A DNA stretch of 64,000 nucleotides from positions 25,078 through 89,077 of the forward strand of contig CACKYY010000002.1 of assembly GCA_902604525.1 (NCBI GenBank). Reading direction: 5' to 3'. The DNA is from an uncultured Pelagibacteraceae bacterium. GTDB lineage: Bacteria > Pseudomonadota > Alphaproteobacteria > Pelagibacterales > Pelagibacteraceae. The notes beneath the pieces were generated by a model. It was given only the letters and a program-made list of their open reading frames with translations, had not been told where the DNA came from and ran no database searches. This document shows positions 1 through 64,000 of the stretch, in pieces. Positions within the stretch are counted from its first letter, which is position 1; every line of letters begins with the position of its first letter. Both the position numbers and the translations under genes were made by a program.

Positions 1-57
1 TCTCATTTCATCTACTGTGACTTGAAGAGTTTTTTTTCTATTTCTTATAGGAATCAT
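1..57 (-). CDS. Partial CDS at left edge, N-terminal 19 codons only
   Basis: Reading the minus strand from an ATG at 57 gives an open frame to the window edge, beginning MIPIRNRKKTLQVTVDEM. It is not in the ORF track because it is cut off. It is divergent from the ABA4-like gene, whose start lies 26 bases away, which is normal packing for this genome. Too little is visible to name a family. The frame could still be a chance opening. Confidence 0.45.
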   Translation of the reverse strand, partial: MIPIRNRKKTLQVTVDEMR

Positions 58-83
58 GATTAGATTGAATATAATATAATTAA

Positions 84-557
84 ATGATCGAACAAATTTA
101 TACTTATTTTACAATTGAAACGCTTTATATGTGGATTAATTTAGGGGTTATCCCTTTCTGGCTTATTTTAATCTTTTTTCCACAATCTTATTTATGTCGA
201 TTTTTTGTAACCTCTATTTTCCCATTTGTGTTACTAAGCGGTATTTATATTTTTATTTTATATAAATCCTTGCTAATTGATTATGATTTTGAGGGAAATT
301 TTAATCTTTATTTGGGTCTAAATGAATTATCCAGATTATTTGAGGACTCATTGTACTTAATGATTTTCTGGACTCATTTCATAGCTATAAATTTATTTGT
401 TGGTGGATGGATTGTTAAGGATGCTCAAAAATTTTCAATTAATAAAATTCTGCTTGCAGCACCATTGATAATTACATATTTGATAGGACCGTTTGGTGTT
501 TTTGTTTATTGGATAATTAGAATTTTTTATGCAAAAAGAATAAATTTATATGAGTAA
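84..557 (+). CDS. ABA4-like (DUF4281) integral membrane protein
   Basis: A 157-residue protein with about four membrane segments (roughly residues 15-35, 40-60, 90-112 and 122-148). The pattern of ABA4-like proteins is visible: an early N-x-x-x-x-P-x-W motif, WTHFIAINLFVGGWIVKDA around 96-114, and GPFG followed by an aromatic helix near 135-146. In plants ABA4 is needed for neoxanthin formation. Bacterial members are mostly uncharacterised, so a carotenoid role here is only a suggestion. Two TATAAT boxes lie 4-14 bases before the ATG, so transcripts may be nearly leaderless. The gene overlaps the next one by 8 bases, indicating co-transcription. Confidence 0.7.
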   Translation: MIEQIYTYFTIETLYMWINLGVIPFWLILIFFPQSYLCRFFVTSIFPFVLLSGIYIFILYKSLLIDYDFEGNFNLYLGLNELSRLFEDSLYLMIFWTHFIAINLFVGGWIVKDAQKFSINKILLAAPLIITYLIGPFGVFVYWIIRIFYAKRINLYE

Positions 558-1128
558 TCATATAGATTTTTATTTTGATTTTATAAGCCCATACGCCTTT
601 ATCGCTTATAAAAATATTATCAAAATTGAAAATATAAAATTCAATTATAAGCCTATTCTATTAGGTGGGTTGCATAATTTGGTTGATATAACTGCACCAG
701 CTCTTAACAAATTTAAATTAAAAAATATGAAAAATGATTGTGAATTGATTTCTAAAAAAAATAAAATTAGTTTTATCTGGAATTCAAAGTTTCCAATTAA
801 TTCACTTTATATAATGAGAGGTTTCTTGGCAGTAGAAGAGAGTAAGAAAAAGGATTATTTAGAAACTTTTTTTAATGCTTATTGGCAAAATGATACGGAT
901 TTAACTGATGAAAAAAATATAATTCAATTAATAGAAAATTTAAGTATCAATCACGAAGAATTTTTTAAAAGTATTTCTAAACAAGAAATTAAAGATGAAT
1001 TAAAAAAATTTACTAGTGAAGCCTTTAAAAAAGAAATTTTTGGGGCCCCCACATTTATTGTTAATAATAAAATTTTTTGGGGACAGGATCGTTTAAATTA
1101 TGCTTTAGATGAATTTAAAAATAATTAA
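550..1128 (+). CDS. DsbA-family / 2-hydroxychromene-2-carboxylate isomerase-like protein
   Basis: A 192-residue thioredoxin-fold protein of the kappa-GST/HCCA isomerase group. The N-terminal FYFDFISPYAF (residues 7-17) carries the serine at the position of the GSH-contacting residue, in place of the CxxC of true DsbA. Near residue 165 GAPTF provides the cis-proline, followed by FWGQDRL, typical of NahD-type isomerases. Family members isomerise chromene carboxylates with glutathione in naphthalene catabolism. No aromatic-degradation genes are nearby, so the real substrate is unknown and is probably a general GSH-dependent isomerisation. The gene overlaps the ABA4-like gene by 8 bases and converges on the rhodanese gene with a 4-base overlap. 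Confidence 0.75.
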   Translation: MSNHIDFYFDFISPYAFIAYKNIIKIENIKFNYKPILLGGLHNLVDITAPALNKFKLKNMKNDCELISKKNKISFIWNSKFPINSLYIMRGFLAVEESKKKDYLETFFNAYWQNDTDLTDEKNIIQLIENLSINHEEFFKSISKQEIKDELKKFTSEAFKKEIFGAPTFIVNNKIFWGQDRLNYALDEFKNN

Positions 1129-1508
1129 ACTATTTTAAATTTACTTTGTCTGATAGCTCCAAATCCACCATCTATATGAGAAACATTTTTAAATCCCATA
1201 TCTTTTAAAGTTTTTGCTGCGAGAGCAGATCTTAATCCACCAGCACAGAATAAAACCATTTCTTTTTCCTGATCAAGTTTTCCTTCTTGAAAATATGGGC
1301 TTCCTGGATCAAGCCAAAATTCTAACATTCCTCTCGGAATATGGTGGGAGCCTTCTACTTTTCCATCACGTTCCAGCTCTCTAATATCTCTTATATCAAT
1401 TAAATTACATTTATTATCCTCAAGTAATTTAACTGCTTCATCAGTGTCAATTGTTTTTATCTCTTTTAAAGCATTATCAACAAGAGTTTTAGATGATAGG
1501 ATTGACAT
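1125..1508 (-). CDS. Rhodanese-like domain protein
   Basis: A single rhodanese domain of 127 residues. The track start (1544) would run into the neighbouring gene. The ATG at 1508 (MSILSSKT) is preferred because it leaves an 18-base divergent gap to the plus-strand gene at 1527. The active-site loop CAGGLRSA near residue 88 keeps the persulfide-forming cysteine, and the CH2A-like NLIDIRDIRE and IDGG near the C-terminus fit the family. Such small rhodaneses move sulfane sulfur (thiosulfate or persulfide) in the cytoplasm. The partner is unknown. No signal peptide is seen. Confidence 0.85.
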   Translation of the reverse strand: MSILSSKTLVDNALKEIKTIDTDEAVKLLEDNKCNLIDIRDIRELERDGKVEGSHHIPRGMLEFWLDPGSPYFQEGKLDQEKEMVLFCAGGLRSALAAKTLKDMGFKNVSHIDGGFGAIRQSKFKIV

Positions 1509-1526
1509 AAAAATATAATTTAACTT

Positions 1527-2555
1527 ATGAAACTTCAAAATCAAAACATAAAATCAAATTTTTTAAAAAAAATTTTTATTAAAATCTGTAGAAAACTTGA
1601 TTTTGAAATTATAGATCAAGGAAAACTGCATTTACCAGTAATGAGTAAATATGGTCATAATAACTTATCAAAAATAGGTAAAGAGTCTCTTATATTACCA
1701 ATGGGCAGAACAAAAATTACTAGATCAGTGAAATCACTCAATATTATTCTCAGAACTTGCGCTTCGGTTAATATGTTATCCCAATCTAAAAAAAGAGTTT
1801 TTAATTTAAAAAAAGAAGATTATTCACTTAAAACATTAACCTCTTTAATTAATTCAATTAACAATAGTAAAAAATTATTTAAAAAAATTAGATTAAAGTT
1901 CACCATTATTGATCATAACTCTGATGAAAAAATTGTTAAAAAAATGAAAAAACTATTAAAGGTACAATTTTTTAAAAGTGAAATAATAAAATTAAATATA
2001 GAGCATTATAAAAAAAACATAAAAAAACTTAATCAAGAAGGAAAAAAAGTTACCGACAATCAAATTTCTAATATGTGTAATATAAATCAGTCCTTAAATT
2101 TAGGAAAAGACTGTGATGACTTAGTTTATTTTGTTGAAGACGATTACATTCATTCAGTAAATGCTATTGCAGAAATGATTTATACTTATGAAAGAATTTC
2201 TAGTCAAACTGGGAAAGAATTAATCATATGTCCATCTGACTATCCATATTTGTATAATAAATTAGAAAATTCAAATATTTTTTTGGGTCATGGACATCAC
2301 TGGCGATCTATAAATGAAACTTTGTGTACTTTTTTAACAAGTTCAAAGATTGTTAATAAACATTTTAAGAAATTTGTTAGTGCTTGTGAATTTGAACATA
2401 ATCCTTTTGAAAAACCTTTTCATGATATATATAAAACTGAGCTGTGTATTAGTCCAATGCCAGCAATAGCAGTTCATTATACTAACATTAACTCTATTTA
2501 TGGTTTATCACCTTTGATAAATTATAAAAAACTATGGAATAAAAATAAGATATGA
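1527..2555 (+). CDS. Hypothetical protein, possibly GT-A-type glycosyltransferase-like
   Basis: A 342-residue soluble, basic protein that I do not recognise with certainty. Residues about 198-215 read DDLVYFVEDDYIHSVNAI, a hydrophobic beta strand ending in an acidic EDD triad, as in the metal-binding DXD region of GT-A glycosyltransferases. Further on come ICPSDYP and a conserved-looking CEFEHNPFEKPFHD stretch with HY and YG motifs near the C-terminus. The middle (about 95-180) is lysine-rich and helical. It overlaps the peroxiredoxin gene by 4 bases, so the two are probably co-transcribed. The glycosyltransferase reading is an inference from the DXD-like motif alone. Confidence 0.6.
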   Translation: MKLQNQNIKSNFLKKIFIKICRKLDFEIIDQGKLHLPVMSKYGHNNLSKIGKESLILPMGRTKITRSVKSLNIILRTCASVNMLSQSKKRVFNLKKEDYSLKTLTSLINSINNSKKLFKKIRLKFTIIDHNSDEKIVKKMKKLLKVQFFKSEIIKLNIEHYKKNIKKLNQEGKKVTDNQISNMCNINQSLNLGKDCDDLVYFVEDDYIHSVNAIAEMIYTYERISSQTGKELIICPSDYPYLYNKLENSNIFLGHGHHWRSINETLCTFLTSSKIVNKHFKKFVSACEFEHNPFEKPFHDIYKTELCISPMPAIAVHYTNINSIYGLSPLINYKKLWNKNKI

Positions 2556-3022
2556 CATTAAAAATTAATTCAAAAGCACCAGCTTTTACATCACCTTCTA
2601 CATCTAAAAATAATTATTCTTTAAAAGACTCTTTTGGAAAATATGTTGTTTTATACTTCTATCCTAAAGATGACACTCCTGGATGTACAATTGAAACTAA
2701 TGAATTTAATAAATTACTGCCTAAATTTAAAAAATTAAAATGTGAAGTTTATGGTATTTCGAAAGATGGCTTAAAAAGTCACAATAAATTTAGAGATAAA
2801 TATAAAATTAAATTTGATTTAATAGCTGACGAAGAGTTAAAAGTCTTAAAAAAATATAAAGTATGGAAAAAGAAAAAATTTATGGGTAAGGAATTTATGG
2901 GAATTGTTAGAACTACATATTTACTCGATAAAAAAGGTCAAATATTAAAGGTTTGGAACAACGTCAAAGCCAAAGACCATGCTGATGAGGTCTTAGAAAC
3001 CCTTAAAAGTATTACAAAATAA
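2552..3022 (+). CDS. bcp: Thiol peroxidase, Bcp/PrxQ-type peroxiredoxin
   Basis: A 156-residue AhpC/TSA-fold protein that reduces hydroperoxides in the cytoplasm using thioredoxin or a similar donor. YFYPKDDTPGCTIETNEF (residues 35-52) carries the peroxidatic Cys45 with the conserved Pro and Thr. E. coli Bcp has its resolving cysteine at position 50, but that position here is Asn. The only other cysteine I see is in KLKCEVYGIS (about 64), so the enzyme may work as a 1-Cys peroxidase or resolve differently. It overlaps the preceding gene by 4 bases and is followed by a strong hairpin terminator. Confidence 0.9.
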   Translation: MTLKINSKAPAFTSPSTSKNNYSLKDSFGKYVVLYFYPKDDTPGCTIETNEFNKLLPKFKKLKCEVYGISKDGLKSHNKFRDKYKIKFDLIADEELKVLKKYKVWKKKKFMGKEFMGIVRTTYLLDKKGQILKVWNNVKAKDHADEVLETLKSITK

Positions 3023-3050
3023 AAAGGCCCCTTTCGGGGCCTTTGCTTAA
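3021..3050. terminator. Bidirectional intrinsic terminator between bcp and amtB
   Basis: AAAGGCCCC, a TTTC loop and GGGGCCTTT form a perfect 9-bp stem right after the bcp stop. T-rich DNA lies on the minus-strand exit side (CCTTTTTATTTT) and a shorter T run on the plus side. It can end bcp on the plus strand and the amtB transcript on the minus strand. Confidence 0.85.
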
Positions 3051-3135
3051 CTAACAAGAGAGAGAGATATTTTGTTAATTTTTTTTTGTTAGGAGCTCTT
3101 CAATGAGATAACGACATGGAGATCGAAGAGCCCCT
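3051..3135 (-). other. Structured 3' untranslated region of amtB
   Basis: Between the amtB stop and the terminator, the minus-strand transcript can form two stems before the terminator hairpin. AGGGGCTCTTC pairs with GAAGAGCTCCT (11 positions, one mismatch, 23-base loop, 3091-3135). CTAACAA pairs with TTGTTAG (7 bp, 3051-3092), overlapping the first stem by two bases. The first stem's loop exposes GATCTCC, which could pair with the amtB ribosome-binding site GGAGGTC. This may be a stabilising 3' structure, a 3'-end small RNA or nothing; the pairings are visible and the function is inferred. Confidence 0.4.
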
Positions 3136-3148
3136 ATATTGCATGCAA

Positions 3149-4450
3149 TTAGTCTCGTATTGCGTATGCTATTACACCAGTTTCGGTTACGTCAGTACCT
3201 TTGGATTCAGCCTCTTTACTTAATCTAATTCCAAACGTGGCCTTCATAACTGAGAACACGATATATGACACAACAAATACAAAAATGTTTATTGATAGCA
3301 CACCAACTACCTGTGCACTAAATGATGCATCAGTGTTTGTCAGTGGTACCGCAAGTGTTCCCCAAATTCCCGCAAACATGTGAGCTGGAATTGCACCTAC
3401 AACGTCGTCAAGTTTGAAACTGAACAATAATTTAGTTCCAAATACAACAAGTAAACCACCTACTGCTCCAATGAAAATTGCAGCTAGAGGTGTTGGTGCT
3501 AATGGTTCAGCAGTTACTGCAACTAATCCACCAATTGCTCCATTTAACATTTGCACAACATCTGTTTTACCGTACATTAATCTTGTTATTGTTGCTGCAG
3601 CCATTACACCACCACAAGCAGCAAGATTAGTATTAATAAAAATATTAGATACAGCAACTGCGTCAGCAAATGTTCCAATCGCTAATTGAGATCCTCCGTT
3701 GAACCCAAACCAACCTAACCATAGGATAAATACACCTATTGTTACTAATGGAATAGAAGATGCAGCAAAAGGTTTCATAGCTCTAGCTTCACCTTTACTG
3801 TCAAATCTTCCTGTACGCGAACCTAGCAACATTATCCCAGCTAGTGCTGCTGCACCACCTGTTGAGTGTACTAATGTTGAACCAGCGAAATCTGAGAAGC
3901 CAAGTTCTGCCAACCAGCCTCCACCCCACTGCCAACCCATTACTATTGGATAAATAATTCCTGCTAAAATTGCTGCGAATAGAAAGAACGGCCAAAGTTT
4001 AACTCTTTCAGCCATTGCTCCTGAACAAATTGAAACTGTTGTTGCACAGAAAACCATTTGGAAATACCAGTCAGAACCATCTGCATATCCAGTATCAACT
4101 GAACTTGCATCTGACCATGGAGTAAATGTTCCAATGTATCCACCTTCTGGGATTCCATACGCTAAGTTATATCCAAACAACCAAAACATTATTCCCGCAA
4201 TTGAATAAAGACCAATGTTCTTTGCACAAATTACCGAAACACTTTTTGAAGTTACCATACCAGATTCTAGCATCGCAAATCCTGCTGCCATAAACATGAC
4301 TAGGAAACCACAAATTAGAAATAGTAGTGAATTGAATATAGCTTGAACTTCAGCAGAAACAGTTGTTTCTGCCATTCCTGCACTACTCATGCTTAATAAA
4401 AATATTAAACTAAGAAGTGGCGCAGATATTCTTTTTATTAATTTAGTCAT
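3149..4450 (-). CDS. amtB: Ammonium transporter AmtB
   Basis: A 433-residue Amt/MEP/Rh channel that brings ammonium across the inner membrane. A cleavable signal peptide (about residues 1-27, ending GMAE) precedes eleven membrane helices. Family signatures are present: FAMLESGMV near residue 60, HSTGGAAALAG with the first pore histidine near 196, FGFNGGSQ near 249, and PAHMFAGIWGT with the second pore histidine near 355. The start is supported by a strong GTGGAGG site six bases before the ATG. In most alphaproteobacteria glnK sits directly beside amtB, but here the neighbours are bcp and an HU gene. A 17-base dyad 74 bases upstream is shared with glnA. Confidence 0.97.
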   Translation of the reverse strand: MTKLIKRISAPLLSLIFLLSMSSAGMAETTVSAEVQAIFNSLLFLICGFLVMFMAAGFAMLESGMVTSKSVSVICAKNIGLYSIAGIMFWLFGYNLAYGIPEGGYIGTFTPWSDASSVDTGYADGSDWYFQMVFCATTVSICSGAMAERVKLWPFFLFAAILAGIIYPIVMGWQWGGGWLAELGFSDFAGSTLVHSTGGAAALAGIMLLGSRTGRFDSKGEARAMKPFAASSIPLVTIGVFILWLGWFGFNGGSQLAIGTFADAVAVSNIFINTNLAACGGVMAAATITRLMYGKTDVVQMLNGAIGGLVAVTAEPLAPTPLAAIFIGAVGGLLVVFGTKLLFSFKLDDVVGAIPAHMFAGIWGTLAVPLTNTDASFSAQVVGVLSINIFVFVVSYIVFSVMKATFGIRLSKEAESKGTDVTETGVIAYAIRD

Positions 4451-4524
4451 AAGACCTCCACTGTTAAAGGAAGGTTTATATTTTTTAATAAAACTAAAAA
4501 CTAACGCTGATTAGGAAAATTGGC

Positions 4525-4541
4525 TATGCGGTATTTGCATA
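4525..4541. promoter_or_regulatory. Dyad motif upstream of amtB, candidate nitrogen-response operator
   Basis: TATGCGGTATTTGCATA has 5-bp inverted arms (TATGC/GCATA) around 7 bases. It lies 74 bases before the amtB start. The site upstream of glnA (51895-51911) matches it at 13 of 17 positions at almost the same distance (77 bases). No regulator gene is in the window. The nitrogen role is inferred from the two genes sharing it. Confidence 0.5.
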
Positions 4542-4546
4542 TAGAA

Positions 4547-4582
4547 ACAGCCCTAACGTGTAATTTTTTACATTAGGGCTGT
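4547..4582 (-). terminator. Hairpin terminator of the HU gene
   Basis: On the minus strand ACAGCCCTAA pairs with TTAGGGCTGT (10 bp), extended by a TGTA/TACA pair beyond a 2-base bulge. It stands 11 bases after the HU stop. The following T run is short (TTCTAT), so termination may be partial. It separates HU from the amtB promoter region. Confidence 0.65.
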
Positions 4583-4593
4583 TAAGAAAAATG

Positions 4594-4869
4594 CTATTTA
4601 TTAAACACTTCTTTTAAAGCTTTTGCGGGTAAAAATTTTACCTTTTGAGAAGCAGCAATTTGAATTTGCTCACCTGTTCTAGGGTTTCTTCCAACTCTAG
4701 CTTTTCTTTTAGCTACTTTATAAGTACCAAATCCAGCAATTTTCACTGAATCATCCCCTTTTAAAGCATCTAAAATAGTATTAGTAATTGTATCAAATGT
4801 TCGCTCCGCATCAGCTTTGCTCAAGTTTAGTGAGCCTGAAAGCTTTGCAATTAGTTGTTTTTTGTTCAT
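4594..4869 (-). CDS. hup: HU-family DNA-binding protein
   Basis: A 91-residue histone-like protein that bends and compacts DNA as a dimer. It shows the complete HU fold: MNKKQLIAKLSG at the N-terminus, the dimerisation core GFGTYKVAKRKAR, then the beta-arm signature VGRNPRTGEQIQI with the DNA-intercalating proline, and a C-terminal helix KVKFLPAKALKEVFNK. Its length is exactly that of the family. It forms a single-gene unit with its own terminator. HU and IHF share the fold; the NPRTGE arm and basic C-terminus fit HU better. Confidence 0.95.
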   Translation of the reverse strand: MNKKQLIAKLSGSLNLSKADAERTFDTITNTILDALKGDDSVKIAGFGTYKVAKRKARVGRNPRTGEQIQIAASQKVKFLPAKALKEVFNK

Positions 4870-5026
4870 TTTAGCTCCGGTTTTATTGGTTAATATTCAT
4901 ACTTGTCATAAACGTTGATAAATCAAGCTTTTTTTTAGTGTTAAAAAATTCATATAACACAACATGTTGTAAAAATAGAAAAAAGTATTGAATTTACTTA
5001 CTTTTTTAAAGTTAAGGAAAATTTTA

Positions 5027-6139
5027 TTAACTAAATAAACCTAAATCTTTTAGATCATTAAAAGTTGTGAAAAACATTAATGATAGCAACAAAAACAAAC
5101 CGATTCGAAAAAAACCTTCTTGTGTTTTTTGCGACAAAGGACGGCCTAAAACCTTTTCAAATGCGTAAAACATTAAATGACCTCCATCAAGCATTGGTAT
5201 TGGAAATAAATTGATTAGACCTAGACTAATAGAGATATAAGCCATCATACTGATAAAAGCTAACACTCCAAAAGTTGCAACTTGACCAGAAATTTTAGCA
5301 ATTCTAATTGGACCACCAAGTTGAGAAGTATCTGCTTTTCCCAATATCATTCCACCAATATATTTCAATGATGATGTGCTTACATAATATACTTCATTAG
5401 CTGCGTGATATAATGCCTGTGCAGGGCCTAATTTTATATGATTAACCTCGTTATTATAAGCCCCAAGTTTTATTCCAACCATTCTTTTATTAATTTTATT
5501 TCCTAATCCATCCTCACCTTCAACAATATTAGGTTTAACTTTTAAGATTAACTCCTCATAAGATCGTTTAACTTTGAAATCAATAATGTCTCCTGTTGAC
5601 ATGGTAATAAATTTAGAGACCTCCATGATACTTTTAACTTTATTTCCATCTATTTCTAAAATCACATCTTGATTTTTAAGTCCTCCTATCATTGCTGGGC
5701 TATCTTTTTGTACCTGATTAATGACTGCTGGAGTAAAGTCTTTACCAACGAATATATATATTGAAAAAAATATGACTAAAGCCAACAAAAAATTTGCCAA
5801 AGGTCCCCCAAAAACTATTAAAACTCTTTGATACAAAGGTTTTAAAATAAATAACTTTTCTCTCTCTTCTTCGTTATATTTTTCAAGTATTTCTTGGTGG
5901 TCTGATTGAGAGTATACATTTCTATCACCGAAAAATTTTACATAACCCCCTAGTGGTATTGCGCATATCTTCCAACGAGTTCCATGTTTGTCATTCCAGC
6001 CAAATAATTCTTTACCAAATCCAATTGAAAAATCAGTGACTCCTACTCCATATTTTCTAGCAAAATAATAATGACCATATTCGTGAATGAATACCACTAC
6101 TAAAATTAGAACTAAAAACGGGATTATATATGTCAACAT
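5027..6139 (-). CDS. rseP: RIP metalloprotease RseP (site-2 protease)
   Basis: A 370-residue intramembrane zinc protease that cleaves anti-sigma factors or signal-peptide remnants in the inner membrane. The zinc motif HEYGH is at residues 19-23 in the first helix, followed by ARKYGV and GGYVKFFGD. One periplasmic PDZ-like domain spans about 130-210. The third metal-site motif NLFPIPMLDGGHL has its Asp at about 318. E. coli RseP has two PDZ domains and about 450 residues, so this is a compact one-PDZ form, usual for alphaproteobacteria. In many genomes rseP lies between cdsA/dxr and bamA, but here it stands alone. Confidence 0.93.
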   Translation of the reverse strand: MLTYIIPFLVLILVVVFIHEYGHYYFARKYGVGVTDFSIGFGKELFGWNDKHGTRWKICAIPLGGYVKFFGDRNVYSQSDHQEILEKYNEEEREKLFILKPLYQRVLIVFGGPLANFLLALVIFFSIYIFVGKDFTPAVINQVQKDSPAMIGGLKNQDVILEIDGNKVKSIMEVSKFITMSTGDIIDFKVKRSYEELILKVKPNIVEGEDGLGNKINKRMVGIKLGAYNNEVNHIKLGPAQALYHAANEVYYVSTSSLKYIGGMILGKADTSQLGGPIRIAKISGQVATFGVLAFISMMAYISISLGLINLFPIPMLDGGHLMFYAFEKVLGRPLSQKTQEGFFRIGLFLLLSLMFFTTFNDLKDLGLFS

Positions 6140-6264
6140 AAGCTAAATATATTAAAAATTAGCATTATAACAACCATGCATTCATCATTAATCCTGACAC
6201 TTTTTGTCCTTTCATCAGCTAAATTTGATTAAATAGTGATAATAATATAATCAACATTAAATAT

Positions 6265-6750
6265 ATGCCCTCTTTTGATGTAGTTAGTAAAATAAACCAC
6301 CAAGAATTTGATAACGCTCTGTCAAACTGTTTAAGAGAAATTAGTAACCGCTTCGATTTTAAAGGGTTACATATCTCTATAGAGCGAAAAGAAAATTTAA
6401 TTACAACTCTTGCCCCAGATGAATTGAAATTAAGGCAAGTTAATGAGTTATTGCAAACTCATTTAATCAGACGAAAAGTTGATCCAAGAGTACTTAATAT
6501 GAAAAGTTCAGAAAGCGCATCCGGAGGATCTATTAGACAATTAAGTGAATTAAAGGAGGGTATTAGTCAAGAAAATGCAAAAAAAGTAATTGCTGATATA
6601 AAAAAACTTAAACTAAAGATACAAATAAAAATTCAAGGAGATGAATTGAGAGTGGATGGTAAAAAGAAAGATGAACTTCAAGAAGCAATTAGTGCCATAA
6701 AATCTATTGATATTGGTCTTCCTATAGAATTTGTAAATTTTAGAGATTAA
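6265..6750 (+). CDS. yajQ: YajQ-family nucleotide-binding protein
   Basis: A 161-residue member of the YajQ/UPF0234 family, which binds nucleotides and in some bacteria cyclic di-GMP. The signature start MPSFDVVSKINHQEFDNALS, the NRFDFKG motif near residues 28-34 and the internal duplicate ending IGLPIEFVNFRD are all present, at the family's normal length. It is divergent from rseP across 125 bases, in which TTGATT and TATAAT (6225-6251, spacing 15) could form its promoter. The next gene follows after 86 bases. Confidence 0.92.
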   Translation: MPSFDVVSKINHQEFDNALSNCLREISNRFDFKGLHISIERKENLITTLAPDELKLRQVNELLQTHLIRRKVDPRVLNMKSSESASGGSIRQLSELKEGISQENAKKVIADIKKLKLKIQIKIQGDELRVDGKKKDELQEAISAIKSIDIGLPIEFVNFRD

Positions 6751-6836
6751 TCCTTGATTAAACTATTCATTGTATTTGGTTTAAAAAGATATAAGCATCC
6801 ATCATAAATACTTAATATATACCTTTTCCTATCCTA

Positions 6837-8303
6837 ATGAATTTCTCAGATTTACAAATTGAAAATAAGCTTAAAAAGTCAATTGAACTAGCTGATTTTA
6901 AAACTCCCACTCCAATTCAAAGTCAATCAATTCCAATCAGTCTTGAGGGTAGAGATATTTTAGGGACCGCACAAACTGGAACGGGTAAAACTTTAGCCTT
7001 TACCGTCCCAATGATTAATAAATTAATTAAAGATAAGCAGGCAATGGCATTAATTGTTTGTCCTACAAGAGAACTTGCAACACAGGTAATGGCAACCATT
7101 TTAAAATTAAATGTTAGAGAAATAGGAATTGGAAATGCTCTTTTAATTGGTGGTGAGAGCATGCAAAAGCAACTTAGAAAGTTAGGCAAACGTGCAAGAA
7201 TAATAGTTGGTACTCCTGGACGAATTAATGATCACTTAAACAGAAAAAGTTTAGATTTATCAAAAGTTAATTATTTAGTCTTAGATGAGACTGACCGTAT
7301 GCTTGATATGGGTTTTACTCCTCAAATAGAACAGATTTTAAATTTTATACCAAAAGAACATCAAACATTATTATTTTCAGCAACTCTACCAAATGATATT
7401 TTAAAAATATCTCAAAGGTATCTAAATAATCCAGAAAGAATATCTGTTGGATCTTTATCAGCCCCAATTGATAAAATTAAGCAAGAAACATTTGAGGTTT
7501 CGCAGGATAAAAAATATCATGAACTAATCAATCAACTTGTAGAGAGAAGTGGGTCCATCTTAGTATTTGTTAAAACTAAACATGGTGCAGATAAAATAGT
7601 TAAAAGACTTAAATATGATGGTCATAAAGCTGATGCTATTCATGGAAACTTAAGACAAAGTAAACGAGACAGAGTTATCAATGGATTTAGAAATGGACAC
7701 AGTCGTATCCTAATTGCAACCGATGTTGCAGCACGTGGGTTAGATATCCCAGTTATCAAACATGTTATTAATTACGATCTACCACAAGTTCCAGAAGATT
7801 ATGTTCATCGAATAGGACGAACCGGTAGAGCTGGTAAAGAAGGTTCTGCTTTAACCTTTTTAACACCAAGTGATCGATCCATGTGGAATTCTATAAGTAA
7901 ATTAATAGATCCAAATTACAAACCACGTCAAAGAGATAGAAATCAAAAAAAAAGTTTTAGGGGAGGTAAAAAAGGTAAGGCTACATTTAACAAAAAAAGA
8001 AAATTTAATGATAACAAAAAAGGTAGATTCAGAGATAAAAAGAAGTTCTTTAAGAACAATGAGGATAAAAAAACTAATTTTAAAGGAAAAAATAAATTTT
8101 TTAAAAAAGATGGAGATAAAAAATCAAAATTTAAGGACAAGAAAAAATCTTTTGGCTTTACCAATAATCCAAAATATTTTGGTAAAAAAACAGATGATGT
8201 AGTTGAAAAAGACAATAAAAGAACCTCTTTTAAAGGAAAAAAAAAATTCACAAAAAGACAAAGACCTAAAAAATTTTCATTTAAAAAGCATAAAAAGAAA
8301 TAA
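6837..8303 (+). CDS. DEAD-box RNA helicase (RhlE-like) with DETD box and lysine-rich tail
   Basis: A 488-residue ATP-dependent RNA helicase of superfamily 2, acting on structured RNA or ribosome assembly. The order is: Q motif FKTPTPIQ (21-28), Walker A AQTGTGKT (45-52), PTRELA (76-81), TPGR (126-129), motif II, SAT, then ARGLDIP and HRIGRTGRAG in the second domain. Motif II reads DETD (150-153) instead of DEAD; the acidic residues needed for Mg-ATP are kept. From about residue 362 the tail consists of Lys/Phe/Arg/Asp/Gly-rich repeats (GKKKF, KDKKK, FKGKNKFFKK), probably a flexible RNA-binding extension. The codon for the odd threonine is a clean ACT. Confidence 0.93.
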   Translation: MNFSDLQIENKLKKSIELADFKTPTPIQSQSIPISLEGRDILGTAQTGTGKTLAFTVPMINKLIKDKQAMALIVCPTRELATQVMATILKLNVREIGIGNALLIGGESMQKQLRKLGKRARIIVGTPGRINDHLNRKSLDLSKVNYLVLDETDRMLDMGFTPQIEQILNFIPKEHQTLLFSATLPNDILKISQRYLNNPERISVGSLSAPIDKIKQETFEVSQDKKYHELINQLVERSGSILVFVKTKHGADKIVKRLKYDGHKADAIHGNLRQSKRDRVINGFRNGHSRILIATDVAARGLDIPVIKHVINYDLPQVPEDYVHRIGRTGRAGKEGSALTFLTPSDRSMWNSISKLIDPNYKPRQRDRNQKKSFRGGKKGKATFNKKRKFNDNKKGRFRDKKKFFKNNEDKKTNFKGKNKFFKKDGDKKSKFKDKKKSFGFTNNPKYFGKKTDDVVEKDNKRTSFKGKKKFTKRQRPKKFSFKKHKKK

Positions 8304-8306
8304 GAT

Positions 8307-8933
8307 TTAATTAGAAATCTTTTGGATCAATGAGGCTGTATTGTTTGTGGGTTTATTTACATCCTTTGAAACCTTATGAAAAATAAGATCAGGAACTTTA
8401 CGTTCATTCAAAAAGGCTGAGCCCTGTAGCTCTAAATTTAAATAACGATTTACATCTGCGTGATTAAGGATTACAGGCTGACGGTGATGAATTTCTTTAA
8501 TATTTTCTTTTGCTTCTTCTGTAATTAAACAAAATTGGTCCTCTTCAAAAATACCAGCAAAATAAATTACATTACTATCTTTTCTAACAAAATAATGAGG
8601 AGTTTTTTCATTCTCTTCCCTCTTCCATTCATAAAAACCATCTGCAACAGCAACACATCGATGATTTTTAATCAGTTTTTTAAATGAAACCTTTTCATCA
8701 ATCGTTTCTAATCTTGCATTAATCAATGCTTTGAATTTTTTATTTTTTACCCAACTAGGCACTAATCCCCACTTTAAAGCCTCTAAAGTGTTACCATTTT
8801 TATATTTTTTTATAACTGGAAGTTTTTGATAAGGATGAGCGTTATAATTTTCTGTATCCTCAACTTGAATAGCAGATTTTACTAAAGAAGAAGTTTTAGT
8901 AACTGGATTTTTAACAACATACCTTCCGCACAT
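8307..8933 (-). CDS. SRAP/YedK-type abasic-site processing protein
   Basis: A 208-residue SOS-response-associated peptidase-domain protein. The family crosslinks to abasic sites in single-stranded DNA through Cys2, protecting the fork. MCGRYVV gives Cys2 directly after the initiator Met. The catalytic pocket signatures are NARLETIDEK (about 72-81), DGFYEWKRE with its Glu (about 98-106), and HHRQPVIL near 150. The ATG overlaps the stop of the upstream TPR gene (TAATG), so translation is probably coupled. It converges on the helicase gene with a 3-base gap. Confidence 0.93.
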   Translation of the reverse strand: MCGRYVVKNPVTKTSSLVKSAIQVEDTENYNAHPYQKLPVIKKYKNGNTLEALKWGLVPSWVKNKKFKALINARLETIDEKVSFKKLIKNHRCVAVADGFYEWKREENEKTPHYFVRKDSNVIYFAGIFEEDQFCLITEEAKENIKEIHHRQPVILNHADVNRYLNLELQGSAFLNERKVPDLIFHKVSKDVNKPTNNTASLIQKISN

Positions 8934-9481
8934 TATATTGATTGTTGTTTAATTAATTCTTCTATTTGTCTTATCATGATTTCCGGAGATTGCATTGATG
9001 GGTGTATCTCTTTTGCCTGCTGATAACTAAGAATTGCTTTTTCATAATTTTTTAATTGTATATTTACTAAACCTTGTCCTGCCAAAGCACCAAAATGTCT
9101 TTCTTCTATTGCTAAAACTTTATCAATATCATCTTGAGATTTTTTGAATTCTCCTATCAAATAAAAAACTGTTGCTCTTTTATTCCATGCTTCAGCCCAA
9201 TTTTGATCAAGATTTATAACCTCTGTAAAAATCTCTATTGCTTTACTTAGTTGTTGATTTCTTACAAACTGAGAGCCTTCCTCTAACCTTGCAGTAAGTT
9301 TTGCATCAGTTGGATGAGTACTCCAAATTTTCCATATTTCCTGTTCAACAATAGATGATACTTTTGACTTATTGGCCTTTAACTCATTGAATAATTGGTT
9401 AAGTCTTACATCTCTTTCATTTGAAAAGGAGCTCGTCTGAGAAAATAAATAAAATAAGAATATTAAAAAAAACCTTTTCAT
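8933..9481 (-). CDS. Secreted TPR-repeat protein
   Basis: A 182-residue protein with an N-terminal signal peptide (MKRFFLIFLFYLFSQTSSFS) and at least three tetratricopeptide units: around 77-100 (EGSQFVRNQQLSKAIEIFTEVINLDQ), 104-135 (AWNKRATVFYLIGEFKKSQDDIDKVL) and 138-170. It is probably periplasmic and acts as a protein-interaction scaffold. This short type is common in alphaproteobacteria. Its last base overlaps the SRAP gene start. Confidence 0.85.
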   Translation of the reverse strand: MKRFFLIFLFYLFSQTSSFSNERDVRLNQLFNELKANKSKVSSIVEQEIWKIWSTHPTDAKLTARLEEGSQFVRNQQLSKAIEIFTEVINLDQNWAEAWNKRATVFYLIGEFKKSQDDIDKVLAIEERHFGALAGQGLVNIQLKNYEKAILSYQQAKEIHPSMQSPEIMIRQIEELIKQQSI

Positions 9482-9521
9482 AGTTTGATATTATCAAAAA
9501 AGAGTTTTGGAGTCTTTGGTC

Positions 9522-9974
9522 TTAAGTGTCTTGGTTGTTTTTTTTACAACTATAAAATGAAATATCTTTCTCTTTTTTATCAGAGTTTATTTTTCGGGTA
9601 ATTTCATGGATCAATTCTCCAGTACTTCTAGTAAAGACTGCAGACTCAGAATAATTTCGTTCTTGATCAAAAGCTTGTATCAAAATTATATCTTTATTAG
9701 ATATTTTTACTTCCAAATTAATCTTATTAATAAATTTTGATAAATTTTTTATAACTAATATATCTGGATTTTTTGCTATTATTTTTAAACTTTCGATATT
9801 TTCTCTTTTAATTTGATCATTTGTAAAAGAAACAAAGTTATGTTCTGCGTTTTTAATAATAACTTTTTCAAACTTACAATTAAGATCTAAATCCGTTTTA
9901 ACTGAAATATTAATATTTTTTGCATAAACATTGCTAGTTAAAAAAAAGGTAATTATCAAAATAAAATATTTCAT
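9522..9974 (-). CDS. Hypothetical secreted protein
   Basis: A 150-residue protein with a clear signal peptide (MKYFILIITFFLTSNVYAKN). The mature part is rich in short beta-strand-like segments (NISVKTDLDLNCKFEKV, NLEVKISNKDIILIQAF) and has two cysteines (about 33 and 143) that could form a disulfide. I recognise no family. It sits 6 bases after the MBL-fold gene on the same strand and 40 bases before the TPR gene, so it probably belongs to the same transcript. Confidence 0.65.
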   Translation of the reverse strand: MKYFILIITFFLTSNVYAKNINISVKTDLDLNCKFEKVIIKNAEHNFVSFTNDQIKRENIESLKIIAKNPDILVIKNLSKFINKINLEVKISNKDIILIQAFDQERNYSESAVFTRSTGELIHEITRKINSDKKEKDISFYSCKKNNQDT

Positions 9975-9980
9975 AAAATA

Positions 9981-10979
9981 TTATTTTAAAATTTCATTTA
10001 ATGGTGTTATTTGGCCAATTTTAAAAATAAGCGCATCCTCTTTTTTGAAACCATATTTTTCCGCATTATCTTTAAATCGATCTCTTGGTTCCATAATTGG
10101 TTCTAACGATAATACAAAAGTACCCCAATGCATACCAATTACTTTTTTACTTTTTAAATCTCTAGAAATCTCAAGCGCCTCTTCAGGGCTAGTGTGATAA
10201 GATGATTTATCTTTATATGGAGTTAATGGATAAAAATTATACGCTCCGATATTTATAATATTAATATCTATTGGACCGTATTTTTCGCCAATCTCTTTAT
10301 AAATATTTCCAACTCCAGTATCACAGGCAAATAAAATTTTTTTTCCATCATATTCAATTAAAAAATTTCCCCATAAAGTTTTATTGGTATCTGTTAAACT
10401 ACGTTTAGACCAATGAACTGCTGGCAGAAATGTTATTTTCATTTTTTCATTAATGATGATTTCTTCATACCAATCCATTTCATTAACATCGCTGTATCCA
10501 TTTCTTTTAAAATACTTACCTAGTTTTAATGGAGCCATTACTTTGGTATTTTTGAAAGGGAATTTTCTGATTGTCATCATATCTTGATGATCATAATGAT
10601 TATGAGTTAGTAAAAAAATATCTACAGGAGGTATTTCTTTTAAATTTATAGCTGGTTCAGTAAATCTTTTAGGTCCAAAAATTAACGGACCTGCATTTTT
10701 AGAAAAAACAGGATCAGTTATAATTGTTGTATTCCCTAATTTTATCAAAAAAGTTGCGTGCCCTATCCATCCAATATAATCACCGTCTTTATGTTTTTTA
10801 ATATCAGCTAATACTTTTTCTTTATCTACAACATGATCTTTTGGAACAGTCATATTGAGTTTCTTTTTTTCTTTATTAAATACTTTAAAAGACCACCGAA
10901 AATTTTGATCAACTTTAGGGGAACCTAGAGGGTTTCTAAAAGTGCCGTCTGGTAAATGATGATAAGGTATTTTATCCAT
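9981..10979 (-). CDS. MBL-fold hydrolase, NAPE-PLD/UlaG-like
   Basis: A 332-residue metallo-beta-lactamase-fold enzyme. The track starts at a TTG; the ATG at 10979 (MDKIPYHHLPDG) is more likely. The binuclear metal motif HNHYDHQD lies near residues 124-131, with WIGHATFLIKLG before it and the downstream ligands AVHWSKRS, FACDTGVG and MHWGTF. The N-terminal FRNP and FKVF pattern matches NAPE-phospholipase-D-like hydrolases, which cleave phosphodiesters in N-acyl phospholipids. No signal peptide is seen. The substrate here is unknown; lipid phosphodiesters are the best guess. Confidence 0.85.
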   Translation of the reverse strand: MDKIPYHHLPDGTFRNPLGSPKVDQNFRWSFKVFNKEKKKLNMTVPKDHVVDKEKVLADIKKHKDGDYIGWIGHATFLIKLGNTTIITDPVFSKNAGPLIFGPKRFTEPAINLKEIPPVDIFLLTHNHYDHQDMMTIRKFPFKNTKVMAPLKLGKYFKRNGYSDVNEMDWYEEIIINEKMKITFLPAVHWSKRSLTDTNKTLWGNFLIEYDGKKILFACDTGVGNIYKEIGEKYGPIDINIINIGAYNFYPLTPYKDKSSYHTSPEEALEISRDLKSKKVIGMHWGTFVLSLEPIMEPRDRFKDNAEKYGFKKEDALIFKIGQITPLNEILK

Positions 10980-11036
10980 ATATAAATACAAAATTAATAG
11001 TTAATGATAAATTCATAAAATTATAAATTTTATTTT

Positions 11037-11651
11037 TTATTTATCTAAAATAGCAATAATACTTCTTTTAATATTTTCACTTATTTTTATTGTTCCTTGC
11101 TGGTTAGGATGTATCCCATCTTGTAGATTTAAACTTGGGTTAAGTGCCACACCCTCTAAAAGAAAAGGTATAAATTGTAAATTATGCTTCTTAGATAATT
11201 TTGGATAAATAGCATCAAAGTCTTTCTTATATTTTATTCCATGTGTTGTTGGAGCAATCATTCCAGCTAAAATTATTTCTATTTCTTTCTTTTTTGCAAT
11301 TTCTATTATTTGTTCTAAATTTTTTTTTGTTTCATTTGGTTGTATTCCTCTAAGCATATCATTTGCACCCATTCCTAAAATGATAAGATCTATATCTGGA
11401 TCTGATAAACTCCACTCCGCCCTATTCAATCCGCCTGAAGATGTACTCCCTGAAACACTTCCATTTATAACTTGAATATTGAATCCATCTTGTTTTAATT
11501 TATTCTCTAAAACCAACGATAAATGATGTTCTTTAGGTAAACCATAACCAGCCATTAAGCTGTCTCCAAATAATACGACCTTTTCTATTGCACTTGCATT
11601 TATGTGCACTAGAAAGATCAATAAAATTTTTATAAATAAAGTTTTATTCAT
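11037..11651 (-). CDS. tesA: GDSL-type arylesterase / acyl-CoA thioesterase I
   Basis: A 204-residue SGNH hydrolase with a signal peptide ([21 protein letters not shown]), acting in the periplasm on acyl esters or thioesters. Block I FGDSLMAGYGL holds the catalytic Ser (about 31), block II is NGSVSGSTS, block III GANDMLRG and block V DGIHPNQQG with the Asp-His pair. The track start at 11702 would put a basic, non-signal stretch in front, so ATG 11651 is preferred. That codon overlaps the start of the divergent ABC gene by two bases. E. coli has the same divergent pairing (tesA and ybbA-ybbP). Confidence 0.88.
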   Translation of the reverse strand: MNKTLFIKILLIFLVHINASAIEKVVLFGDSLMAGYGLPKEHHLSLVLENKLKQDGFNIQVINGSVSGSTSSGGLNRAEWSLSDPDIDLIILGMGANDMLRGIQPNETKKNLEQIIEIAKKKEIEIILAGMIAPTTHGIKYKKDFDAIYPKLSKKHNLQFIPFLLEGVALNPSLNLQDGIHPNQQGTIKISENIKRSIIAILDK

Positions 11652-12315
11652 GTCTGCACTTCTTAAATTAAAAAAAATAAATCTTAAATACCAAACTGGC
11701 AAAGATAATATCAGAGTTTTAAAGAATATAGATTTAAATATTAAGAAGAAAGAAACTGTTTCAGTTGTAGGTGAAAGTGGTTCTGGAAAAACTAGTTTAA
11801 TAATGCTTATTGGTGGATTAGAAAAGCCAACCTCTGGGAAAATTATTTTTCAAAATCAAGAAATTACAAGCCTTAATGAGGATGAAGTAGCTGAAATTAG
11901 AAAGAAAAATATTGGAATTGTATTTCAATCTTTTTATCTAATCCCAAATTATACTGCAGTTGAAAATGTTGCCTTAACACTTGAGCTAAATAATTTTAAA
12001 AATCCTGAAAAAGAAGCAAAAATTTTATTAGATCGTTTTGGTTTAAAACATCGTTTTAATAATCTTCCAAGTCAACTATCTGGTGGGGAGCAGCAAAGAG
12101 TAGCTATAGCAAGAGCAATCGCTATGAAACCTGAATTGATTTTAGCTGATGAACCAACTGGTAATTTAGATACTGAAAACTCTACATTGATTTCAAATAT
12201 ATTATTTAAATATGTGAAAGAAGAAGGTTCTTCTTTAATTATGGTCACTCATGACCCCAAACTTGCTGATAAAGCAGAAAGAAAAATTAAAATTAAAGAT
12301 GGAAAAATCAAATAA
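11650..12315 (+). CDS. ybbA: ABC transporter ATPase, YbbA/LolD-like
   Basis: A 221-residue ATPase of the MacB/LolD group. Walker A is GESGSGKTS, the Q-loop [16 protein letters not shown], the signature [14 protein letters not shown] and Walker [13 protein letters not shown], whose NLD extension is typical of the family. The track begins at 11602, but [17 protein letters not shown] at 11650 is the natural start. It overlaps the permease gene by 17 bases. The esterase-divergent context points to the YbbA-YbbP mechanotransmission-type system rather than lipoprotein sorting. Confidence 0.9.
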
Positions 12316-14833
12316 CTCTTCAGAATTTAATCTAATACTTAAATATGCTCTAAAAGATTTAAGTAGAAACTATCATAAAATCTCAAGCATCATTATAACT
12401 CTTTTCATTAGCCTTTTTATTTTAAGTGCTATTTTCACAATCGAAGATAGTTTGAAAAAAGAACTAAATGATAACGCCAAAGCATTATTAGGTGGAGATT
12501 TAGAGATTGATTACAATCGTAATCAAGGAAACTTGGATTTGGTAAATCAAGTTAAAGAATTTGCAACTGTATCTCAAATGATTGAATTTAGTACAATGCT
12601 TTCAACAACTGGAAGAGAGAAAAATAAATCTTTATTTACAAGAATTAAAACTGTGGATGAAAAATATCCACTTTATGGTCAAGTTGATTATGAGCCGATC
12701 GGAGCTTATGAAAGAATGCAAAGAGAACCAAATACAATTTTGATTAACGAAAGTTTATCAAAGACACTTGACATAAAAATTAACGAGCAAGTTAAAGTTC
12801 AAGACCAAAACTTTAATGTGATTGGAATTATTAAATCAGTACCAGATGTAAGTGGATTTGTTGCATTTGGTGATTGGGCCCTAGCTGGCAAACAAACTTT
12901 AGAAATATTAAAACTAAATGGAATAGGAAGTTTTTTAAATTATGAGTATAAAGTAAAATTTAATAATGATGATGATCCAGCGCAAATTGAGAAAAAAATC
13001 GAAAATATTTTCAAAAATGATCAAAAAGTAAAACTTAGATACCCTGAAAATTCAGCAAGTGGTATTAAAAGAATTATTAACAATTTCTCTCAATTTTTAT
13101 CTCTTGTATCTATAAGTGCAATGTTGATTGCTGGAATTGGAATTGCAAATACTTTATTATCTTTTATCAATCAAAACAATATGTCAATTGCTGTTAGAAA
13201 AGCAGTAGGATTTTATTCTGGAAATATCAAAACACTTTATTATCTACAATTATTTATTTTACTGTTTGTTATTACTGTAATTTCATATGGGTCTAGTTTC
13301 TTAATTGTTCCAATAGCAGATAGATACTTATCTGATGGTTTAGGATTAAACGTTTATCCAGTTTTTTCTTTTTTGAATTTTTTTAAAATATTTTTAGTTG
13401 GATTGCTAGTCCTTATAATTTTTTCTATACCAACAATAAGTTCTATTGATCAAGTAAAAGCTTCTAATTTGTTTAGAAATGTATTTCAAAATTTACAATT
13501 TTATTATTCAAAAAAATCAGTCGCTGTAAGTTTTATTTTGTTATCTACTTTAATTTTATTATTTACCATTGGATCTGAACAGCCAACTTATAGTTTGGGA
13601 TATTTTATGGCTTTTTTTGTATGTTTAATAGTTTTTTTCTTGCTTTCAAAGTTAATTATTTTTTTTCTAAAAAAATTTAAATCAAGTTCAATTGTTTCAC
13701 TAAAAGTATCAATTAAAAATATTACTCAAACAAAAAGTATTACTCCTATTACTGTAATGTCTCTAGGTTTAGGCGTTACATTATTGTTAACTCTGGCTTT
13801 AGTGGGTACTAACTTTCAAAGAGAAATAGCTAAATCTATCCCTGATATTGCACCTGATTATTTTTTTGTTGGCATTCAAAAAGGAGAGCGTGAAAAATTT
13901 GAGCAAGGTATTTTAAACATGGATAAATATGCAAACATTGAAATAGTTCCAATGGTATCATCTGGTATTACAAAAATTAATGGAGTTGATCCTAATACAT
14001 TCATCAAACCTGATAATGATAGTTATTGGGTAATTGGAAGTGAACGAAGATCATCATGGGTAGAGGATATTCCAAAAGATAATCCGATCTTAGAGGGAGA
14101 ATGGTGGGATTTATCTAAGCCAAATCAGTTACAAATATCGCTGGATGCTAAAGTTGCAAAAGATTTTAATATTCAACTAGGTGATATTTTTACTTTGAAT
14201 ATTTATGGAAGAGAGATTGATGGAGAAGTAATTAATTTTAGAGAAGTAGATTATCGTGATCTTAGTATTAATTTTGCAATGCTGTTTAACCCACAATTTG
14301 CAAAGGAAATTCCACATGAATACTTAGCAACCGCAAAATTTAATTCTGATAAATTTGATGAAACAGAAATGTTGGAGATAATGCCAAGTTTATCCATGAT
14401 TAAAATTGCAGATTATCTCCAAAAAGTAACTACAGTTTTAAACAAAGTATTCATAGCTGTTACTTTAATTTCCGCTGTAACAATTATTATTGGTTTAATT
14501 GTAATATCAAGTGCAATTATGGTTCAGGGAAAAATAAAAGAGTATCAAAATCTAGTTTTTAAAATCTTGGGTTTTTCAAAAAAACAAATTATTTTCTCAT
14601 CCTTAATTGAATTCATAATTATTTTTATGTCTGTGATTTTGATTGCAACATTTTTTGCAGTAATAGGGTCTAAATTTATTTTAGAAAATATATTTGAACT
14701 AGTTTGGCAGTTTGACTTTAAAATTTTAATTTATTTGGCTTTTTCAATTGGGTTGGTTACTTTAATGTTGATTTTAATTACAAATTTAAGATATTTAAAT
14801 CCTAAAATCTATCCGCTTATAAGAAATCAATAG
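12299..14833 (+). CDS. ybbP: FtsX-like ABC permease, YbbP-like
   Basis: About 844 residues. An N-terminal membrane helix (about 22-45) precedes a large periplasmic domain, then three helices (about 265-390), a further pair near 410-460, a second periplasmic domain (about 510-690) and three last helices. This is the duplicated FtsX/MacB-like layout of YbbP, of near-typical length. The start at 12299 ([10 protein letters not shown]) is chosen over the track's 12251 because the earlier stretch lies in the ATPase gene; 17 bases of overlap remain. The E. coli counterpart has no firmly known substrate, and the pairing with a TesA-like esterase suggests an envelope lipid role. Confidence 0.88.
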   Translation: MEKSNNSSEFNLILKYALKDLSRNYHKISSIIITLFISLFILSAIFTIEDSLKKELNDNAKALLGGDLEIDYNRNQGNLDLVNQVKEFATVSQMIEFSTMLSTTGREKNKSLFTRIKTVDEKYPLYGQVDYEPIGAYERMQREPNTILINESLSKTLDIKINEQVKVQDQNFNVIGIIKSVPDVSGFVAFGDWALAGKQTLEILKLNGIGSFLNYEYKVKFNNDDDPAQIEKKIENIFKNDQKVKLRYPENSASGIKRIINNFSQFLSLVSISAMLIAGIGIANTLLSFINQNNMSIAVRKAVGFYSGNIKTLYYLQLFILLFVITVISYGSSFLIVPIADRYLSDGLGLNVYPVFSFLNFFKIFLVGLLVLIIFSIPTISSIDQVKASNLFRNVFQNLQFYYSKKSVAVSFILLSTLILLFTIGSEQPTYSLGYFMAFFVCLIVFFLLSKLIIFFLKKFKSSSIVSLKVSIKNITQTKSITPITVMSLGLGVTLLLTLALVGTNFQREIAKSIPDIAPDYFFVGIQKGEREKFEQGILNMDKYANIEIVPMVSSGITKINGVDPNTFIKPDNDSYWVIGSERRSSWVEDIPKDNPILEGEWWDLSKPNQLQISLDAKVAKDFNIQLGDIFTLNIYGREIDGEVINFREVDYRDLSINFAMLFNPQFAKEIPHEYLATAKFNSDKFDETEMLEIMPSLSMIKIADYLQKVTTVLNKVFIAVTLISAVTIIIGLIVISSAIMVQGKIKEYQNLVFKILGFSKKQIIFSSLIEFIIIFMSVILIATFFAVIGSKFILENIFELVWQFDFKILIYLAFSIGLVTLMLILITNLRYLNPKIYPLIRNQ

Positions 14834-14850
14834 TAAAAAAAATAATAGAT

Positions 14851-15120
14851 TTATTTCCATCGTTTTAAAGAATTCAGTAATTTTGATCCTAAAGGACTAA
14901 TAGGTTCTTGAAGTATAATTTCTTTTCCTGTTTTTTCTTTTACAAGTCTTAATAATTTAGTTGCCAAACCTTGTTTTCTAAATATTGGATTAACAAAAAT
15001 ATATTCTACTTCACCATTTATATTAAATCTTACAAAGCCTAATGTTGTATTTTCATTTTTGAAGGTAAATACACCATCGGATAAATCTATTTGATATTTT
15101 GAAAGATCAATTTTCGTCAT
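14851..15120 (-). CDS. Small GNAT-type N-acetyltransferase
   Basis: An 89-residue protein with the core of the GNAT fold only. FRFNINGEVEYIFVNPIFRKQGLATKLL has the beta strand followed by the acetyl-CoA loop (R-K-Q-G-L-A), here split by a normal spacing near residues 43-55. The first strands are shortened compared with the usual 140-160 residues. TAAGGATAATG joins it to the upstream small ORF, whose stop overlaps its ribosome site. The acceptor substrate is unknown. Confidence 0.75.
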   Translation of the reverse strand: MTKIDLSKYQIDLSDGVFTFKNENTTLGFVRFNINGEVEYIFVNPIFRKQGLATKLLRLVKEKTGKEIILQEPISPLGSKLLNSLKRWK

Positions 15121-15125
15121 TATCC

Positions 15126-15290
15126 TTAGTAATTTAAGAGCAAAAGAATGATTGCTATAATTACTATTACGGAACTAACAACAATATAATTTAGTTTAAT
15201 ATTTAATTTTTTTTCACCAAAGTCACTAATTTTTTCCCAAAACAAAACAATCAAAAAAACTAAAACAGCAGGAATTATAAATTTTATCAT
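15126..15290 (-). CDS. Small two-helix membrane protein, 54 residues (not in ORF track)
   Basis: An ATG at 15290 opens a 54-codon frame ending TAA at 15126. The product starts MIKFIIPAVLVFLIVLFW, has a polar charged middle (EKISDFGEKKLN), and ends with a second helix VVSSVIVIIAIILLLLNY. Helix-loop-helix with both segments of membrane length is unlikely by chance. The frame fills a gap that otherwise holds nothing, and its stop leads straight into the GNAT ribosome site (AAGGATAATG), so the two form a unit. Function is unknown. Confidence 0.65.
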   Translation of the reverse strand: MIKFIIPAVLVFLIVLFWEKISDFGEKKLNIKLNYIVVSSVIVIIAIILLLLNY

Positions 15291-15360
15291 TATTTATAAT
15301 TACTATAAACCTTTTGAATTTCTTTGCAAAATTTACCCTATCTGTTAAGCATTTTCGAAA

Positions 15361-16500
15361 ATGAAGAATAAAAACTTTGGCTTTGGAACACAGATCAGAA
15401 AATCCCCATACTTTGACTCCACAGTTAAATGGGGTGCCACTGGTTTTTCTGTATATAATCATATGTATATTCCAAGAGATTTTGGTAGTCCTGAGCAAAA
15501 CTTTTGGAACTTGATAGAAAAATCAATACTTTGTGACGTTGCAGTTGAAAGACAGGTCGAAATTACAGGACCTGATGCTTTCAAATTTACTCAACTACTT
15601 ACGCCAAGAAATCTTTCAAATGTAGCAATTGGTCAATGTAAATATGTTTTAATTACCAACAATGATGGTGGAATATTGAACGATCCAGTTTTATTGAGAT
15701 TAGCTGAAAATCATTTTTGGCTTTCACTAGCAGATAGTGATGTTTTGTTATGGGCTCAAGGTGTTGCAGTTAATTCAGGAATGAATGTTAATATAACAGA
15801 ACCTGATGTTTCACCATTACAGCTACAGGGACCTACTTCAAAAGACATAATGGTAAAACTTTTCGGAGAAAGTATTAAAGATCTTAAATATTATTGGTTT
15901 AAGGAATATGATTTAGATGGCATACCATTAATTATTTCTAGAACGGGCTGGTCTAGTGAGTTTGGTTATGAATTATTTTTAAGAGATGGTTCTAAAGGAA
16001 ACGACTTATATGAAAAAATAATGAGTGCTGGAAAAAAATATGGTCTACAGCCTGGCCATACTTCGTCAATAAGAAGAATTGAAGGTGGAATGCTTTCCTA
16101 TCATGCTGATGCTGATATTAATACTAACCCATTCGAATTAGGTTTAGATCGTTTGGTATCTCTAGATAGTGATATTGAATTTATTGGAAAGGCAGCTCTT
16201 AAAAAAATCAAAGCTGATGGTATAAAAAGAAAACAAGTTGGTTTAGAGATTAATTGTGAACCGCTATCTGGGCCTAACACAACTTTCTGGTCTATAAAAA
16301 AAGATAACAACAAAATTGGAAAAGTAACATCTGCCGTATATTCGCCAAGATTAAAAAAAAATATTGCACTTGCAATGATAAATATTGAAAATTCAGAAAT
16401 TGGAACTAGTCTTGAAGTAAACACCAATAAAGGTAATTTTGAAGCTATAATAGTAGAAAAACCTTTTTTTGATCCAAAAAAGAAAATAGCTAGTAATTAA
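15361..16500 (+). CDS. dmdA: Dimethylsulfoniopropionate demethylase DmdA
   Basis: A 379-residue GcvT-fold enzyme that moves a methyl group from DMSP to tetrahydrofolate, giving methylmercaptopropionate. DMSP is a major carbon and reduced-sulfur source for SAR11. The sequence agrees along its whole length with the SAR11 DmdA I remember: NFGFGTQIRKSPYFD start, GFSVYNHMYIPRDFG, SLADSDVLLWAQGVAVNSG, GWSSEFGYELFLRDGSKG and GMLSYHADADINTNPFELGLD. This separates it from glycine-cleavage GcvT. No Shine-Dalgarno is seen; a 14-base palindrome covers the start codon. It converges on the ABC-2 permease with a 4-base overlap. Confidence 0.95.
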   Translation: MKNKNFGFGTQIRKSPYFDSTVKWGATGFSVYNHMYIPRDFGSPEQNFWNLIEKSILCDVAVERQVEITGPDAFKFTQLLTPRNLSNVAIGQCKYVLITNNDGGILNDPVLLRLAENHFWLSLADSDVLLWAQGVAVNSGMNVNITEPDVSPLQLQGPTSKDIMVKLFGESIKDLKYYWFKEYDLDGIPLIISRTGWSSEFGYELFLRDGSKGNDLYEKIMSAGKKYGLQPGHTSSIRRIEGGMLSYHADADINTNPFELGLDRLVSLDSDIEFIGKAALKKIKADGIKRKQVGLEINCEPLSGPNTTFWSIKKDNNKIGKVTSAVYSPRLKKNIALAMINIENSEIGTSLEVNTNKGNFEAIIVEKPFFDPKKKIASN

Positions 16501-17264
16501 GTTTTAATTTTGTAACCTTTTTTAAGCAGCACAGAGACTACAGTTACACATATTACTAAAAATAGAACCATTAAACTGACACTAATCCATATATTGAAGT
16601 CAGAAACTCCATAAAATGCAAATCGCAAACCATTAATTAAATATACTACTGGGTTGAAATAAGTAACCGTCTGCCAAAATTCTGGTAACATATCTAAAGA
16701 ATATAAGCTTCCACCTAAAAAAACCATTGGTGTGATCACTAGAGTTGGAACAATTGACATTTGTTCAAAATTTGAGCTCATTAAGCCAATTAAAAAACCA
16801 AATAAAGCAAATGTAAAAGCAACTAATACTAATAAAAAAATCATTAACAATGGATACATAACTTGAACTTCTACAAAAAAAGTAGCTGTTAAAAAAATTA
16901 CTACACCAACAAGTAATGTTTTAGTTGCACCAGCACCAACAAATGCCAATACAATTTCAAATGTAGAAATTGGAGCTGCTAGAATTTCATACATTGTACC
17001 GTTAAATTTTGGAAAGAATATACCAAACGAAGTATTACTAATTGATTGAGTTAACAATGTAAGCATTAATAGTCCTGGCACAATAAAGGATCCATAACTT
17101 ATGCCATCAATTTTCTCAACATAACCACCTATTACTGAACCAAAAACAATAAAATATAATGAAGTTGAGAGAACAGGTGAAAACAAAGATTGCATTAATG
17201 TTCTTTTGAAACGATCCATTTCATGAAGATACATTGCTCTAAATGCATAATAATTAAATTTCAT
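16497..17264 (-). CDS. ABC-2 type transporter permease
   Basis: A 255-residue permease of the NodJ/ABC-2 group with six membrane helices. The [26 protein letters not shown] start and the [35 protein letters not shown] segment before the last helices are characteristic. Together with the ATPase it would export a small molecule, polysaccharide or lipid; the substrate cannot be read from sequence. Its first 11 bases overlap the ATPase gene end. Confidence 0.88.
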
Positions 17265-18189
17265 TATTCTCCTTAACTAAACTAACAAATATTTTTTCTA
17301 ATGTGGTTTGCTCTGTTTTGAGATCTTGAAGTTTCAAACCTGCATCTTTTAAATCTTTTAAAAGATTAGTTATACCAGTACTTTCAGCATTAACATTATA
17401 AATATAATTAACTGATTTTTTATCATTTCCTATCTCTAAATTATATGTTTTTAAACTATCAGGCACTTTATTTAACTCATTTTGAAGATTTATAGTTAAC
17501 TTTTTATGACCCATTTTTTTTAATAATTCATCTGTTTTATCTATAACAATAATTTCTCCTTGATTAATTACAGCTACTCTATCTGCAATTGCTTCGGCTT
17601 CTTCAATATAATGAGTTGTTAAGATGATAGTAACTCCAGTCTTTCTCAAATCCTCAACCACTTTCCACATATCTCTTCTCAGTTCAACATCAACTCCAGC
17701 GGTTGGTTCATCTAAAAATAATATTGAAGGTTCATGAGATAAAGCTTTAGCTATTAAAACTCTTCGCTTCATTCCACCAGAAAGCTGTCTAAGTCTTAAA
17801 TCTTTTTTATCCCACATACTTAAATCTTTTAAAATTTTTTCAATGTGTTTAGGATTTGGTTTTTTTCCGTTTAAACCTCTTGAATATGACACGTTATTAA
17901 AAACTGTTTCAAATAATTCTAATGTAAGTTCCTGGGGGACTAATCCAATTCTTGAACGGGTCTCCCTATAGTCATCAATTATGTCAAAATCTTCAACTGT
18001 TACTTTCCCTGATGAGGGTGTTACGATGCCACAAATAATACTAATTAAAGTTGTCTTACCAGCACCATTTGGTCCTAGAAGAGCGATAATTTCACCTTTT
18101 TTAATATCTAAATTAATTTTTTTTAGAGCCTCAAATCCATTGTCATAAACCTTTGATAGATCTTTTATTGTGATTTGATTAACTGACAT
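17254..18189 (-). CDS. ABC-2 transporter ATPase
   Basis: A 311-residue ATPase: Walker [10 protein letters not shown], signature [14 protein letters not shown], Walker [14 protein letters not shown] and switch His in TTHYIEEAE. About 90 residues after the core form the C-terminal domain seen in NodI/drug-export ATPases. GPNGAGKT with LSGGMKRR is typical of export-type ABC-2 systems. The gene is first of a two-gene operon with the permease. It is divergent from the thioredoxin-like gene across 67 bases, which contain an ATTACAA/TTGTAAT inverted repeat. Confidence 0.9.
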
Positions 18190-18256
18190 TTAAACAAGTT
18201 ATATAGAGACAATTTGTGGGATTACAATAAATTTTAATTTGTTGTAATTTTTGCTT

Positions 18257-18646
18257 ATGAAAAATATTTTTATCTTTTTTTTGTTCTTAATTACATTGAA
18301 TGCCAATGCTATGGAGAAGGAAACAACTTTTGACCAAAAGCTGTTTAACAAGGCTCAATCTGAAGGGAAAGTAATTATAATTAGTTCTTGGATTAAGTAC
18401 TGTTCATCTTGTGCAGGTCAAATGAAAATTTTAAATAAAGCAAAAAATGATGGTAAATTAAATGACATAGAGTTTAACAACATTGAATATTTTTCCTTTG
18501 ATGTCACAAACAGAAACATAGCTGATTTATTTAATGTTCAATATCAAACAACTCTTATAATTTTCAAAAATAAAGAAGAAGTGTATAGAAGTCTTGGTGA
18601 AACTACCAAAGACTTACTTTATGAAGCTATAAAATCATCAATTTAA
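18257..18646 (+). CDS. Secreted thioredoxin-like protein
   Basis: A 129-residue protein; the track begins at TTG 18251, but ATG 18257 starts a proper signal peptide (MKNIFIFFLFLITLNANA). The mature part has WIKYCSSCAGQM near residues 49-60, a redox-active CxxC in thioredoxin context, then YFSFDVTNRNIADLFNVQYQTTLIIF with the strand and turn of the fold, although the usual cis-proline is replaced by Thr. It resembles the C-terminal domain of DsbD or periplasmic thiol reductases. It is probably periplasmic. Confidence 0.8.
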   Translation: MKNIFIFFLFLITLNANAMEKETTFDQKLFNKAQSEGKVIIISSWIKYCSSCAGQMKILNKAKNDGKLNDIEFNNIEYFSFDVTNRNIADLFNVQYQTTLIIFKNKEEVYRSLGETTKDLLYEAIKSSI

Positions 18647-18652
18647 TAATCA

Positions 18653-20092
18653 TTATTTTTTAATTTTTAAAATCACGGCTGGCAAAAAAGTTGCAATTAA
18701 AAAAGATAAAAATAATAAGGATTGAGTAACAAAAGGGTTAAATGCTTCTGTTGGTACCAACAATCCCACTAATAAACTTTTTGAAAAATCTGGAAAAGGA
18801 AACATTAAAAATCCCGCAATTAATCCAACTAGTATTGAAATATATGCAGTTTTTTCATTAATCTTCTTATTATAAAAACTATAGAAAACGGTTAAAACAA
18901 AAGCGCAACAAAATAAATCTGCTAGCAAAAATAAATATAATATATCAAATCCTTTAGAAGCAACAATAAATACAATAATTGACAGTCCGATAATGAAATA
19001 TTTAGAAAGTTTATAATAATCAGTTTTATTTTTAAAATTAAATGTTGCTTTGCCATCAACTACAAATAGACTTGATATTGCATTAATTAGAGTATCTACC
19101 GTTGAAATAGTCAAAGCCAAACCAAGTATGATAATTAATAATGACAATAATTCAGTTTGTTCTTTTAACAGTAATGTAAAAAATCCAAGATCTGGTCTAT
19201 TAGTTGGATCAACTGAAAAAGATACCATGCCTATAAAACCCATTAAGAATACAATTGGAACAATAATTAAAAAGGAAATAATCAATCCTTTTTTAAGTGT
19301 TTTATAATCTTTAGCAGCATAAACTCTTTGCCAATTACCTTGGTGAAATAGATTCGTTGCAGCTACTGCAATAAAAAAAGTTAGACCTGCAGTATAGCTT
19401 GGTAAATAAGAAGAGCTTAAGAGCTGAGGATTTTTACTCTCAATAAACTCAAAAGAAAAATTGTCTCCATTAAATAATGTAATATATGAAATTGTTATCA
19501 ATAACAAAACTGCTATGACAAACATCTGAATATTATCTGTAAAGATTGAAGCTCTCAAACCTCCATACAAAGTATAAGTTAGAGTAGAAATAATAACTAT
19601 CAATGCAGTAATCCATAATTCTGTTCCAGAAATGTAATTAATTAGAACAGCTACAGCTGTGACTTCTGCGCATAAAAAAATAAACATATAAAAAATTGTC
19701 ATTAGTAAAATTAATTTAAATAAACTTTTACCAAATTTTTGTCTCATATATTCAATAAGTGAAGAGCCTTTAGGAAAGTCTGATCTAATTTTTTTTCCTA
19801 AATAAATTAAAAATATCATCGGAAAACCAGTTCCTAATGCATAACCAATTACTGCTCCTATACCACCCCATGTTGAGGCTGAAGCTGGTCCAAATAAAAT
19901 CCAAGCACCTAAAGCTGATGCAACCAAACTTGTTGTAAGTGAAAACAAACCAATATTTCTATTCGCGGTTAAATAATTATTTATTCCTTGGAATTTTTTT
20001 GAATGATAAATTCCAAAAATTACAAATATTAAACTTATAATTATTATTAACGTTAATGATGATGATTGACTTATAAAGTATGTTTTATCCAT
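18653..20092 (-). CDS. thiV: SSS-family transporter, probable thiamin-pyrimidine (HMP) importer ThiV
   Basis: A 479-residue sodium:solute symporter with about 13 helices. The family core is visible in ANRNIGLFSLTTSLVASALGAWILFGPASASTWGGIG (about 43-80), YTLYGGLRASIFTDNIQMF (about 173-191) and FHQGNWQRVYAAKD (about 250-263). An adjoining TPP riboswitch shows thiamin-dependent control. SAR11 is known to need the thiamin precursor HMP and to carry an SSS transporter named thiV under a TPP switch; this gene fits that description. The transport substrate is inferred from this context, not proven by residues. RBS AAAGGGAT lies 4 bases before the ATG. Confidence 0.85.
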   Translation of the reverse strand: MDKTYFISQSSSLTLIIIISLIFVIFGIYHSKKFQGINNYLTANRNIGLFSLTTSLVASALGAWILFGPASASTWGGIGAVIGYALGTGFPMIFLIYLGKKIRSDFPKGSSLIEYMRQKFGKSLFKLILLMTIFYMFIFLCAEVTAVAVLINYISGTELWITALIVIISTLTYTLYGGLRASIFTDNIQMFVIAVLLLITISYITLFNGDNFSFEFIESKNPQLLSSSYLPSYTAGLTFFIAVAATNLFHQGNWQRVYAAKDYKTLKKGLIISFLIIVPIVFLMGFIGMVSFSVDPTNRPDLGFFTLLLKEQTELLSLLIIILGLALTISTVDTLINAISSLFVVDGKATFNFKNKTDYYKLSKYFIIGLSIIVFIVASKGFDILYLFLLADLFCCAFVLTVFYSFYNKKINEKTAYISILVGLIAGFLMFPFPDFSKSLLVGLLVPTEAFNPFVTQSLLFLSFLIATFLPAVILKIKK

Positions 20093-20097
20093 TTTAT

Positions 20098-20163
20098 CCC
20101 TTTCTGAATTACCGGACAGGTTCTTAGGGTATAATCTCAGTCTATAAAGACACCCCTTGTAAA
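20098..20163 (-). promoter_or_regulatory. TPP riboswitch (THI element)
   Basis: On the minus strand the conserved parts come in order: GGGGTG (plus 20151-20156), CTGAGA (20135-20140), TATACCCTAA, GAACCTG (20117-20123), TCCGGTAATTCAG and AAGGG. These match the thi-box core, with a slightly shortened second arm. The last element overlaps the ribosome-binding site of the SSS gene, so control is probably at translation start: thiamin pyrophosphate hides the site. Confidence 0.93.
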
Positions 20164-20212
20164 TTTTTTATTACATATGCGTTTTAAAGAAAAGCTTAAA
20201 AATTTATTAATT

Positions 20213-20497
20213 TTATTTTTGACTTAGTATTTCAACCATACATTGAGTTGCATAATCTCTCCACTCAGAGGAGGTATTGTTTTTTAAACTATTCAAATGA
20301 TCTCTATTACTTTGAATGTCATCTTTGTGCTTTAATTTATCGGCACCGTTTAAATTTGCCTCCATATTAGATAAATTAGTTTCCATTGCATTTATCCAGC
20401 TTTTTCCAAGCTCAACACATTTTTGATCATCTTTTTCGTCACAAATTTGCTTAAAAAAATTGAATATTACATCATCAGTCTTAACAGAACTGCTCAT
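20213..20497 (-). CDS. Hypothetical small soluble protein
   Basis: A 94-residue, acidic, mostly helical protein without signal peptide or membrane segment. It has three cysteines (about 19, 27 and 86) and an Asn/Lys/Asp-rich middle that could form a helical hairpin (ETNLSNMEANLNGADKLKHKDDIQSNRDHLNSL). I recognise no family. It follows the pentapeptide-repeat gene after 3 bases on the same strand, which supports it being real and co-expressed. Confidence 0.6.
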   Translation of the reverse strand: MSSSVKTDDVIFNFFKQICDEKDDQKCVELGKSWINAMETNLSNMEANLNGADKLKHKDDIQSNRDHLNSLKNNTSSEWRDYATQCMVEILSQK

Positions 20498-20500
20498 TGA

Positions 20501-21010
20501 CTATTGATTGCAGGTTCCAATTGACTCTGGACCACATGTTTGTCCATTAGTCCAAGTTGCACCAATTAAATTAGCACCATCAAAGTTAGCATTAGTTATA
20601 TTTGAAGAGGTAAAGTTTGACTCCATTAAATTTGAGTTCTGAAAATTAGCTTCAATTAAAGTTGCCCCCATAAAATCCACTCTTGTTAGATTGGCACCAG
20701 TGAAATTTGTTTTTTCAAAATTGGCACCTATAGAAACTGTTTCATACAGATTAGCTCTTACAAATGTAGACTCGGGAAATGTGCCAAATGATAAATTGGA
20801 GTTCATCATTATGCTTTTGTCTAAATTTACCTGAATAAAACTTGCAAAAGACAAATTAGAATTTGGGAAATAGCTTCCTTGTAAATCTTGTGCATCAGAA
20901 AATCTACAATTAGAATAATCTACACCTTCAGTTAATGGATCATCGCATGCGGCATTTGAGTTAACAGAAAAAAATATGCTTAGTAAAATTGTAAGAAGTA
21001 ACTTTTTCAT
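20501..21010 (-). CDS. Secreted pentapeptide-repeat protein
   Basis: A 169-residue protein. The track uses a TTG at 21025; ATG 21010 gives a standard signal peptide (MKKLLLTILLSIFFSVNSNA). From about residue 40 it is built of A(N/D)Lxx/F-type five-residue repeats (ANLYET, ANFEKTNF, ANLTRVDF, ANFQNSNL, ANFDGANL), about 18 copies, which fold as a right-handed square beta helix. Cysteines near both ends of the mature chain may cap the solenoid. It is probably periplasmic or outer-surface; function is unknown. Confidence 0.85.
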   Translation of the reverse strand: MKKLLLTILLSIFFSVNSNAACDDPLTEGVDYSNCRFSDAQDLQGSYFPNSNLSFASFIQVNLDKSIMMNSNLSFGTFPESTFVRANLYETVSIGANFEKTNFTGANLTRVDFMGATLIEANFQNSNLMESNFTSSNITNANFDGANLIGATWTNGQTCGPESIGTCNQ

Positions 21011-21113
21011 AAGTAAAATTAACAAATAAAATTTGGCAAAACAATGAATGTTTAAAAGTTTAAAGATTATTTAACAATGGCATTTGTGAGTTTTTGAAGT
21101 ATATCTATCATTT

Positions 21114-22178
21114 ATGAAAGAATATAATATTGCAGCTATTCCTGGAGACGGGATAGGAAAAGAAGTGGTGCCAGAAGGAGTTAAAGTACTTAAAGATGTA
21201 GCCTTAAAACATCAATTTAAAATAAACTTTACAGAATACGATTTTGCATCGTGTGATTATTATGAAAAGCACGGAAAAATGCTTCCTGATGATTGGAAAG
21301 ATACTCTGATTAAACATGATGCAATATTTTTCGGTGCAGTGGGAATGCCAGATCAGTTGCCTGATCATATTTCTTTATGGGGGTCTCTCCTCCAGTTCAG
21401 AAGAGAGTTTGATCAATATATAAATCTTAGACCGGTTAAGCTTTTCCCAGGTGTAAATTCACCATTAGCTAATAAAAAACCTGGAGATATTGACATGATG
21501 ATTGTTAGGGAGAACACCGAAGGAGAATATTCATCTGTTGGTGGAAGAATGTACAAAAATACAGATCGTGAAATAGCCATTCAAGAAACAATTATGTCAG
21601 CTCATGGAATTGATAGAGTTCAAAAATTTGCTTTTGAATTAGCAAAAATAAGAAAAAGAAAAAAATTAACAAATGCAACAAAGTCAAATGGTATTTCGAT
21701 CACCATGCCGTTTTGGGATGAACGTTTTGAAAAAATGAAAAAAAATTATCCTGAAATTAACACTGATCAATTTCACATTGATATTTTGGTAGCAAGATTT
21801 GTTTTAAACCCTGAATGGTTTGATGTAGTTGTGGCATCAAACTTATTTGGAGATATTTTATCTGATCTGGGACCAGCTTGCACTGGAACTATTGGAATTG
21901 CTCCATCAGGTAATATTAATCCTGAAAATAAATACCCGTCATTGTTTGAGCCAGTACATGGTTCTGCACCTGATATAGCTGGAAAAGGAGTTGCTAATCC
22001 AGTTGGACAAATTTGGTCTGGTGCAATGATGTTAGATTATTTGGGGGAAAAAGAGGCTGCAAATTCAATTGTGACAGCTATTGAAAAATCGTTAAAAAAT
22101 GAAAAAAATAGAACTAAAGATTTGGGTGGTGAAAGCAATACTATTGAATGTGCTAAATCTATTTTATCTAATCTTTAA
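21114..22178 (+). CDS. Tartrate/D-malate dehydrogenase-type oxidative decarboxylase
   Basis: A 354-residue member of the isocitrate/isopropylmalate dehydrogenase family. GDGIGKEV (nucleotide edge), GAVGMPDQLPDHISLWGSLLQFRREFDQYINLRP (substrate arginines), IVRENTEGEYSSVGGR, VASNLFGDILSDLG (metal aspartates) and EPVHGSAPDIAGKGVANP are present. The PDHISLWG loop and R-R-E-F-D-Q-Y pattern are those of tartrate dehydrogenase/D-malate dehydrogenase (TtuC/DmlA) rather than LeuB. It would oxidise D-malate, tartrate or a related 2-hydroxyacid with NAD to feed central metabolism. It stands alone next to the sugar island. Confidence 0.85.
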   Translation: MKEYNIAAIPGDGIGKEVVPEGVKVLKDVALKHQFKINFTEYDFASCDYYEKHGKMLPDDWKDTLIKHDAIFFGAVGMPDQLPDHISLWGSLLQFRREFDQYINLRPVKLFPGVNSPLANKKPGDIDMMIVRENTEGEYSSVGGRMYKNTDREIAIQETIMSAHGIDRVQKFAFELAKIRKRKKLTNATKSNGISITMPFWDERFEKMKKNYPEINTDQFHIDILVARFVLNPEWFDVVVASNLFGDILSDLGPACTGTIGIAPSGNINPENKYPSLFEPVHGSAPDIAGKGVANPVGQIWSGAMMLDYLGEKEAANSIVTAIEKSLKNEKNRTKDLGGESNTIECAKSILSNL

Positions 22179-22222
22179 GTTTTATTTCTTATAAATTAAT
22201 AAAAATTATTTTTTACTTAGAA

Positions 22223-22984
22223 TTAAGTTATTCCACCATCAACAACAAAACTTTGCTTTGTGCACCCTGAAGACTGATCTGATGATAAAAATAATACCAA
22301 GCTAGCTACATCATCTGGTTTAAGTTGTCTTTTAATTGCTTGACTATCTAATATAAGTTTTTTGTATTTAGGTGTAAGCCAGTGTTTTATCTGTCTTTCT
22401 GTGGCAATTGAGCCTGGTATGACAGAATTAGTTCTAATATTGTATTTTCCAAATTCTTGAGCGAAAGATCTAGTTAAACCAACTACAGCTGATTTTGCCG
22501 TTTCATAAACAACTTTATCTCCTTCTCCTAATACCCATGATACTGAACTCAGATTAACAATAGATCCTGATTTGATTTTTTTCATACCTTTTACAACTGC
22601 TTGTGCAGCAAAAAAATAATGTTTTAAATTAATTCCCATTCTATTTTCCCAATACTTCTCATCAACTTGTTCTGTAGTGTGCCTATCATCATTTGCAGCA
22701 CTATTAATTAGACAATGAATTGCGCCTTTTTTGGAAATGATATCTTTAATAATATTTTGTAATTTTTTAACATTCAAAATATTACATTCAATGAATTTAG
22801 GAACTCTGAAACCCTTTTTTTTTATCTTTTTAATTAATTTATTGGATGATTTAAGATCAATGTCTATGAAGTAAACATCACTTTTTTGTTCACAAAAATA
22901 TTCAACAATAGTAGCTCCAATTCCAGAACCACCTCCAGATATAAACACTCTTTTATTTTTTAAATCTGAGTATGTTACCTTCAT
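22223..22984 (-). CDS. SDR-family oxidoreductase
   Basis: A 253-residue classical short-chain dehydrogenase. SGGGSGIGATI (about 16-26) binds NAD(P), DIDLKSSN suggests NAD, and the catalytic Ser-Tyr-Lys set is NLSSVSW with YETAKSAVVG (about 158-167). The C-terminal SSGCTKQSFVVDGG is typical. It follows the sugar ABC ATPase by 2 bases, so it probably oxidises the imported sugar or polyol, for example an aldose 1-dehydrogenase step. The substrate is not readable. Confidence 0.85.
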   Translation of the reverse strand: MKVTYSDLKNKRVFISGGGSGIGATIVEYFCEQKSDVYFIDIDLKSSNKLIKKIKKKGFRVPKFIECNILNVKKLQNIIKDIISKKGAIHCLINSAANDDRHTTEQVDEKYWENRMGINLKHYFFAAQAVVKGMKKIKSGSIVNLSSVSWVLGEGDKVVYETAKSAVVGLTRSFAQEFGKYNIRTNSVIPGSIATERQIKHWLTPKYKKLILDSQAIKRQLKPDDVASLVLFLSSDQSSGCTKQSFVVDGGIT

Positions 22985-22986
22985 AA

Positions 22987-24081
22987 TTAAAGTCTTTCCT
23001 TTGTCTTAAAATCAAATAAAGATGTATGTTTTAAATCAAAATATAATTTCATTTCTTTTTCAAGTTCAATCTTAATTGTAGATGGGAATTTTGCTAGAAT
23101 TTCTTGATTTGAATAGTCTAATGTGACTATTTGTTCATGACCAATATACTCACTTAAATCAGCTCGTAGATTAATATCAAAGTCTTCCTCATTTAATTTT
23201 TTGAAATAAATATGCTCTGGTCTAATCCCAAAATATATTTCTTTATTATTTAAATCTGACTTTTCTATAAAATCATAATTATTAATTGGAACCTCTAAAG
23301 TTGATCCATCAGCAATAAAAGAAATATTATTTGAGTTTTGGATTATTTTACCTTTAATTAAATTCATCGATGGTGACCCAATAAAGTCTGCAACAAAGGT
23401 GTTACTGGGTTTGTTGTAAATGATTTCTGGAGTATCATTTTGTTGAATTACTCCATGATTCATTATGGCAATTTTTGTTCCTAAACTCATAGCTTCTGTT
23501 TGGTCGTGAGTTACATAAACTACAGTAGTTTTTAATTGTTGGTGAAGTTTTTTTATTTCTCTTCTCATTTCTACTCTTAATTTTGCATCCAAATTTGATA
23601 ACGGTTCATCAAATAAAAAAATTCTTGGTTCCCTTACTAAAGCCCTACCAATAGCAACTCTTTGCCTTTGACCTCCAGATAACTGAGAAGGTTTTCTCTC
23701 TAATAATTTATCTACCTGTAAAAATGTTGAAACTTTTTCTAATTGCTTTTCAATTTTTTCTTTTGAGGTTTTGGCTTGTTTAAGACCAAAAATCATATTT
23801 TCTTTTACATTCATAGATGGATAGAGTGCATAAGATTGAAAAACCATTGCAATATTTCTATCTTTTGGCTCTACTTTACTAACATTATAATCATCTATAA
23901 ATACATCTCCCTCATTAATTGTTTCGAGACCCGCTATAATATTTAATAAAGTCGACTTTCCACATCCAGAGGGTCCCAATAGAACTAAAAAATTTCCCTC
24001 ATCAATTTCTAAATTAATTTTTCTCAATACCTCAGTCGTTCCAAAGTTTTTTGATAGTTCCTCAATTTTTAAAGTTTTCAT
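22987..24081 (-). CDS. Sugar ABC transporter ATPase (UgpC/MsmK type)
   Basis: A 364-residue CUT1 ATPase: Walker A GPSGCGKST, Q-loop FQSYALYPSMNVKENM, signature LSGGQRQRVAIGRA, Walker B IFLFDEPLSNLDAKLR and switch His in THDQTEAMSL. The C-terminal TOBE/OB region (about 235-364) includes FGIRPEHIYF, the usual regulatory domain. It energises the two permeases encoded just upstream with a 2-base spacing. Confidence 0.93.
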   Translation of the reverse strand: MKTLKIEELSKNFGTTEVLRKINLEIDEGNFLVLLGPSGCGKSTLLNIIAGLETINEGDVFIDDYNVSKVEPKDRNIAMVFQSYALYPSMNVKENMIFGLKQAKTSKEKIEKQLEKVSTFLQVDKLLERKPSQLSGGQRQRVAIGRALVREPRIFLFDEPLSNLDAKLRVEMRREIKKLHQQLKTTVVYVTHDQTEAMSLGTKIAIMNHGVIQQNDTPEIIYNKPSNTFVADFIGSPSMNLIKGKIIQNSNNISFIADGSTLEVPINNYDFIEKSDLNNKEIYFGIRPEHIYFKKLNEEDFDINLRADLSEYIGHEQIVTLDYSNQEILAKFPSTIKIELEKEMKLYFDLKHTSLFDFKTKERL

Positions 24082-24083
24082 GC

Positions 24084-24989
24084 TTATCCTTTCACAGCTC
24101 CTGAAGTTAATCCTCTAATAAAATATTTTCCTGCTAGAACGTATACAATAAGTGTTGGTATACCAGCGATAATAGCTGAGGCCATATCGACGTTATACTC
24201 TTTAACACTTGTGCTTGATAAAACCATATTATTTAAAGCAACCTGAATTGGTGCTGCCTCTCCAAATGAAAAAGTTGATCCAAACAAAAAGTCATTCCAG
24301 ATTTGGGTAAATTGCCAAATAACAGTTACAACTATTATCGGTGCCGAAATAGGAAGTAAAATTTTAAAAAATATTTTAAAAAAACCTGCCCCGTCTATTC
24401 TTGCAGCTTTCACTAATTCAGTAGGCACCGAAATATAATAATTTCTAAAAAATAAGGTAGTAAATGGAATTCCGTAAACTGTATGAACTAATACAAGCCC
24501 TACAACTGAATTTGATATTCCTAAAGTTCCCAGAGTTCTAGCCATAGGAAGTAATATTGCTTGGAAAGGAATAAAACACCCAAATAATAAAAATAGAAAA
24601 ACCCACTGATCTCCTCTAAATCTCCATTTAGTTAAAACATAACCCGTCATTGCTCCTATGAATGTTGAAAAAAATACTGCTGGCACTACCATTTTAATTG
24701 AATTCCAAAAATAGGGTCTTAAAAAAGTATCTCCTGCTCCATAACCTCTTCCACCCCAAGCAACTAACCATGAGTCAAAATTTAATGAGCTAGGCCAAGT
24801 TAAAAGTGTTCCTTGTCGAATTTCTTCCATTGTTTTAAGAGAAGTAACAACCATTACATAAAGAGGGAAAATAAAATAGGAGGCAAAAAGAATTAAAACA
24901 AAATACAAAAACCACCTCAAAAAAATATTTGTATATTTAGATTTTTGTTCTAGTTCTTTATAAGAAGATGATTGATAGTTATCTTGCAT
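24084..24989 (-). CDS. Sugar ABC transporter permease (MalG-like)
   Basis: A 301-residue inner-membrane permease with six helices. The EAA loop is ELVKAARIDGAGFFKIFFKILLPISAPI (about 193-220), which docks the ATPase. TLFFRNYYISVPTE before it is typical of MalG-type CUT1 permeases. It overlaps the MalF-like gene by 11 bases. Confidence 0.92.
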   Translation of the reverse strand: MQDNYQSSSYKELEQKSKYTNIFLRWFLYFVLILFASYFIFPLYVMVVTSLKTMEEIRQGTLLTWPSSLNFDSWLVAWGGRGYGAGDTFLRPYFWNSIKMVVPAVFFSTFIGAMTGYVLTKWRFRGDQWVFLFLLFGCFIPFQAILLPMARTLGTLGISNSVVGLVLVHTVYGIPFTTLFFRNYYISVPTELVKAARIDGAGFFKIFFKILLPISAPIIVVTVIWQFTQIWNDFLFGSTFSFGEAAPIQVALNNMVLSSTSVKEYNVDMASAIIAGIPTLIVYVLAGKYFIRGLTSGAVKG

Positions 24990-25854
24990 TTTCTCTCCTC
25001 AGTTCTGAATATAAATAAGGAATTATTACTGCAGCTACAGCCATAAACATCATCATCGCACTTGCTGCAGATAATCCTACTTGACTTTTATGAAATGCTG
25101 CTTGTGTCATAAATAAAGCTGGCATTGTGGTTGAAATACCTGGTCCACCTTGTGTTAAGGCAACTATAAGATCATAACTTTTAATAGATATATGAACTAA
25201 AATTACAAAACTTGTAAAGAATACAGGCCTCATCATAGGTAGTAATATTTTCCAATAAACAGTAAATAAACCAGCGCCGTCTATTTTTGCAGCTTTTACA
25301 ATTTCATCCTCGACTGACCTTAATCCAGCTAAAAATAAAGCCATTACAAAACCAGCAGATTGCCATACACCTGCTATAACAATGGTGTAAATAGCCATTT
25401 CCCTATTGACCAACCAATCAAAAGTGAAATTTTCAAATCCCCAATCAATAAACATTTTCTGTATTCCAAGAGTTGGATTTAAAATCCATTTCCACGCAGT
25501 TCCAGTAACAATAAATGACAGTGCCATTGGATATAAATAAATTGTTCTTAAGACACCCTCAGCTCTAATTTTTTGATCTAAAAAAATTGCTAAAATTATT
25601 CCTATAACAATGCAAAAAATTAAGAATAAAGCTGTGAAAACTAATAGGTTATCTACCGATATAAGCCATTTTCTTGAAGCCCATAACTTTTCATATTGTC
25701 CAAAACCCCACAACTCATATTTTGGTAAAATTTTTGAATTTGTAAAAGATATATATAAAGTCCAAAGCACAAAACCGTAAACAAACCAACCAATTAGTCC
25801 AACTGCTGGAGCCATTACAATTTTTGGTAAATTTTTTTCTAACCACTTGAACAT
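24979..25854 (-). CDS. Sugar ABC transporter permease (MalF-like)
   Basis: A 291-residue permease with six helices. The EAA loop reads EIVKAAKIDGAGLFTVYWKILLPMMRPV (about 186-213). The track start (25887) would lie inside the terminator hairpin that follows the binding-protein gene; the ATG at 25854 (MFKWLEKN) avoids this and gives a normal N-terminus. Its partners are the MalG-like permease and the CUT1 ATPase downstream. Confidence 0.9.
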   Translation of the reverse strand: MFKWLEKNLPKIVMAPAVGLIGWFVYGFVLWTLYISFTNSKILPKYELWGFGQYEKLWASRKWLISVDNLLVFTALFLIFCIVIGIILAIFLDQKIRAEGVLRTIYLYPMALSFIVTGTAWKWILNPTLGIQKMFIDWGFENFTFDWLVNREMAIYTIVIAGVWQSAGFVMALFLAGLRSVEDEIVKAAKIDGAGLFTVYWKILLPMMRPVFFTSFVILVHISIKSYDLIVALTQGGPGISTTMPALFMTQAAFHKSQVGLSAASAMMMFMAVAAVIIPYLYSELRRENAR

Positions 25855-25871
25855 TGTAAATATTATTTTGA

Positions 25872-25906
25872 TTAAAAAAAAGGCCACTTAGTTAAAAGTG
25901 GCCTTT
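25872..25906 (-). terminator. Attenuating terminator between sugar-binding protein and permeases
   Basis: On the minus strand AAAGGCCACT pairs with AGTGGCCTTT (10 bp, 8-base loop) followed by a T-rich run (TTTTTTTAATC). It lies 15 bases after the binding-protein stop and before the MalF-like start. It would reduce read-through so that the binding protein is more abundant than the membrane parts. Confidence 0.88.
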
Positions 25907-25920
25907 AGATTTTTTATGTA

Positions 25921-27177
25921 TTACATATTAGCTAGAACTGAGTCAGCTAATGCGTTTGCAGCATCTACTGAAGACATATCAGAATTAAAATGTTCTGTAA
26001 TTATATCTTGTAGAGCAGCTTTCATAGTATTACCTTGCGCCATACCATGAGCGAAACTTGGAACTAATCCACCTTTTGCACCTGCAGTTTTGATATCTGC
26101 ATTAGATGTTTTTGCACACTTATCAAATTCATCCATTGATACGTCTAGACGAGCTGGTATTGAACCTTTGTATAGGTTAAAAACTTTTTGAAAGTTCTTA
26201 CCCATCATTAGTTTAGCTAATAACTTTTGACCAGCTTGTTTGTCTGGATCACTAGACTTGTAGAAAATAAAACTATCTACGTTGTATAAGTAACCATTAT
26301 TTGATGGAGTTGCGGCACAATAATAGTCTACACCTGGTGTTTTACCAGCAGCTGTAAATTCTCCTTTAGCCCAATCACCCATAATTTGAAAACCAGCTTT
26401 ACCTTCAATAACCATACCGGTAGCAACGTTCCAGTCTCTTCCTGGACTACCTTCATCAGTATAACCTTGTAGTTTTCTCATTTGATCAAAAACCTTAACT
26501 GTAGTTTCGCTTCTCAAACAACTTTCTTTTAGATCAACATAGCAATTTTTATAGTAGTTATTTCCACCTATACCCATAGCAACTGCTTCAAAAACTGTAG
26601 CATCTTGCCAAGCTTGTCCACCGTGAGCAAAAGGAATTATACCAGCTGCTTGTAACTTATCAGCAGCAGCATTTAATTCATCCCATGTAGTTGGAACTGA
26701 AATACCATTTGAATCAAATACAGCTTTATTCGCCCACATCCAGTCAATTCTATGAATGTTTACTGGAGCTGCACAATAAGGTCCGCTGTTATTTTCACAT
26801 TTATGAATAGCTGCAATCATCGGATCTAATAAATTATCCCAACCTTCAGATTGAGCAATTGAGTCAATATTGTATGGAGCAACTACACCTTCTTGATCAT
26901 ACTCTTGAATTGTAGGACCTTTTATTTGTGAAGCAGATGGAGGATCACCAGCAACAATTCTTGCTTTTAATGCAACGTTAGCAGCGTCTCCACCACCACC
27001 TGTTACAGGCATGTCTAACCATTCACCACCATTAGCAGCAAAATCGTCTTTTAAAACTTTTAAAGCAGCTGCTTCACCACCTGAAGTCCACCAGTGCAAT
27101 ACCTCAATTTTTGGTCCTGCATAAGATGAGGTAGATGTGAATGCAAATGCAATCAAAGCGATTAATAATTTTCTCAT
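25921..27177 (-). CDS. Sugar ABC transporter substrate-binding protein (CUT1, glucose/mannose type)
   Basis: A 418-residue periplasmic binding protein with signal peptide (MRKLLIALIAFAFTSTSSYAG). VLHWWTSGGEAAALKVLKDDF near the mature N-terminus, RIVAGDPPSASQIKG and the FQIMGDWAKGEF region are those of the GtsA/glucose-mannose group. Six cysteines (about 127, 135, 212, 220, 289 and 354) may form disulfides. RBS AGGGAAGATAAG precedes the ATG. It heads the operon and is followed by a terminator. Confidence 0.92.
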   Translation of the reverse strand: MRKLLIALIAFAFTSTSSYAGPKIEVLHWWTSGGEAAALKVLKDDFAANGGEWLDMPVTGGGGDAANVALKARIVAGDPPSASQIKGPTIQEYDQEGVVAPYNIDSIAQSEGWDNLLDPMIAAIHKCENNSGPYCAAPVNIHRIDWMWANKAVFDSNGISVPTTWDELNAAADKLQAAGIIPFAHGGQAWQDATVFEAVAMGIGGNNYYKNCYVDLKESCLRSETTVKVFDQMRKLQGYTDEGSPGRDWNVATGMVIEGKAGFQIMGDWAKGEFTAAGKTPGVDYYCAATPSNNGYLYNVDSFIFYKSSDPDKQAGQKLLAKLMMGKNFQKVFNLYKGSIPARLDVSMDEFDKCAKTSNADIKTAGAKGGLVPSFAHGMAQGNTMKAALQDIITEHFNSDMSSVDAANALADSVLANM

Positions 27178-27366
27178 ATCTTATCTTCCCTTTTTTGTTA
27201 TTTATCGTTTTTTTATAAAATGAGACTATAGGTAGATTATAGACATAAAGTAAATTAAAAAGATTTATTACAACTTAAAGTTGATATTTAATTTTTTAAA
27301 TTTTTTAATCTTTTTTTTTATAAAAAATATATCACTTATTTTATAATTCAATTTAAGATTGAAAAT
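27178..27366 (-). promoter_or_regulatory. Leader/promoter region of the sugar ABC operon
   Basis: This 189-base gap is among the longest in the window. A TATAAT box (27236-27241, minus strand) lies about 59 bases before the binding-protein start; no good -35 box is seen. The rest is A/T runs. I see no tRNA, riboswitch or ORF in it. Confidence 0.35.
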
Positions 27367-28269
27367 TTAATTTTCTACGATTCTACCAAGACGAGCTGCA
27401 CCTCTAACACCACTTGCATCTCCGAATTTAGGTTTGAGGAAAACCCCTTGGTATTCTTTTCCTATAACAAATTTCTTAACCATAGACTCGACTTCACTTA
27501 AAAAATCAATTTCATTTGAAACTCCACCGCCAAATATAAAGGCATCAGGATCCAAAATATTAATAATGCTTGAAAGAGACATGGCTAGATTTACTTTAAA
27601 GTCATCTATAAATCTTTCTGCATCTAAATCATGTTTACGATTTAACTCGAAAATCTCGTTTGTTTTTAAATTTTTTCCATAAAGTTTATTAAATCGTTTA
27701 GCTAATCCTAAACCAGAGATAAAACTTTCAATCTCAGCCTCTCTAGCATTATTTGAGTCAAAATTTTCTTTTTTTGCTGCAAAATATGGAATTTGATTAT
27801 GTCCCCACTCACCCGCTACTCCATTTGGACCAGTTATAATTTGTTTATCAATTACAAGTCCACCTCCAGCTCCTGAACCTAAAATAATACCATAAACTAT
27901 TTTGTAATTTTTTCCTGATCCATCTATTGCTTCAGATAACGCAAAACAATTTGCATCATTTTCGCAAAAAATCTCTTTACCAAGTGCTTTACGTAAATCA
28001 TTTTGAAAGGGTTTTTTTTCTAACCAATAACAATTTGGTGCATTTTTTACCAAACCTGTTTGAGGAGAGTGTATTCCAGGATGACATACCCCAACAGGTA
28101 ATTCCATTTTAAATTCTTTTTCTAATTTTTGACTAATATCTTTAATAGCATTAATTATTGATAAATAATCTTTGGGACATTCAGTCCTGGATCTGTGTTT
28201 CTCTTGACCGTTTTGTTCTAAAACTACAGTTTCTATTTTTGTAGCACCAACATCTATACCTATTTGCAT
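27367..28269 (-). CDS. ROK-family sugar kinase lacking the usual zinc motif
   Basis: A 300-residue ROK kinase (fructokinase/N-acetylhexosamine kinase type). The phosphate loop IGIDVGATKIETVV opens the protein, CENDANCFALSEA holds the catalytic Asp (about 104), and LGSGAGGGLVIDKQIITGPNGVAGEWGHN the glycine-rich sugar-binding part. The ROK zinc signature after GH normally has CxCGxxGC; here that stretch reads NNAREAEIESFISG with no cysteine. It probably phosphorylates the sugar brought in by the ABC system. The 2-base gap to the SDR gene shows one operon. Confidence 0.87.
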   Translation of the reverse strand: MQIGIDVGATKIETVVLEQNGQEKHRSRTECPKDYLSIINAIKDISQKLEKEFKMELPVGVCHPGIHSPQTGLVKNAPNCYWLEKKPFQNDLRKALGKEIFCENDANCFALSEAIDGSGKNYKIVYGIILGSGAGGGLVIDKQIITGPNGVAGEWGHNQIPYFAAKKENFDSNNAREAEIESFISGLGLAKRFNKLYGKNLKTNEIFELNRKHDLDAERFIDDFKVNLAMSLSSIINILDPDAFIFGGGVSNEIDFLSEVESMVKKFVIGKEYQGVFLKPKFGDASGVRGAARLGRIVEN

Positions 28270-28271
28270 AA

Positions 28272-29021
28272 CTAATATGTAGCTCTACCACCGCTTAAGT
28301 CAAAAACAGCAGCTGTTGAAAATGAATTTTCTTCACTAGATAACCATGTTACTAAAGATGCTAATTCCTCAACTTTTGCAAACTTATTTCTTGGGATTTT
28401 TGAAAGCATATAATTGATATGTTCTTCAGTCATTTGATTAAAAATCCTTGTTTTTGCTGCTGCAGGAGTAACACAGTTTACTGCTATATTTTTTTGAGCA
28501 AGCTCTTTTCCTAGTGATTTAGTAAGCCCAATTACTCCAGCTTTTGAAGTACTGTATGCACTGGCATTAGGATTACCTTCTTTACCAGCTATAGATGCTA
28601 TGTTTACAATTCTACCATAATTATTTTTTTCCATGAAAGGAACGACTGCTTTACAGCAATAAAAAACTGCGTTGAGGTTTAAATTTATTACCTTATTCCA
28701 CTCTTCTAAAGGATATTCTGCAACTGTGGTATTCATACCTGCCACACCTGCGTTATTTATAAAAATATCTATTTTTCCGTGCAAATTTTCAATTTTGGTT
28801 AATTTTTCATTAATCTTTTTAAAATCACTTACGTCTACTATTTGATATGATAAATTTTTGGAGTTTACTTTTTCTAAGGCTTTCTTAGCTTCATTTTCAT
28901 CAATATCCCAAATAACAACTTTTGCTCCTGAATCTATAAACCTTTCTGTAATTGCCAAACCAAATCCTTGCGCCCCACCAGTTACTACGGCTACTCTGTT
29001 GTTTATATCAAACTTAATCAT
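28272..29021 (-). CDS. SDR-family oxidoreductase
   Basis: A 249-residue classical short-chain dehydrogenase: TGGAQGFGLAI (about 14-24), NNAGVAGMN, catalytic Ser in NIASIAGKEG and YSTSKAGVIG (about 157-166). DIDENE after strand two suggests NAD. It overlaps tctA by 8 bases, tying it to the tripartite transporter, and leads into the ROK kinase. A sugar or polyol dehydrogenase role is likely, for example for an aldose-to-lactone step. Confidence 0.86.
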   Translation of the reverse strand: MIKFDINNRVAVVTGGAQGFGLAITERFIDSGAKVVIWDIDENEAKKALEKVNSKNLSYQIVDVSDFKKINEKLTKIENLHGKIDIFINNAGVAGMNTTVAEYPLEEWNKVINLNLNAVFYCCKAVVPFMEKNNYGRIVNIASIAGKEGNPNASAYSTSKAGVIGLTKSLGKELAQKNIAVNCVTPAAAKTRIFNQMTEEHINYMLSKIPRNKFAKVEELASLVTWLSSEENSFSTAAVFDLSGGRATY

Positions 29022-30495
29022 ATGAATTTTTTATTTTTTTTGATCTTATTAAAGGAAAAGCAAGTGCAATTAAAGATAAAATAAAGAATGTTAAGGCAAT
29101 GGGTCTAGTTAGAAACATTAGCCAGTTCCCATCAAATATTACAATTGATTGTCTCAAAGTTCCCTCAACAAGTTCACCTAAAATTAATCCAATAATAACT
29201 GGAACAACAGAAAAACCATATCTTCTCATAAAAAAACCAAGCACACCAAAAAACAACATTATCCAAACATCAATTATGGATTGGCTTAATGAGTACGTTC
29301 CACATACTGACACTGCAAAAATCATTGGCCATAAAATTTTATTAGGTACAAGAGTGATTCTTGCAAAAATTTTTGCACCAAAAAAACCGAAAATAAAAAA
29401 TAAAACATTGGCCACAAGCATTGCTCCAAAAATTCCATAAAGGAATTCTGGTTGCTCTTTGAATAAATCTGGTCCAGGTCTTACTCCATGAATAATTAAC
29501 CCTGTTAATATAACTGCAGTAGTTGCACTTCCAGGAATACCAAGTGCTAATGTAGGAACCATAGCGCCACCTGTAGCAGCATTATTTGCTGCCTCGGCAC
29601 CTGCAATTCCCTCTACTGAACCTTTTCCAAATTCTTCAGGATTTTTTGAAAATCTTTTTGCCTCTGAATAACCAATCAAAGATGCAACAGTCCCTCCTTC
29701 TGCTGGTAATACTCCTATAAATGATCCAATTCCACTAGATCTAAGAATTGTTTTCCAGGTTTTTTTATAGTCATCTTTAGTTGGAAGCTTTACCGCTTTT
29801 AGGGCTACTCTCTTAAATACTTGATCAAGTAATGTAGATTGAGTTAACATTTCGCTGATAGCAAATAATCCAACAACAACTGGTATAAATCCTATGCCCA
29901 CTGAAAGTTCATTAATACCATAAGTAAATCTATCTATTGATGTCATGAAATCTTTGCCAACTGTTGAAATTAAAATTCCAAAAGCTCCAGCTATTAAATT
30001 TTTTATTGGACTACCATCTCCGATTGAGGCCAACATTGTTAAACCAAAAATTGCTAAAGCAAAATATTCAGGTTGACCAAATTCGTATGCAAGATTTGCA
30101 AGTATTGGTGCAAAAAATACTAATACAATTACACTAAATATCCCACCAACTGTACTTGAAACCGTTGCCATACCTAAAGCTCTACCCGCCTCACCTTTTT
30201 GAGCCAAAGGATATCCGTCCAAACATGTTGCTGCTGCTGCTGGAGTGCCTGGTGTATTAATAAGTACAGCAGTGATTGCTCCTCCATATGTTCCTGCACA
30301 ATATATAGATGTTAACAAAATAATTGCAGACAATGGATCTAACGTCATCGTAAAAGGCAATATTAATGCACCACCAGTCGTAGGACCTAAACCAGGTAGA
30401 ACTCCTAAAACTAATCCAAATAAAGTTCCAAATAACAAAACTAATAATAGCTTTGAACTAAACAAAGGAGCCATCATTAAAATTAAATTATCCAT
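29014..30495 (-). CDS. tctA: Tripartite tricarboxylate transporter large permease TctA
   Basis: A 493-residue permease with about 12 helices. The two family signatures are duplicated halves: GVLPGLGPTTGGALILPFT near residues 31-50 and GVLPAEGGTVASLIGYSEAKR near 255-275. INTPGTPAAAATCLDGYPLAQKGEAGRALG (about 84-112) is equally characteristic. It imports carboxylates, by sodium or proton gradient, with the periplasmic TctC. A sugar-acid substrate is suggested by the divergent dehydratase gene. Confidence 0.93.
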   Translation of the reverse strand: MDNLILMMAPLFSSKLLLVLLFGTLFGLVLGVLPGLGPTTGGALILPFTMTLDPLSAIILLTSIYCAGTYGGAITAVLINTPGTPAAAATCLDGYPLAQKGEAGRALGMATVSSTVGGIFSVIVLVFFAPILANLAYEFGQPEYFALAIFGLTMLASIGDGSPIKNLIAGAFGILISTVGKDFMTSIDRFTYGINELSVGIGFIPVVVGLFAISEMLTQSTLLDQVFKRVALKAVKLPTKDDYKKTWKTILRSSGIGSFIGVLPAEGGTVASLIGYSEAKRFSKNPEEFGKGSVEGIAGAEAANNAATGGAMVPTLALGIPGSATTAVILTGLIIHGVRPGPDLFKEQPEFLYGIFGAMLVANVLFFIFGFFGAKIFARITLVPNKILWPMIFAVSVCGTYSLSQSIIDVWIMLFFGVLGFFMRRYGFSVVPVIIGLILGELVEGTLRQSIVIFDGNWLMFLTRPIALTFFILSLIALAFPLIRSKKIKNSYD

Positions 30496-30496
30496 C

Positions 30497-31003
30497 TCAA
30501 TAATAGTAAAGATTAGTGATTATTCCAGGAGGAAATCTTAGTCCTAAAATCATTTCAAAAAAAATAAAGACAACTAATGGAAAAATTATACTTACTAGTA
30601 ATAAATAAAAAATTCTTCTTTCGCCCCAATAATAAGAGACAAAAATTGACAATACTGAGATTGCTAGAAAAAAATCTAAATTTTTTGAGATAATTATAAA
30701 AATAATGAAACTCAAAATTGTAAGGAAAAAAGACTTTGGTAAACTTTTTTCCTTTTTCCAAGGTTTTTTAAAAGACAAATAATAAATAATTGAAGTTAAC
30801 GCTATAATTAAGACTAGTAATCCCTTCGGGAATGTTGCTGGTTGAATACCTCTGTTTAAAATTGGTGGAACAGTATCAAATGAAAAAGTTGATATTAGTA
30901 AAATTGCTGAAACTAAAATAATTACAAAAAAAACCTTAAATTCTGTCCTAAAAAAAAAGGGCAAACTTTTGTTTGCCCTTTTTTTATCATGTACATTATT
31001 CAT
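30497..31003 (-). CDS. tctB: Tripartite transporter small permease TctB
   Basis: A 168-residue protein with four membrane helices (about 25-45, 60-78, 90-125 and 130-155), low in conserved residues as usual for TctB. PPILNRGIQPATFPKGLLVLI after the first helix fits the family's PGFFP-type loop. The only ATG in frame is at 31003, yet codons 7-17 coincide with a perfect terminator hairpin, so the start or its translation is unusual. No Shine-Dalgarno is visible before this ATG and no other standard start occurs before the first helix. Confidence 0.8.
   Translation of the reverse strand: MNNVHDKKRANKSLPFFFRTEFKVFFVIILVSAILLISTFSFDTVPPILNRGIQPATFPKGLLVLIIALTSIIYYLSFKKPWKKEKSLPKSFFLTILSFIIFIIISKNLDFFLAISVLSIFVSYYWGERRIFYLLLVSIIFPLVVFIFFEMILGLRFPPGIITNLYYY
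30951..30986 (-). terminator. Strong intrinsic terminator inside the tctB reading frame
   Basis: Arms A7GGGCAAAC and GTTTGCCCT7 form a perfect 15-bp stem with a TTTT loop (AAAA on the minus strand), with a run of T on the exit side. It starts 18 bases inside tctB and about 42 bases after the tctC stop. It would end most transcripts after the binding-protein gene. Confidence 0.88.
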
Positions 31004-31027
31004 ATTGAGAAATGTACTTAATTAAAA

Positions 31028-32002
31028 TTACTTAATGTAACCTAAAGCTTTAAGTTGAGCAGTCATTTCTGCAAGCATAGTTTCCATTTGCTTACCCCAC
31101 TCATCAGCTCCAACAACACTAGTTGAATCAAGACCAATGTCAGTTAAAAAACTTTGGAAATATTTATGCTCCATAGCTTTTATCATTGCATCCTCTAATT
31201 GCTTTTTTCTATCTCCAGGAACACCTTTTTTTGTTACAAAGCCTCTTACTGTAGATAAAACAACTGGAATTCCTAATTCAGTTGCAGTAGGAACATTACT
31301 TAATTTTTCCATTCTATTACTTGCTAAGACAACTGACACACATAATGTACCATCTTCTATTTCAGTAACAGCCTCACCTAAATTTAAAACACCTACATCA
31401 ATATCTCCTTTGATAAGATTAGTTTTAATAGGTCCTACACCTTTATAAGCTACAATTGTTGGATCTGTTAATTTTCCTTTTTTAGTAAAAGCAATAGCAC
31501 TTACATCATCAATACCACCTACGTGTGTTGTTCCATATTTCAATGATTTTGATTTTTGAGCACTAATAAACTTTTTTGCATCTTTGATGTCATTTTTACA
31601 ATTAACAACAAATAATTGAGGATCATCAGTTCCTCTCGCTAGCGGTTGCATATCACTTAATTTAACTTTGGTTTTTCCCAAAGCCATAGATACAGCATGT
31701 CCAGTAGTCCAAGTTAAAGTATGATTTCCATCTGCTGGTAAAGTCATCATATAATCCATAGACGCAGCTCCACCACCACCTTTTTTGTTAACTAATTGCA
31801 TATCTTGTTTTAGATACCTTCTAGTTCTCAATAACATCATTCTAGTAGTTACGTCTGTACCACCACCAAAACCAGCATGTGTAACTGCTTGAATTGGGTG
31901 ACCATCTGCTTTTGCAGATGTAATCATCAATGGAAGTGCTACAATAAAGAATTCAGTCACTAAAAACGCAGCAGCCAAAAACAACTTAAAGCTTTTTTTC
32001 AT
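31028..32002 (-). CDS. tctC: Tripartite transporter substrate-binding protein TctC
   Basis: A 324-residue periplasmic binding protein with a signal peptide ending TSAKADG (about residue 34). HAGFGGGTDVTTRMM (about 42-56) is the substrate loop of Bug/TctC proteins, followed by KGGGGAASMDYM and a YKGVGPIKTNLIKGDIDVGVLN helix region. RBS GAGGGAAATA precedes the ATG. It captures a carboxylate for TctAB; the substrate is not readable. A 69-base divergent region with a palindrome separates it from the pdxA-like gene. Confidence 0.92.
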   Translation of the reverse strand: MKKSFKLFLAAAFLVTEFFIVALPLMITSAKADGHPIQAVTHAGFGGGTDVTTRMMLLRTRRYLKQDMQLVNKKGGGGAASMDYMMTLPADGNHTLTWTTGHAVSMALGKTKVKLSDMQPLARGTDDPQLFVVNCKNDIKDAKKFISAQKSKSLKYGTTHVGGIDDVSAIAFTKKGKLTDPTIVAYKGVGPIKTNLIKGDIDVGVLNLGEAVTEIEDGTLCVSVVLASNRMEKLSNVPTATELGIPVVLSTVRGFVTKKGVPGDRKKQLEDAMIKAMEHKYFQSFLTDIGLDSTSVVGADEWGKQMETMLAEMTAQLKALGYIK

Positions 32003-32023
32003 TATTTCCCTCTTTAGTTAATT

Positions 32024-32037
32024 TATATTTAAATATA
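32024..32037. promoter_or_regulatory. AT palindrome in the tctC / pdxA-like divergent region
   Basis: TATATTTAAATATA is a perfect 14-base palindrome midway between the two divergent genes. It could be an operator for both transcripts, or only a chance AT palindrome in AT-rich DNA. No regulator gene is adjacent. Confidence 0.25.
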
Positions 32038-32071
32038 TAACCATACTCCAACATAAGAGGTAAAGAAAAAA

Positions 32072-33067
32072 ATGTCTGAAAATAAAAACAATATAGCTGT
32101 TTTATTAGGTGACCCGTCAGGAATAGGTCCTGAGTTAATTGTAAAATTACTTGACAACAAAATTTGTAATAAAGCTAATTTAGTTGTTATTGGAGAAAAA
32201 AAAATTTTAGAGGACGGTGAGAAAATTGTTGGAAAAAAAACAAACTTAAAAGTTGTTGAAAATTTTAAAGACATAAATTTTAATGGTGAAAATAAATTTT
32301 TTCTTGATATTTCAAAAGGTGCAAACAGAGATTATAAATTAAGTGAAGTGTCTGCTGAGTCTGGAAAAACAGTATTAGATGCTTTGGAATTAGCTTTAGA
32401 TCTTGCAAAAGAAAAGAAAATTGATGCTATCAATTTTGGTCCAATGAATAAAACTAGTTTGATAATGGGAGGTTGTGAATACAATGACGAACATGATTTT
32501 ATGCAAGCAAAACTTGAGATGAAAGAATTTTGTTGCGAATTTAATGTTGTTGATAATTTTTGGACTGCTAGAGTCACTTCGCACATTCCACTAAAGGATG
32601 TGGCTAAAAATATTACAAAGGAAAATATATTAAAACCAATTAAACTTTTAGATAAAACTTTAAAAATGAGTGGTATTGAAAAACCAAGAGTAGCTGTTCA
32701 AGCACTTAATCCTCATGCTGAATTTGGAAATGAGGAAAAAGATGAAATAATACCTGCTATAGAGGAAGCAAAAAAACTTGGAATTGATGCTGATGGACCA
32801 CTGCCATGTGATACTTCATTTATAACAGCTTTCAAAAATAAGAATCATGATTGTATAGTTGGCATGTATCATGATGCATTACAGTGCGGTTTAAAAGCTT
32901 TTGGATTTGACAGGGGAGTTACAGTTTCTGGTGGATTAAGTGTTCCTGTTACTACACCTGCCCATGGGACTGCTTTTGATATAGCTGGAGAGAATAAAGC
33001 AAATCTAGAGCCAACATTAAATTCTTTTAAATTAGCATTAACAATGGCTGAAAATAAAAATAAATAA
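32072..33067 (+). CDS. PdxA-family dehydrogenase, probably PdxA2-type sugar-acid phosphate dehydrogenase
   Basis: A 331-residue member of the 4-hydroxythreonine-4-phosphate dehydrogenase family. GDPSGIGPE opens the protein; the three metal histidines are in [14 protein letters not shown] and MYHDALQ, and HGTAFDIAG near the end binds NAD. PdxA itself makes pyridoxal phosphate, while PdxA2 proteins oxidise D-threonate/D-erythronate phosphates. Its 1-base overlap (TAATG) with a sugar-acid dehydratase gene favours the catabolic role, but the usual DUF1537 kinase partner is absent. RBS AAGAGGTAAAG is present. Confidence 0.85.
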
Positions 33068-34242
33068 TGTCTAAAATAAAAGAAATTAGAACAAAAGTAT
33101 ATCAATGGAATGGTAAAACTGTTCCACCTCAAAATAATTTTTGTACGAATGCTTCAGATCTTCTATTTGAAAAATCAGATGCAATGGGATCATTTAGATT
33201 TCATGAATGGCTGATATGTGAAATAGAAACTGATGATGGTGTTATTGGAATTGGAAATGCAGCACTAGCTCCACAAATTGCAAAAAAAACTATTGATACT
33301 TATTTAAAACCATTAGTAATTGGTGAAGACCCTTTTGATTACGCTTACATCTGGGAAAAAATGTATAGAAGAACACATGCTTGGGGCCGAAGAGGAATTG
33401 GTATGGTCGCAATCTCAGCAATTGATATAGCGATCTGGGATATAATGGGGAAGGTAACTAAAAAACCAGTATTTAGACTTCTTGGAGGCAGAACAAAAGA
33501 AAAAATCCCTGTCTATGCATCAAAGCTTTATAGCCAACCCATTAAAGCTCTTCAAAAAGAAGCTGAGAGTTACGTAAAGCAGGGTTTTAAAATGTTTAAA
33601 ATGAGATTTGGTTGGGGTCCAAAAGATGGTCCTGATGGTATGAAAAAAAATATTGCGCTTGCTGAAGGCGTCAGAGAAGTAATTGGTGAAGATACAGATT
33701 TGATGATGGAATGCTATATGGGTTGGAACTTAGATTATGCGAAAAGAATGATACCTAAATTAATGAAATTTAATCCAAGATGGCTTGAAGAACCAGTGAT
33801 TGCAGATGATATTCATGGTTATAAAGAATTAAATAAAATGAATATGATACCAATTTCAGGAGGTGAACATGAGTTTAATATATTTGGTTTCAAACAGTTA
33901 CTTGACCTCAAAGCTGTGAGTTATATTCAATATGATAACAATAGAGTGGGAGGTTTTACTGCGGCTCAGAAAATTAATGCTATTGCAGAAGCTCATCAAG
34001 TTCCAGTTATTCCTCATGCAGGACAAATGCATAACTACCACTTAACAATGTCAAATTTTAATTGTCCAATATCAGAATTTTTTCCTGTTCATGACGTTGA
34101 GATTGGAAATGAACTTTTTTACTATATCTTTGAAGGAGATCCGGCTCCTAAGGATGGTTTTATAGATCTAGATGATAATAAACCAGGACTAGGTCTAACA
34201 ATAACTGACAAATATAAATCTGACTTTAAAATTATAGAATAA
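33067..34242 (+). CDS. Enolase-superfamily sugar-acid dehydratase, L-rhamnonate dehydratase-like
   Basis: A 391-residue mandelate racemase/enolase-superfamily protein. The N-terminal capping domain (about 1-135) includes [21 protein letters not shown]. Metal ligands follow in the barrel: [16 protein letters not shown] and SGGEHEFN, with the general-base histidine region [12 protein letters not shown] and SEFFPVHD near 335. This pattern ([16 protein letters not shown]) fits the rhamnonate dehydratase group, which converts acid sugars to 2-keto-3-deoxy acids. The exact sugar acid could also be fuconate, lyxonate or similar. It overlaps the pdxA-like gene by one base. Confidence 0.87.
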
Positions 34243-35154
34243 TTAATAGTTATTTACTTCTTTAAATGTTGGCATTGAACTTGCTGCCCCTGCTCTAGTT
34301 GTAGATATACCTGCAACTTTATTTGCAAAAATCAATGCATCTTTAAATTTTAAATCATCTGCTAAGCCTACTGCAAAAGCTCCATTAAATGCATCACCAG
34401 CACCGGTAGTATCTACAACCTGATCTTTTAATTTTAAAGCATCAATAAAGTATTCCTCATTTTTATTAGCAAAATAGACACCTCTTTCTCCCAAAGTAAT
34501 AATAATATTTTTTACCCCTTTTTTTAAAAATTCTTTTCCAGCAATCTTAATATCTTCCTCAGTAGTAATTTTATTTTTTAAATAAAATTCAGCCTCAGTT
34601 TCATTTGGTGTAAAAAAATCTAATAGAGTAAAATTTTCCTCATTGATTTTTCTAGCTGGTGCAGGATTTAAAATAGTTAAACAATTATTTTCCTTAGCTT
34701 TTTTTAAAGAATAAATTGTAACTTCATCTGGAGTTTCCATTTGAGTAAGAAAAATTTTAGATTTTTTAAGAATTTCTAAATTATCATCGATATCTTTGCT
34801 ATTTAACTGAGCAGCTGCACCTGGAACAATATTAATTGCATTACTGCCATCATTATCAATCATTATGCCAGCAACCCCAGTAGATAGGTTTTTATCTTTT
34901 GTTATGGCCTTAGTAATTACACCTGCATCTTTATATATTTTAAAAGCCATATCTGCGTGGCTATCTTTGCCCATTTTAGTTATAAAATTTACTTTTCCAT
35001 TAAGTCTTGCTGCAGCAATTGCTTGATTTGAACCTTTGCCGCCTGGGCCAACTAAATGATCTTTTCCTAGAACTGTCTCTCCTTTAATTGGTATCTTTTC
35101 TGAATAAAAACAAAGGTCCGCTACAAAAACTCCAAATATACAAATAAACTGCAT
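34243..35154 (-). CDS. rbsK: Ribokinase-type PfkB sugar kinase
   Basis: A 303-residue PfkB kinase. GPGGKGSNQAIAAARLNG (about 37-54) is the ribokinase substrate signature, and DTTGAGDAFNGAFAVGLA (about 248-265) holds the anion hole and catalytic Asp. It would phosphorylate ribose or a similar pentose at O5. It follows the FucU-type mutarotase by 3 bases in the ribose/fructose-type ABC operon. It converges on the dehydratase gene with no gap. Confidence 0.88.
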   Translation of the reverse strand: MQFICIFGVFVADLCFYSEKIPIKGETVLGKDHLVGPGGKGSNQAIAAARLNGKVNFITKMGKDSHADMAFKIYKDAGVITKAITKDKNLSTGVAGIMIDNDGSNAINIVPGAAAQLNSKDIDDNLEILKKSKIFLTQMETPDEVTIYSLKKAKENNCLTILNPAPARKINEENFTLLDFFTPNETEAEFYLKNKITTEEDIKIAGKEFLKKGVKNIIITLGERGVYFANKNEEYFIDALKLKDQVVDTTGAGDAFNGAFAVGLADDLKFKDALIFANKVAGISTTRAGAASSMPTFKEVNNY

Positions 35155-35157
35155 TAT

Positions 35158-35628
35158 TTAATTTTTTAACGACCAAACCTTACCGTCTGGTAAAATTACC
35201 CCTTTAGTTAATATAAAACATCCATAAGGTCTTGCATCAGTAGTTGAAACTATACAGTAAGCTTTTTTGGCTTTTTTATAAAAATCTTGTCTAGAAATAG
35301 AACCAACATTCCAATTTTCACCTGAAACTTTTTTAACTACTTCAATAAATTCTTTATGAGTTTCTGTTAATTCATCTGGTTTATCATCTACTTCCATTCT
35401 TAAGGCCGGAGATCCACCTTGTGAAACAACAAAGCTATCTAGTGGGAAAACTGAAAGAATTGCTGAAGCTGCTTCTTTAATACCAACTCCATCTAATCTT
35501 ATTACTTTATCATTAGATGTGTTTGCTGGAAAATTTGCATCAGCTAAAATTAATATTTCTCCATGTCCCATTGATCTTAAATGGAATAGTAATTCAGGAC
35601 TTAAGACTGGATTAATATTAATTAACAT
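35158..35628 (-). CDS. fucU: RbsD/FucU-family sugar mutarotase
   Basis: A 156-residue mutarotase that speeds exchange between ring anomers of sugars after uptake. NPVLSPELLFHLRSMGHGEILILADANFPA (about 6-35) contains the catalytic His and the LADANFPA motif. The PVLSPELL start and PANTSNDKVIRLDG continuation are more like FucU (L-fucose) than RbsD (ribose). Next to a ribokinase the sugar remains uncertain. It follows a terminator that separates it from the binding-protein gene. Confidence 0.87.
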   Translation of the reverse strand: MLININPVLSPELLFHLRSMGHGEILILADANFPANTSNDKVIRLDGVGIKEAASAILSVFPLDSFVVSQGGSPALRMEVDDKPDELTETHKEFIEVVKKVSGENWNVGSISRQDFYKKAKKAYCIVSTTDARPYGCFILTKGVILPDGKVWSLKN

Positions 35629-35648
35629 TAAATTATTATATTACATAA

Positions 35649-35680
35649 AAAAAAAGGGTGGAATAAAATTCCACCCTTTA
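35649..35680 (-). terminator. Attenuating terminator after the ribose-type binding protein
   Basis: On the minus strand AAAGGGTGGA pairs with TCCACCCTTT (10 bp, short A/T loop) and is followed by a T run (TTTTTTATG). It lies 20-50 bases after the binding-protein stop. It probably limits expression of the mutarotase and kinase relative to the binding protein. Confidence 0.88.
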
Positions 35681-35701
35681 ACTTTTACTTTATTCTAAAG
35701 A

Positions 35702-36634
35702 TTATTTAAAATCGTTAGCGTTTGCTTTTGTTACTAATTGTGTACCAGTATCGATATTTGGATCAATACTTCCACCATTAGCTAACTCAAGAGCATATTT
35801 AACTCCATAAGCACCCATGTTATAAGAGAACTGAGCAATTGTTGCTGTCATTTCACCTTTTAGAATACTTGTAGCTGCATCTGGTGTAGCATCAAATCCA
35901 ACAACTACTACATCATTCATATCAGCATCTTTTAGAGCTTGCATAGCACCTAATCCCATATTGTCGTTTGAAGCAAATATTGCTTTGATGTTAGGATTTT
36001 TCAAAATTATAGACTCTGTTACTGATCTACCTTTTGCTGTATCCCACTCTGCAGTTTGTGTTGCAACAATGTTTAAACCACAATTTTTAAATCCTTTAAT
36101 TGCACCATCTCTTCTAAGTAAGGCAGTAGACTGAGACTCAATACCAGTTAAGATCGCAACATCAGAACCTTTTGGAGTTTTATCACAGATAAATTTTGCA
36201 GCTAACTCTGCGCCATTCATATTATTAGTTCCAATAAATGTTACACCTTCGTTTATTCCTTTAGTATCAACAAATACAACTGGAACTCCACTTTTAATAG
36301 CATCATCAACAATTGGTGCAAAAGCATTTGGATCTCCTGGTGCTAGCGCTAAAGCATCAACACCTTTTGCAAGTTGGTCCTCAACTTGATTTATTTGTGC
36401 TTGAACATCACCTTCTTGAGGAGGTGCAATTAAAATTAGTTTAACTCCTAATTTTTTGGCTTCTTCCTCAGCACCTTTTGTTACAGACGCCCAGAACGGA
36501 TTTCCAGATCCAGGACCTTTGATGCTAAACAAGATTTTTTTACCATGTCCATCAGCAAAAGAAACTGAACCTAAACTAATTGATAAAAATATTGCTGTAA
36601 ACAGAACAACAATTTTTTTTGTTAAGTTTTTCAT
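35702..36634 (-). CDS. Ribose/fructose-type ABC substrate-binding protein (CUT2)
   Basis: A 310-residue periplasmic binding protein of the peripla_BP_4 group with signal peptide (to about residue 27, SVSFADG). FSIKGPGSGNPFWASVTKGAEEEAKKLG opens the mature part, then VFVDTKGINEGVTFIGTNN and NDNMGLGAMQALKDA. These are hallmark RbsB/FrcB loops. RBS AGGGGAATAA precedes the ATG. Sugar identity (ribose, fructose, xylose, inositol) cannot be decided; an inositol-binding role is possible given the iol genes nearby. Confidence 0.92.
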   Translation of the reverse strand: MKNLTKKIVVLFTAIFLSISLGSVSFADGHGKKILFSIKGPGSGNPFWASVTKGAEEEAKKLGVKLILIAPPQEGDVQAQINQVEDQLAKGVDALALAPGDPNAFAPIVDDAIKSGVPVVFVDTKGINEGVTFIGTNNMNGAELAAKFICDKTPKGSDVAILTGIESQSTALLRRDGAIKGFKNCGLNIVATQTAEWDTAKGRSVTESIILKNPNIKAIFASNDNMGLGAMQALKDADMNDVVVVGFDATPDAATSILKGEMTATIAQFSYNMGAYGVKYALELANGGSIDPNIDTGTQLVTKANANDFK

Positions 36635-36720
36635 TTATTTATTCCCCTATAGTTATTTGAATAATCTAAATTAAATAAAAATTTGAGAAAAAATTCAACT
36701 GTTTATAAAGTCAAAACAAC

Positions 36721-36734
36721 TTTTACGTGTAAAA
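36721..36734. promoter_or_regulatory. Inverted repeat upstream of the ribose-type binding-protein gene
   Basis: TTTTAC GT GTAAAA, 6-bp perfect arms with a 2-base spacer, lies 86 bases before the binding-protein start and just after the permease stop. The form is like small dyad operators of LacI-type regulators, but no regulator is in the window. Confidence 0.3.
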
Positions 36735-36745
36735 ACTGATTATAA

Positions 36746-37759
36746 TTATTTTCTAGTTCCTAAGTCTCTTCTTAAAACATCTATGTAAACAGCTATTACA
36801 ATAATAGAGCCTATTAAAACCTGCTGCCAAAATGAACTTACATCCATTAAATTAAGTCCATTTCTTAAAATACCCATAATCATGACGCCAGCAAAAACTC
36901 CTAACACAGTTCCTCTTCCGCCAAAGAAACTTGCTCCTCCAATAATGCATGCTGCAATAGCATCTAATTCGGATTGTAAACCTGCATTTGGATAACCAGA
37001 GTCAGTCCTTCCTGCTAAAATTAATGCACCAATGCCAGATAAGAAACCACAAAGAGAATATACTATGATTAAAATTTTATTTACATTTATGCCTGATGCT
37101 CTAGCAGCACTAGGATTTCCACCTATGGCGTAAATCCACTTTCCTGTTCTACTATGATTAAGAAAGAACCAAAAAATAATATATACGACTGCGATTAAAA
37201 CTAAACTAACGGGCAGATATTGTGACTTTTCTAATCCTAACCAAGTAAGATCAATTCTACCATGACCCAGGTATCTTACTTCATCTGTAAAACCGCTAAT
37301 TGGAGTTCCTCCTGATATTAAATTCCCTGTTCCTCTAAATATATAAAGTGTGCCCAAGGTCATTATAAATGGATGGGGCATCCTTAATAAGGTTATACCT
37401 GCTCCATTAAACAAACCACATAAAAAACCTGCTATTAAAGGAGTTATGACAACTATAAACCAAGGCGCTCCTGCTTTAGCTACAATTGCCAAAACCATGA
37501 GTGACAACATCATTATTGAACCAACAGAAAGATCTATACCAGCAGTAACGATAACCATAAAGACACCTAGGGCCAACATTGACTGCCAAGAGATTTGTTT
37601 GAAAACGTTAGTTACATTTCTCCATGACAAAAACACATCTGGTTGCAAAATGTGCATTACCAGTATCATAAGTACAAGCAATAAAAGAATGCCATACTTT
37701 TCAATGTAGGGCATTAACTTTAGATATAGACTTTCTTTCTTATTATCTTTTTCTTCCAT
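36746..37759 (-). CDS. Ribose/fructose-type ABC permease (RbsC/FrcC-like)
   Basis: A 337-residue CUT2 permease with about ten helices. AGIDLSVGSIMMLS (about 83-96) and SELDAIAACIIGGASFFGGRGTVLGVFAGVMIMG (about 265-298) are family signatures; NPSAARASGINV binds the ATPase. The track start 37786 would overlap the ATPase gene, while ATG 37759 (MEEKDNKKES) sits one base after the ATPase stop. It is the single membrane subunit, acting as a dimer. Confidence 0.92.
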   Translation of the reverse strand: MEEKDNKKESLYLKLMPYIEKYGILLLLVLMILVMHILQPDVFLSWRNVTNVFKQISWQSMLALGVFMVIVTAGIDLSVGSIMMLSLMVLAIVAKAGAPWFIVVITPLIAGFLCGLFNGAGITLLRMPHPFIMTLGTLYIFRGTGNLISGGTPISGFTDEVRYLGHGRIDLTWLGLEKSQYLPVSLVLIAVVYIIFWFFLNHSRTGKWIYAIGGNPSAARASGINVNKILIIVYSLCGFLSGIGALILAGRTDSGYPNAGLQSELDAIAACIIGGASFFGGRGTVLGVFAGVMIMGILRNGLNLMDVSSFWQQVLIGSIIVIAVYIDVLRRDLGTRK

Positions 37760-37760
37760 T

Positions 37761-38510
37761 TTATTTTTTACCCATAATCCATCCAATTACTTCGTCCCTT
37801 GAAGTATTTGAAAGTTCAGACTCTGCAAAATTTGTACCCTGAAATAGCGCCATGACTCGGTCGCAAACTGAAAAAATATCATCCATTCTGTGACTTATAA
37901 CTATAACGCCAACACCAGTTTTTTTTAGACTATTAATAAGATCTAATACTTTTCCAACTTCTTTAATTGCAAGTGCTGCTGTAGGTTCATCCATGATGAC
38001 AACTTTTGCATTAAATGCTGTTGATCTAGCAATTGCAACCGCTTGTCTTTGACCTCCAGAAAGTTCCTCAACTTTTTGATCAGCACTCTTAACATTTATT
38101 TTAAGTTTTCCTAAATGAGCGTTTGTTAATTCTTTTATTTTATTAAAATCTAAAAATTTTAAGAAACCAATATTTTTAGTTGGTTCTCTACCTAAAAAAA
38201 TATTTTCTCCAATAGGTAAGTTTCCGGCTAGAGCAAGGTCTTGATAAACCATTTCTAATCCAAGGTTTTGTGAGTCCTTAGGGCTCTCTAAAATTTCCTC
38301 TTTACCTTGAAAATATAATGAACCTGAACTTGGTTTATATAGACCTGATAGTACTTTCATTAAAGTTGATTTTCCTGCTCCGTTGTCTCCAACTACACCT
38401 AAACATTCTCCAGCATGTACTTTTAAATCAACATTTTCTAAAGCTGTGATCGTTCCAAAATATTTTGTTATTCCTTTTGCTTCTAATAGAGGATTGTTGA
38501 AAGTTGACAT
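37761..38510 (-). CDS. Single-domain CUT2 ABC ATPase (FrcA-like)
   Basis: A 249-residue ATPase: Walker A GDNGAGKST, signature LSGGQRQAVAIARS, Walker B VVIMDEPTAAL and switch His in ISHRMDDIF. RbsA-type proteins have two fused ATPase halves (about 500 residues); this has only one, as in FrcA of rhizobial fructose transporters, so two copies must pair. It is first in the operon with the permease and binding protein. Confidence 0.9.
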   Translation of the reverse strand: MSTFNNPLLEAKGITKYFGTITALENVDLKVHAGECLGVVGDNGAGKSTLMKVLSGLYKPSSGSLYFQGKEEILESPKDSQNLGLEMVYQDLALAGNLPIGENIFLGREPTKNIGFLKFLDFNKIKELTNAHLGKLKINVKSADQKVEELSGGQRQAVAIARSTAFNAKVVIMDEPTAALAIKEVGKVLDLINSLKKTGVGVIVISHRMDDIFSVCDRVMALFQGTNFAESELSNTSRDEVIGWIMGKK

Positions 38511-38532
38511 AAGTTACGAAATTATAAAAAAA

Positions 38533-39555
38533 TCAATTAATTGCAACAGGTTTTGAGACTATTAGATTGACAGTCTTTTTATTTGCTATTTTGCAGAATT
38601 TGGGTTTTAAATTTTTTCTAATTAAACTCATATCTTTTAAAACTATATCCCCCATATTAAAAAAAGCAGACTTTAACGCTCCCGCTCTGTGAGCAGAAAA
38701 CAAAATATTCTTTACTTTTCTTAACGAACTTTTTTTTGGCACTGGTTCCTCAGGAAAAACATCTGTAGCAACAAATATATTTCTTTTTTTTACTACGTTT
38801 ATTAAATCCTTAAAATTTACAACCGCAGCACGACTCATCAATATAAAACAGGAATTGGGCTTTATCTTCTTTAAAAGCTTTTTGTCTATGAAGTTTTGGT
38901 TTTTTGTAGTCACGGTCGCTAATACATAAATAATTTCACAATTTTCAAACATCTTATTTAAACTAATATTTTTTAAACCTAGTTTTTTAATTTTTATTTT
39001 TGGTATCCATGGATCGTAAACATTTATATCTTTAGTAAATGGTAATAATAATGGATACAAAGATTTAGCAAGATCTCCAAAACCTAACAATCCAACTTTT
39101 TTTCCTGATAATAAAGAAGCTCTCAAGTTACTCTCTAATCCATATTTTTCTTTACCTTTAATAAAATCTAAATGAGCAGTATGAATATTTCTTAATAGAG
39201 ATAAGGTCATCCCAAGAGCAATTTCTGCGACTGGTTTTGAAAAAACAGGAGAAGTTGCAATAACGTGAATTCCCTTTTTAAAACAGTATTGATAATCCAT
39301 ATTATTAATAAAATTACTTTCAACATTTATAATTGCTTTCAATTTTTTTGCTTTTATCAAAAGATTTTTTGGTAAATCTGGTTGGCCAATAATAAATGAA
39401 GCTTTGTGGATATTTTTCTCATAAAAAAAATTTTTTTTATTTTTTGGTGCATAGAGTAATTCATACTTTGATCTGAGAATTTTAAATTTATCTTTAGAAA
39501 AAATTAATTCTAGAGTTCGTGGAAATGGATCAACTATGGCAATATGTTTTCCCAT
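38533..39555 (-). CDS. D-isomer 2-hydroxyacid dehydrogenase-like protein
   Basis: A 340-residue protein of the phosphoglycerate dehydrogenase-like family. LLGFGDLAKSLYPLL (about 155-170) is the NAD-binding loop with aspartate in NVYDPW, ILMSRAAVVNF holds the substrate Arg, DVFPEEP the Glu and LFSAHRAGAL the catalytic His. Its many Lys and Ile residues match the neighbours. It follows the Gfo/Idh gene with no gap. The substrate is unknown. Confidence 0.82.
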   Translation of the reverse strand: MGKHIAIVDPFPRTLELIFSKDKFKILRSKYELLYAPKNKKNFFYEKNIHKASFIIGQPDLPKNLLIKAKKLKAIINVESNFINNMDYQYCFKKGIHVIATSPVFSKPVAEIALGMTLSLLRNIHTAHLDFIKGKEKYGLESNLRASLLSGKKVGLLGFGDLAKSLYPLLLPFTKDINVYDPWIPKIKIKKLGLKNISLNKMFENCEIIYVLATVTTKNQNFIDKKLLKKIKPNSCFILMSRAAVVNFKDLINVVKKRNIFVATDVFPEEPVPKKSSLRKVKNILFSAHRAGALKSAFFNMGDIVLKDMSLIRKNLKPKFCKIANKKTVNLIVSKPVAIN

Positions 39556-40710
39556 TTAAATAAGTATACGTTTTACTTCTTCCTCACTAAACTTTTTTGG
39601 TTTTTCACACTTGGTCGTAATTTTTTGAGGTATACCCGTAGTAGCAGCTTTCATTGTTGATTGAATTATATCAAGAACATGAAGTGATAATTCTCCTGAG
39701 CATCTATGTTTCTTTTTTTGCTGAATTGAATAAAGCATCTCAGATAAACCAACACTCCTATAATTAGCGTTTGTAGGAGACTCGTTAGATCTACCACTTG
39801 ATGAAGTAATATTTATTTTTCCTAAATGCATTTTGTCAGTTTTGTGTTCTCCCCATCTGCCTCCCTCAGTAACTGATATATAAACCGACCCACCAAACAT
39901 ATTTGGATCAGGTACAATGATTGAGCCTTTAGTTCCATAAAGCTCCATGTGGTTTCTTTGGTGATTTACGACGTCGAATGACAATGTCACTTGGATAATT
40001 GCTCCTGTATGAAACTGTATGGTTGCTAGATAGGTTGTAGGTGTTTCAACTTTAAAAGATTTGTTTTTTTTTGGTCCAGCCCCATAAATTCTTTTCTTGA
40101 AAGCTGTTAGTGTTCTTCCCTGTACTTGCTTTGCTGGGCCAAGTAAATTTACTAGGGTTGTAAAAAAGTATGGTCCCATATCAATTACAGGTCCACCCTC
40201 TTTTCTATACCAAGACTCAGGTTTTGGATGAAATGACTCTACTCCTGGAAAGGCAAAAATTGCATTACCAAGTTTTATATCTCCAATTAGATCAGAGTCT
40301 ATCAACTCTCTTGCTTTTTGAATTCCTCCACCTAAAAAAGTATCAGGAGCATTACCAATATAAAGTTTCTTTTTTTTTGCTAAAGCTACGAGTTCTTTTC
40401 CTTTTTCAAAATATGTAGCCAAAGGTTTTTCTGAATAAACATGTTTGCCTGCACTTAAAACTCTTTTAGATACCGAGTAATGAGATTGGGGTATTGTTAG
40501 ATTTAGAATTACTTCGATCTCCTTATCCTTAAGAAGGTCTCCAACGGTTTTAGATTTAATATTATACAGTTTTGAACATTTATCTGCAGCTTTTTGATTA
40601 ATATCTGCACAAGCAATAATTTTGAAATTATTAAAATACTGATGCCCTCTAAAATATGTTTCTGCAATATGTCCACACCCTATCAAACCAACCTTAAATA
40701 CTTTATTCAT
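39556..40710 (-). CDS. Gfo/Idh/MocA-family oxidoreductase
   Basis: A 384-residue NAD(P)-dependent sugar/cyclitol dehydrogenase. The Rossmann loop GLIGCGHIAETYF opens the chain, YSEKPLA (about 92-98) carries the catalytic Lys, and GGPVIDMGPYFFTTL the metal/active-site helix. It lies between iolD (7-base gap) and the 2-hydroxyacid dehydrogenase. It is a candidate inositol or sugar-acid dehydrogenase; specificity cannot be read. Confidence 0.88.
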   Translation of the reverse strand: MNKVFKVGLIGCGHIAETYFRGHQYFNNFKIIACADINQKAADKCSKLYNIKSKTVGDLLKDKEIEVILNLTIPQSHYSVSKRVLSAGKHVYSEKPLATYFEKGKELVALAKKKKLYIGNAPDTFLGGGIQKARELIDSDLIGDIKLGNAIFAFPGVESFHPKPESWYRKEGGPVIDMGPYFFTTLVNLLGPAKQVQGRTLTAFKKRIYGAGPKKNKSFKVETPTTYLATIQFHTGAIIQVTLSFDVVNHQRNHMELYGTKGSIIVPDPNMFGGSVYISVTEGGRWGEHKTDKMHLGKINITSSSGRSNESPTNANYRSVGLSEMLYSIQQKKKHRCSGELSLHVLDIIQSTMKAATTGIPQKITTKCEKPKKFSEEEVKRILI

Positions 40711-40717
40711 TAAAAAA

Positions 40718-42562
40718 CTAGATGCCTTGTCTTTGTTTGGACTTGCCGTCTTTATGAAGCTTTAAGGCCTCTTTATTTTCGTCTGTTGAAGGAATTTCTA
40801 AAGTTGGGCTATCCCAAAATGCTGAACCCTCTACCCACTTATAAGCATGAGTTTTTATCGAAATAACATAAGTTACATCTGACTTTTTCGCTCTTTTAAA
40901 TGCTTCTTCTAAATCAGAAATAGATGTCACATGTTCAGATTTCGCCCCCATACTTTCAGCATGTTTTGCAAAATCTACATCTACTAAACCAGGAGTTTTT
41001 GAGCTCTTTAACAAGTTATTGTATTCTTTTCCACCTTTGAACAATTGCAATCTATTAATAACTGCGAAACCTCCGTTATCACAAACAATTATAATCAGTT
41101 TATTTTTAGTAATTACTGATGAATATATGTCAGTATTATTTAATAAATAAGAGCCATCACCTACGAAGGAAATTACTTCTTTATCAGGGTTAGCCATCTT
41201 AATCCCTAAAGCGCCAGAAATTTCATAACTCATACAGCTAAATCCCCATTCGCTTTCATGTGTATTTAGTTCTTTAGGTCGCCAAACTTGGACTACCTCA
41301 CCTACCAGACCACCTGCAGCAGTAACTGCAATATCTGTTGGTTCAGAATTTCTATAAATAGCTCCTATTACTTGAACATAGCTTGGTACCTCTTGATTTG
41401 ATGGTGCACTTTCTTTATCGATATGTTCGTTCCAAATTTTTAATTTTCTTTGTGATTTTTCATTCCATTTATCTCCTACTTTCCAATCTCCTAATGCTTT
41501 AGAAAGTTCAATTAATGAAACTTTTGCATCTCCTACCACTGCTTGAGCCAAATGTTTATTAGCATCAAATCTTGAAACATTTATAGAAACAAGTTTAAAT
41601 TTTTCATTTTCAAAATTTGCCCAGGATCCAGTTGTAAAATCTGCAAGTTTTGTTCCAACTGCAATTGCAAGATCCGTTTCTTTAGCAAGGTCATTGGTAT
41701 TTTTTCCACCTAAACCTCCTATTTGTCCAGCATAGTGAGAATGGTCTCTTTTCATTGTTGAATAACCCATAACAGTTTGAGTAACTGGTATATTGTGTTT
41801 AGTTGCAAAGTTACTTAATTCCTGCATTGCATTAGAATAAAAAACTCCCCCTCCAGAAATGATAATTGGATTTTTCGATTTTTTGATTTTTTCAGCAGCC
41901 TCTTTTATCTGAAAATCATCTGGTCTAGGCCTTCTTATTGAATGAATTCTTTCTTTAAAAAACTCTTCAGGGTATTCAAAAGTCTGCCCTTGAATATCTT
42001 GACACAAAGATATACACGCTGGTCCACAATCAGCTGGATCTAACATTGTTTGAACTGCATTTGGAAAAGATTGAATGATTTGCTCTGGTCTTGTTATTCT
42101 ATCAAAATATCTTGTAACTGGTTTAAATGCGTCATTTGCTGTTATTCCAGGATTATTAAAATGTTCTACTTGTTGTAAAACTGGATCTGGCATTCTATTC
42201 GCGTAAGTATCTCCAGGTAAAAATAAAATTGGCAATCTATTACTCATTGCAACTGCTGCAGCTGTAACCATATTAGTTGCACCAGGTCCAACAGATGAAG
42301 TTGCTACAAAAATTTGTTGTCTTCTTTTTCCTCTAGCATAACCTATTCCAGTAAGAGCCATATTTTGTTCATGATGACCTCTGTATGTAGGTAAATCTTT
42401 TTGATTTTCCTCTAAAGCTTGTCCTAAACATGCAACATTACCATGTCCAAAAATCCCAAATACTCCTGGAAATAATGGCTCCTTTTTACCGTCAATTAAT
42501 ATTTTTTGTGCAATTAAATATTTGACTATTGCATGAGCACAAGTGAGGGTTATTTTTTTCAT
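40718..42562 (-). CDS. iolD: 3D-(3,5/4)-trihydroxycyclohexane-1,2-dione hydrolase IolD
   Basis: A 614-residue thiamin-diphosphate enzyme that opens the inositol ring to 5-deoxy-glucuronate. FGIFGHGNVACLGQAL (about 34-49) and PTYRGHHEQNMALTGIGYAR (about 59-78) carry the ThDP-activating Glu; the C-terminal FVGDGSYLLNNTDIY and CDNGGFAVINRLQ form the GDG-Asn cofactor motif. These blocks are specific to IolD among ThDP enzymes, and the length is normal. It is transcribed with the Gfo/Idh gene and is divergent from the aldehyde dehydrogenase across 88 bases. Confidence 0.93.
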   Translation of the reverse strand: MKKITLTCAHAIVKYLIAQKILIDGKKEPLFPGVFGIFGHGNVACLGQALEENQKDLPTYRGHHEQNMALTGIGYARGKRRQQIFVATSSVGPGATNMVTAAAVAMSNRLPILFLPGDTYANRMPDPVLQQVEHFNNPGITANDAFKPVTRYFDRITRPEQIIQSFPNAVQTMLDPADCGPACISLCQDIQGQTFEYPEEFFKERIHSIRRPRPDDFQIKEAAEKIKKSKNPIIISGGGVFYSNAMQELSNFATKHNIPVTQTVMGYSTMKRDHSHYAGQIGGLGGKNTNDLAKETDLAIAVGTKLADFTTGSWANFENEKFKLVSINVSRFDANKHLAQAVVGDAKVSLIELSKALGDWKVGDKWNEKSQRKLKIWNEHIDKESAPSNQEVPSYVQVIGAIYRNSEPTDIAVTAAGGLVGEVVQVWRPKELNTHESEWGFSCMSYEISGALGIKMANPDKEVISFVGDGSYLLNNTDIYSSVITKNKLIIIVCDNGGFAVINRLQLFKGGKEYNNLLKSSKTPGLVDVDFAKHAESMGAKSEHVTSISDLEEAFKRAKKSDVTYVISIKTHAYKWVEGSAFWDSPTLEIPSTDENKEALKLHKDGKSKQRQGI

Positions 42563-42650
42563 AAAATTTGTTTATTTTTTTTTTCGTATGGTGTTTATAT
42601 TTGGGTATATTTATAAATTAAAAAACCTAACTAAGTAAACCAAAAAAACT

Positions 42651-44093
42651 ATGTACAACAATTTTGGACAATTCATCGATGGAAAGTGGCAACAGTCAGA
42701 GAAAAAAGAAACATATGACGTTATTAATCCTGCAACAGAAGAGGTAATAGGTAGTGCATCAAAAGCATCTTCTATTGAAGTTCAAAAAGCACTTAAGTCT
42801 GCTGAAAGAGGACTAAAAGTTTGGAGTAATACAACTCCATGGCAAAGATCGTACGTTCTTAGAAAAATTGCAGATTTAATGAGAGAAAAAAAAGATGTTC
42901 TTGCAAAATGGTTGACCCTCGAAGTTGGAAAACCTTTGACAGAGGGTGTTGGTGAAGTTGGAGGAGCAGCTGATATTTTTGAATGGAATGCAGAAGAAAC
43001 AAAAAGAATTTATGGGCAAACAGTTCAAAGTAGGTTTCCTGAAACTAGAGTTCATGTTTATTATCAACCAGTCGGGGTAGTGGCTGCTTTGATACCGTGG
43101 AATTTTCCAATTGTTTTAGCAGCTAGAAAAATTTCCACAGCGTTAGCCGCAGGTTGTTCTGTCATCTGCAAACCAGATGTAATTACTCCTGGTGCCGTGA
43201 TGGAATTAGTTGACATCTGTAAAAAGGCTGGAGTTCCTGATGGTGTTGTAAATCTTTTATCTGGTGATCCAGCAGAAATTTCAAATGAATTATTAGAATC
43301 TGATATTATTAAAAAAGTTTCTATTACAGGTTCAACTAGAGTAGGAAAATTAATACTTAAAAAAGCTGCAGACAAAGTTCAAAGAGTTACAATGGAACTC
43401 AGTGGTCACTCTCCATTTATAGTTTGTGATGATGTAAATATTGATAATGTTGCTGATATTGCTATAGCAGCTAAATTTAGAAATAATGGGCAAGTTTGTA
43501 TCTCCCCTAATAGATTTTATATTCAAGAAAATGTTAAAGATGAATTTATCAATGCTTTTATAAATAGAGCTAAAAAATTAAAAATCGGTAATGGTATGGA
43601 TGAAGGAGTAAACCTTGGTCCATTGACTACTGCTAAAAGATTAGAGGAAATCGAAAAATTAGTTGATACAACAAAAAAAGAGGGAGCAGAAGTTTTAATG
43701 GGAGGAAAAAGACCATCAGGTTTTAACAAAGGTTTTTATTATGAGCCAACAGTTTTTGACAATGTAGAAGATAACTTCACGATTATGAAAGAAGAACCAT
43801 TTGGCCCGTTAGTTCCAATGTTAGCATTTAAAACTTTTGATGAAGTTATTGAAAGAGCGAATGATAATGATCTGGGTCTGTGTAGTTATCTTTATACTAA
43901 CTCAATGGATAAGGCTAATAGAGGATCTGAACTTTTAGAAACAGGATGTGTTGCTGTAAATACGGGTGCTGTAGCAATTGCTGAAGCACCATTTGGTGGA
44001 ATAAAACAAACTGGATACGGACGTGAGGGTGGATCAATGGCAATAAAAGATTATTTAAATGTTAAATACACTCATATGGCCTTGAAGGCTTAA
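42651..44093 (+). CDS. NAD(P)-dependent aldehyde dehydrogenase
   Basis: A 480-residue aldehyde dehydrogenase. IPWNFPIVLAARKISTALAAGC holds the N-anchor Asn, SITGSTRVGKL the cofactor loop, MELSGHSPFIV the general-base Glu (about 250) and NNGQVCISPNRFY the catalytic Cys (about 284). Overall it resembles succinate-semialdehyde/lactaldehyde dehydrogenases rather than IolA (methylmalonate-semialdehyde type). It is co-transcribed with an HpaI-type aldolase after 1 base, so oxidation of the aldehyde released by that aldolase is likely. Confidence 0.92.
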   Translation: MYNNFGQFIDGKWQQSEKKETYDVINPATEEVIGSASKASSIEVQKALKSAERGLKVWSNTTPWQRSYVLRKIADLMREKKDVLAKWLTLEVGKPLTEGVGEVGGAADIFEWNAEETKRIYGQTVQSRFPETRVHVYYQPVGVVAALIPWNFPIVLAARKISTALAAGCSVICKPDVITPGAVMELVDICKKAGVPDGVVNLLSGDPAEISNELLESDIIKKVSITGSTRVGKLILKKAADKVQRVTMELSGHSPFIVCDDVNIDNVADIAIAAKFRNNGQVCISPNRFYIQENVKDEFINAFINRAKKLKIGNGMDEGVNLGPLTTAKRLEEIEKLVDTTKKEGAEVLMGGKRPSGFNKGFYYEPTVFDNVEDNFTIMKEEPFGPLVPMLAFKTFDEVIERANDNDLGLCSYLYTNSMDKANRGSELLETGCVAVNTGAVAIAEAPFGGIKQTGYGREGGSMAIKDYLNVKYTHMALKA

Positions 44094-44094
44094 A

Positions 44095-44886
44095 ATGAGA
44101 AAAAATAAAATTAAACAAATGATGAATGAGGGAAAATCAGTCATCAATGGATGGCTTCAAATTCCAAGTACAGTTTCAGCAGAGGTTATGGCACATCAGG
44201 GATGGGATTCTCTTACAATTGATATGCAACATGGATTAGTCGATTACACTAACGCACTTCCAATGCTTCAAACTATATCTACTACCGATGTTACACCTCT
44301 TGCACGTGTAAACTGGAATGAACCTGGTCAAATTATGAAAATTCTAGACTCGGGTTGTTACGGCATAATTTGTCCAATGGTAAGCAATCGCAGTGAAGCC
44401 GAAAAATTTGTTAAAGCGTGCATGTACCCTCCTAATGGATATAGAAGTTTTGGTCCAGTTAGAGGTCTAATTTATGGTGGTGGAGATTATGCAGATCATG
44501 CAAATGATGAAATGCTTAAATTTGCAATGATTGAAACAAAAGAGTCTTTGGAAAAATTAGACGAAATAATGTCTACTCCAGGTTTGGATGGAATTTATAT
44601 TGGTCCTGCTGATTTAAGTCTGGCGATCGGTGAAGCCCCAGGTTTTGACAGACCCGCAGAGACAAAGGCATATTCTGAAATTTTAAGAATACTTGAGCAT
44701 GCAAAAAAAAATAATATTTTTTCTGGTATTCACAATGGTAGCCCAGAGTATGCTCTTAAAATGATTGATAAAGGTTTTAATTTTGTAACTATCGGTGCAG
44801 ATCAAAGAGCTATGAGCTCAGGCGCAAAAGCGATAGTAGATAAAATGAAAGGTTCTTTAAAAAAAGAAGAGTCGAGTACTTACTGA
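44095..44886 (+). CDS. HpcH/HpaI-type class II aldolase
   Basis: A 263-residue metal-dependent aldolase that splits 2-keto-3-deoxy or 4-hydroxy-2-oxo acids into pyruvate and an aldehyde. IDMQHGLVDY (catalytic His, about 45), LARVNWNEPGQIMKILDSGCYGI (substrate Arg), MIETKESLEKLDEI (metal Glu) and GIYIGPADLSLAIG (metal Asp) are all present. Relatives cleave 2-keto-3-deoxy-L-rhamnonate (RhmA) or 4-hydroxy-2-oxoheptanedioate. The adjacent aldehyde dehydrogenase suggests lactaldehyde or glycolaldehyde as product. Confidence 0.9.
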   Translation: MRKNKIKQMMNEGKSVINGWLQIPSTVSAEVMAHQGWDSLTIDMQHGLVDYTNALPMLQTISTTDVTPLARVNWNEPGQIMKILDSGCYGIICPMVSNRSEAEKFVKACMYPPNGYRSFGPVRGLIYGGGDYADHANDEMLKFAMIETKESLEKLDEIMSTPGLDGIYIGPADLSLAIGEAPGFDRPAETKAYSEILRILEHAKKNNIFSGIHNGSPEYALKMIDKGFNFVTIGADQRAMSSGAKAIVDKMKGSLKKEESSTY

Positions 44887-44917
44887 TAAATAAACTTTAC
44901 AAAAATCACTAAACTAA

Positions 44918-45874
44918 ATGAAAAAAATTCTTATCATTCAGCCTATACATCAGGAAGGTATAAAGTTATTACAAAGTAATTCTGAGTACGAATTTGAAGT
45001 TGTAGAAAATATTGAAATAAACTTTTTAAAAAATAAAATTAAAGACTGTGATGGTGTTTCAATTAGAACTGCTAAACTAAGTGGGGAAGTAATTGAAGCT
45101 GCTAATAATCTTAAAATAATCTCAAGACATGGTGTTGGATATGATAATATTGATTTAAACGTCTCAAAAAAAAAAAATATCACTTTGGCAATTACATCAA
45201 CTGCAAATGCTGTAGCTGTAGCTGAACATGTAATGTTCATGATTTTGAATATTTCTAAAAGAGGTAATATGTACGACGATACTGTTAAAAGTGGGAAATT
45301 TAATGAAAGAAATAAACTACCTAAAACTGTAGAGCTTTGGAATAAAAATATTTTAATTGCAGGATTTGGTAGAATAGGACAAGCCTTGATTAAGAGGTGC
45401 TTAGGTTTTGAAATGAATGTTTTTGTTTATGATCCTTATGTGTCTAAAGAATTTATTGAAAGACAAGGTGGTAAAAAAGTAGAAGATTTAAGTGAAGCTT
45501 CAAAAAATATGGATGCAGTATCACTTCACATCCCTTTAAATAATGAAACTAAAAATATAATTAATTATGAATTACTTAAATCTATGAAAAAAAATTGTAT
45601 TATTATTAATGCTGCAAGAGGAGGTATTGTAAACGAAATTGATTTAGATCGAGCTTTAAATGAAAATTTAATCTTTGGTGCTGGTTTGGATGTATTTGAA
45701 ACTGAACCTCCTGCTGAAAATAATGCTCTTTTAAAAAATAAGAAAGTTTTTTTAAGTCCACATACTGCAGCTTTCACAGAGGAATGTATGACAAGAATGG
45801 GTAAAGAAACTATTCAAAATATATTTGATTTTTTTGAAGGTAGTTTAGAAAATTCAAAAAAAGTAAAACTATAA
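44918..45874 (+). CDS. D-2-hydroxyacid dehydrogenase (phosphoglycerate dehydrogenase-like)
   Basis: A 318-residue NAD-dependent dehydrogenase. AGFGRIGQALIKR (about 148-160) and VYDPYV bind NAD; NAARGGIVNE (Arg), DVFETEPP (Glu) and LSPHTAAFTEE (His) make the catalytic set. It lacks the ACT domain of long SerA enzymes. It follows the aldolase by 31 bases and converges on iolE with a 6-base overlap. It probably reduces or oxidises a small 2-keto/2-hydroxy acid of the island's pathway. Confidence 0.9.
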   Translation: MKKILIIQPIHQEGIKLLQSNSEYEFEVVENIEINFLKNKIKDCDGVSIRTAKLSGEVIEAANNLKIISRHGVGYDNIDLNVSKKKNITLAITSTANAVAVAEHVMFMILNISKRGNMYDDTVKSGKFNERNKLPKTVELWNKNILIAGFGRIGQALIKRCLGFEMNVFVYDPYVSKEFIERQGGKKVEDLSEASKNMDAVSLHIPLNNETKNIINYELLKSMKKNCIIINAARGGIVNEIDLDRALNENLIFGAGLDVFETEPPAENNALLKNKKVFLSPHTAAFTEECMTRMGKETIQNIFDFFEGSLENSKKVKL

Positions 45875-46768
45875 AGCTATTTCTAGACCAATATCTGCAC
45901 AAACCTCAGATAAATATTTGAAACCTTTTTTTGCATATTCTAAAGGATTTGCTTTAGCTGGATCTTGCTCTGCTTCTACAACTAACCAGCCTTTATAATC
46001 AATATTTTTTAAATATTTTAGTAAAGGCTTATAATCAATGCATCCGTCTCCTGGTACAGTAAAAGCTCCCTCTAAAAATGCTTTTCTAAAACTCCAATCT
46101 TTTTGGAGAGATTTATTTAAAATATCTTCTCTCATATCCTTACAGTGAATATGAATAATTCTGTCTTTATAGTCTTCTACTATTTTAACAGAATTACCTT
46201 TAGCAAATAACATGTGACCAGTATCCAGTATTAATTTGACTTGGTCACTTGTGTTATCTAACAGTCTTTTTGTGTCGTCTTCTGTTTCAATCACTGTGCC
46301 CATGTGATGATGATACGCTAAAGGCATATCTTGATCTTCCAAATATTTTCCCATTTCGGAAATTTTTTTACAATATTCATTCCATTCATCTTTGTTCATT
46401 TGTGGTCTACTGGATAAAGGTCTATTTGGTTCGCCAGCAATAGAGTCTGATACTTCAGCAAATACGATACATGGTGCTTTACAATCTTGAAAAAGTTTTA
46501 ATTGTTCTTGAACTGATATAATTTCATCCTTTACAGAATTTTTTCTCAAATTTGCACTGTACCAGCCTGAACATAACTTTAAGTTATATTTTTGTAACAA
46601 TGGAATGAGTTCCTCTGATTTTTTTGGAAATTTCCCTCCAGACTCTATTCCAGAAAAACCTGCCTCACTTGCTTCAGATAAACACTGCTCCAAAGGTGTG
46701 TCACCACCAAGTTCAGGCATGTCATCATTGCTCCATGCTATTGGCGCTATTCCTAATTTTACTGACAT
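45869..46768 (-). CDS. iolE: myo-Inosose-2 dehydratase IolE
   Basis: A 299-residue TIM-barrel enzyme of the xylose-isomerase-like AP endonuclease fold. It removes water from scyllo-inosose to give the dione used by IolD. GIAPIAWSNDDMPELGGDTPLEQCLSEASEAGFSGIE at the N-terminus is the hallmark, with metal ligands in AYHHHMGTVIE, LILDTGHMLFA, HIHCKDM and VVEAEQDPAKANP. It lies alone on the minus strand between plus-strand genes, away from iolD by 3.3 kb. Confidence 0.94.
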   Translation of the reverse strand: MSVKLGIAPIAWSNDDMPELGGDTPLEQCLSEASEAGFSGIESGGKFPKKSEELIPLLQKYNLKLCSGWYSANLRKNSVKDEIISVQEQLKLFQDCKAPCIVFAEVSDSIAGEPNRPLSSRPQMNKDEWNEYCKKISEMGKYLEDQDMPLAYHHHMGTVIETEDDTKRLLDNTSDQVKLILDTGHMLFAKGNSVKIVEDYKDRIIHIHCKDMREDILNKSLQKDWSFRKAFLEGAFTVPGDGCIDYKPLLKYLKNIDYKGWLVVEAEQDPAKANPLEYAKKGFKYLSEVCADIGLEIAL

Positions 46769-46807
46769 AATACTTGTATTTGTTATGATATATAAAATTA
46801 TAATCTA

Positions 46808-47944
46808 ATGAATACAAATAAATTATCCTTAGGAATTGTTGGTGGAGGTCCAAAATCTTGGATTGGTCATGTCCATCGAATTTCTGCAAGATTTGATGAC
46901 AAGTACAAAATAGTAGCTGGTGTATTCTCGAGAAATTCAAAATTATCGATTAGCTTTGGAAAAACTTTAGGTATCTCCAAAGATAGATGCTACTCAAACT
47001 TTAAAGAGATGGCTTTGAAAGAGTCAAAAAGAGATGATGGCATTCAAGTAGTCTCAATAATGACACCTCCATCAAGTCATCAAATTATTGCTGAAAAATT
47101 TATTGAAAAAAATATCAATATTATTTCAGATAAACCATTTGCTGGTAATCTAGACCAAGCCCAAAAACTTTATAAAAAAATAAAATCAAACAAAAACATT
47201 AAATATGCTTTGACTCATAATTACTCAGCTTACCCAATGGTTAGAGAGGCTAAAGTTTTAATAGAAAAAGGTAAAATTGGTAAAATTGAATATGTGAATG
47301 TTGAATATATTCAAGATTGGTCTGATGGAACAAAAATTAATGTAAAAAATGCCAAAAAAATACTAAAATGGAAAATAGATAATAAAATAGTTGGTGCATC
47401 TGCCGTTCTTAATGAAATTGGAACCCATGCTTATCATTTAGCTACATATATTTCAGGACTAAAAGGAGAAAAAATTTTTGCTGACATTAAACAAATTTCA
47501 AAAAAAATTAAAATGGATGATAGCGCACAAGTAATGATTAATTTTACAAATGGTGCAAAAGGTATGTTTTGGACGAGCGTCATGGCTAAAGGTGGAGTTT
47601 ATGGTCTCAGAATTAGAATATTTGGATCTAAAGGAAGCTTAGAGTGGGTTCAAAATGACCCTAATTATCTAAAATTAAATCCAGACAGAGGTGCAGTAAG
47701 ATACCTAGAGAGAGGTTTTCACAATGCTGAGCTTTCAAAAAAATTTTCCAGAATAAAGTTTGGACACCCAGAAGGATACTTAGATGCATTTGCAAATATT
47801 TATAGAGAATTTGCAGATTCTTTAAAAAATAGATCAAAAAAAAGATATTTTTATCCAAATGAGGATGAAGGATTAGAAACAGCAAAATTTATAAATGCTT
47901 GTAAAGTTTCATCAAAAAATAAAAGATGGGTCAAAATCAAATAA
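46808..47944 (+). CDS. Gfo/Idh/MocA-family oxidoreductase
   Basis: A 378-residue sugar dehydrogenase: GIVGGGPKSWIGHVH at the N-terminus, SDKPFAGN (catalytic Lys, about 113), and NEIGTHAYHLATYISG (active-site histidines). The longer GGGPKSWIG cofactor loop is seen in a subgroup often found in inositol and sugar clusters. It overlaps the IolG-like gene by 19 bases. It might act on scyllo-inositol, or a deoxy sugar. Confidence 0.87.
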   Translation: MNTNKLSLGIVGGGPKSWIGHVHRISARFDDKYKIVAGVFSRNSKLSISFGKTLGISKDRCYSNFKEMALKESKRDDGIQVVSIMTPPSSHQIIAEKFIEKNINIISDKPFAGNLDQAQKLYKKIKSNKNIKYALTHNYSAYPMVREAKVLIEKGKIGKIEYVNVEYIQDWSDGTKINVKNAKKILKWKIDNKIVGASAVLNEIGTHAYHLATYISGLKGEKIFADIKQISKKIKMDDSAQVMINFTNGAKGMFWTSVMAKGGVYGLRIRIFGSKGSLEWVQNDPNYLKLNPDRGAVRYLERGFHNAELSKKFSRIKFGHPEGYLDAFANIYREFADSLKNRSKKRYFYPNEDEGLETAKFINACKVSSKNKRWVKIK

Positions 47945-48939
47945 ATATTGCATTACTTGGTCTTGGAAGAATAGGCCAAATGCATGCCTTAAATTTAACT
48001 AATCACCCAGAATTCAATTTAAAATATACATTTGATATTGATAAAAATTTAAATAAGAAATTAGGAAAAAAATATAAGTCAATTCCTATTAATAATCCCA
48101 ATGTTGCATTCAATGATAAGAGCATTAAATGTATTTTTATAGCCACAAGTACTAAGACCCATTTAAATTATATTGATAAAGCAGTAAGAAATAAAAAAGT
48201 TGTATTCTGTGAAAAGCCATTAGATTTAAGTTTAAAAAAAATTAATGAATACAAAAAAAAACTTTCTAAATTTAATCCTAAGATTCAAATTGGTTTTAAT
48301 AGAAGATATGATGCAGGACACAATTCTTTGAAAAAGAATCTTGTTAATGGGAAAATTGGAAAATTAGAAAAAATAATAATTACTAGTCGGGACCCTGCGC
48401 CCCCTTCAATTGATTACTTGAGAAATTCTGGTGGTATTTTTAAAGATATGATGATCCACGACTTTGATTTAGCAAGATACTATGTGGGCTCTGATGAATT
48501 TAAGCATTTATTTGCAACAGGTGAATACTTTAAAGAAAAAAAATTTAAAAAAGTAAAAGATTTAGAATTAGCTACAGTGGTAATGAAAACAAGGAAAGGT
48601 GTCCAGTGTATAATAACAAATTCTAGACATTGTAGTTTTGGCTATGATCAAAGAGTTGAGTTATTTGGAAGTAAAGGGATGGTAATTTCTGATAATCAAA
48701 GAGATTTAGAAACAACATCCTATTTTAAAAATTCAACAGGTAGTAAACGATCTTTTAAAAATTTTTTTATCGAGAGATATTCAGAGGCATTTAAAAACCA
48801 ATTAAGTGACTTAGCAAGATTTTGTAAAAAAAACATTAAACCACGGGCAAATTTTGAAGATGGAAGAATGTCAGTGATATTGGCTGAAACAGCAAAAAAA
48901 TCTTTAAAAACAAAAAAATTTGTGCTGATTAAATTTTAA
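47926..48939 (+). CDS. iolG: Inositol 2-dehydrogenase-like (IolG) oxidoreductase
   Basis: A 337-residue Gfo/Idh/MocA enzyme. LLGLGRIGQMHALNLT (NAD loop), FCEKPLDLS (Lys near 95), FNRRYDAGH and DMMIHDFDLARYYVG (about 165-180, Asp/His active site) match inositol 2-dehydrogenases, which oxidise myo-inositol to scyllo-inosose, the IolE substrate. Together with IolE and IolD it gives the first three steps. It is the best iolG candidate of the three Gfo/Idh genes here. Confidence 0.85.
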   Translation: MGQNQINIALLGLGRIGQMHALNLTNHPEFNLKYTFDIDKNLNKKLGKKYKSIPINNPNVAFNDKSIKCIFIATSTKTHLNYIDKAVRNKKVVFCEKPLDLSLKKINEYKKKLSKFNPKIQIGFNRRYDAGHNSLKKNLVNGKIGKLEKIIITSRDPAPPSIDYLRNSGGIFKDMMIHDFDLARYYVGSDEFKHLFATGEYFKEKKFKKVKDLELATVVMKTRKGVQCIITNSRHCSFGYDQRVELFGSKGMVISDNQRDLETTSYFKNSTGSKRSFKNFFIERYSEAFKNQLSDLARFCKKNIKPRANFEDGRMSVILAETAKKSLKTKKFVLIKF

Positions 48940-48984
48940 ACCGTCACATTGATTTTATAGATTTATAATATAATTAATTTAGCT

Positions 48985-49575
48985 ATGAGAAATATTAAGC
49001 CATTTGGTCCCTCAATTGGAAAAACAAAAATATCTAAAAGGTTTATAAATAAACTAAATGAGGAATTTGATAAAAAATCAAATAATAAAAAAATTGATTA
49101 TAGTTCAAAATTAGCTAGTCAAATAAAAAATGAAATAAAGATTTCAAATAATTTTATAAAAAAATATTTATTTAAAGAGTTAAGAATAAATATCAAAAAA
49201 TTTTTAGCCAATGAACAAATTAAAAATATAAAAGAAGTAAAAATTCTTAATCTTTGGGTTGTTAGACAGTTTAAGGGTGAGTACAACCCTATCCATTATC
49301 ATACTGGCGATTTGTCTGGAGTTGGATATTTAACTTTGCCAAAAAATATGACAAAAAACAATTTAGTTAAAAATAAAAAACTTAAAACCAATGGAACAAT
49401 TGACTTTATAAATGGACAAAAAGCATTTCTTAGTAATAGTATTTATAATCTAATTCCAAAAATTGGAGACTTAATAATATTTCCAAACTATCTGATGCAT
49501 ACTGCATATCCATTTAACATAAATGGAGAAAGACGATCATTTTCTTTTAATGTAAAAATTATTTTTAAAAAATAA
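48985..49575 (+). CDS. Putative 2OG-Fe(II) oxygenase-like protein
   Basis: A 196-residue protein. NLWVVRQFKGEYNPIHYHTG (about 90-110) followed by DLSGVGYLTLP, then GDLIIFPNYLMHTAYPF and ERRSFSFNV near the end, give the His, His and 2OG-binding Arg pattern of small dioxygenases of the TIGR02466 type, known in marine bacteria and cyanophages. The HxH start of the motif is what that group has. The N-terminus is lysine-rich. It is followed without a gap by the methyltransferase gene. The substrate is unknown. Confidence 0.68.
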   Translation: MRNIKPFGPSIGKTKISKRFINKLNEEFDKKSNNKKIDYSSKLASQIKNEIKISNNFIKKYLFKELRINIKKFLANEQIKNIKEVKILNLWVVRQFKGEYNPIHYHTGDLSGVGYLTLPKNMTKNNLVKNKKLKTNGTIDFINGQKAFLSNSIYNLIPKIGDLIIFPNYLMHTAYPFNINGERRSFSFNVKIIFKK

Positions 49576-50493
49576 ATGGATACTGATTTTTTTAAAAATA
49601 TTAGAATTTTGGATGGCGGTATGGGTCAACAGCTATTAGCCAAAGGATTAATCTCGAAAGGCACATTATGGTCCGCTAGTGCTAATTTAGATAAAAAATT
49701 TCATGATCTGGTTGTTGACGTACACTTATCATTTATAAATGCTGGATCTGAGGTGATACTTACCAATACCTTTTCTGCGAGAAAAATTAGATTAATACAA
49801 AATAAAGTTGAAAAAGATTTTGTATATATAAATGAACAAGCTTGTTTATTATGTATTAAAGCAAAGGAAAAATCTGGAAAAGATGTTTTAATTGCTGGTA
49901 GCTTACCTTGTCAAAATGATACTTATGTAGAAGATCAAAGAGATAGCAAAGAATTAGAAAAAGCTTTTTATGAACAAGCTGAGGTTATCGCTCCCTTTGT
50001 AGATTTTTTTTATTTAGATGTTGTTTCAAGTGGAAGAGAAATAGACATAGCATCAAATGTTGCGGTCAAATTGAATAAACCTGTTCTTTTAGGTATTCAT
50101 GTTAAAAAAAATAACTTACTCCCCTCGGATGAAACTATTACTGAAGTCTTTAATAAATATAGAAGTAATAATTGGCTAGGAGTAATAACAGCATGCGTTT
50201 CTCCAAAAATTGCTGAGAAGTGCACCTCTGAAATTAAAAAGTTAGATATCCCGTTTGGATTTAAAGCCAACCTTTGGAAAGTAGAAGAGCCAACTCCAGT
50301 TCAAACTTTTAATAAGGCTAAACCTGATGAAATAGGTACTAATCCGAACGTTTCGCTTGGGAAAAGAGACAACAATTCAGCTAAAAAATTCTATGATTTT
50401 TCGAAAAGACTTGTTGAACAAGGGGCAACAATTCTCGGTGGATGTTGCGAAACAACACCAGAGGACATTAGAGAAATTGCTAAATTAAGATAA
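49576..50493 (+). CDS. Homocysteine S-methyltransferase-family protein
   Basis: A 305-residue zinc methyltransferase barrel. ILDGGMGQQLLAKG begins the protein, ITACVSPK (about 211) supplies the first zinc cysteine and GGCCETTPEDI (about 290) the last two. It makes methionine from homocysteine with a methyl donor such as S-methylmethionine, or another methylated compound. The start follows directly on the previous stop (TAAATG), leaving no room for a SAM riboswitch. It converges on the EamA gene with a 9-base overlap. Confidence 0.88.
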   Translation: MDTDFFKNIRILDGGMGQQLLAKGLISKGTLWSASANLDKKFHDLVVDVHLSFINAGSEVILTNTFSARKIRLIQNKVEKDFVYINEQACLLCIKAKEKSGKDVLIAGSLPCQNDTYVEDQRDSKELEKAFYEQAEVIAPFVDFFYLDVVSSGREIDIASNVAVKLNKPVLLGIHVKKNNLLPSDETITEVFNKYRSNNWLGVITACVSPKIAEKCTSEIKKLDIPFGFKANLWKVEEPTPVQTFNKAKPDEIGTNPNVSLGKRDNNSAKKFYDFSKRLVEQGATILGGCCETTPEDIREIAKLR

Positions 50494-51372
50494 TTTTTTT
50501 CTATCAGCCTTTCGAACAAAATAAATACCTATACAAACTGCAGTCAAAGAAATTAAGACTTTAATTGTTATTAATTCTTTTAAGAATATGTATCCTAGAA
50601 TTGTTCCAAAAATTGGTATTAAATATGATACTTGAGATTGAAAAATCAAACCATTATCTTTTAGTATTTTAAACCTTAATAGCCACGCAATTCCTGTTGG
50701 AACAATACCCAGATAAATTACAGATATTAATGAGTCTGTTCTTGGCACTACCTGCCACGGTTGTTCAATAAATGATACCAATGGTATTAAAATAATTGTT
50801 GCCCAGATTAATATCGAACCTGTAACATTTTCATTTTTTTTCTTACTAATTTTTAAAGTTAATACACCACCAATAACATAACATGTTGAACCCAACAAAA
50901 TTAACAAAGCTGAAGTGAAATTATTTTGATCAATTAAAAGATTGTCTGAAAATAAAAAAATTATTCCAGAAAAACCGATCAAAATTCCAAACGTTTTAAC
51001 TAAATTAAATTTTTCATTTTTCGTATAAAAATGACCTAGTATAGTAGAACTTAGTGGTGTTGTTGACATTAAGATTGCAGCGAGATTACTTTGAACAGAT
51101 TTTACTCCATAGGCAATTAGAAAGAATGGTGCAACCAAATTTATAAAACCAATCATAGCAAACCAATGCCAATCTTTAGAAAAAGCCTCAATTTTTATTT
51201 TTTTATAGTAACAAAGAAGTAGAACTGGAATTGCTCCAAAAAATACTCGAAGGAAAGCTATTGTAACTGGACCAAATGAATAGGTTGCGATTTTTATATT
51301 AAAAAATGCAGATGCCCAAATTAAAGACAATAAGGTTAATAAAGTATAATCTATTAATTTTGGATGTCTCAT
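50485..51372 (-). CDS. EamA/DMT-family transporter
   Basis: A 295-residue permease with ten helices in two EamA repeats (about 8-140 and 150-290). LLSLIWASAFFNIKIA, AFLRVFFGAIPVLLLC and GIVPTGIAWLLRFKIL are typical. Such proteins export amino acids or other metabolites; the substrate is not readable. It overlaps the YbaK-type gene by 4 bases. Confidence 0.88.
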   Translation of the reverse strand: MRHPKLIDYTLLTLLSLIWASAFFNIKIATYSFGPVTIAFLRVFFGAIPVLLLCYYKKIKIEAFSKDWHWFAMIGFINLVAPFFLIAYGVKSVQSNLAAILMSTTPLSSTILGHFYTKNEKFNLVKTFGILIGFSGIIFLFSDNLLIDQNNFTSALLILLGSTCYVIGGVLTLKISKKKNENVTGSILIWATIILIPLVSFIEQPWQVVPRTDSLISVIYLGIVPTGIAWLLRFKILKDNGLIFQSQVSYLIPIFGTILGYIFLKELITIKVLISLTAVCIGIYFVRKADRKKLS

Positions 51373-51851
51373 TCTGTTAAATCATCAACTTCTGAATTAG
51401 TTAATTTTTTTAGTTCAAAGAAGGTAATTCCAAAAACTGCATTTGGATGTCCTGCTGCAGCAAAAACTTTTGAAAATCTCTCTAAATGTTTATCCATATA
51501 TACTTTTGTATTTACTAAATGACCTATTGGAGATACGCCTCCTATTGTATAACCAGTAATTTGCTTAACCTCTTCGGGACTTGCCATTGACACATCTTTT
51601 TCACTTAATTTTTTTTTCAACTTATTTAAAGAGCATCTTTTGTCTCCCGATACTAAACAAAGACAAAATTTATTGCCTAATTTAAAAAGTAAGCTTTTTA
51701 CAATTGCACCAACATTACAACCTAAGGCTGTAGCAGCATCATTTGCTGTTCTTGCAGTTTGTTCTAAAATAATAACATTAAGATTTGGATCAAAGTCTTT
51801 AAGAATTTTCTTTGCTCTTTTAACTGGTTCTTTATCTAAAATGGAATTCAC
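51369..51851 (-). CDS. YbaK/EbsC-type aminoacyl-tRNA deacylase
   Basis: A 160-residue editing-domain protein that hydrolyses wrongly charged tRNA (Cys-tRNA-Pro, Ala-tRNA-Pro or similar). VGAIVKSLLFKLG with the catalytic Lys (about 49) and YTIGGVSPIGHLVNTKVYMD (GxxSP loop, about 100) are conserved. The start is GTG (51851), since no ATG lies upstream of the domain. The EamA gene follows with a 4-base overlap. Confidence 0.9.
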   Translation of the reverse strand: MNSILDKEPVKRAKKILKDFDPNLNVIILEQTARTANDAATALGCNVGAIVKSLLFKLGNKFCLCLVSGDKRCSLNKLKKKLSEKDVSMASPEEVKQITGYTIGGVSPIGHLVNTKVYMDKHLERFSKVFAAAGHPNAVFGITFFELKKLTNSEVDDLTE

Positions 51852-51891
51852 TTATTTATTCGTATGATTAATAATATTGATTAAATACACT

Positions 51892-51914
51892 ACTTATGTG
51901 AAAATTGCATAAGT
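51892..51914. promoter_or_regulatory. Dyad motif upstream of glnA, candidate nitrogen-response operator
   Basis: ACTTATG, nine bases, CATAAGT: perfect 7-bp arms. Its inner 17 bases TATGTGAAAATTGCATA match the amtB site (4525-4541) at 13 of 17 positions. It ends 74 bases before the glnA ATG, and the core ends 77 bases before. A TATAAG box at 51939-51944 puts the dyad near -48 of a possible start, a usual activator position. Confidence 0.5.
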
Positions 51915-51988
51915 GTTATTTATTAAATAAGCAATATTTATAAGTGTTTATTTGCTAATTAATGCTCTGAAATTACATAGGAGACATA

Positions 51989-53395
51989 ATGAGTGCAGAA
52001 AACGTTTTAAAATTTATTAAAGAAAAAGAAGCTGAATTCGTAGATTTAAGATTTACTGACCCAAGAGGAAAACTTCAACACTTAACAATGGACTCAACTG
52101 TTGTTGACGCAGATGTGCTTAATGAAGGTGTCTTTTTTGATGGATCATCTATTGCTGGTTGGAAAGCAATTAATGAGTCAGACATGATTTTAAAACCAGA
52201 TACATCTAGAATGTTTATGGATCCTTTTACTTCTCACAATACTGTAGTTTTGTTTTGTGATATTTTAGATGCAATTAAAAAAGATCCTTACGAAAGAGAC
52301 CCAAGGGGTGTGGCTAAAAAAGCTGAAGAATATTTAAAGGCTTCAGGTATTGGTGATAAAGCGTTCTTCGGTCCAGAACCAGAATTTTTTGTTTTTGATG
52401 ATGTAAGAATTAAAAACGACATGAATGAATGTGGATTTAAAATTGATAGCAAAGAGGGTCCCTATAATTCAGGAAAAGAATATGAAAGTGGAAACATGGG
52501 ACACAGACCACCAATCAAAGGTGGATACTTCCCAGTACCGCCAGTTGATAGTGAACAGGATATGCGTGGTGAATATCTAAAAAATTTAAAAGAAGTAGGA
52601 ATTAAAGTTGAAAAACATCACCATGAGGTTGCTCCAAGTCAGCACGAGCTTGGGATGTATTTTGGAACTTTAGTCAATCAGGCTGATAATGTTCAGTTAT
52701 ATAAATATGTTGTTCAAATGGTAACCCACTCGTTTGGCAAAACTGCAACTTTTATGCCTAAACCAGTAGCAGGAGATAATGGTTCTGGTATGCATATTCA
52801 CCAATCAATTTGGAAAGGTGATACGCCAGTTTTTTCTGGTGACGCTTATGCAGGATTATCTGAAACTGCGTTGCATTATATTGGTGGAATTTTAAAACAT
52901 GCTAAAGCTATTAATGCTTTTGCTAACTCTACTACAAATAGTTATAAAAGATTAATACCAGGTTTTGAAGCTCCAGTATTACTTGCATACTCTGCAAGAA
53001 ATAGATCAGCTTCATGTAGAATTCCTATTACCTTAAGTAAAAAAGGGGCAAGATGTGAAATTAGGTTCCCAGATGCATCTGGTAATCCATATTTAACATT
53101 TGCTGCTATGCTTATGGCCGGAATTGATGGTATTAAAAATAAAATTCACCCAGGTGAGTCTTTTGATAAAGATCTTTACGAATTACCACCAGAGGAAGTT
53201 AAAGCTATTCCAACAGTTTGTGGATCTTTGAGAGAAGCAATGGAAAGTTTAGATAAAGATAGAGAATTCTTAACTCAAGGTGGTGTGTTTACAGATGATC
53301 AAATTGATGCATACATTGCTCTTAAATTTGAGGAAATTCATAAATTTGAACATGCACCTCATCCTGTTGAGTTTGAGATGTATTACAGCAGTTAG
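51989..53395 (+). CDS. glnA: Type I glutamine synthetase
   Basis: A 468-residue GSI enzyme, dodecameric, making glutamine from glutamate, ammonia and [20 protein letters not shown] (about 48-64), [12 protein letters not shown] (metal Glu), [26 protein letters not shown] (ammonia site) and NSYKRLIPG with [11 protein letters not shown] are all present. DLYELPPEE near 397 keeps the adenylylation Tyr. RBS ATAGGAGACATA is strong. No glnB lies upstream as it would in most alphaproteobacteria. Confidence 0.97.
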
Positions 53396-53402
53396 TAATT
53401 AG

Positions 53403-53573
53403 TTACTGCTTAGTTGTAGCTATTGTATCTTTGTTAACACCTTTTTTAACAACGTAGTCCTGTGTCCCGTTGGCACCAGTGTCTACTTCTTTTCTGAGGT
53501 CCTTAAAAAATGATTTCTCTTTTAAAGAATTTTTTAAGTTTTTAACAAGATTTTTAAACTCAAATGTATTCAT
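53403..53573 (-). CDS. Small hypothetical protein, 56 residues (not in ORF track)
   Basis: An ATG at 53573 opens 56 codons ending TAA at 53403, eight bases from the glnA stop and convergent with it. The product is MNTFEFKNLVKNLKNSLKEK... followed by a hydrophilic part (RKEVDTGANGTQDYVVKKG). Codons such as GCC, GGG, CAG and GAC make it more GC-rich than spacer DNA here, which suggests constrained coding. A TTGCAT, 17 bases, TATGTC promoter with a tandem TATGCAAAT repeat lies just upstream. No family recognised. Confidence 0.55.
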   Translation of the reverse strand: MNTFEFKNLVKNLKNSLKEKSFFKDLRKEVDTGANGTQDYVVKKGVNKDTIATTKQ

Positions 53574-53592
53574 AACAGAGACATATCTTGAA

Positions 53593-53610
53593 TATGCAAA
53601 TTATGCAAAT
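53593..53610. repeat. Tandem TATGCAAAT repeat upstream of the 56-residue ORF
   Basis: TATGCAAAT occurs twice back to back (53593-53601, 53602-53610), then TATGC again after four bases. The same nine bases begin the amtB dyad on its coding strand. On the minus strand the repeat supplies a TTGCAT -35 box for the small ORF. It may be a regulatory site or coincidence. Confidence 0.4.
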
Positions 53611-53638
53611 CTGGTATGCTCAAAATGGGATTGTTGAC

Positions 53639-53974
53639 CTATGATGTTTTAAATGACTCTCCACAACCACAACGCTCGGTTTCATTAGGATTATTAAAAA
53701 CAAAAGTTGAAGACAATTCTTCTTTCTTATAATCCATTTCAGTTCCCAAAAGATACATAATAGCAGCAGAGTCTACGAATACCTTCACACCCTTATCTTC
53801 AATTATTTCATCATTTGGATTAACTTCTTTTGTATATTCCATAACATAAGACATTCCTGCACAACCACCAGATTTAACTGATACTCTTACTCCAAGAGAA
53901 TCTTTTTCTGCATTAGCCATTATCTCTTTAATTCGAGTTGCAGCGTTATCACTTAATTTAATTATTTGAGTCAT
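53639..53974 (-). CDS. sufA: A-type Fe-S cluster carrier SufA
   Basis: A 111-residue HesB/IscA-fold protein that carries Fe-S clusters to targets. The three cluster cysteines are in SGGCAGMSY (about 37) and ERCGCGESF (about 102 and 104). SLGVRVSVKSGGC is typical. It is last in the suf operon, overlapping sufT by one base. Confidence 0.93.
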   Translation of the reverse strand: MTQIIKLSDNAATRIKEIMANAEKDSLGVRVSVKSGGCAGMSYVMEYTKEVNPNDEIIEDKGVKVFVDSAAIMYLLGTEMDYKKEELSSTFVFNNPNETERCGCGESFKTS

Positions 53975-54273
53975 TATAAATTCAATTCCAATTTAGCTGC
54001 CTCAGACATCATGTCTTTGGTCCATGGTGGATCCCATACCAATTCTAAATCAACTTCTTCAATTCCCTCTACTTGCATTGCGCCCTCTTTAACTTCTTTA
54101 GGTAAACTTTCAGCTACAGGGCAATTTGGTGTTGTCAAAGTCATTTTAATTTTAGCTGATTTTTCATTTTCAACAATTATATCATAAATTAAACCTAGTT
54201 CATAAATATTAACAGGTAACTCAGGGTCATAAATTTTTCTAATTTCCTCTATGATTAGTTCTTTTTTTGACAT
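53974..54273 (-). CDS. sufT: SufT/MIP18-like DUF59 protein
   Basis: A 99-residue DUF59 protein that helps cluster maturation. IYDPELPVNIYELGLIYDI (about 14-32) and TTPNCPVAESLPKEV with the single conserved Cys are family marks. It is a compact single-domain version. It lies between the SufU-like and SufA genes, spaced by 2 bases and overlapping by 1. Confidence 0.92.
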   Translation of the reverse strand: MSKKELIIEEIRKIYDPELPVNIYELGLIYDIIVENEKSAKIKMTLTTPNCPVAESLPKEVKEGAMQVEGIEEVDLELVWDPPWTKDMMSEAAKLELNL

Positions 54274-54275
54274 AA

Positions 54276-54740
54276 TTAATTCTCTGTTTTTACTTCTTCT
54301 TTTTTATCATCAAATGCTGAAACCAAAGTATGCCATGAAAGTGTAGCACACTTTACTCTCATTGGATATTGTTTAACACCTGACAAGCACATTAATTTAG
54401 TTTTTTCATCTTCCTGTAAATATTCTGATTTTAATTCTGGATTTTCTTTAATCATTCCTAAAAAATCTTCTACGATTTCTTTAGCTTCATTTTCATTTTT
54501 ACCTTTAATTAGATCTGTCATGATTGAGGCTGATGCCATTGAGATAGCACAACCACTTCCTTCAAATGAAATATCTTCAACTATTTTTTGACCATTTAAT
54601 TTTAAATAAACATGAACATTATCACCACATAAAGGATTGTTACCTTTTGCATCTTTATTAAAGTCATCTGTCTTTCCATGATTTCTTGGATTTTTTCCAT
54701 GCTCTAAAATAATTTCTTGATATAATTCTTTTAAATTCAT
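54276..54740 (-). CDS. sufU: SufU/IscU-type Fe-S scaffold protein
   Basis: A 154-residue U-type protein. Cys residues lie in NPLCGDNV (about 38), GSGCAISMASAS (about 63) and MRVKCATLSWHTL (about 131), with Asp40 between. The inserted stretch of about 20 residues before the last cysteine and the KCATLSW ending are those of SufU rather than IscU. SufU takes sulfur from SufS through zinc. Its start overlaps sufS by 4 bases. Confidence 0.9.
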   Translation of the reverse strand: MNLKELYQEIILEHGKNPRNHGKTDDFNKDAKGNNPLCGDNVHVYLKLNGQKIVEDISFEGSGCAISMASASIMTDLIKGKNENEAKEIVEDFLGMIKENPELKSEYLQEDEKTKLMCLSGVKQYPMRVKCATLSWHTLVSAFDDKKEEVKTEN

Positions 54741-55957
54741 TTTAAGTTAAATATTTTTTTACAGTTATTTATTGAATCATTTAATTTATCTAGATCGTCT
54801 TTAGTATTGTAAATTCCAACAGAAGCTCTTGCACTAGCAGGTATATTTAATTTATCATGTAAAATTTGACAGCAATGATGTCCTGCTCTTATTGCAACTC
54901 CGTCTTCATCAAGTATAGTTGCAATATCGTGTGGATGAATACCTTCTAAAGTAAATGATAAAACTCCACCTTTATTTTTTGGACTACCAATTAATTTAAC
55001 AGAATTATTTTTTTGTAATAATTCTTGTCCATATTCAACTAAATCAGCTTCGTGTTGCATAATATTTTCTATACCAATGCTTTCCATAAACTTAATAGAT
55101 TCATCAAAGGCAATAACTTGAGCAGTTGCCATTGTTCCTGCTTCATATTTGTTAGGTAATTCACCATAGGAAATACTATCTTTTTTAACTTCTCTGATCA
55201 TTCCTCCGCCACCTTGATAAGGGGGTAGTTCCTCTAACCATTTTTTTTTACCATATAAAACTCCAAGTCCTGTTGGTCCGTACATTTTGTGACATGATAT
55301 TGCATAAAAATCACAATCAAGATCTTGCATATCAAGTTTAAGATGCGGGGCACCCTGACAACCGTCAATTACAACAATTATTCCTTTTGAATGTGCTAGA
55401 TCAGTTATTTCTTTAACTGGTAATATTGCACCAGTAACATTTGACAGGTGTGTGATTGCTATAACTTTAGTCTTAGGTGTTATTTTTTTTTCAATTTCCT
55501 CTAAAGAAACGTCACCATCTTCATTCATTTCTGCAAAATTAATTTTGATATTTTTTGATTTTCTTAAAAAATGCCATGGAACATAATTTGAATGATGCTC
55601 AAGTTCAGTGATTAAAATTTCATCTCCCTCGTTTAAATAATTTTGTCCTAAAGTGTTTGCAACTAAATTTAATGCTTCAGTTGCACCTTTAGTAAAAACT
55701 ATTTCATTTTTATCTTTAGCATTAATATATTTTTGAACAGAGGATCTTGTATTCTCATACAAATTCGTAGCCGCAACTGCAAGATAATGGACACTTCTTC
55801 CTACATTCGAAAACTGTTTGGTATAAAATTCATTAATTTTATCTGCAACAACTTTTGGTTTTTGTGAAGAGTTGGCGCTATCAAGATAAACAAGATCATT
55901 ATTTTGAATTTTTTCATCAAATATAGGAAACTCATTTTTTATATTTTCTATTTTCAT
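54737..55957 (-). CDS. sufS: Cysteine desulfurase SufS
   Basis: A 406-residue PLP enzyme taking sulfur from cysteine. TKGATEALNLVAN, ITELEHHSNYVPW (PLP-stacking His), AISCHKMYGPTGLGVLYGK (PLP Lys about 224) and RAGHHCCQILH with the catalytic Cys (about 362-363) are present. The short RxGxHC loop is of group II, as expected for SufS. Overlaps with sufD and sufU are 4 bases each. Confidence 0.95.
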   Translation of the reverse strand: MKIENIKNEFPIFDEKIQNNDLVYLDSANSSQKPKVVADKINEFYTKQFSNVGRSVHYLAVAATNLYENTRSSVQKYINAKDKNEIVFTKGATEALNLVANTLGQNYLNEGDEILITELEHHSNYVPWHFLRKSKNIKINFAEMNEDGDVSLEEIEKKITPKTKVIAITHLSNVTGAILPVKEITDLAHSKGIIVVIDGCQGAPHLKLDMQDLDCDFYAISCHKMYGPTGLGVLYGKKKWLEELPPYQGGGGMIREVKKDSISYGELPNKYEAGTMATAQVIAFDESIKFMESIGIENIMQHEADLVEYGQELLQKNNSVKLIGSPKNKGGVLSFTLEGIHPHDIATILDEDGVAIRAGHHCCQILHDKLNIPASARASVGIYNTKDDLDKLNDSINNCKKIFNLK

Positions 55958-57201
55958 TCCTTGATTCCAATCATGTTTTTAATTAAATTTTTAATTTCTG
56001 AGTCTGTAATTTTTTCTACCACATCAAGTAAAAAACCATTTATTAAAAGTTCTCTTGCTTGATTATAATTTAAACCCCTAGACATTAAGTAAAATATAGA
56101 GTCTTCATTGAGACTTCCTGAGGCTGAACCATGTGAACATTTAACATCATCTGCATAAATTTCTAATTCAGGTTTAGCGTTAAATTCAGAATCTTTATTT
56201 AATAATATTGCTTTACTAAGCTGGTATCCATCTGTTTTTTGTGCATCAGAATTTACAAATATTTTGCCTTGATATGCTGCTTTAGAACTGTCTTCTAAAA
56301 CACTCTTAATTAGTTGATAGCTTTTTGTATTCTCTGTTAAATGATTTACAGTTGTTCTTATTTCGTGATGTTTATTTTTATCAAGAGAAAAAATACCATT
56401 CACAAAAGCTGATGAGTGCTCTCCTTTTAAATTACAATTAACTTCACTTTTAAAGAAATTTGATCCTGAAGATAAAATAAATGTCTCCGAAATTGTATTT
56501 TTATTTTGTTCAATATTATTAAAAGAATATTTAATATTTTTATTTTCTATTTTATCTATTTTATAATTTTTAAGAATTGCATTTTCATTTAAATTAAAAT
56601 TGTAAAAAATATTTAAAAAATTTTTTTCCGATGTATCGTTAAATAGGTCAACTAATCGTAAGCCACTATCTTCTTGCAAATCAAAATCCAATCTTAAATT
56701 AATGTTTTTGGACCAAATTTTAGAGTTTGTTGTATGGTAAATAATAAGTGGTTTTGATAGCTGATAACCCTTTTTAACAACTATTTTAAAGGATTTATTG
56801 GTAAAAGCACTATTTAGATCAGATAAAGAGTTATTGTTTTCAAATTTATTAATAATTTCTGACTGATCAATTATTTCTATTTGATCTTTTTTCTCATAAT
56901 CAAAATCAATTTTTTCAATTCTGCCATTTATAAAGACTATTTTATTGTGTTCTAATCCATCTACAAATACAGAAGTATCAACTTTGTTGGTAGATGTATA
57001 ATCATTATAAAAACTTAATTCCCCAATATTATTATTAATTATCTGGTTAAGATCTGAGAATTTCCAATCTTCTTCTCTTCTATTTGGAAAACCTTTGTTT
57101 ATAAAATTATCTAAAGAAAATTTTTTTATTTCAATATCTTTTTGAGATAAACTTAAATTTCTAATAGTATTTTCAAAATCTTTTTGTAATTGTTCTTTCA
57201 T
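55954..57201 (-). CDS. sufD: Fe-S assembly protein SufD
   Basis: A 415-residue SufBD-family protein with the right-handed beta-helix. FPNRREEDWKFSDLNQI (about 34-50) is the N-terminal mark, and KCSHGSASGSLNEDSIFYLMSRGLN (about 357-381) the C-terminal one with the conserved Cys-His. The middle is more diverged and asparagine-rich. It forms the SufBC2D complex with its neighbours. Confidence 0.93.
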   Translation of the reverse strand: MKEQLQKDFENTIRNLSLSQKDIEIKKFSLDNFINKGFPNRREEDWKFSDLNQIINNNIGELSFYNDYTSTNKVDTSVFVDGLEHNKIVFINGRIEKIDFDYEKKDQIEIIDQSEIINKFENNNSLSDLNSAFTNKSFKIVVKKGYQLSKPLIIYHTTNSKIWSKNINLRLDFDLQEDSGLRLVDLFNDTSEKNFLNIFYNFNLNENAILKNYKIDKIENKNIKYSFNNIEQNKNTISETFILSSGSNFFKSEVNCNLKGEHSSAFVNGIFSLDKNKHHEIRTTVNHLTENTKSYQLIKSVLEDSSKAAYQGKIFVNSDAQKTDGYQLSKAILLNKDSEFNAKPELEIYADDVKCSHGSASGSLNEDSIFYLMSRGLNYNQARELLINGFLLDVVEKITDSEIKNLIKNMIGIKE

Positions 57202-57936
57202 CTAATTAAAATTTTCATATCCTTTTTTTTCTAATTCTACAGCTAGGTCTGGGCCTCCAGATTTAACAATCTTACCATTCATTAAAACATGAACAAAGTC
57301 AGGCTTAATATAATCAAGTAACCTTTGATAATGAGTGATTATTAAAAATGAGTTTTTTTCGTTTCTTAAAGTATTTACTCCGTCTGCAACGATTCTTAAA
57401 GCATCTATATCTAACCCTGAGTCTGTTTCATCAAGGATTGAAAGCTTTGGAGATAACATTGACATTTGTAAAATTTCATTTTTCTTTTTTTCTCCTCCAG
57501 AAAAACCAACATTTAATTGTCTATTTAATTTTTCCTTGTCAAATTTAAGTTCTTTAGACTTTTCTCTAACTAATTTAAGGAATTCTATTGCATCAAGTTC
57601 TTTTTCTCCTCTTGCTTTTCTAACTGCGTTTAAAGAAGTTTTTAAAAATATATTTGTATTTACACCAGGAATTTCTAATGGATATTGAAAAGCTAAAAAA
57701 ATACCCTTGTGAGCTCTTTCCTCTGTTTCAAGTTCAAATAAATCTTTTTCCTCAAAAAGAACTTCACCGGAAACTTCATATCCTTTCTTTCCTGATAAAA
57801 TATTAGATAAAGTACTTTTACCTGATCCGTTTGGACCCATTATAGCATGAACTTCACCAGGATTTACATTAAGTGAAAATCCTTTTAAAATTTCTTTATT
57901 ATCTATTTTGGCATTTAATTTATTTATTTTTAACAT
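57202..57936 (-). CDS. sufC: Fe-S assembly ATPase SufC
   Basis: A 244-residue ABC ATPase: Walker A GPNGSGKST, GIFLAFQYPLEIPGV (Q-loop with the SufC-specific sequence), signature GFSGGEKKKNEI, Walker B LSILDETDSGLDIDAL and His in ITHYQRLL. It provides energy for cluster building on SufBD. It follows sufB with a 1-base overlap. Confidence 0.96.
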   Translation of the reverse strand: MLKINKLNAKIDNKEILKGFSLNVNPGEVHAIMGPNGSGKSTLSNILSGKKGYEVSGEVLFEEKDLFELETEERAHKGIFLAFQYPLEIPGVNTNIFLKTSLNAVRKARGEKELDAIEFLKLVREKSKELKFDKEKLNRQLNVGFSGGEKKKNEILQMSMLSPKLSILDETDSGLDIDALRIVADGVNTLRNEKNSFLIITHYQRLLDYIKPDFVHVLMNGKIVKSGGPDLAVELEKKGYENFN

Positions 57937-59378
57937 TAGCCCACACTTCCCTCTAGACTTATCCCCACTAACTTTTGTGCTTCTACAGCAAATTCCATTG
58001 GTAATTGTTGTAATACTTCTTTACAAAATCCATTTACAATTAAGCCAACTGCCTCCTCAGCACTTAGTCCTCTTTGTTGGCAATAATGTAGTTGTTCCTC
58101 ACTTATTTTAGAAGTGGTTGCTTCATGAGCTATATTTGACTCTGAATTTTTATTTTTAATGTAAGGAACTGTGTGAGCACCACATTTATTACCCATCAAT
58201 AGAGAGTCACACTGCGTATAATTATTTGAATTTGATGCCTTCGAGGAAATATCAACCAGCCCTCTATACGTCATATCTGAAAAACCGGCACTAATTCCCT
58301 TTGATATAATTTTACTTTTTGTATTTTTCCCTAAATGGATCATTTTAGTGCCTGTATCAGCTTTTTGGTGGTTATTCGTAATAGCAATTGAATAAAATTC
58401 CCCAACAGAATTATCACCTTTCAAAATGCAACTAGGATATTTCCAAGTGATTGCAGATCCAGTTTCAACTTGTGTCCAGGATATTTTAGAATTCTTTCCT
58501 TTGCATAAACCACGCTTGGTTACAAAGTTGTATATACCACCTTTTCCATCCTTGTCACCTGGATACCAATTTTGAACTGTTGAATATTTTATTTCAGCAT
58601 CATCAAGAGCAACTAATTCAACATTTGCAGCATGCAATTGATTTTCATCTCTCATAGGAGCTGTACAACCTTCTAAGTAACTAACATAGCTTCTTTTGTC
58701 AGCAATAATTAAAGTTCTCTCAAACTGACCTGTATTAGATGCATTTATTCTAAAATAAGTAGAAAGTTCCATTGGACATCTAACTCCTTCAGGAATGTAT
58801 ACAAATGAACCATCAGTAAAAACTGCAGAATTTAAAGTTGCAAAAAAATGATCAGTTAATGGAATTACGGAACCTAAATATTTTTTAACTAAGTCTGGAT
58901 GTTTTTGAATGGCCTCTGAAATTGGACAAAAAATAATACCTTGTTTAATTAATTCTTCTCTAAAAGTTGTTGCAACAGAAACTGAATCAAAAACTGCATC
59001 AACTGCGATACCATTTAATCTTGCTTGTTCTTGAAGAGGTATTCCTAATTTTTTGTATGTTTCTAAAAGTTTAGGGTCTAGATCATCTAAACTTTTTGGT
59101 TTGTCATCCATGCTTTTAGGTGCAGAATAATAATATAAATCTTGATAATCTATCTTTGGATATTTTGGTTTTTGCCAATCTGGCTCTTCTAATTGTTTAA
59201 ATCTTTCAAAAGCTTTTAATCTAAAATCAAGCATCCATTGTGGTTCTTTCTTAATATTAGAAATAAATTTAATTACATCCTCATTTAAGCCTTTAGGTGC
59301 TCTAGTATTTTCTATGTCGGTTGAGAAGCCGTATTTATAATCTTTTAATTTATCAATTTCCTTCTGTCTATTTTCCAT
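57936..59378 (-). CDS. sufB: Fe-S assembly protein SufB
   Basis: A 480-residue core subunit of the SufBCD scaffold. [17 protein letters not shown] (about 40-56), [30 protein letters not shown] and [12 protein letters not shown] (about 405-416) are all typical of SufB. Its length is normal. It is the first structural gene after iscR, one base away, and sits in the operon order iscR-sufBCDSUTA. Confidence 0.96.
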
Positions 59379-59379
59379 C

Positions 59380-59805
59380 TTAATTTACCCGTTCTGAATT
59401 ATTTTTTAACAAATCCTGTAAACTTTTTTTTTCAAAAAATGTATTGATATGAGTTTCTAATTCATCCCAAAGATTGTGTGTTACACATTTAGTTGCTTTA
59501 CCATTGCAACCTTTTTTTGACTCTTTTTTACACTGAACAGTTTTAACTTTTTCATCTACTGCATTTAAAATATTTGTAAGTTTAATTTCGTTTGGTTTTT
59601 TTGATAAGACATATCCACCTTGGGTTCCTCGTGTACTTTTCACAATTTGATTTTTTTTTAGTTTTGAAAAAATTTGCTCCAAATAGTCTAAGGAAATTCC
59701 TTGTCTTAATGAAATATCCCTCAAAGATACTGGATTAATAGTATCGAACCTTGCAAGATCAACTAATGCCATAACAGCATATCTACCCTTTGATGTTAAT
59801 TTCAT
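59380..59805 (-). CDS. iscR: Rrf2-family Fe-S regulator IscR
   Basis: A 141-residue DNA-binding regulator. [18 protein letters not shown] opens the winged helix, [15 protein letters not shown] is the recognition helix region and [14 protein letters not shown] the wing. Three cysteines with IscR-like spacing ([19 protein letters not shown]; about 92, 99 and 107) and a following His bind a 2Fe-2S cluster. It heads the suf operon and probably represses it by the dyad on its own promoter. RBS AAAGGG is present. Confidence 0.95.
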
Positions 59806-59828
59806 AATACCCTTTAAATTGTGGGCTT

Positions 59829-59857
59829 TTTATACATACCTGACTAAAATGGTCAAG
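59829..59857 (-). promoter_or_regulatory. iscR-suf promoter with IscR-like operator
   Basis: On the minus strand TTGACC (59851-59856), 16 bases and TATAAA (59829-59834) form a good sigma-70 promoter, about 24 bases before the iscR ATG. Over the -35 box lies CTTGAC, seven bases, GTCAGG (59839-59857), a dyad of the type seen before alphaproteobacterial suf operons. Binding there would block the polymerase, giving autoregulation. Confidence 0.7.
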
Positions 59858-59942
59858 TTTAGACTTTAAAAAAAAACTAACATTTTGTCGCTCAGTTGTG
59901 ATAAACGTAACTTTTTTTTGAGAATAATAATCAATTGCGCTT

Positions 59943-60599
59943 ATGGATAATAAAATCTTAGAAATATTCATTCCAGGTCCTGCTGGACGTCTTGAAGCTA
60001 AATATTTTAAAAGTAAAAAAAATACTTCCCCTATAGCATTAGTATTACAACCTCATCCACAGTATGGGGGAACCATGAATAACAAAGTTGTAGTAGATAC
60101 ATTCCATACATTTATGGACAATGATTTCTCAGTTTGTAGAGTTAACTTTAGAGGAGTTGGAAAAAGTGATGGAGAATTTGATAATGGTCAAGGAGAACTA
60201 GCAGATGCAGCTGCAGCACTGGATTGGCTAGAAAGGGAAAATTTTGATAATTCACAATGTTGGGTGTCTGGTTTTTCTTTTGGATCATTGATAGCCATGC
60301 AGCTATTAATGAGAAGACCAGAAATCAATAGATTTATTGCTATTTCGCCTCAACCTAATGTTTATGATTTTTCTTTTTTATCACCATGTCCTACATCTGG
60401 AATGGTAGTTTATGGAAAAAAAGATGAATTAGTTCCAGTAGAGTATATTACAGATCTAGATAAAAGACTCAGCGCACAAAAAGGAATTAAAGTTGAATTT
60501 CACGCTATATCAGATGCCAATCATTTTTTTTCTAAAACAGATAACATGTTAATTAAAAATCTTGATAAATATATTAAAAAAGAGACAGCTCTTTATTAG
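59943..60599 (+). CDS. Alpha/beta hydrolase
   Basis: A 218-residue serine hydrolase. VLQPHPQYGGTMNNKVV (about 33-49) is the oxyanion part, RVNFRGVGKSDGEFDNG the next, and VSGFSFGSLIAMQL carries the nucleophile Ser (about 102) in GxSxG form. YGKKDELVP holds the Asp and DANHFF the His. This conserved bacterial family has no agreed substrate. It is divergent from iscR across 137 bases. Confidence 0.9.
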   Translation: MDNKILEIFIPGPAGRLEAKYFKSKKNTSPIALVLQPHPQYGGTMNNKVVVDTFHTFMDNDFSVCRVNFRGVGKSDGEFDNGQGELADAAAALDWLERENFDNSQCWVSGFSFGSLIAMQLLMRRPEINRFIAISPQPNVYDFSFLSPCPTSGMVVYGKKDELVPVEYITDLDKRLSAQKGIKVEFHAISDANHFFSKTDNMLIKNLDKYIKKETALY

Positions 60600-60600
60600 A

Positions 60601-61743
60601 TTAGAAATTTTTTACTAGTTTCCCACCGACTGTAGGTTTTGCACATCCTGTTGTATTTGGAAATGAAATAGGCAAATCCAAAAATGATCTTATAGCTAAA
60701 TATCCAAATGCCTGAGACTCAATAAAATCACCATTAAAACCATAATTATCTATATTATCTAAAATAAAATTTTTTTTATTGTTAAAATTTTCTTTAATAC
60801 AATCTATTAAAGCAATATTTTTCCTTCCTCCCCCAGAAATTAAGTATTTAATTTTACTATCAGTGCCTATATTTTCTATTCCTTTAGCTATTAGATAACC
60901 TGTAAAGTTAGTTATAGTTTTGCATCCATTTTCTAATGAAAGACCCCTTGCAAAAGAGTTATCAAAGTCTTTGATATCTAAAGATTTTGAGTATGCATCT
61001 ATATTAAAATTATCGATAATCTGGTTAGTAATTAATTGATCAATTTTGCCAGCTTTCGAAATATTTCCATTTTCATCAAATTTTTTATTTGAATTTTTTC
61101 TAACCCAGTCATCTATCAAACAGTTTCCAGGCCCTATATCAAAAGCAGTAATATTATCTTCAAAGTTATTAGAAATACCCAAAATCTTGGTTAGGTTTGT
61201 TATTCCTCCAATATTTATAAATCCAATTGGAAATCCTGTTTTGAATTTTTCATTTATAATCTTGGATAAAAGAAGGTGAAATATTGGTGTTAAAGGAGCT
61301 CCTTGTCCCTCATTTTCTATATCTTTTTGTCGAAAGTCATAAACTACCTTTTTTTTTAATAATTGGGACAGTAGCTTTCCATCTCCAAGTTGTTTTGAAA
61401 TTTTTTTTTGTGGATCATGAAATATTGTTTGTCCGTGAAAACCAATTAAATCAATTTCTTTATTATATTCCAACAACATATGATTAATTTTTTCAGCATG
61501 AAAAACTGTTATTTTTCTCTCTAAATTTCCCAATTCCTTTGAATTTTTTAATAAATCATTTTGATTTACTACTAAGGTTCGTAATCCAATCAATTCTTCT
61601 TGAAGATCGACATCATACTCAAAATACTTATCCAAAATGTTATAAAATTGATATTGTCCATCTGACTGGATTATTGATATGTCAACTCCATCCATCGAAG
61701 TTCCACTCATCAATCCTATAGATGTATATAATTTCTGTTTCAT
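60601..61743 (-). CDS. anmK: Anhydro-N-acetylmuramic acid kinase
   Basis: A 380-residue kinase that cleaves and phosphorylates anhydro-MurNAc in cell-wall recycling. IGLMSGTSMDGVDISII (about 10-26) binds phosphate; IGFHGQTIFHDP, GAPLTPIFH, IGFINIGGITNLT and AFDIGPGNCLIDDWV are all typical, and LISGGGRKN and ESQAFGYLAIR close the ATP site. It converges on the hydrolase with a 1-base gap. Confidence 0.95.
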   Translation of the reverse strand: MKQKLYTSIGLMSGTSMDGVDISIIQSDGQYQFYNILDKYFEYDVDLQEELIGLRTLVVNQNDLLKNSKELGNLERKITVFHAEKINHMLLEYNKEIDLIGFHGQTIFHDPQKKISKQLGDGKLLSQLLKKKVVYDFRQKDIENEGQGAPLTPIFHLLLSKIINEKFKTGFPIGFINIGGITNLTKILGISNNFEDNITAFDIGPGNCLIDDWVRKNSNKKFDENGNISKAGKIDQLITNQIIDNFNIDAYSKSLDIKDFDNSFARGLSLENGCKTITNFTGYLIAKGIENIGTDSKIKYLISGGGRKNIALIDCIKENFNNKKNFILDNIDNYGFNGDFIESQAFGYLAIRSFLDLPISFPNTTGCAKPTVGGKLVKNF

Positions 61744-61788
61744 TGATATTCTTTTTATTAAAAATTTGTATATTGTAACTATAGACTT

Positions 61789-63018
61789 ATGAATAAATTT
61801 TTAAAAGAATTTAAAGATCGTGGATATTTCTACCAATGTACTAGTGAGGATGAATTATCAAATCTACTAAATAAAGAAAAAATCAAAGCTTATATTGGTT
61901 TTGATTGTACTGCAGAAAGTTTACATGTTGGTAGCCTACTTCAAATAATGTGTTTGCGATTACTTCAAAAAAATGGACACCGACCAATAGTTTTAATTGG
62001 TGGAGGAACTACAAGAATTGGTGATCCCTCAGGAAAAGATAAAACAAGAAAAATTTTAAGGGAAGAAGAAATCGAAAAAAATATTAAAAATATTAAAAAT
62101 ATTCTTAAAAAATTTTTAGATAATAATGATCCAAGTATAAAACCAATCTTTGTAAATAATTTTACTTGGTTAAAAAATTTAAATTATATCTCTTTTTTAA
62201 GGGATATTGGAAAGCACTTTACTATAAATAGGATGTTAACCTTTGATAGTGTCAAATTAAGATTAGATAGAGAACAATCACTAAGTTATATGGAGTTTAA
62301 TTACATGATTTTACAAGCATATGATTTTCTTGAATTAAATAAGAAAGAAAATTGTGTCTTACAAATCGGAGGTTCAGATCAATGGGGGAACATTGTTAAT
62401 GGTGTTGAGCTAATTAAAAGATATTCTAATAATCAAACCTTTGGTTTAACAACTCCGTTAATTACACTGGCAACTGGTGCTAAAATGGGGAAAACCGAAA
62501 GTGGGGCTATTTGGTTAGATGAAAAATACTTATCAGCTTATGAATATTGGCAATTTTGGAGAAACGTAGATGATAGAGATGTAATTAAATTTTTAAAAAT
62601 GTTTACTGAAATTGAAATTAAAGAAATAGAAACGATTAAAGACAAAGATATAAATGAATTAAAAATAATACTTGCTAATAAAACTACAGAAATGTTGCAT
62701 GGTAAGGAAGCAGCTAAAAATTCTGAGCAAGCAGCAAAAGAGGCTTTTTCTGGAAACACTCTGGGTTCGAACATACCTAAAGTTAAAATTCAATCAAATA
62801 AAATAGAGGAAAAAATAAATATAGTAGACCTTGTTTTATTATCTAAACTAGAAAACTCAAAAAGTGAAATCAGAAGACTTATAAAAGGGAATGCGGTAAA
62901 AATAAATGATGATGTGATTTCAGATGAAAAATTCGAAGTCAAAAAAATTTTATTTAAAAATAATTATCTTAAACTTTCCCTTGGAAAAAAAAGACATATT
63001 AAAATAGAATTAAATTAA
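61789..63018 (+). CDS. tyrS: Tyrosyl-tRNA synthetase
   Basis: A 409-residue class I synthetase charging tRNA-Tyr. YIGFDCTAESLHVGSLLQI (about 36-54) has the HIGH-like HVGS, GGSDQWGNIVNG lies at about 198-209, and GAKMGKTESGAIWLD is the KMSKS-type loop (about 229-243). The C-terminal S4 domain starts near 340 (DLVLLSKLENSKSEIRRLIKGNAVKIN). Its start is divergent from anmK across 45 bases. Confidence 0.97.
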   Translation: MNKFLKEFKDRGYFYQCTSEDELSNLLNKEKIKAYIGFDCTAESLHVGSLLQIMCLRLLQKNGHRPIVLIGGGTTRIGDPSGKDKTRKILREEEIEKNIKNIKNILKKFLDNNDPSIKPIFVNNFTWLKNLNYISFLRDIGKHFTINRMLTFDSVKLRLDREQSLSYMEFNYMILQAYDFLELNKKENCVLQIGGSDQWGNIVNGVELIKRYSNNQTFGLTTPLITLATGAKMGKTESGAIWLDEKYLSAYEYWQFWRNVDDRDVIKFLKMFTEIEIKEIETIKDKDINELKIILANKTTEMLHGKEAAKNSEQAAKEAFSGNTLGSNIPKVKIQSNKIEEKINIVDLVLLSKLENSKSEIRRLIKGNAVKINDDVISDEKFEVKKILFKNNYLKLSLGKKRHIKIELN

Positions 63019-64000
63019 TTTTTTTTAATTTTCTCTAAAGTTCTAGTAATAAACCTGGGTGTTAAAGTTTTTATAGGATTTACTGTAGTTTCTAAATCTT
63101 TAGGGGGACCTTTAATTTTAAAGCTGACTCCAAAAACACCCTCACCCACTTTCTTTCCAATCAATAAATCTCCAAGTAAAGGTATTGAAGCAATAGATCT
63201 ATTGATTGTTGTCGCTGGAACTAAGGTTCCTCTTAAACTGATTAATTTACTCTCCTCAATGTATCCTTCCAGTAAAATAGATATTGCTGGACCAATTGCG
63301 TATAACTCTTGAATTTTCATAAGTTTATCTTGATTTGTAAAATTCATTTCAAAATCTGTAAATCTTATACCCTCTCCCGTAAGTAAGTCTGCTATTCCTT
63401 GAAGAGATGCAAGAGCCAACAACTTGGCTAGCGCTGGAATATCTTTAACTTTAAAGTTATCAATTACTAATTTTGAAGATGAAACTCCATTTTTTTTTAA
63501 AGAATAAAAGTCTAAATATCCTTCTCTATCATCTTTAAATCCTTTAATGAATTTATATCTATCAACTAGGGGCTTTGCCTTAGATGAGAAAAGGGTGGTA
63601 ATTTTTTCACCTTGATCATTTGTTCTAATTGTAAATTTTATATTTTGCGAATTATCATAAAAGGCCAAAATATCTGCTCCTTCTACTTTATTATTAATAA
63701 TTTTTATCTTTCCATTTAAATCCTTAACAAAGTGTATTTTATCAAAGTAAACTTTCTTAAAATTTAGGTCCATAATTACGTTATTTTCAAAAAGATTGTT
63801 TTCTTTTTTATCATTGGAATCTAGTAAATCCGAAATTAAAGAATTTGCATTAAGTGAGGTGCCATTAATTAAATAATTTTGGCCTTCCACTTTTTTTATA
63901 TTGTAATTATTTATTTTGTTTTCTGTATCTAAATAATTAAAATTTGCCTGATCAATTTTTATTATTTGATTAGAATCGTTAAGAAATAAATTCTTAATTT
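63015..64000 (-). CDS. AsmA/YhdP-like (DUF3971) protein, 5' end beyond window
   Basis: The track begins at a GTG (63890), but the frame stays open through to base 64000 (for example ...DQANFNYLDTENKINN), so the gene is longer and cut by the edge. The visible 328 residues are beta-rich, with the C-terminal pattern DIPALAKLLALASLQGIADLLTGEGIRF and LLGDLLIGKKVGEGVFGVSFKIKGPPKDL, typical of AsmA-like/YhdP lipid-transport proteins. These large proteins span the periplasm from an N-terminal inner-membrane helix. It converges on tyrS with a 4-base overlap. Confidence 0.82.
   Translation of the reverse strand, partial: IKNLFLNDSNQIIKIDQANFNYLDTENKINNYNIKKVEGQNYLINGTSLNANSLISDLLDSNDKKENNLFENNVIMDLNFKKVYFDKIHFVKDLNGKIKIINNKVEGADILAFYDNSQNIKFTIRTNDQGEKITTLFSSKAKPLVDRYKFIKGFKDDREGYLDFYSLKKNGVSSSKLVIDNFKVKDIPALAKLLALASLQGIADLLTGEGIRFTDFEMNFTNQDKLMKIQELYAIGPAISILLEGYIEESKLISLRGTLVPATTINRSIASIPLLGDLLIGKKVGEGVFGVSFKIKGPPKDLETTVNPIKTLTPRFITRTLEKIKKN

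Follow-up and report, generated by a model that had tools for sequence, protein, structure and literature searches.

SAR11 bacteria are among the most abundant in the ocean and are a major ammonium sink in its surface waters. They are reported to be the first free-living members of the Alphaproteobacteria whose response to nitrogen does not depend on PII, and we know of no operator for it. A 64,000-nucleotide stretch of DNA from an uncultured Pelagibacteraceae bacterium (hereafter the window) raises the question of whether such an operator can be recognized, because a 17-base dyad ahead of its amtB gene resembles one ahead of glnA. The original prediction was that this shared site is a candidate operator for a nitrogen regulator. 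Alternatively, the resemblance could be a chance similarity in AT-rich DNA.

We found that the letters, coordinates and ATG distances given for the two dyads were right. The amtB dyad, TATGCGGTATTTGCATA, ends 74 bases from the amtB ATG (4450, minus strand), and the glnA dyad, TATGTGAAAATTGCATA, ends 77 bases from the glnA ATG (51989). Both are inverted repeats as claimed. In each, 10 of the 17 positions are symmetric; extending the glnA dyad gives perfect 7-bp arms (ACTTATG...CATAAGT). An agreement of 13 of 17 positions between the dyads holds for the sequences as written, but drops to 12 of 17 with both in gene direction. The features of the two loci are collected in Table 1; the amtB product also scores above the cut-off for NCBIfam TIGR03644, a marine-subtype ammonium transporter. 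In the window genome alone, the likeness of the dyads is not beyond chance, as 40 of 2016 upstream-region pairs of the window (2%) hold dyads that are as similar or more so at a similar distance. The dyad is notable by comparative evidence instead.

Table 1. Features of the amtB and glnA loci in the window (positions are those of the window; -35 and -10 elements were assigned by consensus and conservation)
Feature	Position	Strand	Remarks
amtB, ammonium transporter	3149..4450	-	433 aa; Pfam PF00909, E=1.4e-97
Putative amtB -10	4475..4480	-	TATAAA; 44 bases past dyad in window
Putative amtB -35	4499..4504	-	TTAGTT; 20 bases past dyad in 27/27 distinct sequences
Putative amtB operator	4525..4541	-	gene-direction TATGCAAATACCGCATA; genus consensus [TC]ATGCAAAWACTGCATA
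Hairpin ending HU gene	4546..4583	-	intrinsic-terminator-like; just upstream of amtB operator
HU-type DNA-binding protein gene	4594..4869	-	upstream of amtB; Pfam PF00216
Putative glnA operator	51895..51919	+	dyad 51895-51911 plus conserved extension to 51919
Possible second glnA -10 against dyad, or third operator half-site	51917..51922	+	TGNTA in 26/26
Putative glnA extended -10	51953..51961	+	TGCTAATTA; hexamer 44 bases past dyad in all 26 distinct sequences
glnA, type I glutamine synthetase	51989..53395	+	468 aa; Pfam PF00120/PF03951; TIGR00653 above cut-off
Small ORF, unannotated	53403..53573	-	56 aa; basic (pI 9.7); convergent with glnA
Putative third operator	53593..53618	-	TATGCAAATTATGCAAATCTGGTATG on + strand; dyad end 19 bases before small-ORF ATG

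In related strains the dyad keeps its position. Within the genus, all 30 amtB upstream regions have it, as do all 30 of glnA, at 71-81 bases from the ATG, and it also occurs in other genera of the family, at amtB in g2, g4 and g7 and at glnA in g2 and g4. Named Pelagibacter amtB loci, which were collected independently, carry it at 72-76 bases from the ATG. In G024, which we infer to be the cultured strain HTCC1062, the amtB copy reads TATGCAATCACTGCATA (791922-791938). The non-Pelagibacteraceae alphaproteobacteria compared are without the dyad, as is another family of the same order (f2) at both amtB and glnA. Genera g9 and g12 have no clear dyad at amtB, though NtrX occurs there.

Nor is the dyad found as often ahead of unrelated genes. 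Across 12 whole genomes, the pattern TATGYN6TGCATA was matched at amtB in 12 of 12, at glnA in 10 of 12, and in 8 other places, none of them shared, while a reversed-pattern control gave 0 matches; allowing 2 mismatches to the exact pattern TATGCAAN3TTGCATA made the search too permissive to inform. A dyad profile run on the complete genome of a relative, G003, scored amtB at 24.5 and glnA at 23.3 bits, and the next intergenic match at 11.2 bits. Ranks 3 and 4 of this profile (628414 and 346999) fall inside coding sequences and were dropped. The same genome lacks the site expected upstream of gltB, which the original prediction had proposed to include, as gltBD, in the alignment. Because the dyad is conserved across the genus, the family and the named genomes, and is nearly absent elsewhere in the 12 genomes, we accept it as real; sequence comparison confirms it as a conserved element. 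This conservation and genome-wide specificity refute chance similarity, for which the 2% figure from the window had spoken, and leave it a negligible probability.

The equal distance from the start codon had been taken as the geometric argument for a shared site. Given the range of ATG spacings noted above, the constant spacing to the promoter is the stronger argument. The amtB -10 lies 42-44 bases downstream of the dyad in 26 of 27 distinct sequences, and the dyad centre is near -64 from the inferred start in both amtB and glnA. The hairpin between the HU gene and the amtB operator is strong (the fold of 4451-4585 gives z = -4.4), and since it terminates the HU gene upstream of the operator, the amtB promoter should lie at or downstream of the operator. 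With its centre near -64 and a conserved -10 following at 42-44 bases, the dyad would be in an activator position at both genes. A published HTCC7211 amt start (1226344) first seemed to lie upstream of the dyad, but was assigned to another amt paralogue because the hupA coordinates in its table fit G031, in which the hupA-linked amtB is at 1127718-1129016. As judged from the aligned genomes, the putative operators are conserved, near-exclusive to these genes, and held at a fixed spacing to a conserved -10 in amtB and glnA.

The same arrangement bears on whether the dyad works at the RNA level, either as a hairpin in the 5' UTR or as part of a riboswitch. SAR11 does use riboswitches, and a weak 5-bp hairpin is possible in the dyad. 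A previous search for structured RNAs in Ca. P. ubique listed the hupA-amtB spacer and mentions amtB nowhere but in its spacer table (PMC2704228). However, the dyad directly follows the HU terminator, so that an amtB-specific transcript containing it must start inside the terminator. Its arms show no compensatory changes, with mismatches at pairs 1/17 and 6/12 tolerated while the sequence is kept, and there is no Rfam match in the window. We therefore rejected a structured RNA element on the lack of compensatory changes, the lack of a family match and the position outside the transcript, and regard a role in RNA as highly improbable.

A third copy of the element, overlooked in the original prediction, lies ahead of an unannotated small ORF that converges on glnA (Table 1). 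The ORF was found by pattern in 26 of 30 same-genus glnA loci, and the third operator stands in the same register in all 26. Changes in the ORF number 4257 at third codon positions, versus 1918 and 1525 at the other two, which shows the ORF to be under purifying selection. Its product matched nothing in Pfam or NCBIfam and nothing significantly in the PDB, libraries that may lack glutamine synthetase inhibitors of the IF7/GstI type. A three-site profile gave 31.1 for glnA, 29.2 for amtB and 23.7 for the small ORF, with the next intergenic match at 16.1 and the best coding-region match at 15.9. In relatives a -10-like sequence lies 5-8 bases past the dyad, and an operator set against a -10 would be in a repressor position at this gene.

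This last geometry could be extended to glnA, where the dyad is followed by a conserved extension (AGTGTTAT in the window; GGTG[AT]TAT in relatives). Under such a scheme, a repressor active under plentiful nitrogen would cover the glnA and small-ORF promoters, each with a -10 (TGNTAT) abutting the dyad, and nitrogen limitation would release them. The TGNTA at offset 5 is invariant among the 26 glnA sequences, as this would predict, and the -10-like sequence of the small ORF is placed likewise. In contrast, amtB has no -10 next to its dyad, but a conserved -35/-10 pair 20 and 42-44 bases downstream, and the spacing of its -10 matches that of the second glnA -10, at 44. The adjacent TGATAT may also be a third half-site, as g5 glnA has TATGC-N7-GCATA there. 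We consider general repression unlikely.

We instead favor, with a probability of roughly 0.6, the reading that in Pelagibacteraceae the dyads are operators of one factor, which serves a nitrogen regulon of very few genes; the fixed-position site upstream of SAR11 amtB and glnA is very probably where a nitrogen regulator binds. The predicted regulon consists of amtB, glnA and, in this genus, the 56-aa ORF. A dimer would bind TATGCA-N5-TGCATA. At amtB and glnA, bound near -64, it would recruit ordinary sigma-70 RNA polymerase in a class-I-like activation when nitrogen is scarce, whereas at the small ORF the bound operator against the -10 would be expected to repress. Less certainly, the factor may be NtrX phosphorylated by NtrY.

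The absence of PII/NtrBC control presumed in the original prediction is borne out in this genus: PII is absent, none of 22 genomes gave a sigma-54 match above the cut-off, and NtrX is the sole NtrC-family protein. One PF00158 (NtrC-type) protein per genome, which is NtrX, was found in 36 of 40 same-genus genomes, including every single-contig genome; the 4 in which the dyad is present and NtrX was not detected are all fragmented assemblies. NtrX is nearly universal in the family. The window genome's NtrX scores 544.8 bits against model NF051870, under its 600-bit cut-off and far above ntrC, and it shares its recognition helix, VGMERSALHRKLK, with Brucella NtrX (5m7n). This NtrX has no GAFTGA loop. 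Reported NtrX sites are CAAN3-5TTG in the Brucella ntrY footprint and CAAN2-5TTG in Sinorhizobium (PMC9223101). The idealised SAR11 core, TATG-CAANNNTTG-CATA, contains CAAN3TTG, and CAATGGCTG, the NtrX site of S. meliloti ftsZ1, is similar to the amtB core of SAR11, CAAAAACTG. The SAR11 site is nevertheless a longer, stricter 17-bp dyad whose actual cores each have one perfect and one degenerate CAA/TTG half (CAA-N3-CTG at amtB; TGA-N3-TTG or TAA-N3-ATG at glnA), and it stands ahead of amtB and glnA, where known NtrX regulons have cell-cycle or envelope genes. Autoregulation is known for NtrX in other bacteria, but G003 has no such site upstream of ntrY. Another proposed NtrX site, GCAN9TGC from a Rhodobacter model (PMC7240162), does not match the GCA-N5-TGC spacing of the SAR11 dyad. 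Altogether, NtrX is a plausible best candidate for the binder, at about even odds.

It is also possible, if doubtful, that the same operator and regulon are served by another regulator, such as a one-component factor, RegA, PhoB or OmpR. The degenerate half-sites and the lack of a site at ntrYX would fit this, and a regular-expression search for one-component regulators, whose full set could not be listed, gave nothing useful. Against it stand the recognition helix of NtrX, its near-universal occurrence in the family and its place as the sole NtrC-type protein; besides it, only the PhoRB, EnvZ/OmpR and RegBA response-regulator systems have been reported from SAR11 (PMC13198564).

The layout resembles several known regulons. 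The NtrC/sigma-54 regulon of enteric and rhizobial glnA and glnK-amtB has the same target genes and a dyad upstream of the promoter; however, the SAR11 genus lacks PII, sigma-54 and NtrC, its dyads differ in spacing from the GCA-N9-TGC of NtrC sites, and its promoter elements are of the sigma-70 type. Cyanobacterial NtcA activates glnA and amt1 and represses gifA/gifB, which encode small proteins that inactivate glutamine synthetase. Here too, activator-position sites at glnA and an ammonium transporter gene are paired with a repressor-position site at the gene of a small basic protein, although the NtcA operator (GTAN8TAC) differs from that of SAR11, and the small ORF showed neither a family match nor homology to IF7/IF17. 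The rhizobial small-protein gene gstI (Spinosa 2000, reference 61 of PMC7240162) is reportedly divergent from glnII and NtrC-controlled. It too lies next to a gene for glutamine synthetase and has sites for a nitrogen regulator, while the SAR11 ORF is convergent with glnA; the two are likened by gene layout.

By analogy with IF7 and GstI, we speculate that a three-gene circuit might have replaced the lost PII/NtrBC: one factor, NtrX or another, would activate amtB and glnA and repress the small basic protein. As a new inhibitor, that protein would act on glutamine synthetase or on its synthesis and fill the role of PII-controlled adenylylation. Such a circuit is rather improbable as a whole. 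The DNA site, including that of HTCC1062, the promoter geometry and the three predicted targets open SAR11 nitrogen sensing to direct experiment, with the protein of the 56-aa ORF as a new candidate regulator of glutamine synthetase.

The 17-base dyads of the original prediction, upstream of an Amt-family ammonium transporter (amtB) and a type I glutamine synthetase (glnA), have the letters, positions, distances to start codons and downstream genes that were claimed for them. Within this Pelagibacteraceae assembly (1.07 Mb, 82% complete), their likeness is not significant, being equalled by 2% of the upstream pairs in the window under the same rules, which justifies the caution about chance similarity voiced at the time. 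We searched the proteins of 148 family genomes for AmtB and GlnA and collected both genes with their flanks. A [TC]ATGCAAAWACTGCATA-like dyad ends 71-75 bases before the ATG in 30 of 30 same-genus amtB regions, and a TATGTAAAAAATGCATA-like dyad lies 74-81 bases before it in 30 of 30 glnA regions; the position is thus kept in related strains, these counts being non-independent events among related sequences. The dyad also occurs in other genera, reading CTTGCAAAAACTGCATA at amtB and TATGTATWAAWTGCATA at glnA of genus g4, and AATGTAAAAARTGCATA at glnA of g2. Two copies 27 bases apart precede amtB of g7 (loci L088, L090), which would be compatible with two bound dimers, and g9 and g12 have a degenerate or displaced copy at amtB.

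Features in the window
Feature	Coordinates	Strand	Remark
amtB operator	4525-4541	-	17-base dyad
glnA operator	51895-51911	+	17-base dyad
TG[AT]TAT beside glnA dyad	51914-51922		invariant
Small ORF	53403-53573	-	unannotated, basic, 56 aa; conserved, convergent with glnA, same operator upstream
Third operator	53593-53618	-	before the small ORF

Named genome records likewise held the dyad at Pelagibacter amtB, and nothing comparable upstream of amtB in other alphaproteobacteria, many of which have PII just upstream of amtB. The dyad was not found in f2, a second family of the order. There, a distinct element with strong conservation, TTGTCA-N2-TTGGCA, takes its place in the amtB upstream regions (L365-L378); it lies some 60-90 bases upstream of the ATG and may be the counterpart operator. 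Locus L277, on a contig labelled Gammaproteobacteria TMED78, encodes a 71% identical AmtB with a sigma-54-like TGGCACAGATACTGC upstream.

Across 12 whole genomes, the pattern TATGYN6TGCATA matched at amtB in 12, at glnA in 10, and at eight other places, none common to two genomes; the dyad is therefore not equally frequent at unrelated genes. The reversed pattern gave zero matches in the same genomes. A site-profile scan of G003, a complete relative genome of 1.2 Mb, scored amtB at 24.5, glnA at 23.3 and the next intergenic match at 11.2 bits, with no site at gltB or ntrYX; the profile was trained partly on G003's own sites, and the untrained pattern search agrees.

Following the next-best intergenic matches, we reached a third operator about 197 bases past glnA, 18-20 bases ahead of an opposite-strand ORF of 54-56 aa that is present in 26 of the 30 same-genus glnA loci. 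With a three-site profile, glnA (31.1), amtB (29.2) and the small ORF (23.7) rank first, second and third in G003, followed by an intergenic site at 16.1 and a best coding-region match at 15.9. The third and glnA operators align in one register (TATGYN6YGCAWNNNTGATAT, 26/26). Among changes in the ORF, 4257 fall at third, 1918 at first and 1525 at second codon positions; together with 2965 synonymous versus 2527 non-synonymous codon differences, this indicates that the ORF encodes a genuine protein kept by purifying selection. The predicted product has a pI of about 10 and no meaningful match in Pfam, NCBIfam or PDB. A relative of 62-66 aa occupies the same place in g2, g3, g6, g10 and one g4 genome. 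In g2 and in the g4 genome, this relative directly follows an iron-sulphur protein gene and lacks the dyad; control of the ORF by nitrogen may therefore be a peculiarity of the window's genus.

Past the amtB dyad, a conserved TTAGTT begins at 20 bases in 27/27 distinct sequences and a TATAA-like sequence lies at 42-44 bases in 26/27; a promoter starting before this dyad would fall inside the terminator of the HU gene. Past the glnA dyad, the hexamer of a putative extended -10 (TGNTA) lies at exactly 44 bases (26/26), a constant distance while that from dyad to ATG varies by 7 bases. A transcription start some 12 bases past the first base of the -10 would put the centres of both dyads near -64, where activators that contact polymerase from upstream usually bind. 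The dyad before the small ORF, with a -10-like sequence 5-8 bases past it, is in a predicted repressor position. At glnA, the invariant TGNTA 5 bases past the dyad makes a second extended -10 promoter, or a third half-site, possible. The arms show no compensatory change and Rfam gave no match, which argues that the dyad is a DNA site, not an RNA element.

What binds these sites? As originally stated, PII/NtrBC-type control is absent, here in the window's genus: neither PII nor sigma-54 was found in same-genus genomes, and their single NtrC-type protein is NtrX, present in 36 of 40 (the other four are all fragmented). Among the G003 proteins of 780-1100 aa, named partly by first residues and partly with Pfam, none was recognised as GlnD or GlnE. 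NtrYX is listed in the literature among SAR11's four two-component systems (PMC13198564). SAR11 NtrX shares its recognition helix with Brucella NtrX, and both lack the GAFTGA sigma-54 loop. Recorded NtrX sites are CAAN2-5TTG (PMC9223101) and, in Rhodobacter, GCAN9TGC (PMC7240162); the idealised SAR11 dyad includes CAAN3TTG, whereas each actual site has one perfect half only. We put the probability that NtrX binds the operators at about one half. Elsewhere in the family, PII occurs in all or some genomes: g5 and g12 have it, as do part of g9 and a single g2 genome. The window's genus lacks PII, and g12 and g9 have a degenerate or displaced dyad at amtB, which suggests that the amtB operator goes together with PII loss.

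A nitrogen-responsive operator is a known kind; the site, promoter class, three-member regulon and small protein appear to be new. Our literature search, whose reach excluded most subscription papers, returned no report of the operator or small ORF. The regulon's nitrogen responses are inferred from its genes and general knowledge of a 2013 study.

The published hupA-amtB spacer of Ca. P. ubique (791867-792012; PMC2704228) abuts amtB at 792013 in the genome G024, from which we infer that G024 is HTCC1062. Its amtB dyad, at 791922-791938, is thus usable for bench work. The published, highly expressed amt start of HTCC7211 (C1 near 1226344 in G031, the putative HTCC7211 genome) is not that of the hupA-linked amtB; it belongs to a second amt gene adjoining a glutamate-synthase-like domain match.

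Follow-up and report, generated by a model that had tools for sequence, protein, structure and literature searches.

Beside the glutamine synthetase gene glnA of an uncultured Pelagibacteraceae bacterium lies a short open reading frame, and the locus raises the question of whether this frame is a gene and what its product does. The window analysed here is the whole stretch of 64,000 nucleotides. A 56-codon frame converging on glnA had been proposed by a sequence-only reading of the window and was found as described. The features of the locus are as follows.

51989-53395, + strand: glnA, glutamine synthetase (Pfam PF00120/PF03951), convergent with the small gene
53403-53573, - strand: small gene, 56 codons from ATG, product MNTFEFKNLVKNLKNSLKEKSFFKDLRKEVDTGANGTQDYVVKKGVNKDTIATTKQ (56 aa, predicted pI 9.7)
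53639-53974, - strand: sufA-like Fe-S gene (Pfam PF01521), end of the suf operon, with a gap of 65 nt to the small gene downstream

The frame is short and unlisted, as would be expected of a chance frame in an intergenic spacer. A search with its single sequence detected a family member in 156 of 297 genomes of Pelagibacteraceae, and a profile search found the family in 174 of 247 genomes of the SAR11 order (126 of 149 if only high-quality genomes are counted). Outside the order, no match was found in two alphaproteobacterial genome sets of about 380 and about 373 genomes. The median dN/dS over 94 distinct copies of 56 codons came to 0.05, which is strong purifying selection, and codon position 3 is about twelve times as variable as position 2. 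The sequence-only reading had named lack of conservation, or stops in relatives, as grounds for giving the frame up. Neither occurred, and the matches listed by the one-sequence search hold no internal stop codon. Conservation across the order and in phages together with the low dN/dS refutes a chance frame, which retains practically no probability. On this evidence the frame is a real, overlooked gene for a SAR11-specific basic small protein. Some good Pelagibacter genomes (G105, G152, G220, G238, G256 and others) have no detectable family member.

Members of the family were distinguished into two types. In type A, situated beside glnA, the order of suf genes, sufA, small gene and convergent glnA is constant in every case where glnA is in reach. 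SufA and the small gene are usually separated by 65-66 nt, and the stop codons of the small gene and glnA are mostly 0-11 nt apart. Type B is divergent, has 62-70 aa with the motif ..ANGTSGYxVKxGxNKGKVLxH, and occupies other places away from glnA, both in other genera and in part of the Pelagibacter genomes. As the gene is codirectional with sufA and follows it by about 65 nt in nearly all glnA-side copies, it might belong to the suf operon as its final gene, with a role in Fe-S cluster assembly. The small gene has its own conserved promoter, however, and other genera keep it away from suf under nitrogen-linked leaders. A role in Fe-S assembly was dropped because the type-B copies lie elsewhere, and we regard it as very improbable.

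The family proteins range from 54 to 70 aa with pI 9.7-10.9. Residues G36, T37, Y40, K43 and G45 are invariant in both types, and the conserved basic positions are mostly lysine. No family of Pfam or NCBIfam covers the small protein. A Pfam scan of 17 members gave no family shared by more than one of them (best E 0.014, unrelated), and relatives among solved structures were just designed or unrelated chains with poor E-values. The AlphaFold model has a fairly confident helix at residues 3-26 and low confidence in the remainder (mean pLDDT 69.8, pTM 0.33). A possible likeness to ArfA, a ribosome-rescue factor, was given up as no Pfam match was obtained. The protein is matched by the profile phrog_32989 of PHROGs (E 3.8e-14), to which all 17 of the 17 scanned members also match (best E 3.3e-34). 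PHROGs records it as a phage family without assigned function, whereas in SAR11 it also occurs as a host gene under nitrogen-linked control.

The region upstream of the small gene contains the following elements.

53580-53585, - strand: position of the -10 box, TATGTC here and TATAGA/TATATA in most relatives, 6 nt before ATG
53593-53607, - strand: operator TGCA-N5-TGCATA, which covers the -35 box and the spacer; its opposite strand is the tandem TATGCAAAT
53603-53608, - strand: -35 box TTGCAT, separated by 17 nt from the -10 position, 75-99% conserved per column
53613-53619, - strand: GCATACC, an upstream half-site that reads GCATANC in relatives, at a distance of 22 bp from the second GCATA

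The nine bases TATGCAAAT, reported to be repeated back to back, do stand at 53593-53601 and 53602-53610 (+) and read ATTTGCATAATTTGCATA on the strand of the gene. By base counts the nonamer is not enriched, with 4 occurrences in the window vs 2.24 expected, and 22 of 100 shuffles reach 4. The perfect 18-mer formed by the tandem is no more than suggestive when set against chance. The repeat block is more than chance because it is kept in 89 distinct upstream sequences. Alignment of these 89 type-A upstreams at the ATG revealed GCATANC at -46, TTGCAT at -35, TGCATANCTA at -25 and TA at -12/-11, and the half-site positions -46 to -40 are 91-96% conserved except for one free column. The exact nine-base tandem is specific to the lineage of the window and most relatives read ATTGCATTATATGCATATC, so that the conserved core is TGCA-N5-TGCATA within a promoter. 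From this pattern the type-A block is recognised as a sigma-70-like promoter with a 17-nt spacer and a -10 box ending 6 nt before the ATG. In the window itself the -10 box is poor, and a simple promoter scan left the promoter uncalled. No ribosome-binding site was found before the ATG, and this absence together with the short distance from the -10 box indicates that the mRNA is probably leaderless. The sequence at 44488-44512, TATGCAGATCATGCAAAT, is a second near-match, differing from the tandem repeat by 2 mismatches.

The same operator was found at two other genes of nitrogen assimilation in the window.

3149-4450, - strand: amtB, ammonium transporter, with orthologues in relatives
4525-4541, - strand: amtB operator TATGCAAATACCGCATA, of the class TATGCA-N5-TGCATA, lying some 75-90 nt ahead of the start codon
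51895-51911, + strand: degenerate operator TATGTG-N5-TGCATA upstream of glnA

SAR11 is described as having only sigma-70 and sigma-32, with NtrY/NtrX among its four two-component systems (PMC13198564). The motif of the repeat had also been noticed in a dyad at amtB, and this dyad is the amtB operator listed above. The amtB upstreams of relatives keep TATGCA-N5-TGCATA followed by C(C/T). Operator searches were pattern scans, and the reversed pattern served as control. TGCA-N5-TGCATANC was sought in eight Pelagibacter genomes and has 20 exact matches there vs 0 for the reversed control. Ten of these fall within unrelated genes. The other ten are intergenic, and each of them stands before amtB (7) or the small gene (3) in the coding direction. 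TATG-N7-TGCATA occurs in 78 of 78 distinct glnA upstreams, and in 75 of them it is located 92-95 nt before the start. Conservation of the operator at amtB, glnA and the small gene supports the earlier conjecture of a nitrogen site. The 17-bp dyad geometry resembles that of NtrC-type sites. Since the dyad is NtrC-like and SAR11 possesses NtrY/NtrX with only two sigma factors, NtrX is the likely binder. The operator is upstream at amtB and glnA and over the promoter core at the small gene, a difference in position which suggests opposite control of the two. One regulator, probably NtrX, would bind under nitrogen limitation, activate amtB and glnA from a site that precedes their starts by about 90 nt, and repress the small gene from a site over its -35 box and spacer.

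Type-B copies have leaders of other kinds. In genus g12 the type 1 glutamine riboswitch RF01739, the glnA RNA, lies directly upstream of the type-B gene (L164, L165), with 60.2 bits vs an Rfam gathering threshold of 35. Only these 2 matches to RF01739 were found among 247 SAR11-order genomes, both before the small-gene family, and it may be a single acquisition because both genomes belong to one genus. Together with the shared operator, this riboswitch strengthens the earlier guess that the small protein is part of the nitrogen response. The other type-B leader reads CCAU-UUCAC-AUGG-UUAAAAAGUG-N-CCGAU-CUAC-AUCGG-UUAAAAGUAG, that is, two hairpins in tandem, in each of which the loop pairs with the bases that follow. 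Across 13 sequences all pairs form, and in 6 of the 16 both partners change vs 0 for slid controls, the changes reflecting few lineages. No Rfam family matched this leader at E up to 1. A model of it (R1) found exactly one copy in each of 40 of 297 genomes, and on reading all 40 loci 38 were found to precede a type-B gene. With covariation in both pseudoknots, this leader is a candidate new riboswitch. Genus g5 copies have an operator-like sequence in place of the RNA leader. Hence a single gene has controls of three kinds that can stand in for one another, of which two are plainly nitrogen-linked, and on the sequence evidence nitrogen control of the small gene is very probable. The second type of glutamine riboswitch (Downstream-peptide, RF01704) likewise precedes short orphan ORFs in picocyanobacteria. 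The SAR11 case differs in that the commoner leader is the tandem pseudoknot, and that the copy in the window has no RNA leader. At the latter no Rfam match was obtained, in 51800-54300 or in the whole window, and a riboswitch or other known RNA was ruled out there.

Tandem-pseudoknot loci are L166-L171, L176-L178, L183-L192, L195, L197 and L255-L293. In genus g9 (L285 about 2017-2250, L286 about 2023-2250) the leader precedes a different basic protein of 48 aa, MFYKDFxLLRK...RPRAKxNVINPxQKGI, and no family member was found in these two genomes. L171 also contains repeated GGGGCACCTGGCAACAGAACGCCCC hairpins (3461-3574 and 1615-1688) with a below-threshold likeness to part of alpha_tmRNA, one of them at the 3' end of the type-B gene.

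What such a nitrogen-controlled protein would act on was considered against the known controls of glutamine synthetase (GS). PII was detected in none of the 25 Pelagibacter-genus genomes searched (many incomplete, four at 90% or more) and in 15 of 16 sister-family genomes. GlnE was found in none of 41 genomes searched. Controls were positive in both searches. GlnA retains a tyrosine in DLYELPPEE, the segment bearing the adenylylated tyrosine in E. coli. The nitrogen response of SAR11 is described as PII-independent in the title of a 2013 paper by Smith et al. (cited in PMC13198564). The sequence-only reading had suggested a regulator in place of PII. The absence of PII from 25 of 25 Pelagibacter agrees with this, and a role in nitrogen control would presumably be common to the small protein and PII or GlnK. 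The fit is only partial. Two sister-family genomes (G298, G299) have both PII and a family member, so the small protein is not simply a PII substitute. It is also half the size of PII and unrelated in sequence, with no match to the PII profile (PF00543) or to any other Pfam entry.

Under nitrogen control, its target could be AmtB, as with GlnK elsewhere, or the regulator NtrY/NtrX itself, as PipX acts with NtcA. The operator common to amtB and the small gene fits such a target, Pelagibacter has no PII to gate AmtB, and several genera have copies away from glnA. Yet the conserved neighbour is glnA and not amtB, the two PII-bearing genomes also have a family member, and the precedent for a glutamine riboswitch before such a gene is a GS inhibitor. 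We consider AmtB or NtrY/NtrX rather unlikely as the target.

The precedent comes from cyanobacteria, where NtcA represses gifA/gifB under limitation, gifB carries a glutamine riboswitch, and the products (IF7/IF17) are small basic proteins which inhibit GS and are made under nitrogen excess (PMC7760959, PMC6316151). The SAR11 family is similar in being small and basic, in its probably nitrogen-regulated promoter, in the glutamine riboswitch upstream in some lineages, and in occurring in organisms whose GS is not adenylylated. It differs in being alphaproteobacterial and viral. No DUF4278 match was found in 17 members, and this Pfam-based comparison detected no sequence relation. Three arginines of IF7 are essential for GS binding, whereas the invariant charged residues of the SAR11 family are lysines, and GS binding here is a conjecture. 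The SAR11 protein would work like a GS inactivating factor, and kinship is not claimed.

The operator shared with amtB and glnA, the glutamine-sensing RNA in relatives and carriage by viruses indicate that the small gene probably tunes nitrogen assimilation. As the control logic is that of the cyanobacterial factors and the gene adjoins glnA, the small protein was read as one that restrains GS. In the full proposal its level would be set by nitrogen status, it would act on nitrogen assimilation, and it would most likely bind and restrain GS when nitrogen is plentiful. We judge this proposal about evenly balanced. The same holds for GS as the target, to which position and regulation point. That the action is inhibitory, as the cyanobacterial parallel would have it, we hold with slightly less assurance. 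Glutamine would switch the gene on via the riboswitch, and the protein would be made when nitrogen or glutamine is plentiful. An N-terminal helix would be followed by the conserved KxV..ANGT..Y.VKxG.NKGK segment, which would contact GS. Against GS as the target, the gene is away from glnA in several genera, some genomes of the genus are without a detectable copy, and PII is present too in genomes of the sister family.

The family is also encoded in 25 phage records, of which two are duplicate entries of phages already counted. The carriers include Autographiviridae such as HTVC019P, as well as HTVC027P, Kolga (EXVC016S) and the T4-like HTVC008M. In IMG/VR at least 436 stretches encode the family. 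In the phages inspected the copies are mostly near terminase, capsid or baseplate genes. A simple pattern search of 116 viral loci detected neither the host operator nor the glutamine riboswitch at ordinary phage copies, which are without a host leader. The exceptions are the viral contigs L294-L296, where a type-B copy lies behind the tandem-pseudoknot leader. L294 also has the exact TATGCA-N5-TGCATA operator, and in L295 helicase, primase and phage polymerase genes are close to the type-B copy. A small tree separated types A and B with phage members in each, its deeper branching being weak, and at least two transfers are indicated because each type has phage members.

The location among phage genes, and the nesting of the host glnA-side copies within phage diversity in this weakly supported tree, could mean that a phage protein of host takeover or morphogenesis was domesticated by SAR11. 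Nitrogen control would then have come later, and the target would lie outside nitrogen metabolism (e.g. ribosome, RNA polymerase, head assembly). The second host clade, type B, has its own viral relatives and is nevertheless under nitrogen-linked leaders, and several kinds of nitrogen-linked control are hard to explain for a non-nitrogen function. We consider such an origin and target unlikely.

Returning to a GS-restraining protein, most phages have taken the gene in among genes of their own and left off the host operator and leader, presumably so that nitrogen flow is set whatever the state of the host. Host glnA, gltBD and amt transcripts rise on infection by HTVC027P, a carrier of the family, but also on infection by HTVC022P (PMC12753301). 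Cyanophage CP12 offers a likeness, as a small host protein inhibiting a key host pathway of which phages carry a copy (PMC7760959), although pathway and protein are different and enzyme inhibition is here a proposal. The benefit of a GS inhibitor to a phage is not obvious. As a tentative wider picture, possible and short of probable, GS of SAR11 would be controlled without PII or adenylylation by a lineage-specific small inhibitor. Its switch would have been repeatedly exchanged among an NtrX-type operator, the glutamine riboswitch and a new tandem-pseudoknot riboswitch sensing glutamine or nitrogen status. Unrelated pelagiphages would carry the inhibitor mostly free of host control and seize nitrogen flow in infection. 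SAR11 ranks with the ocean's most abundant bacterial groups, and its GS control lacks PII and GlnE in the Pelagibacter searched. The small gene with its operator and leaders is a concrete, testable candidate for that control. It also yields a candidate new regulatory RNA and gives phrog_32989 a function to test.

Two further observations concern individual viral loci. L295 further encodes FTR1, TauD and DctP-like proteins. In HTVC008M (L143:3450-3600) the family member lies between the DNA end protector and baseplate genes and is unannotated in the record.
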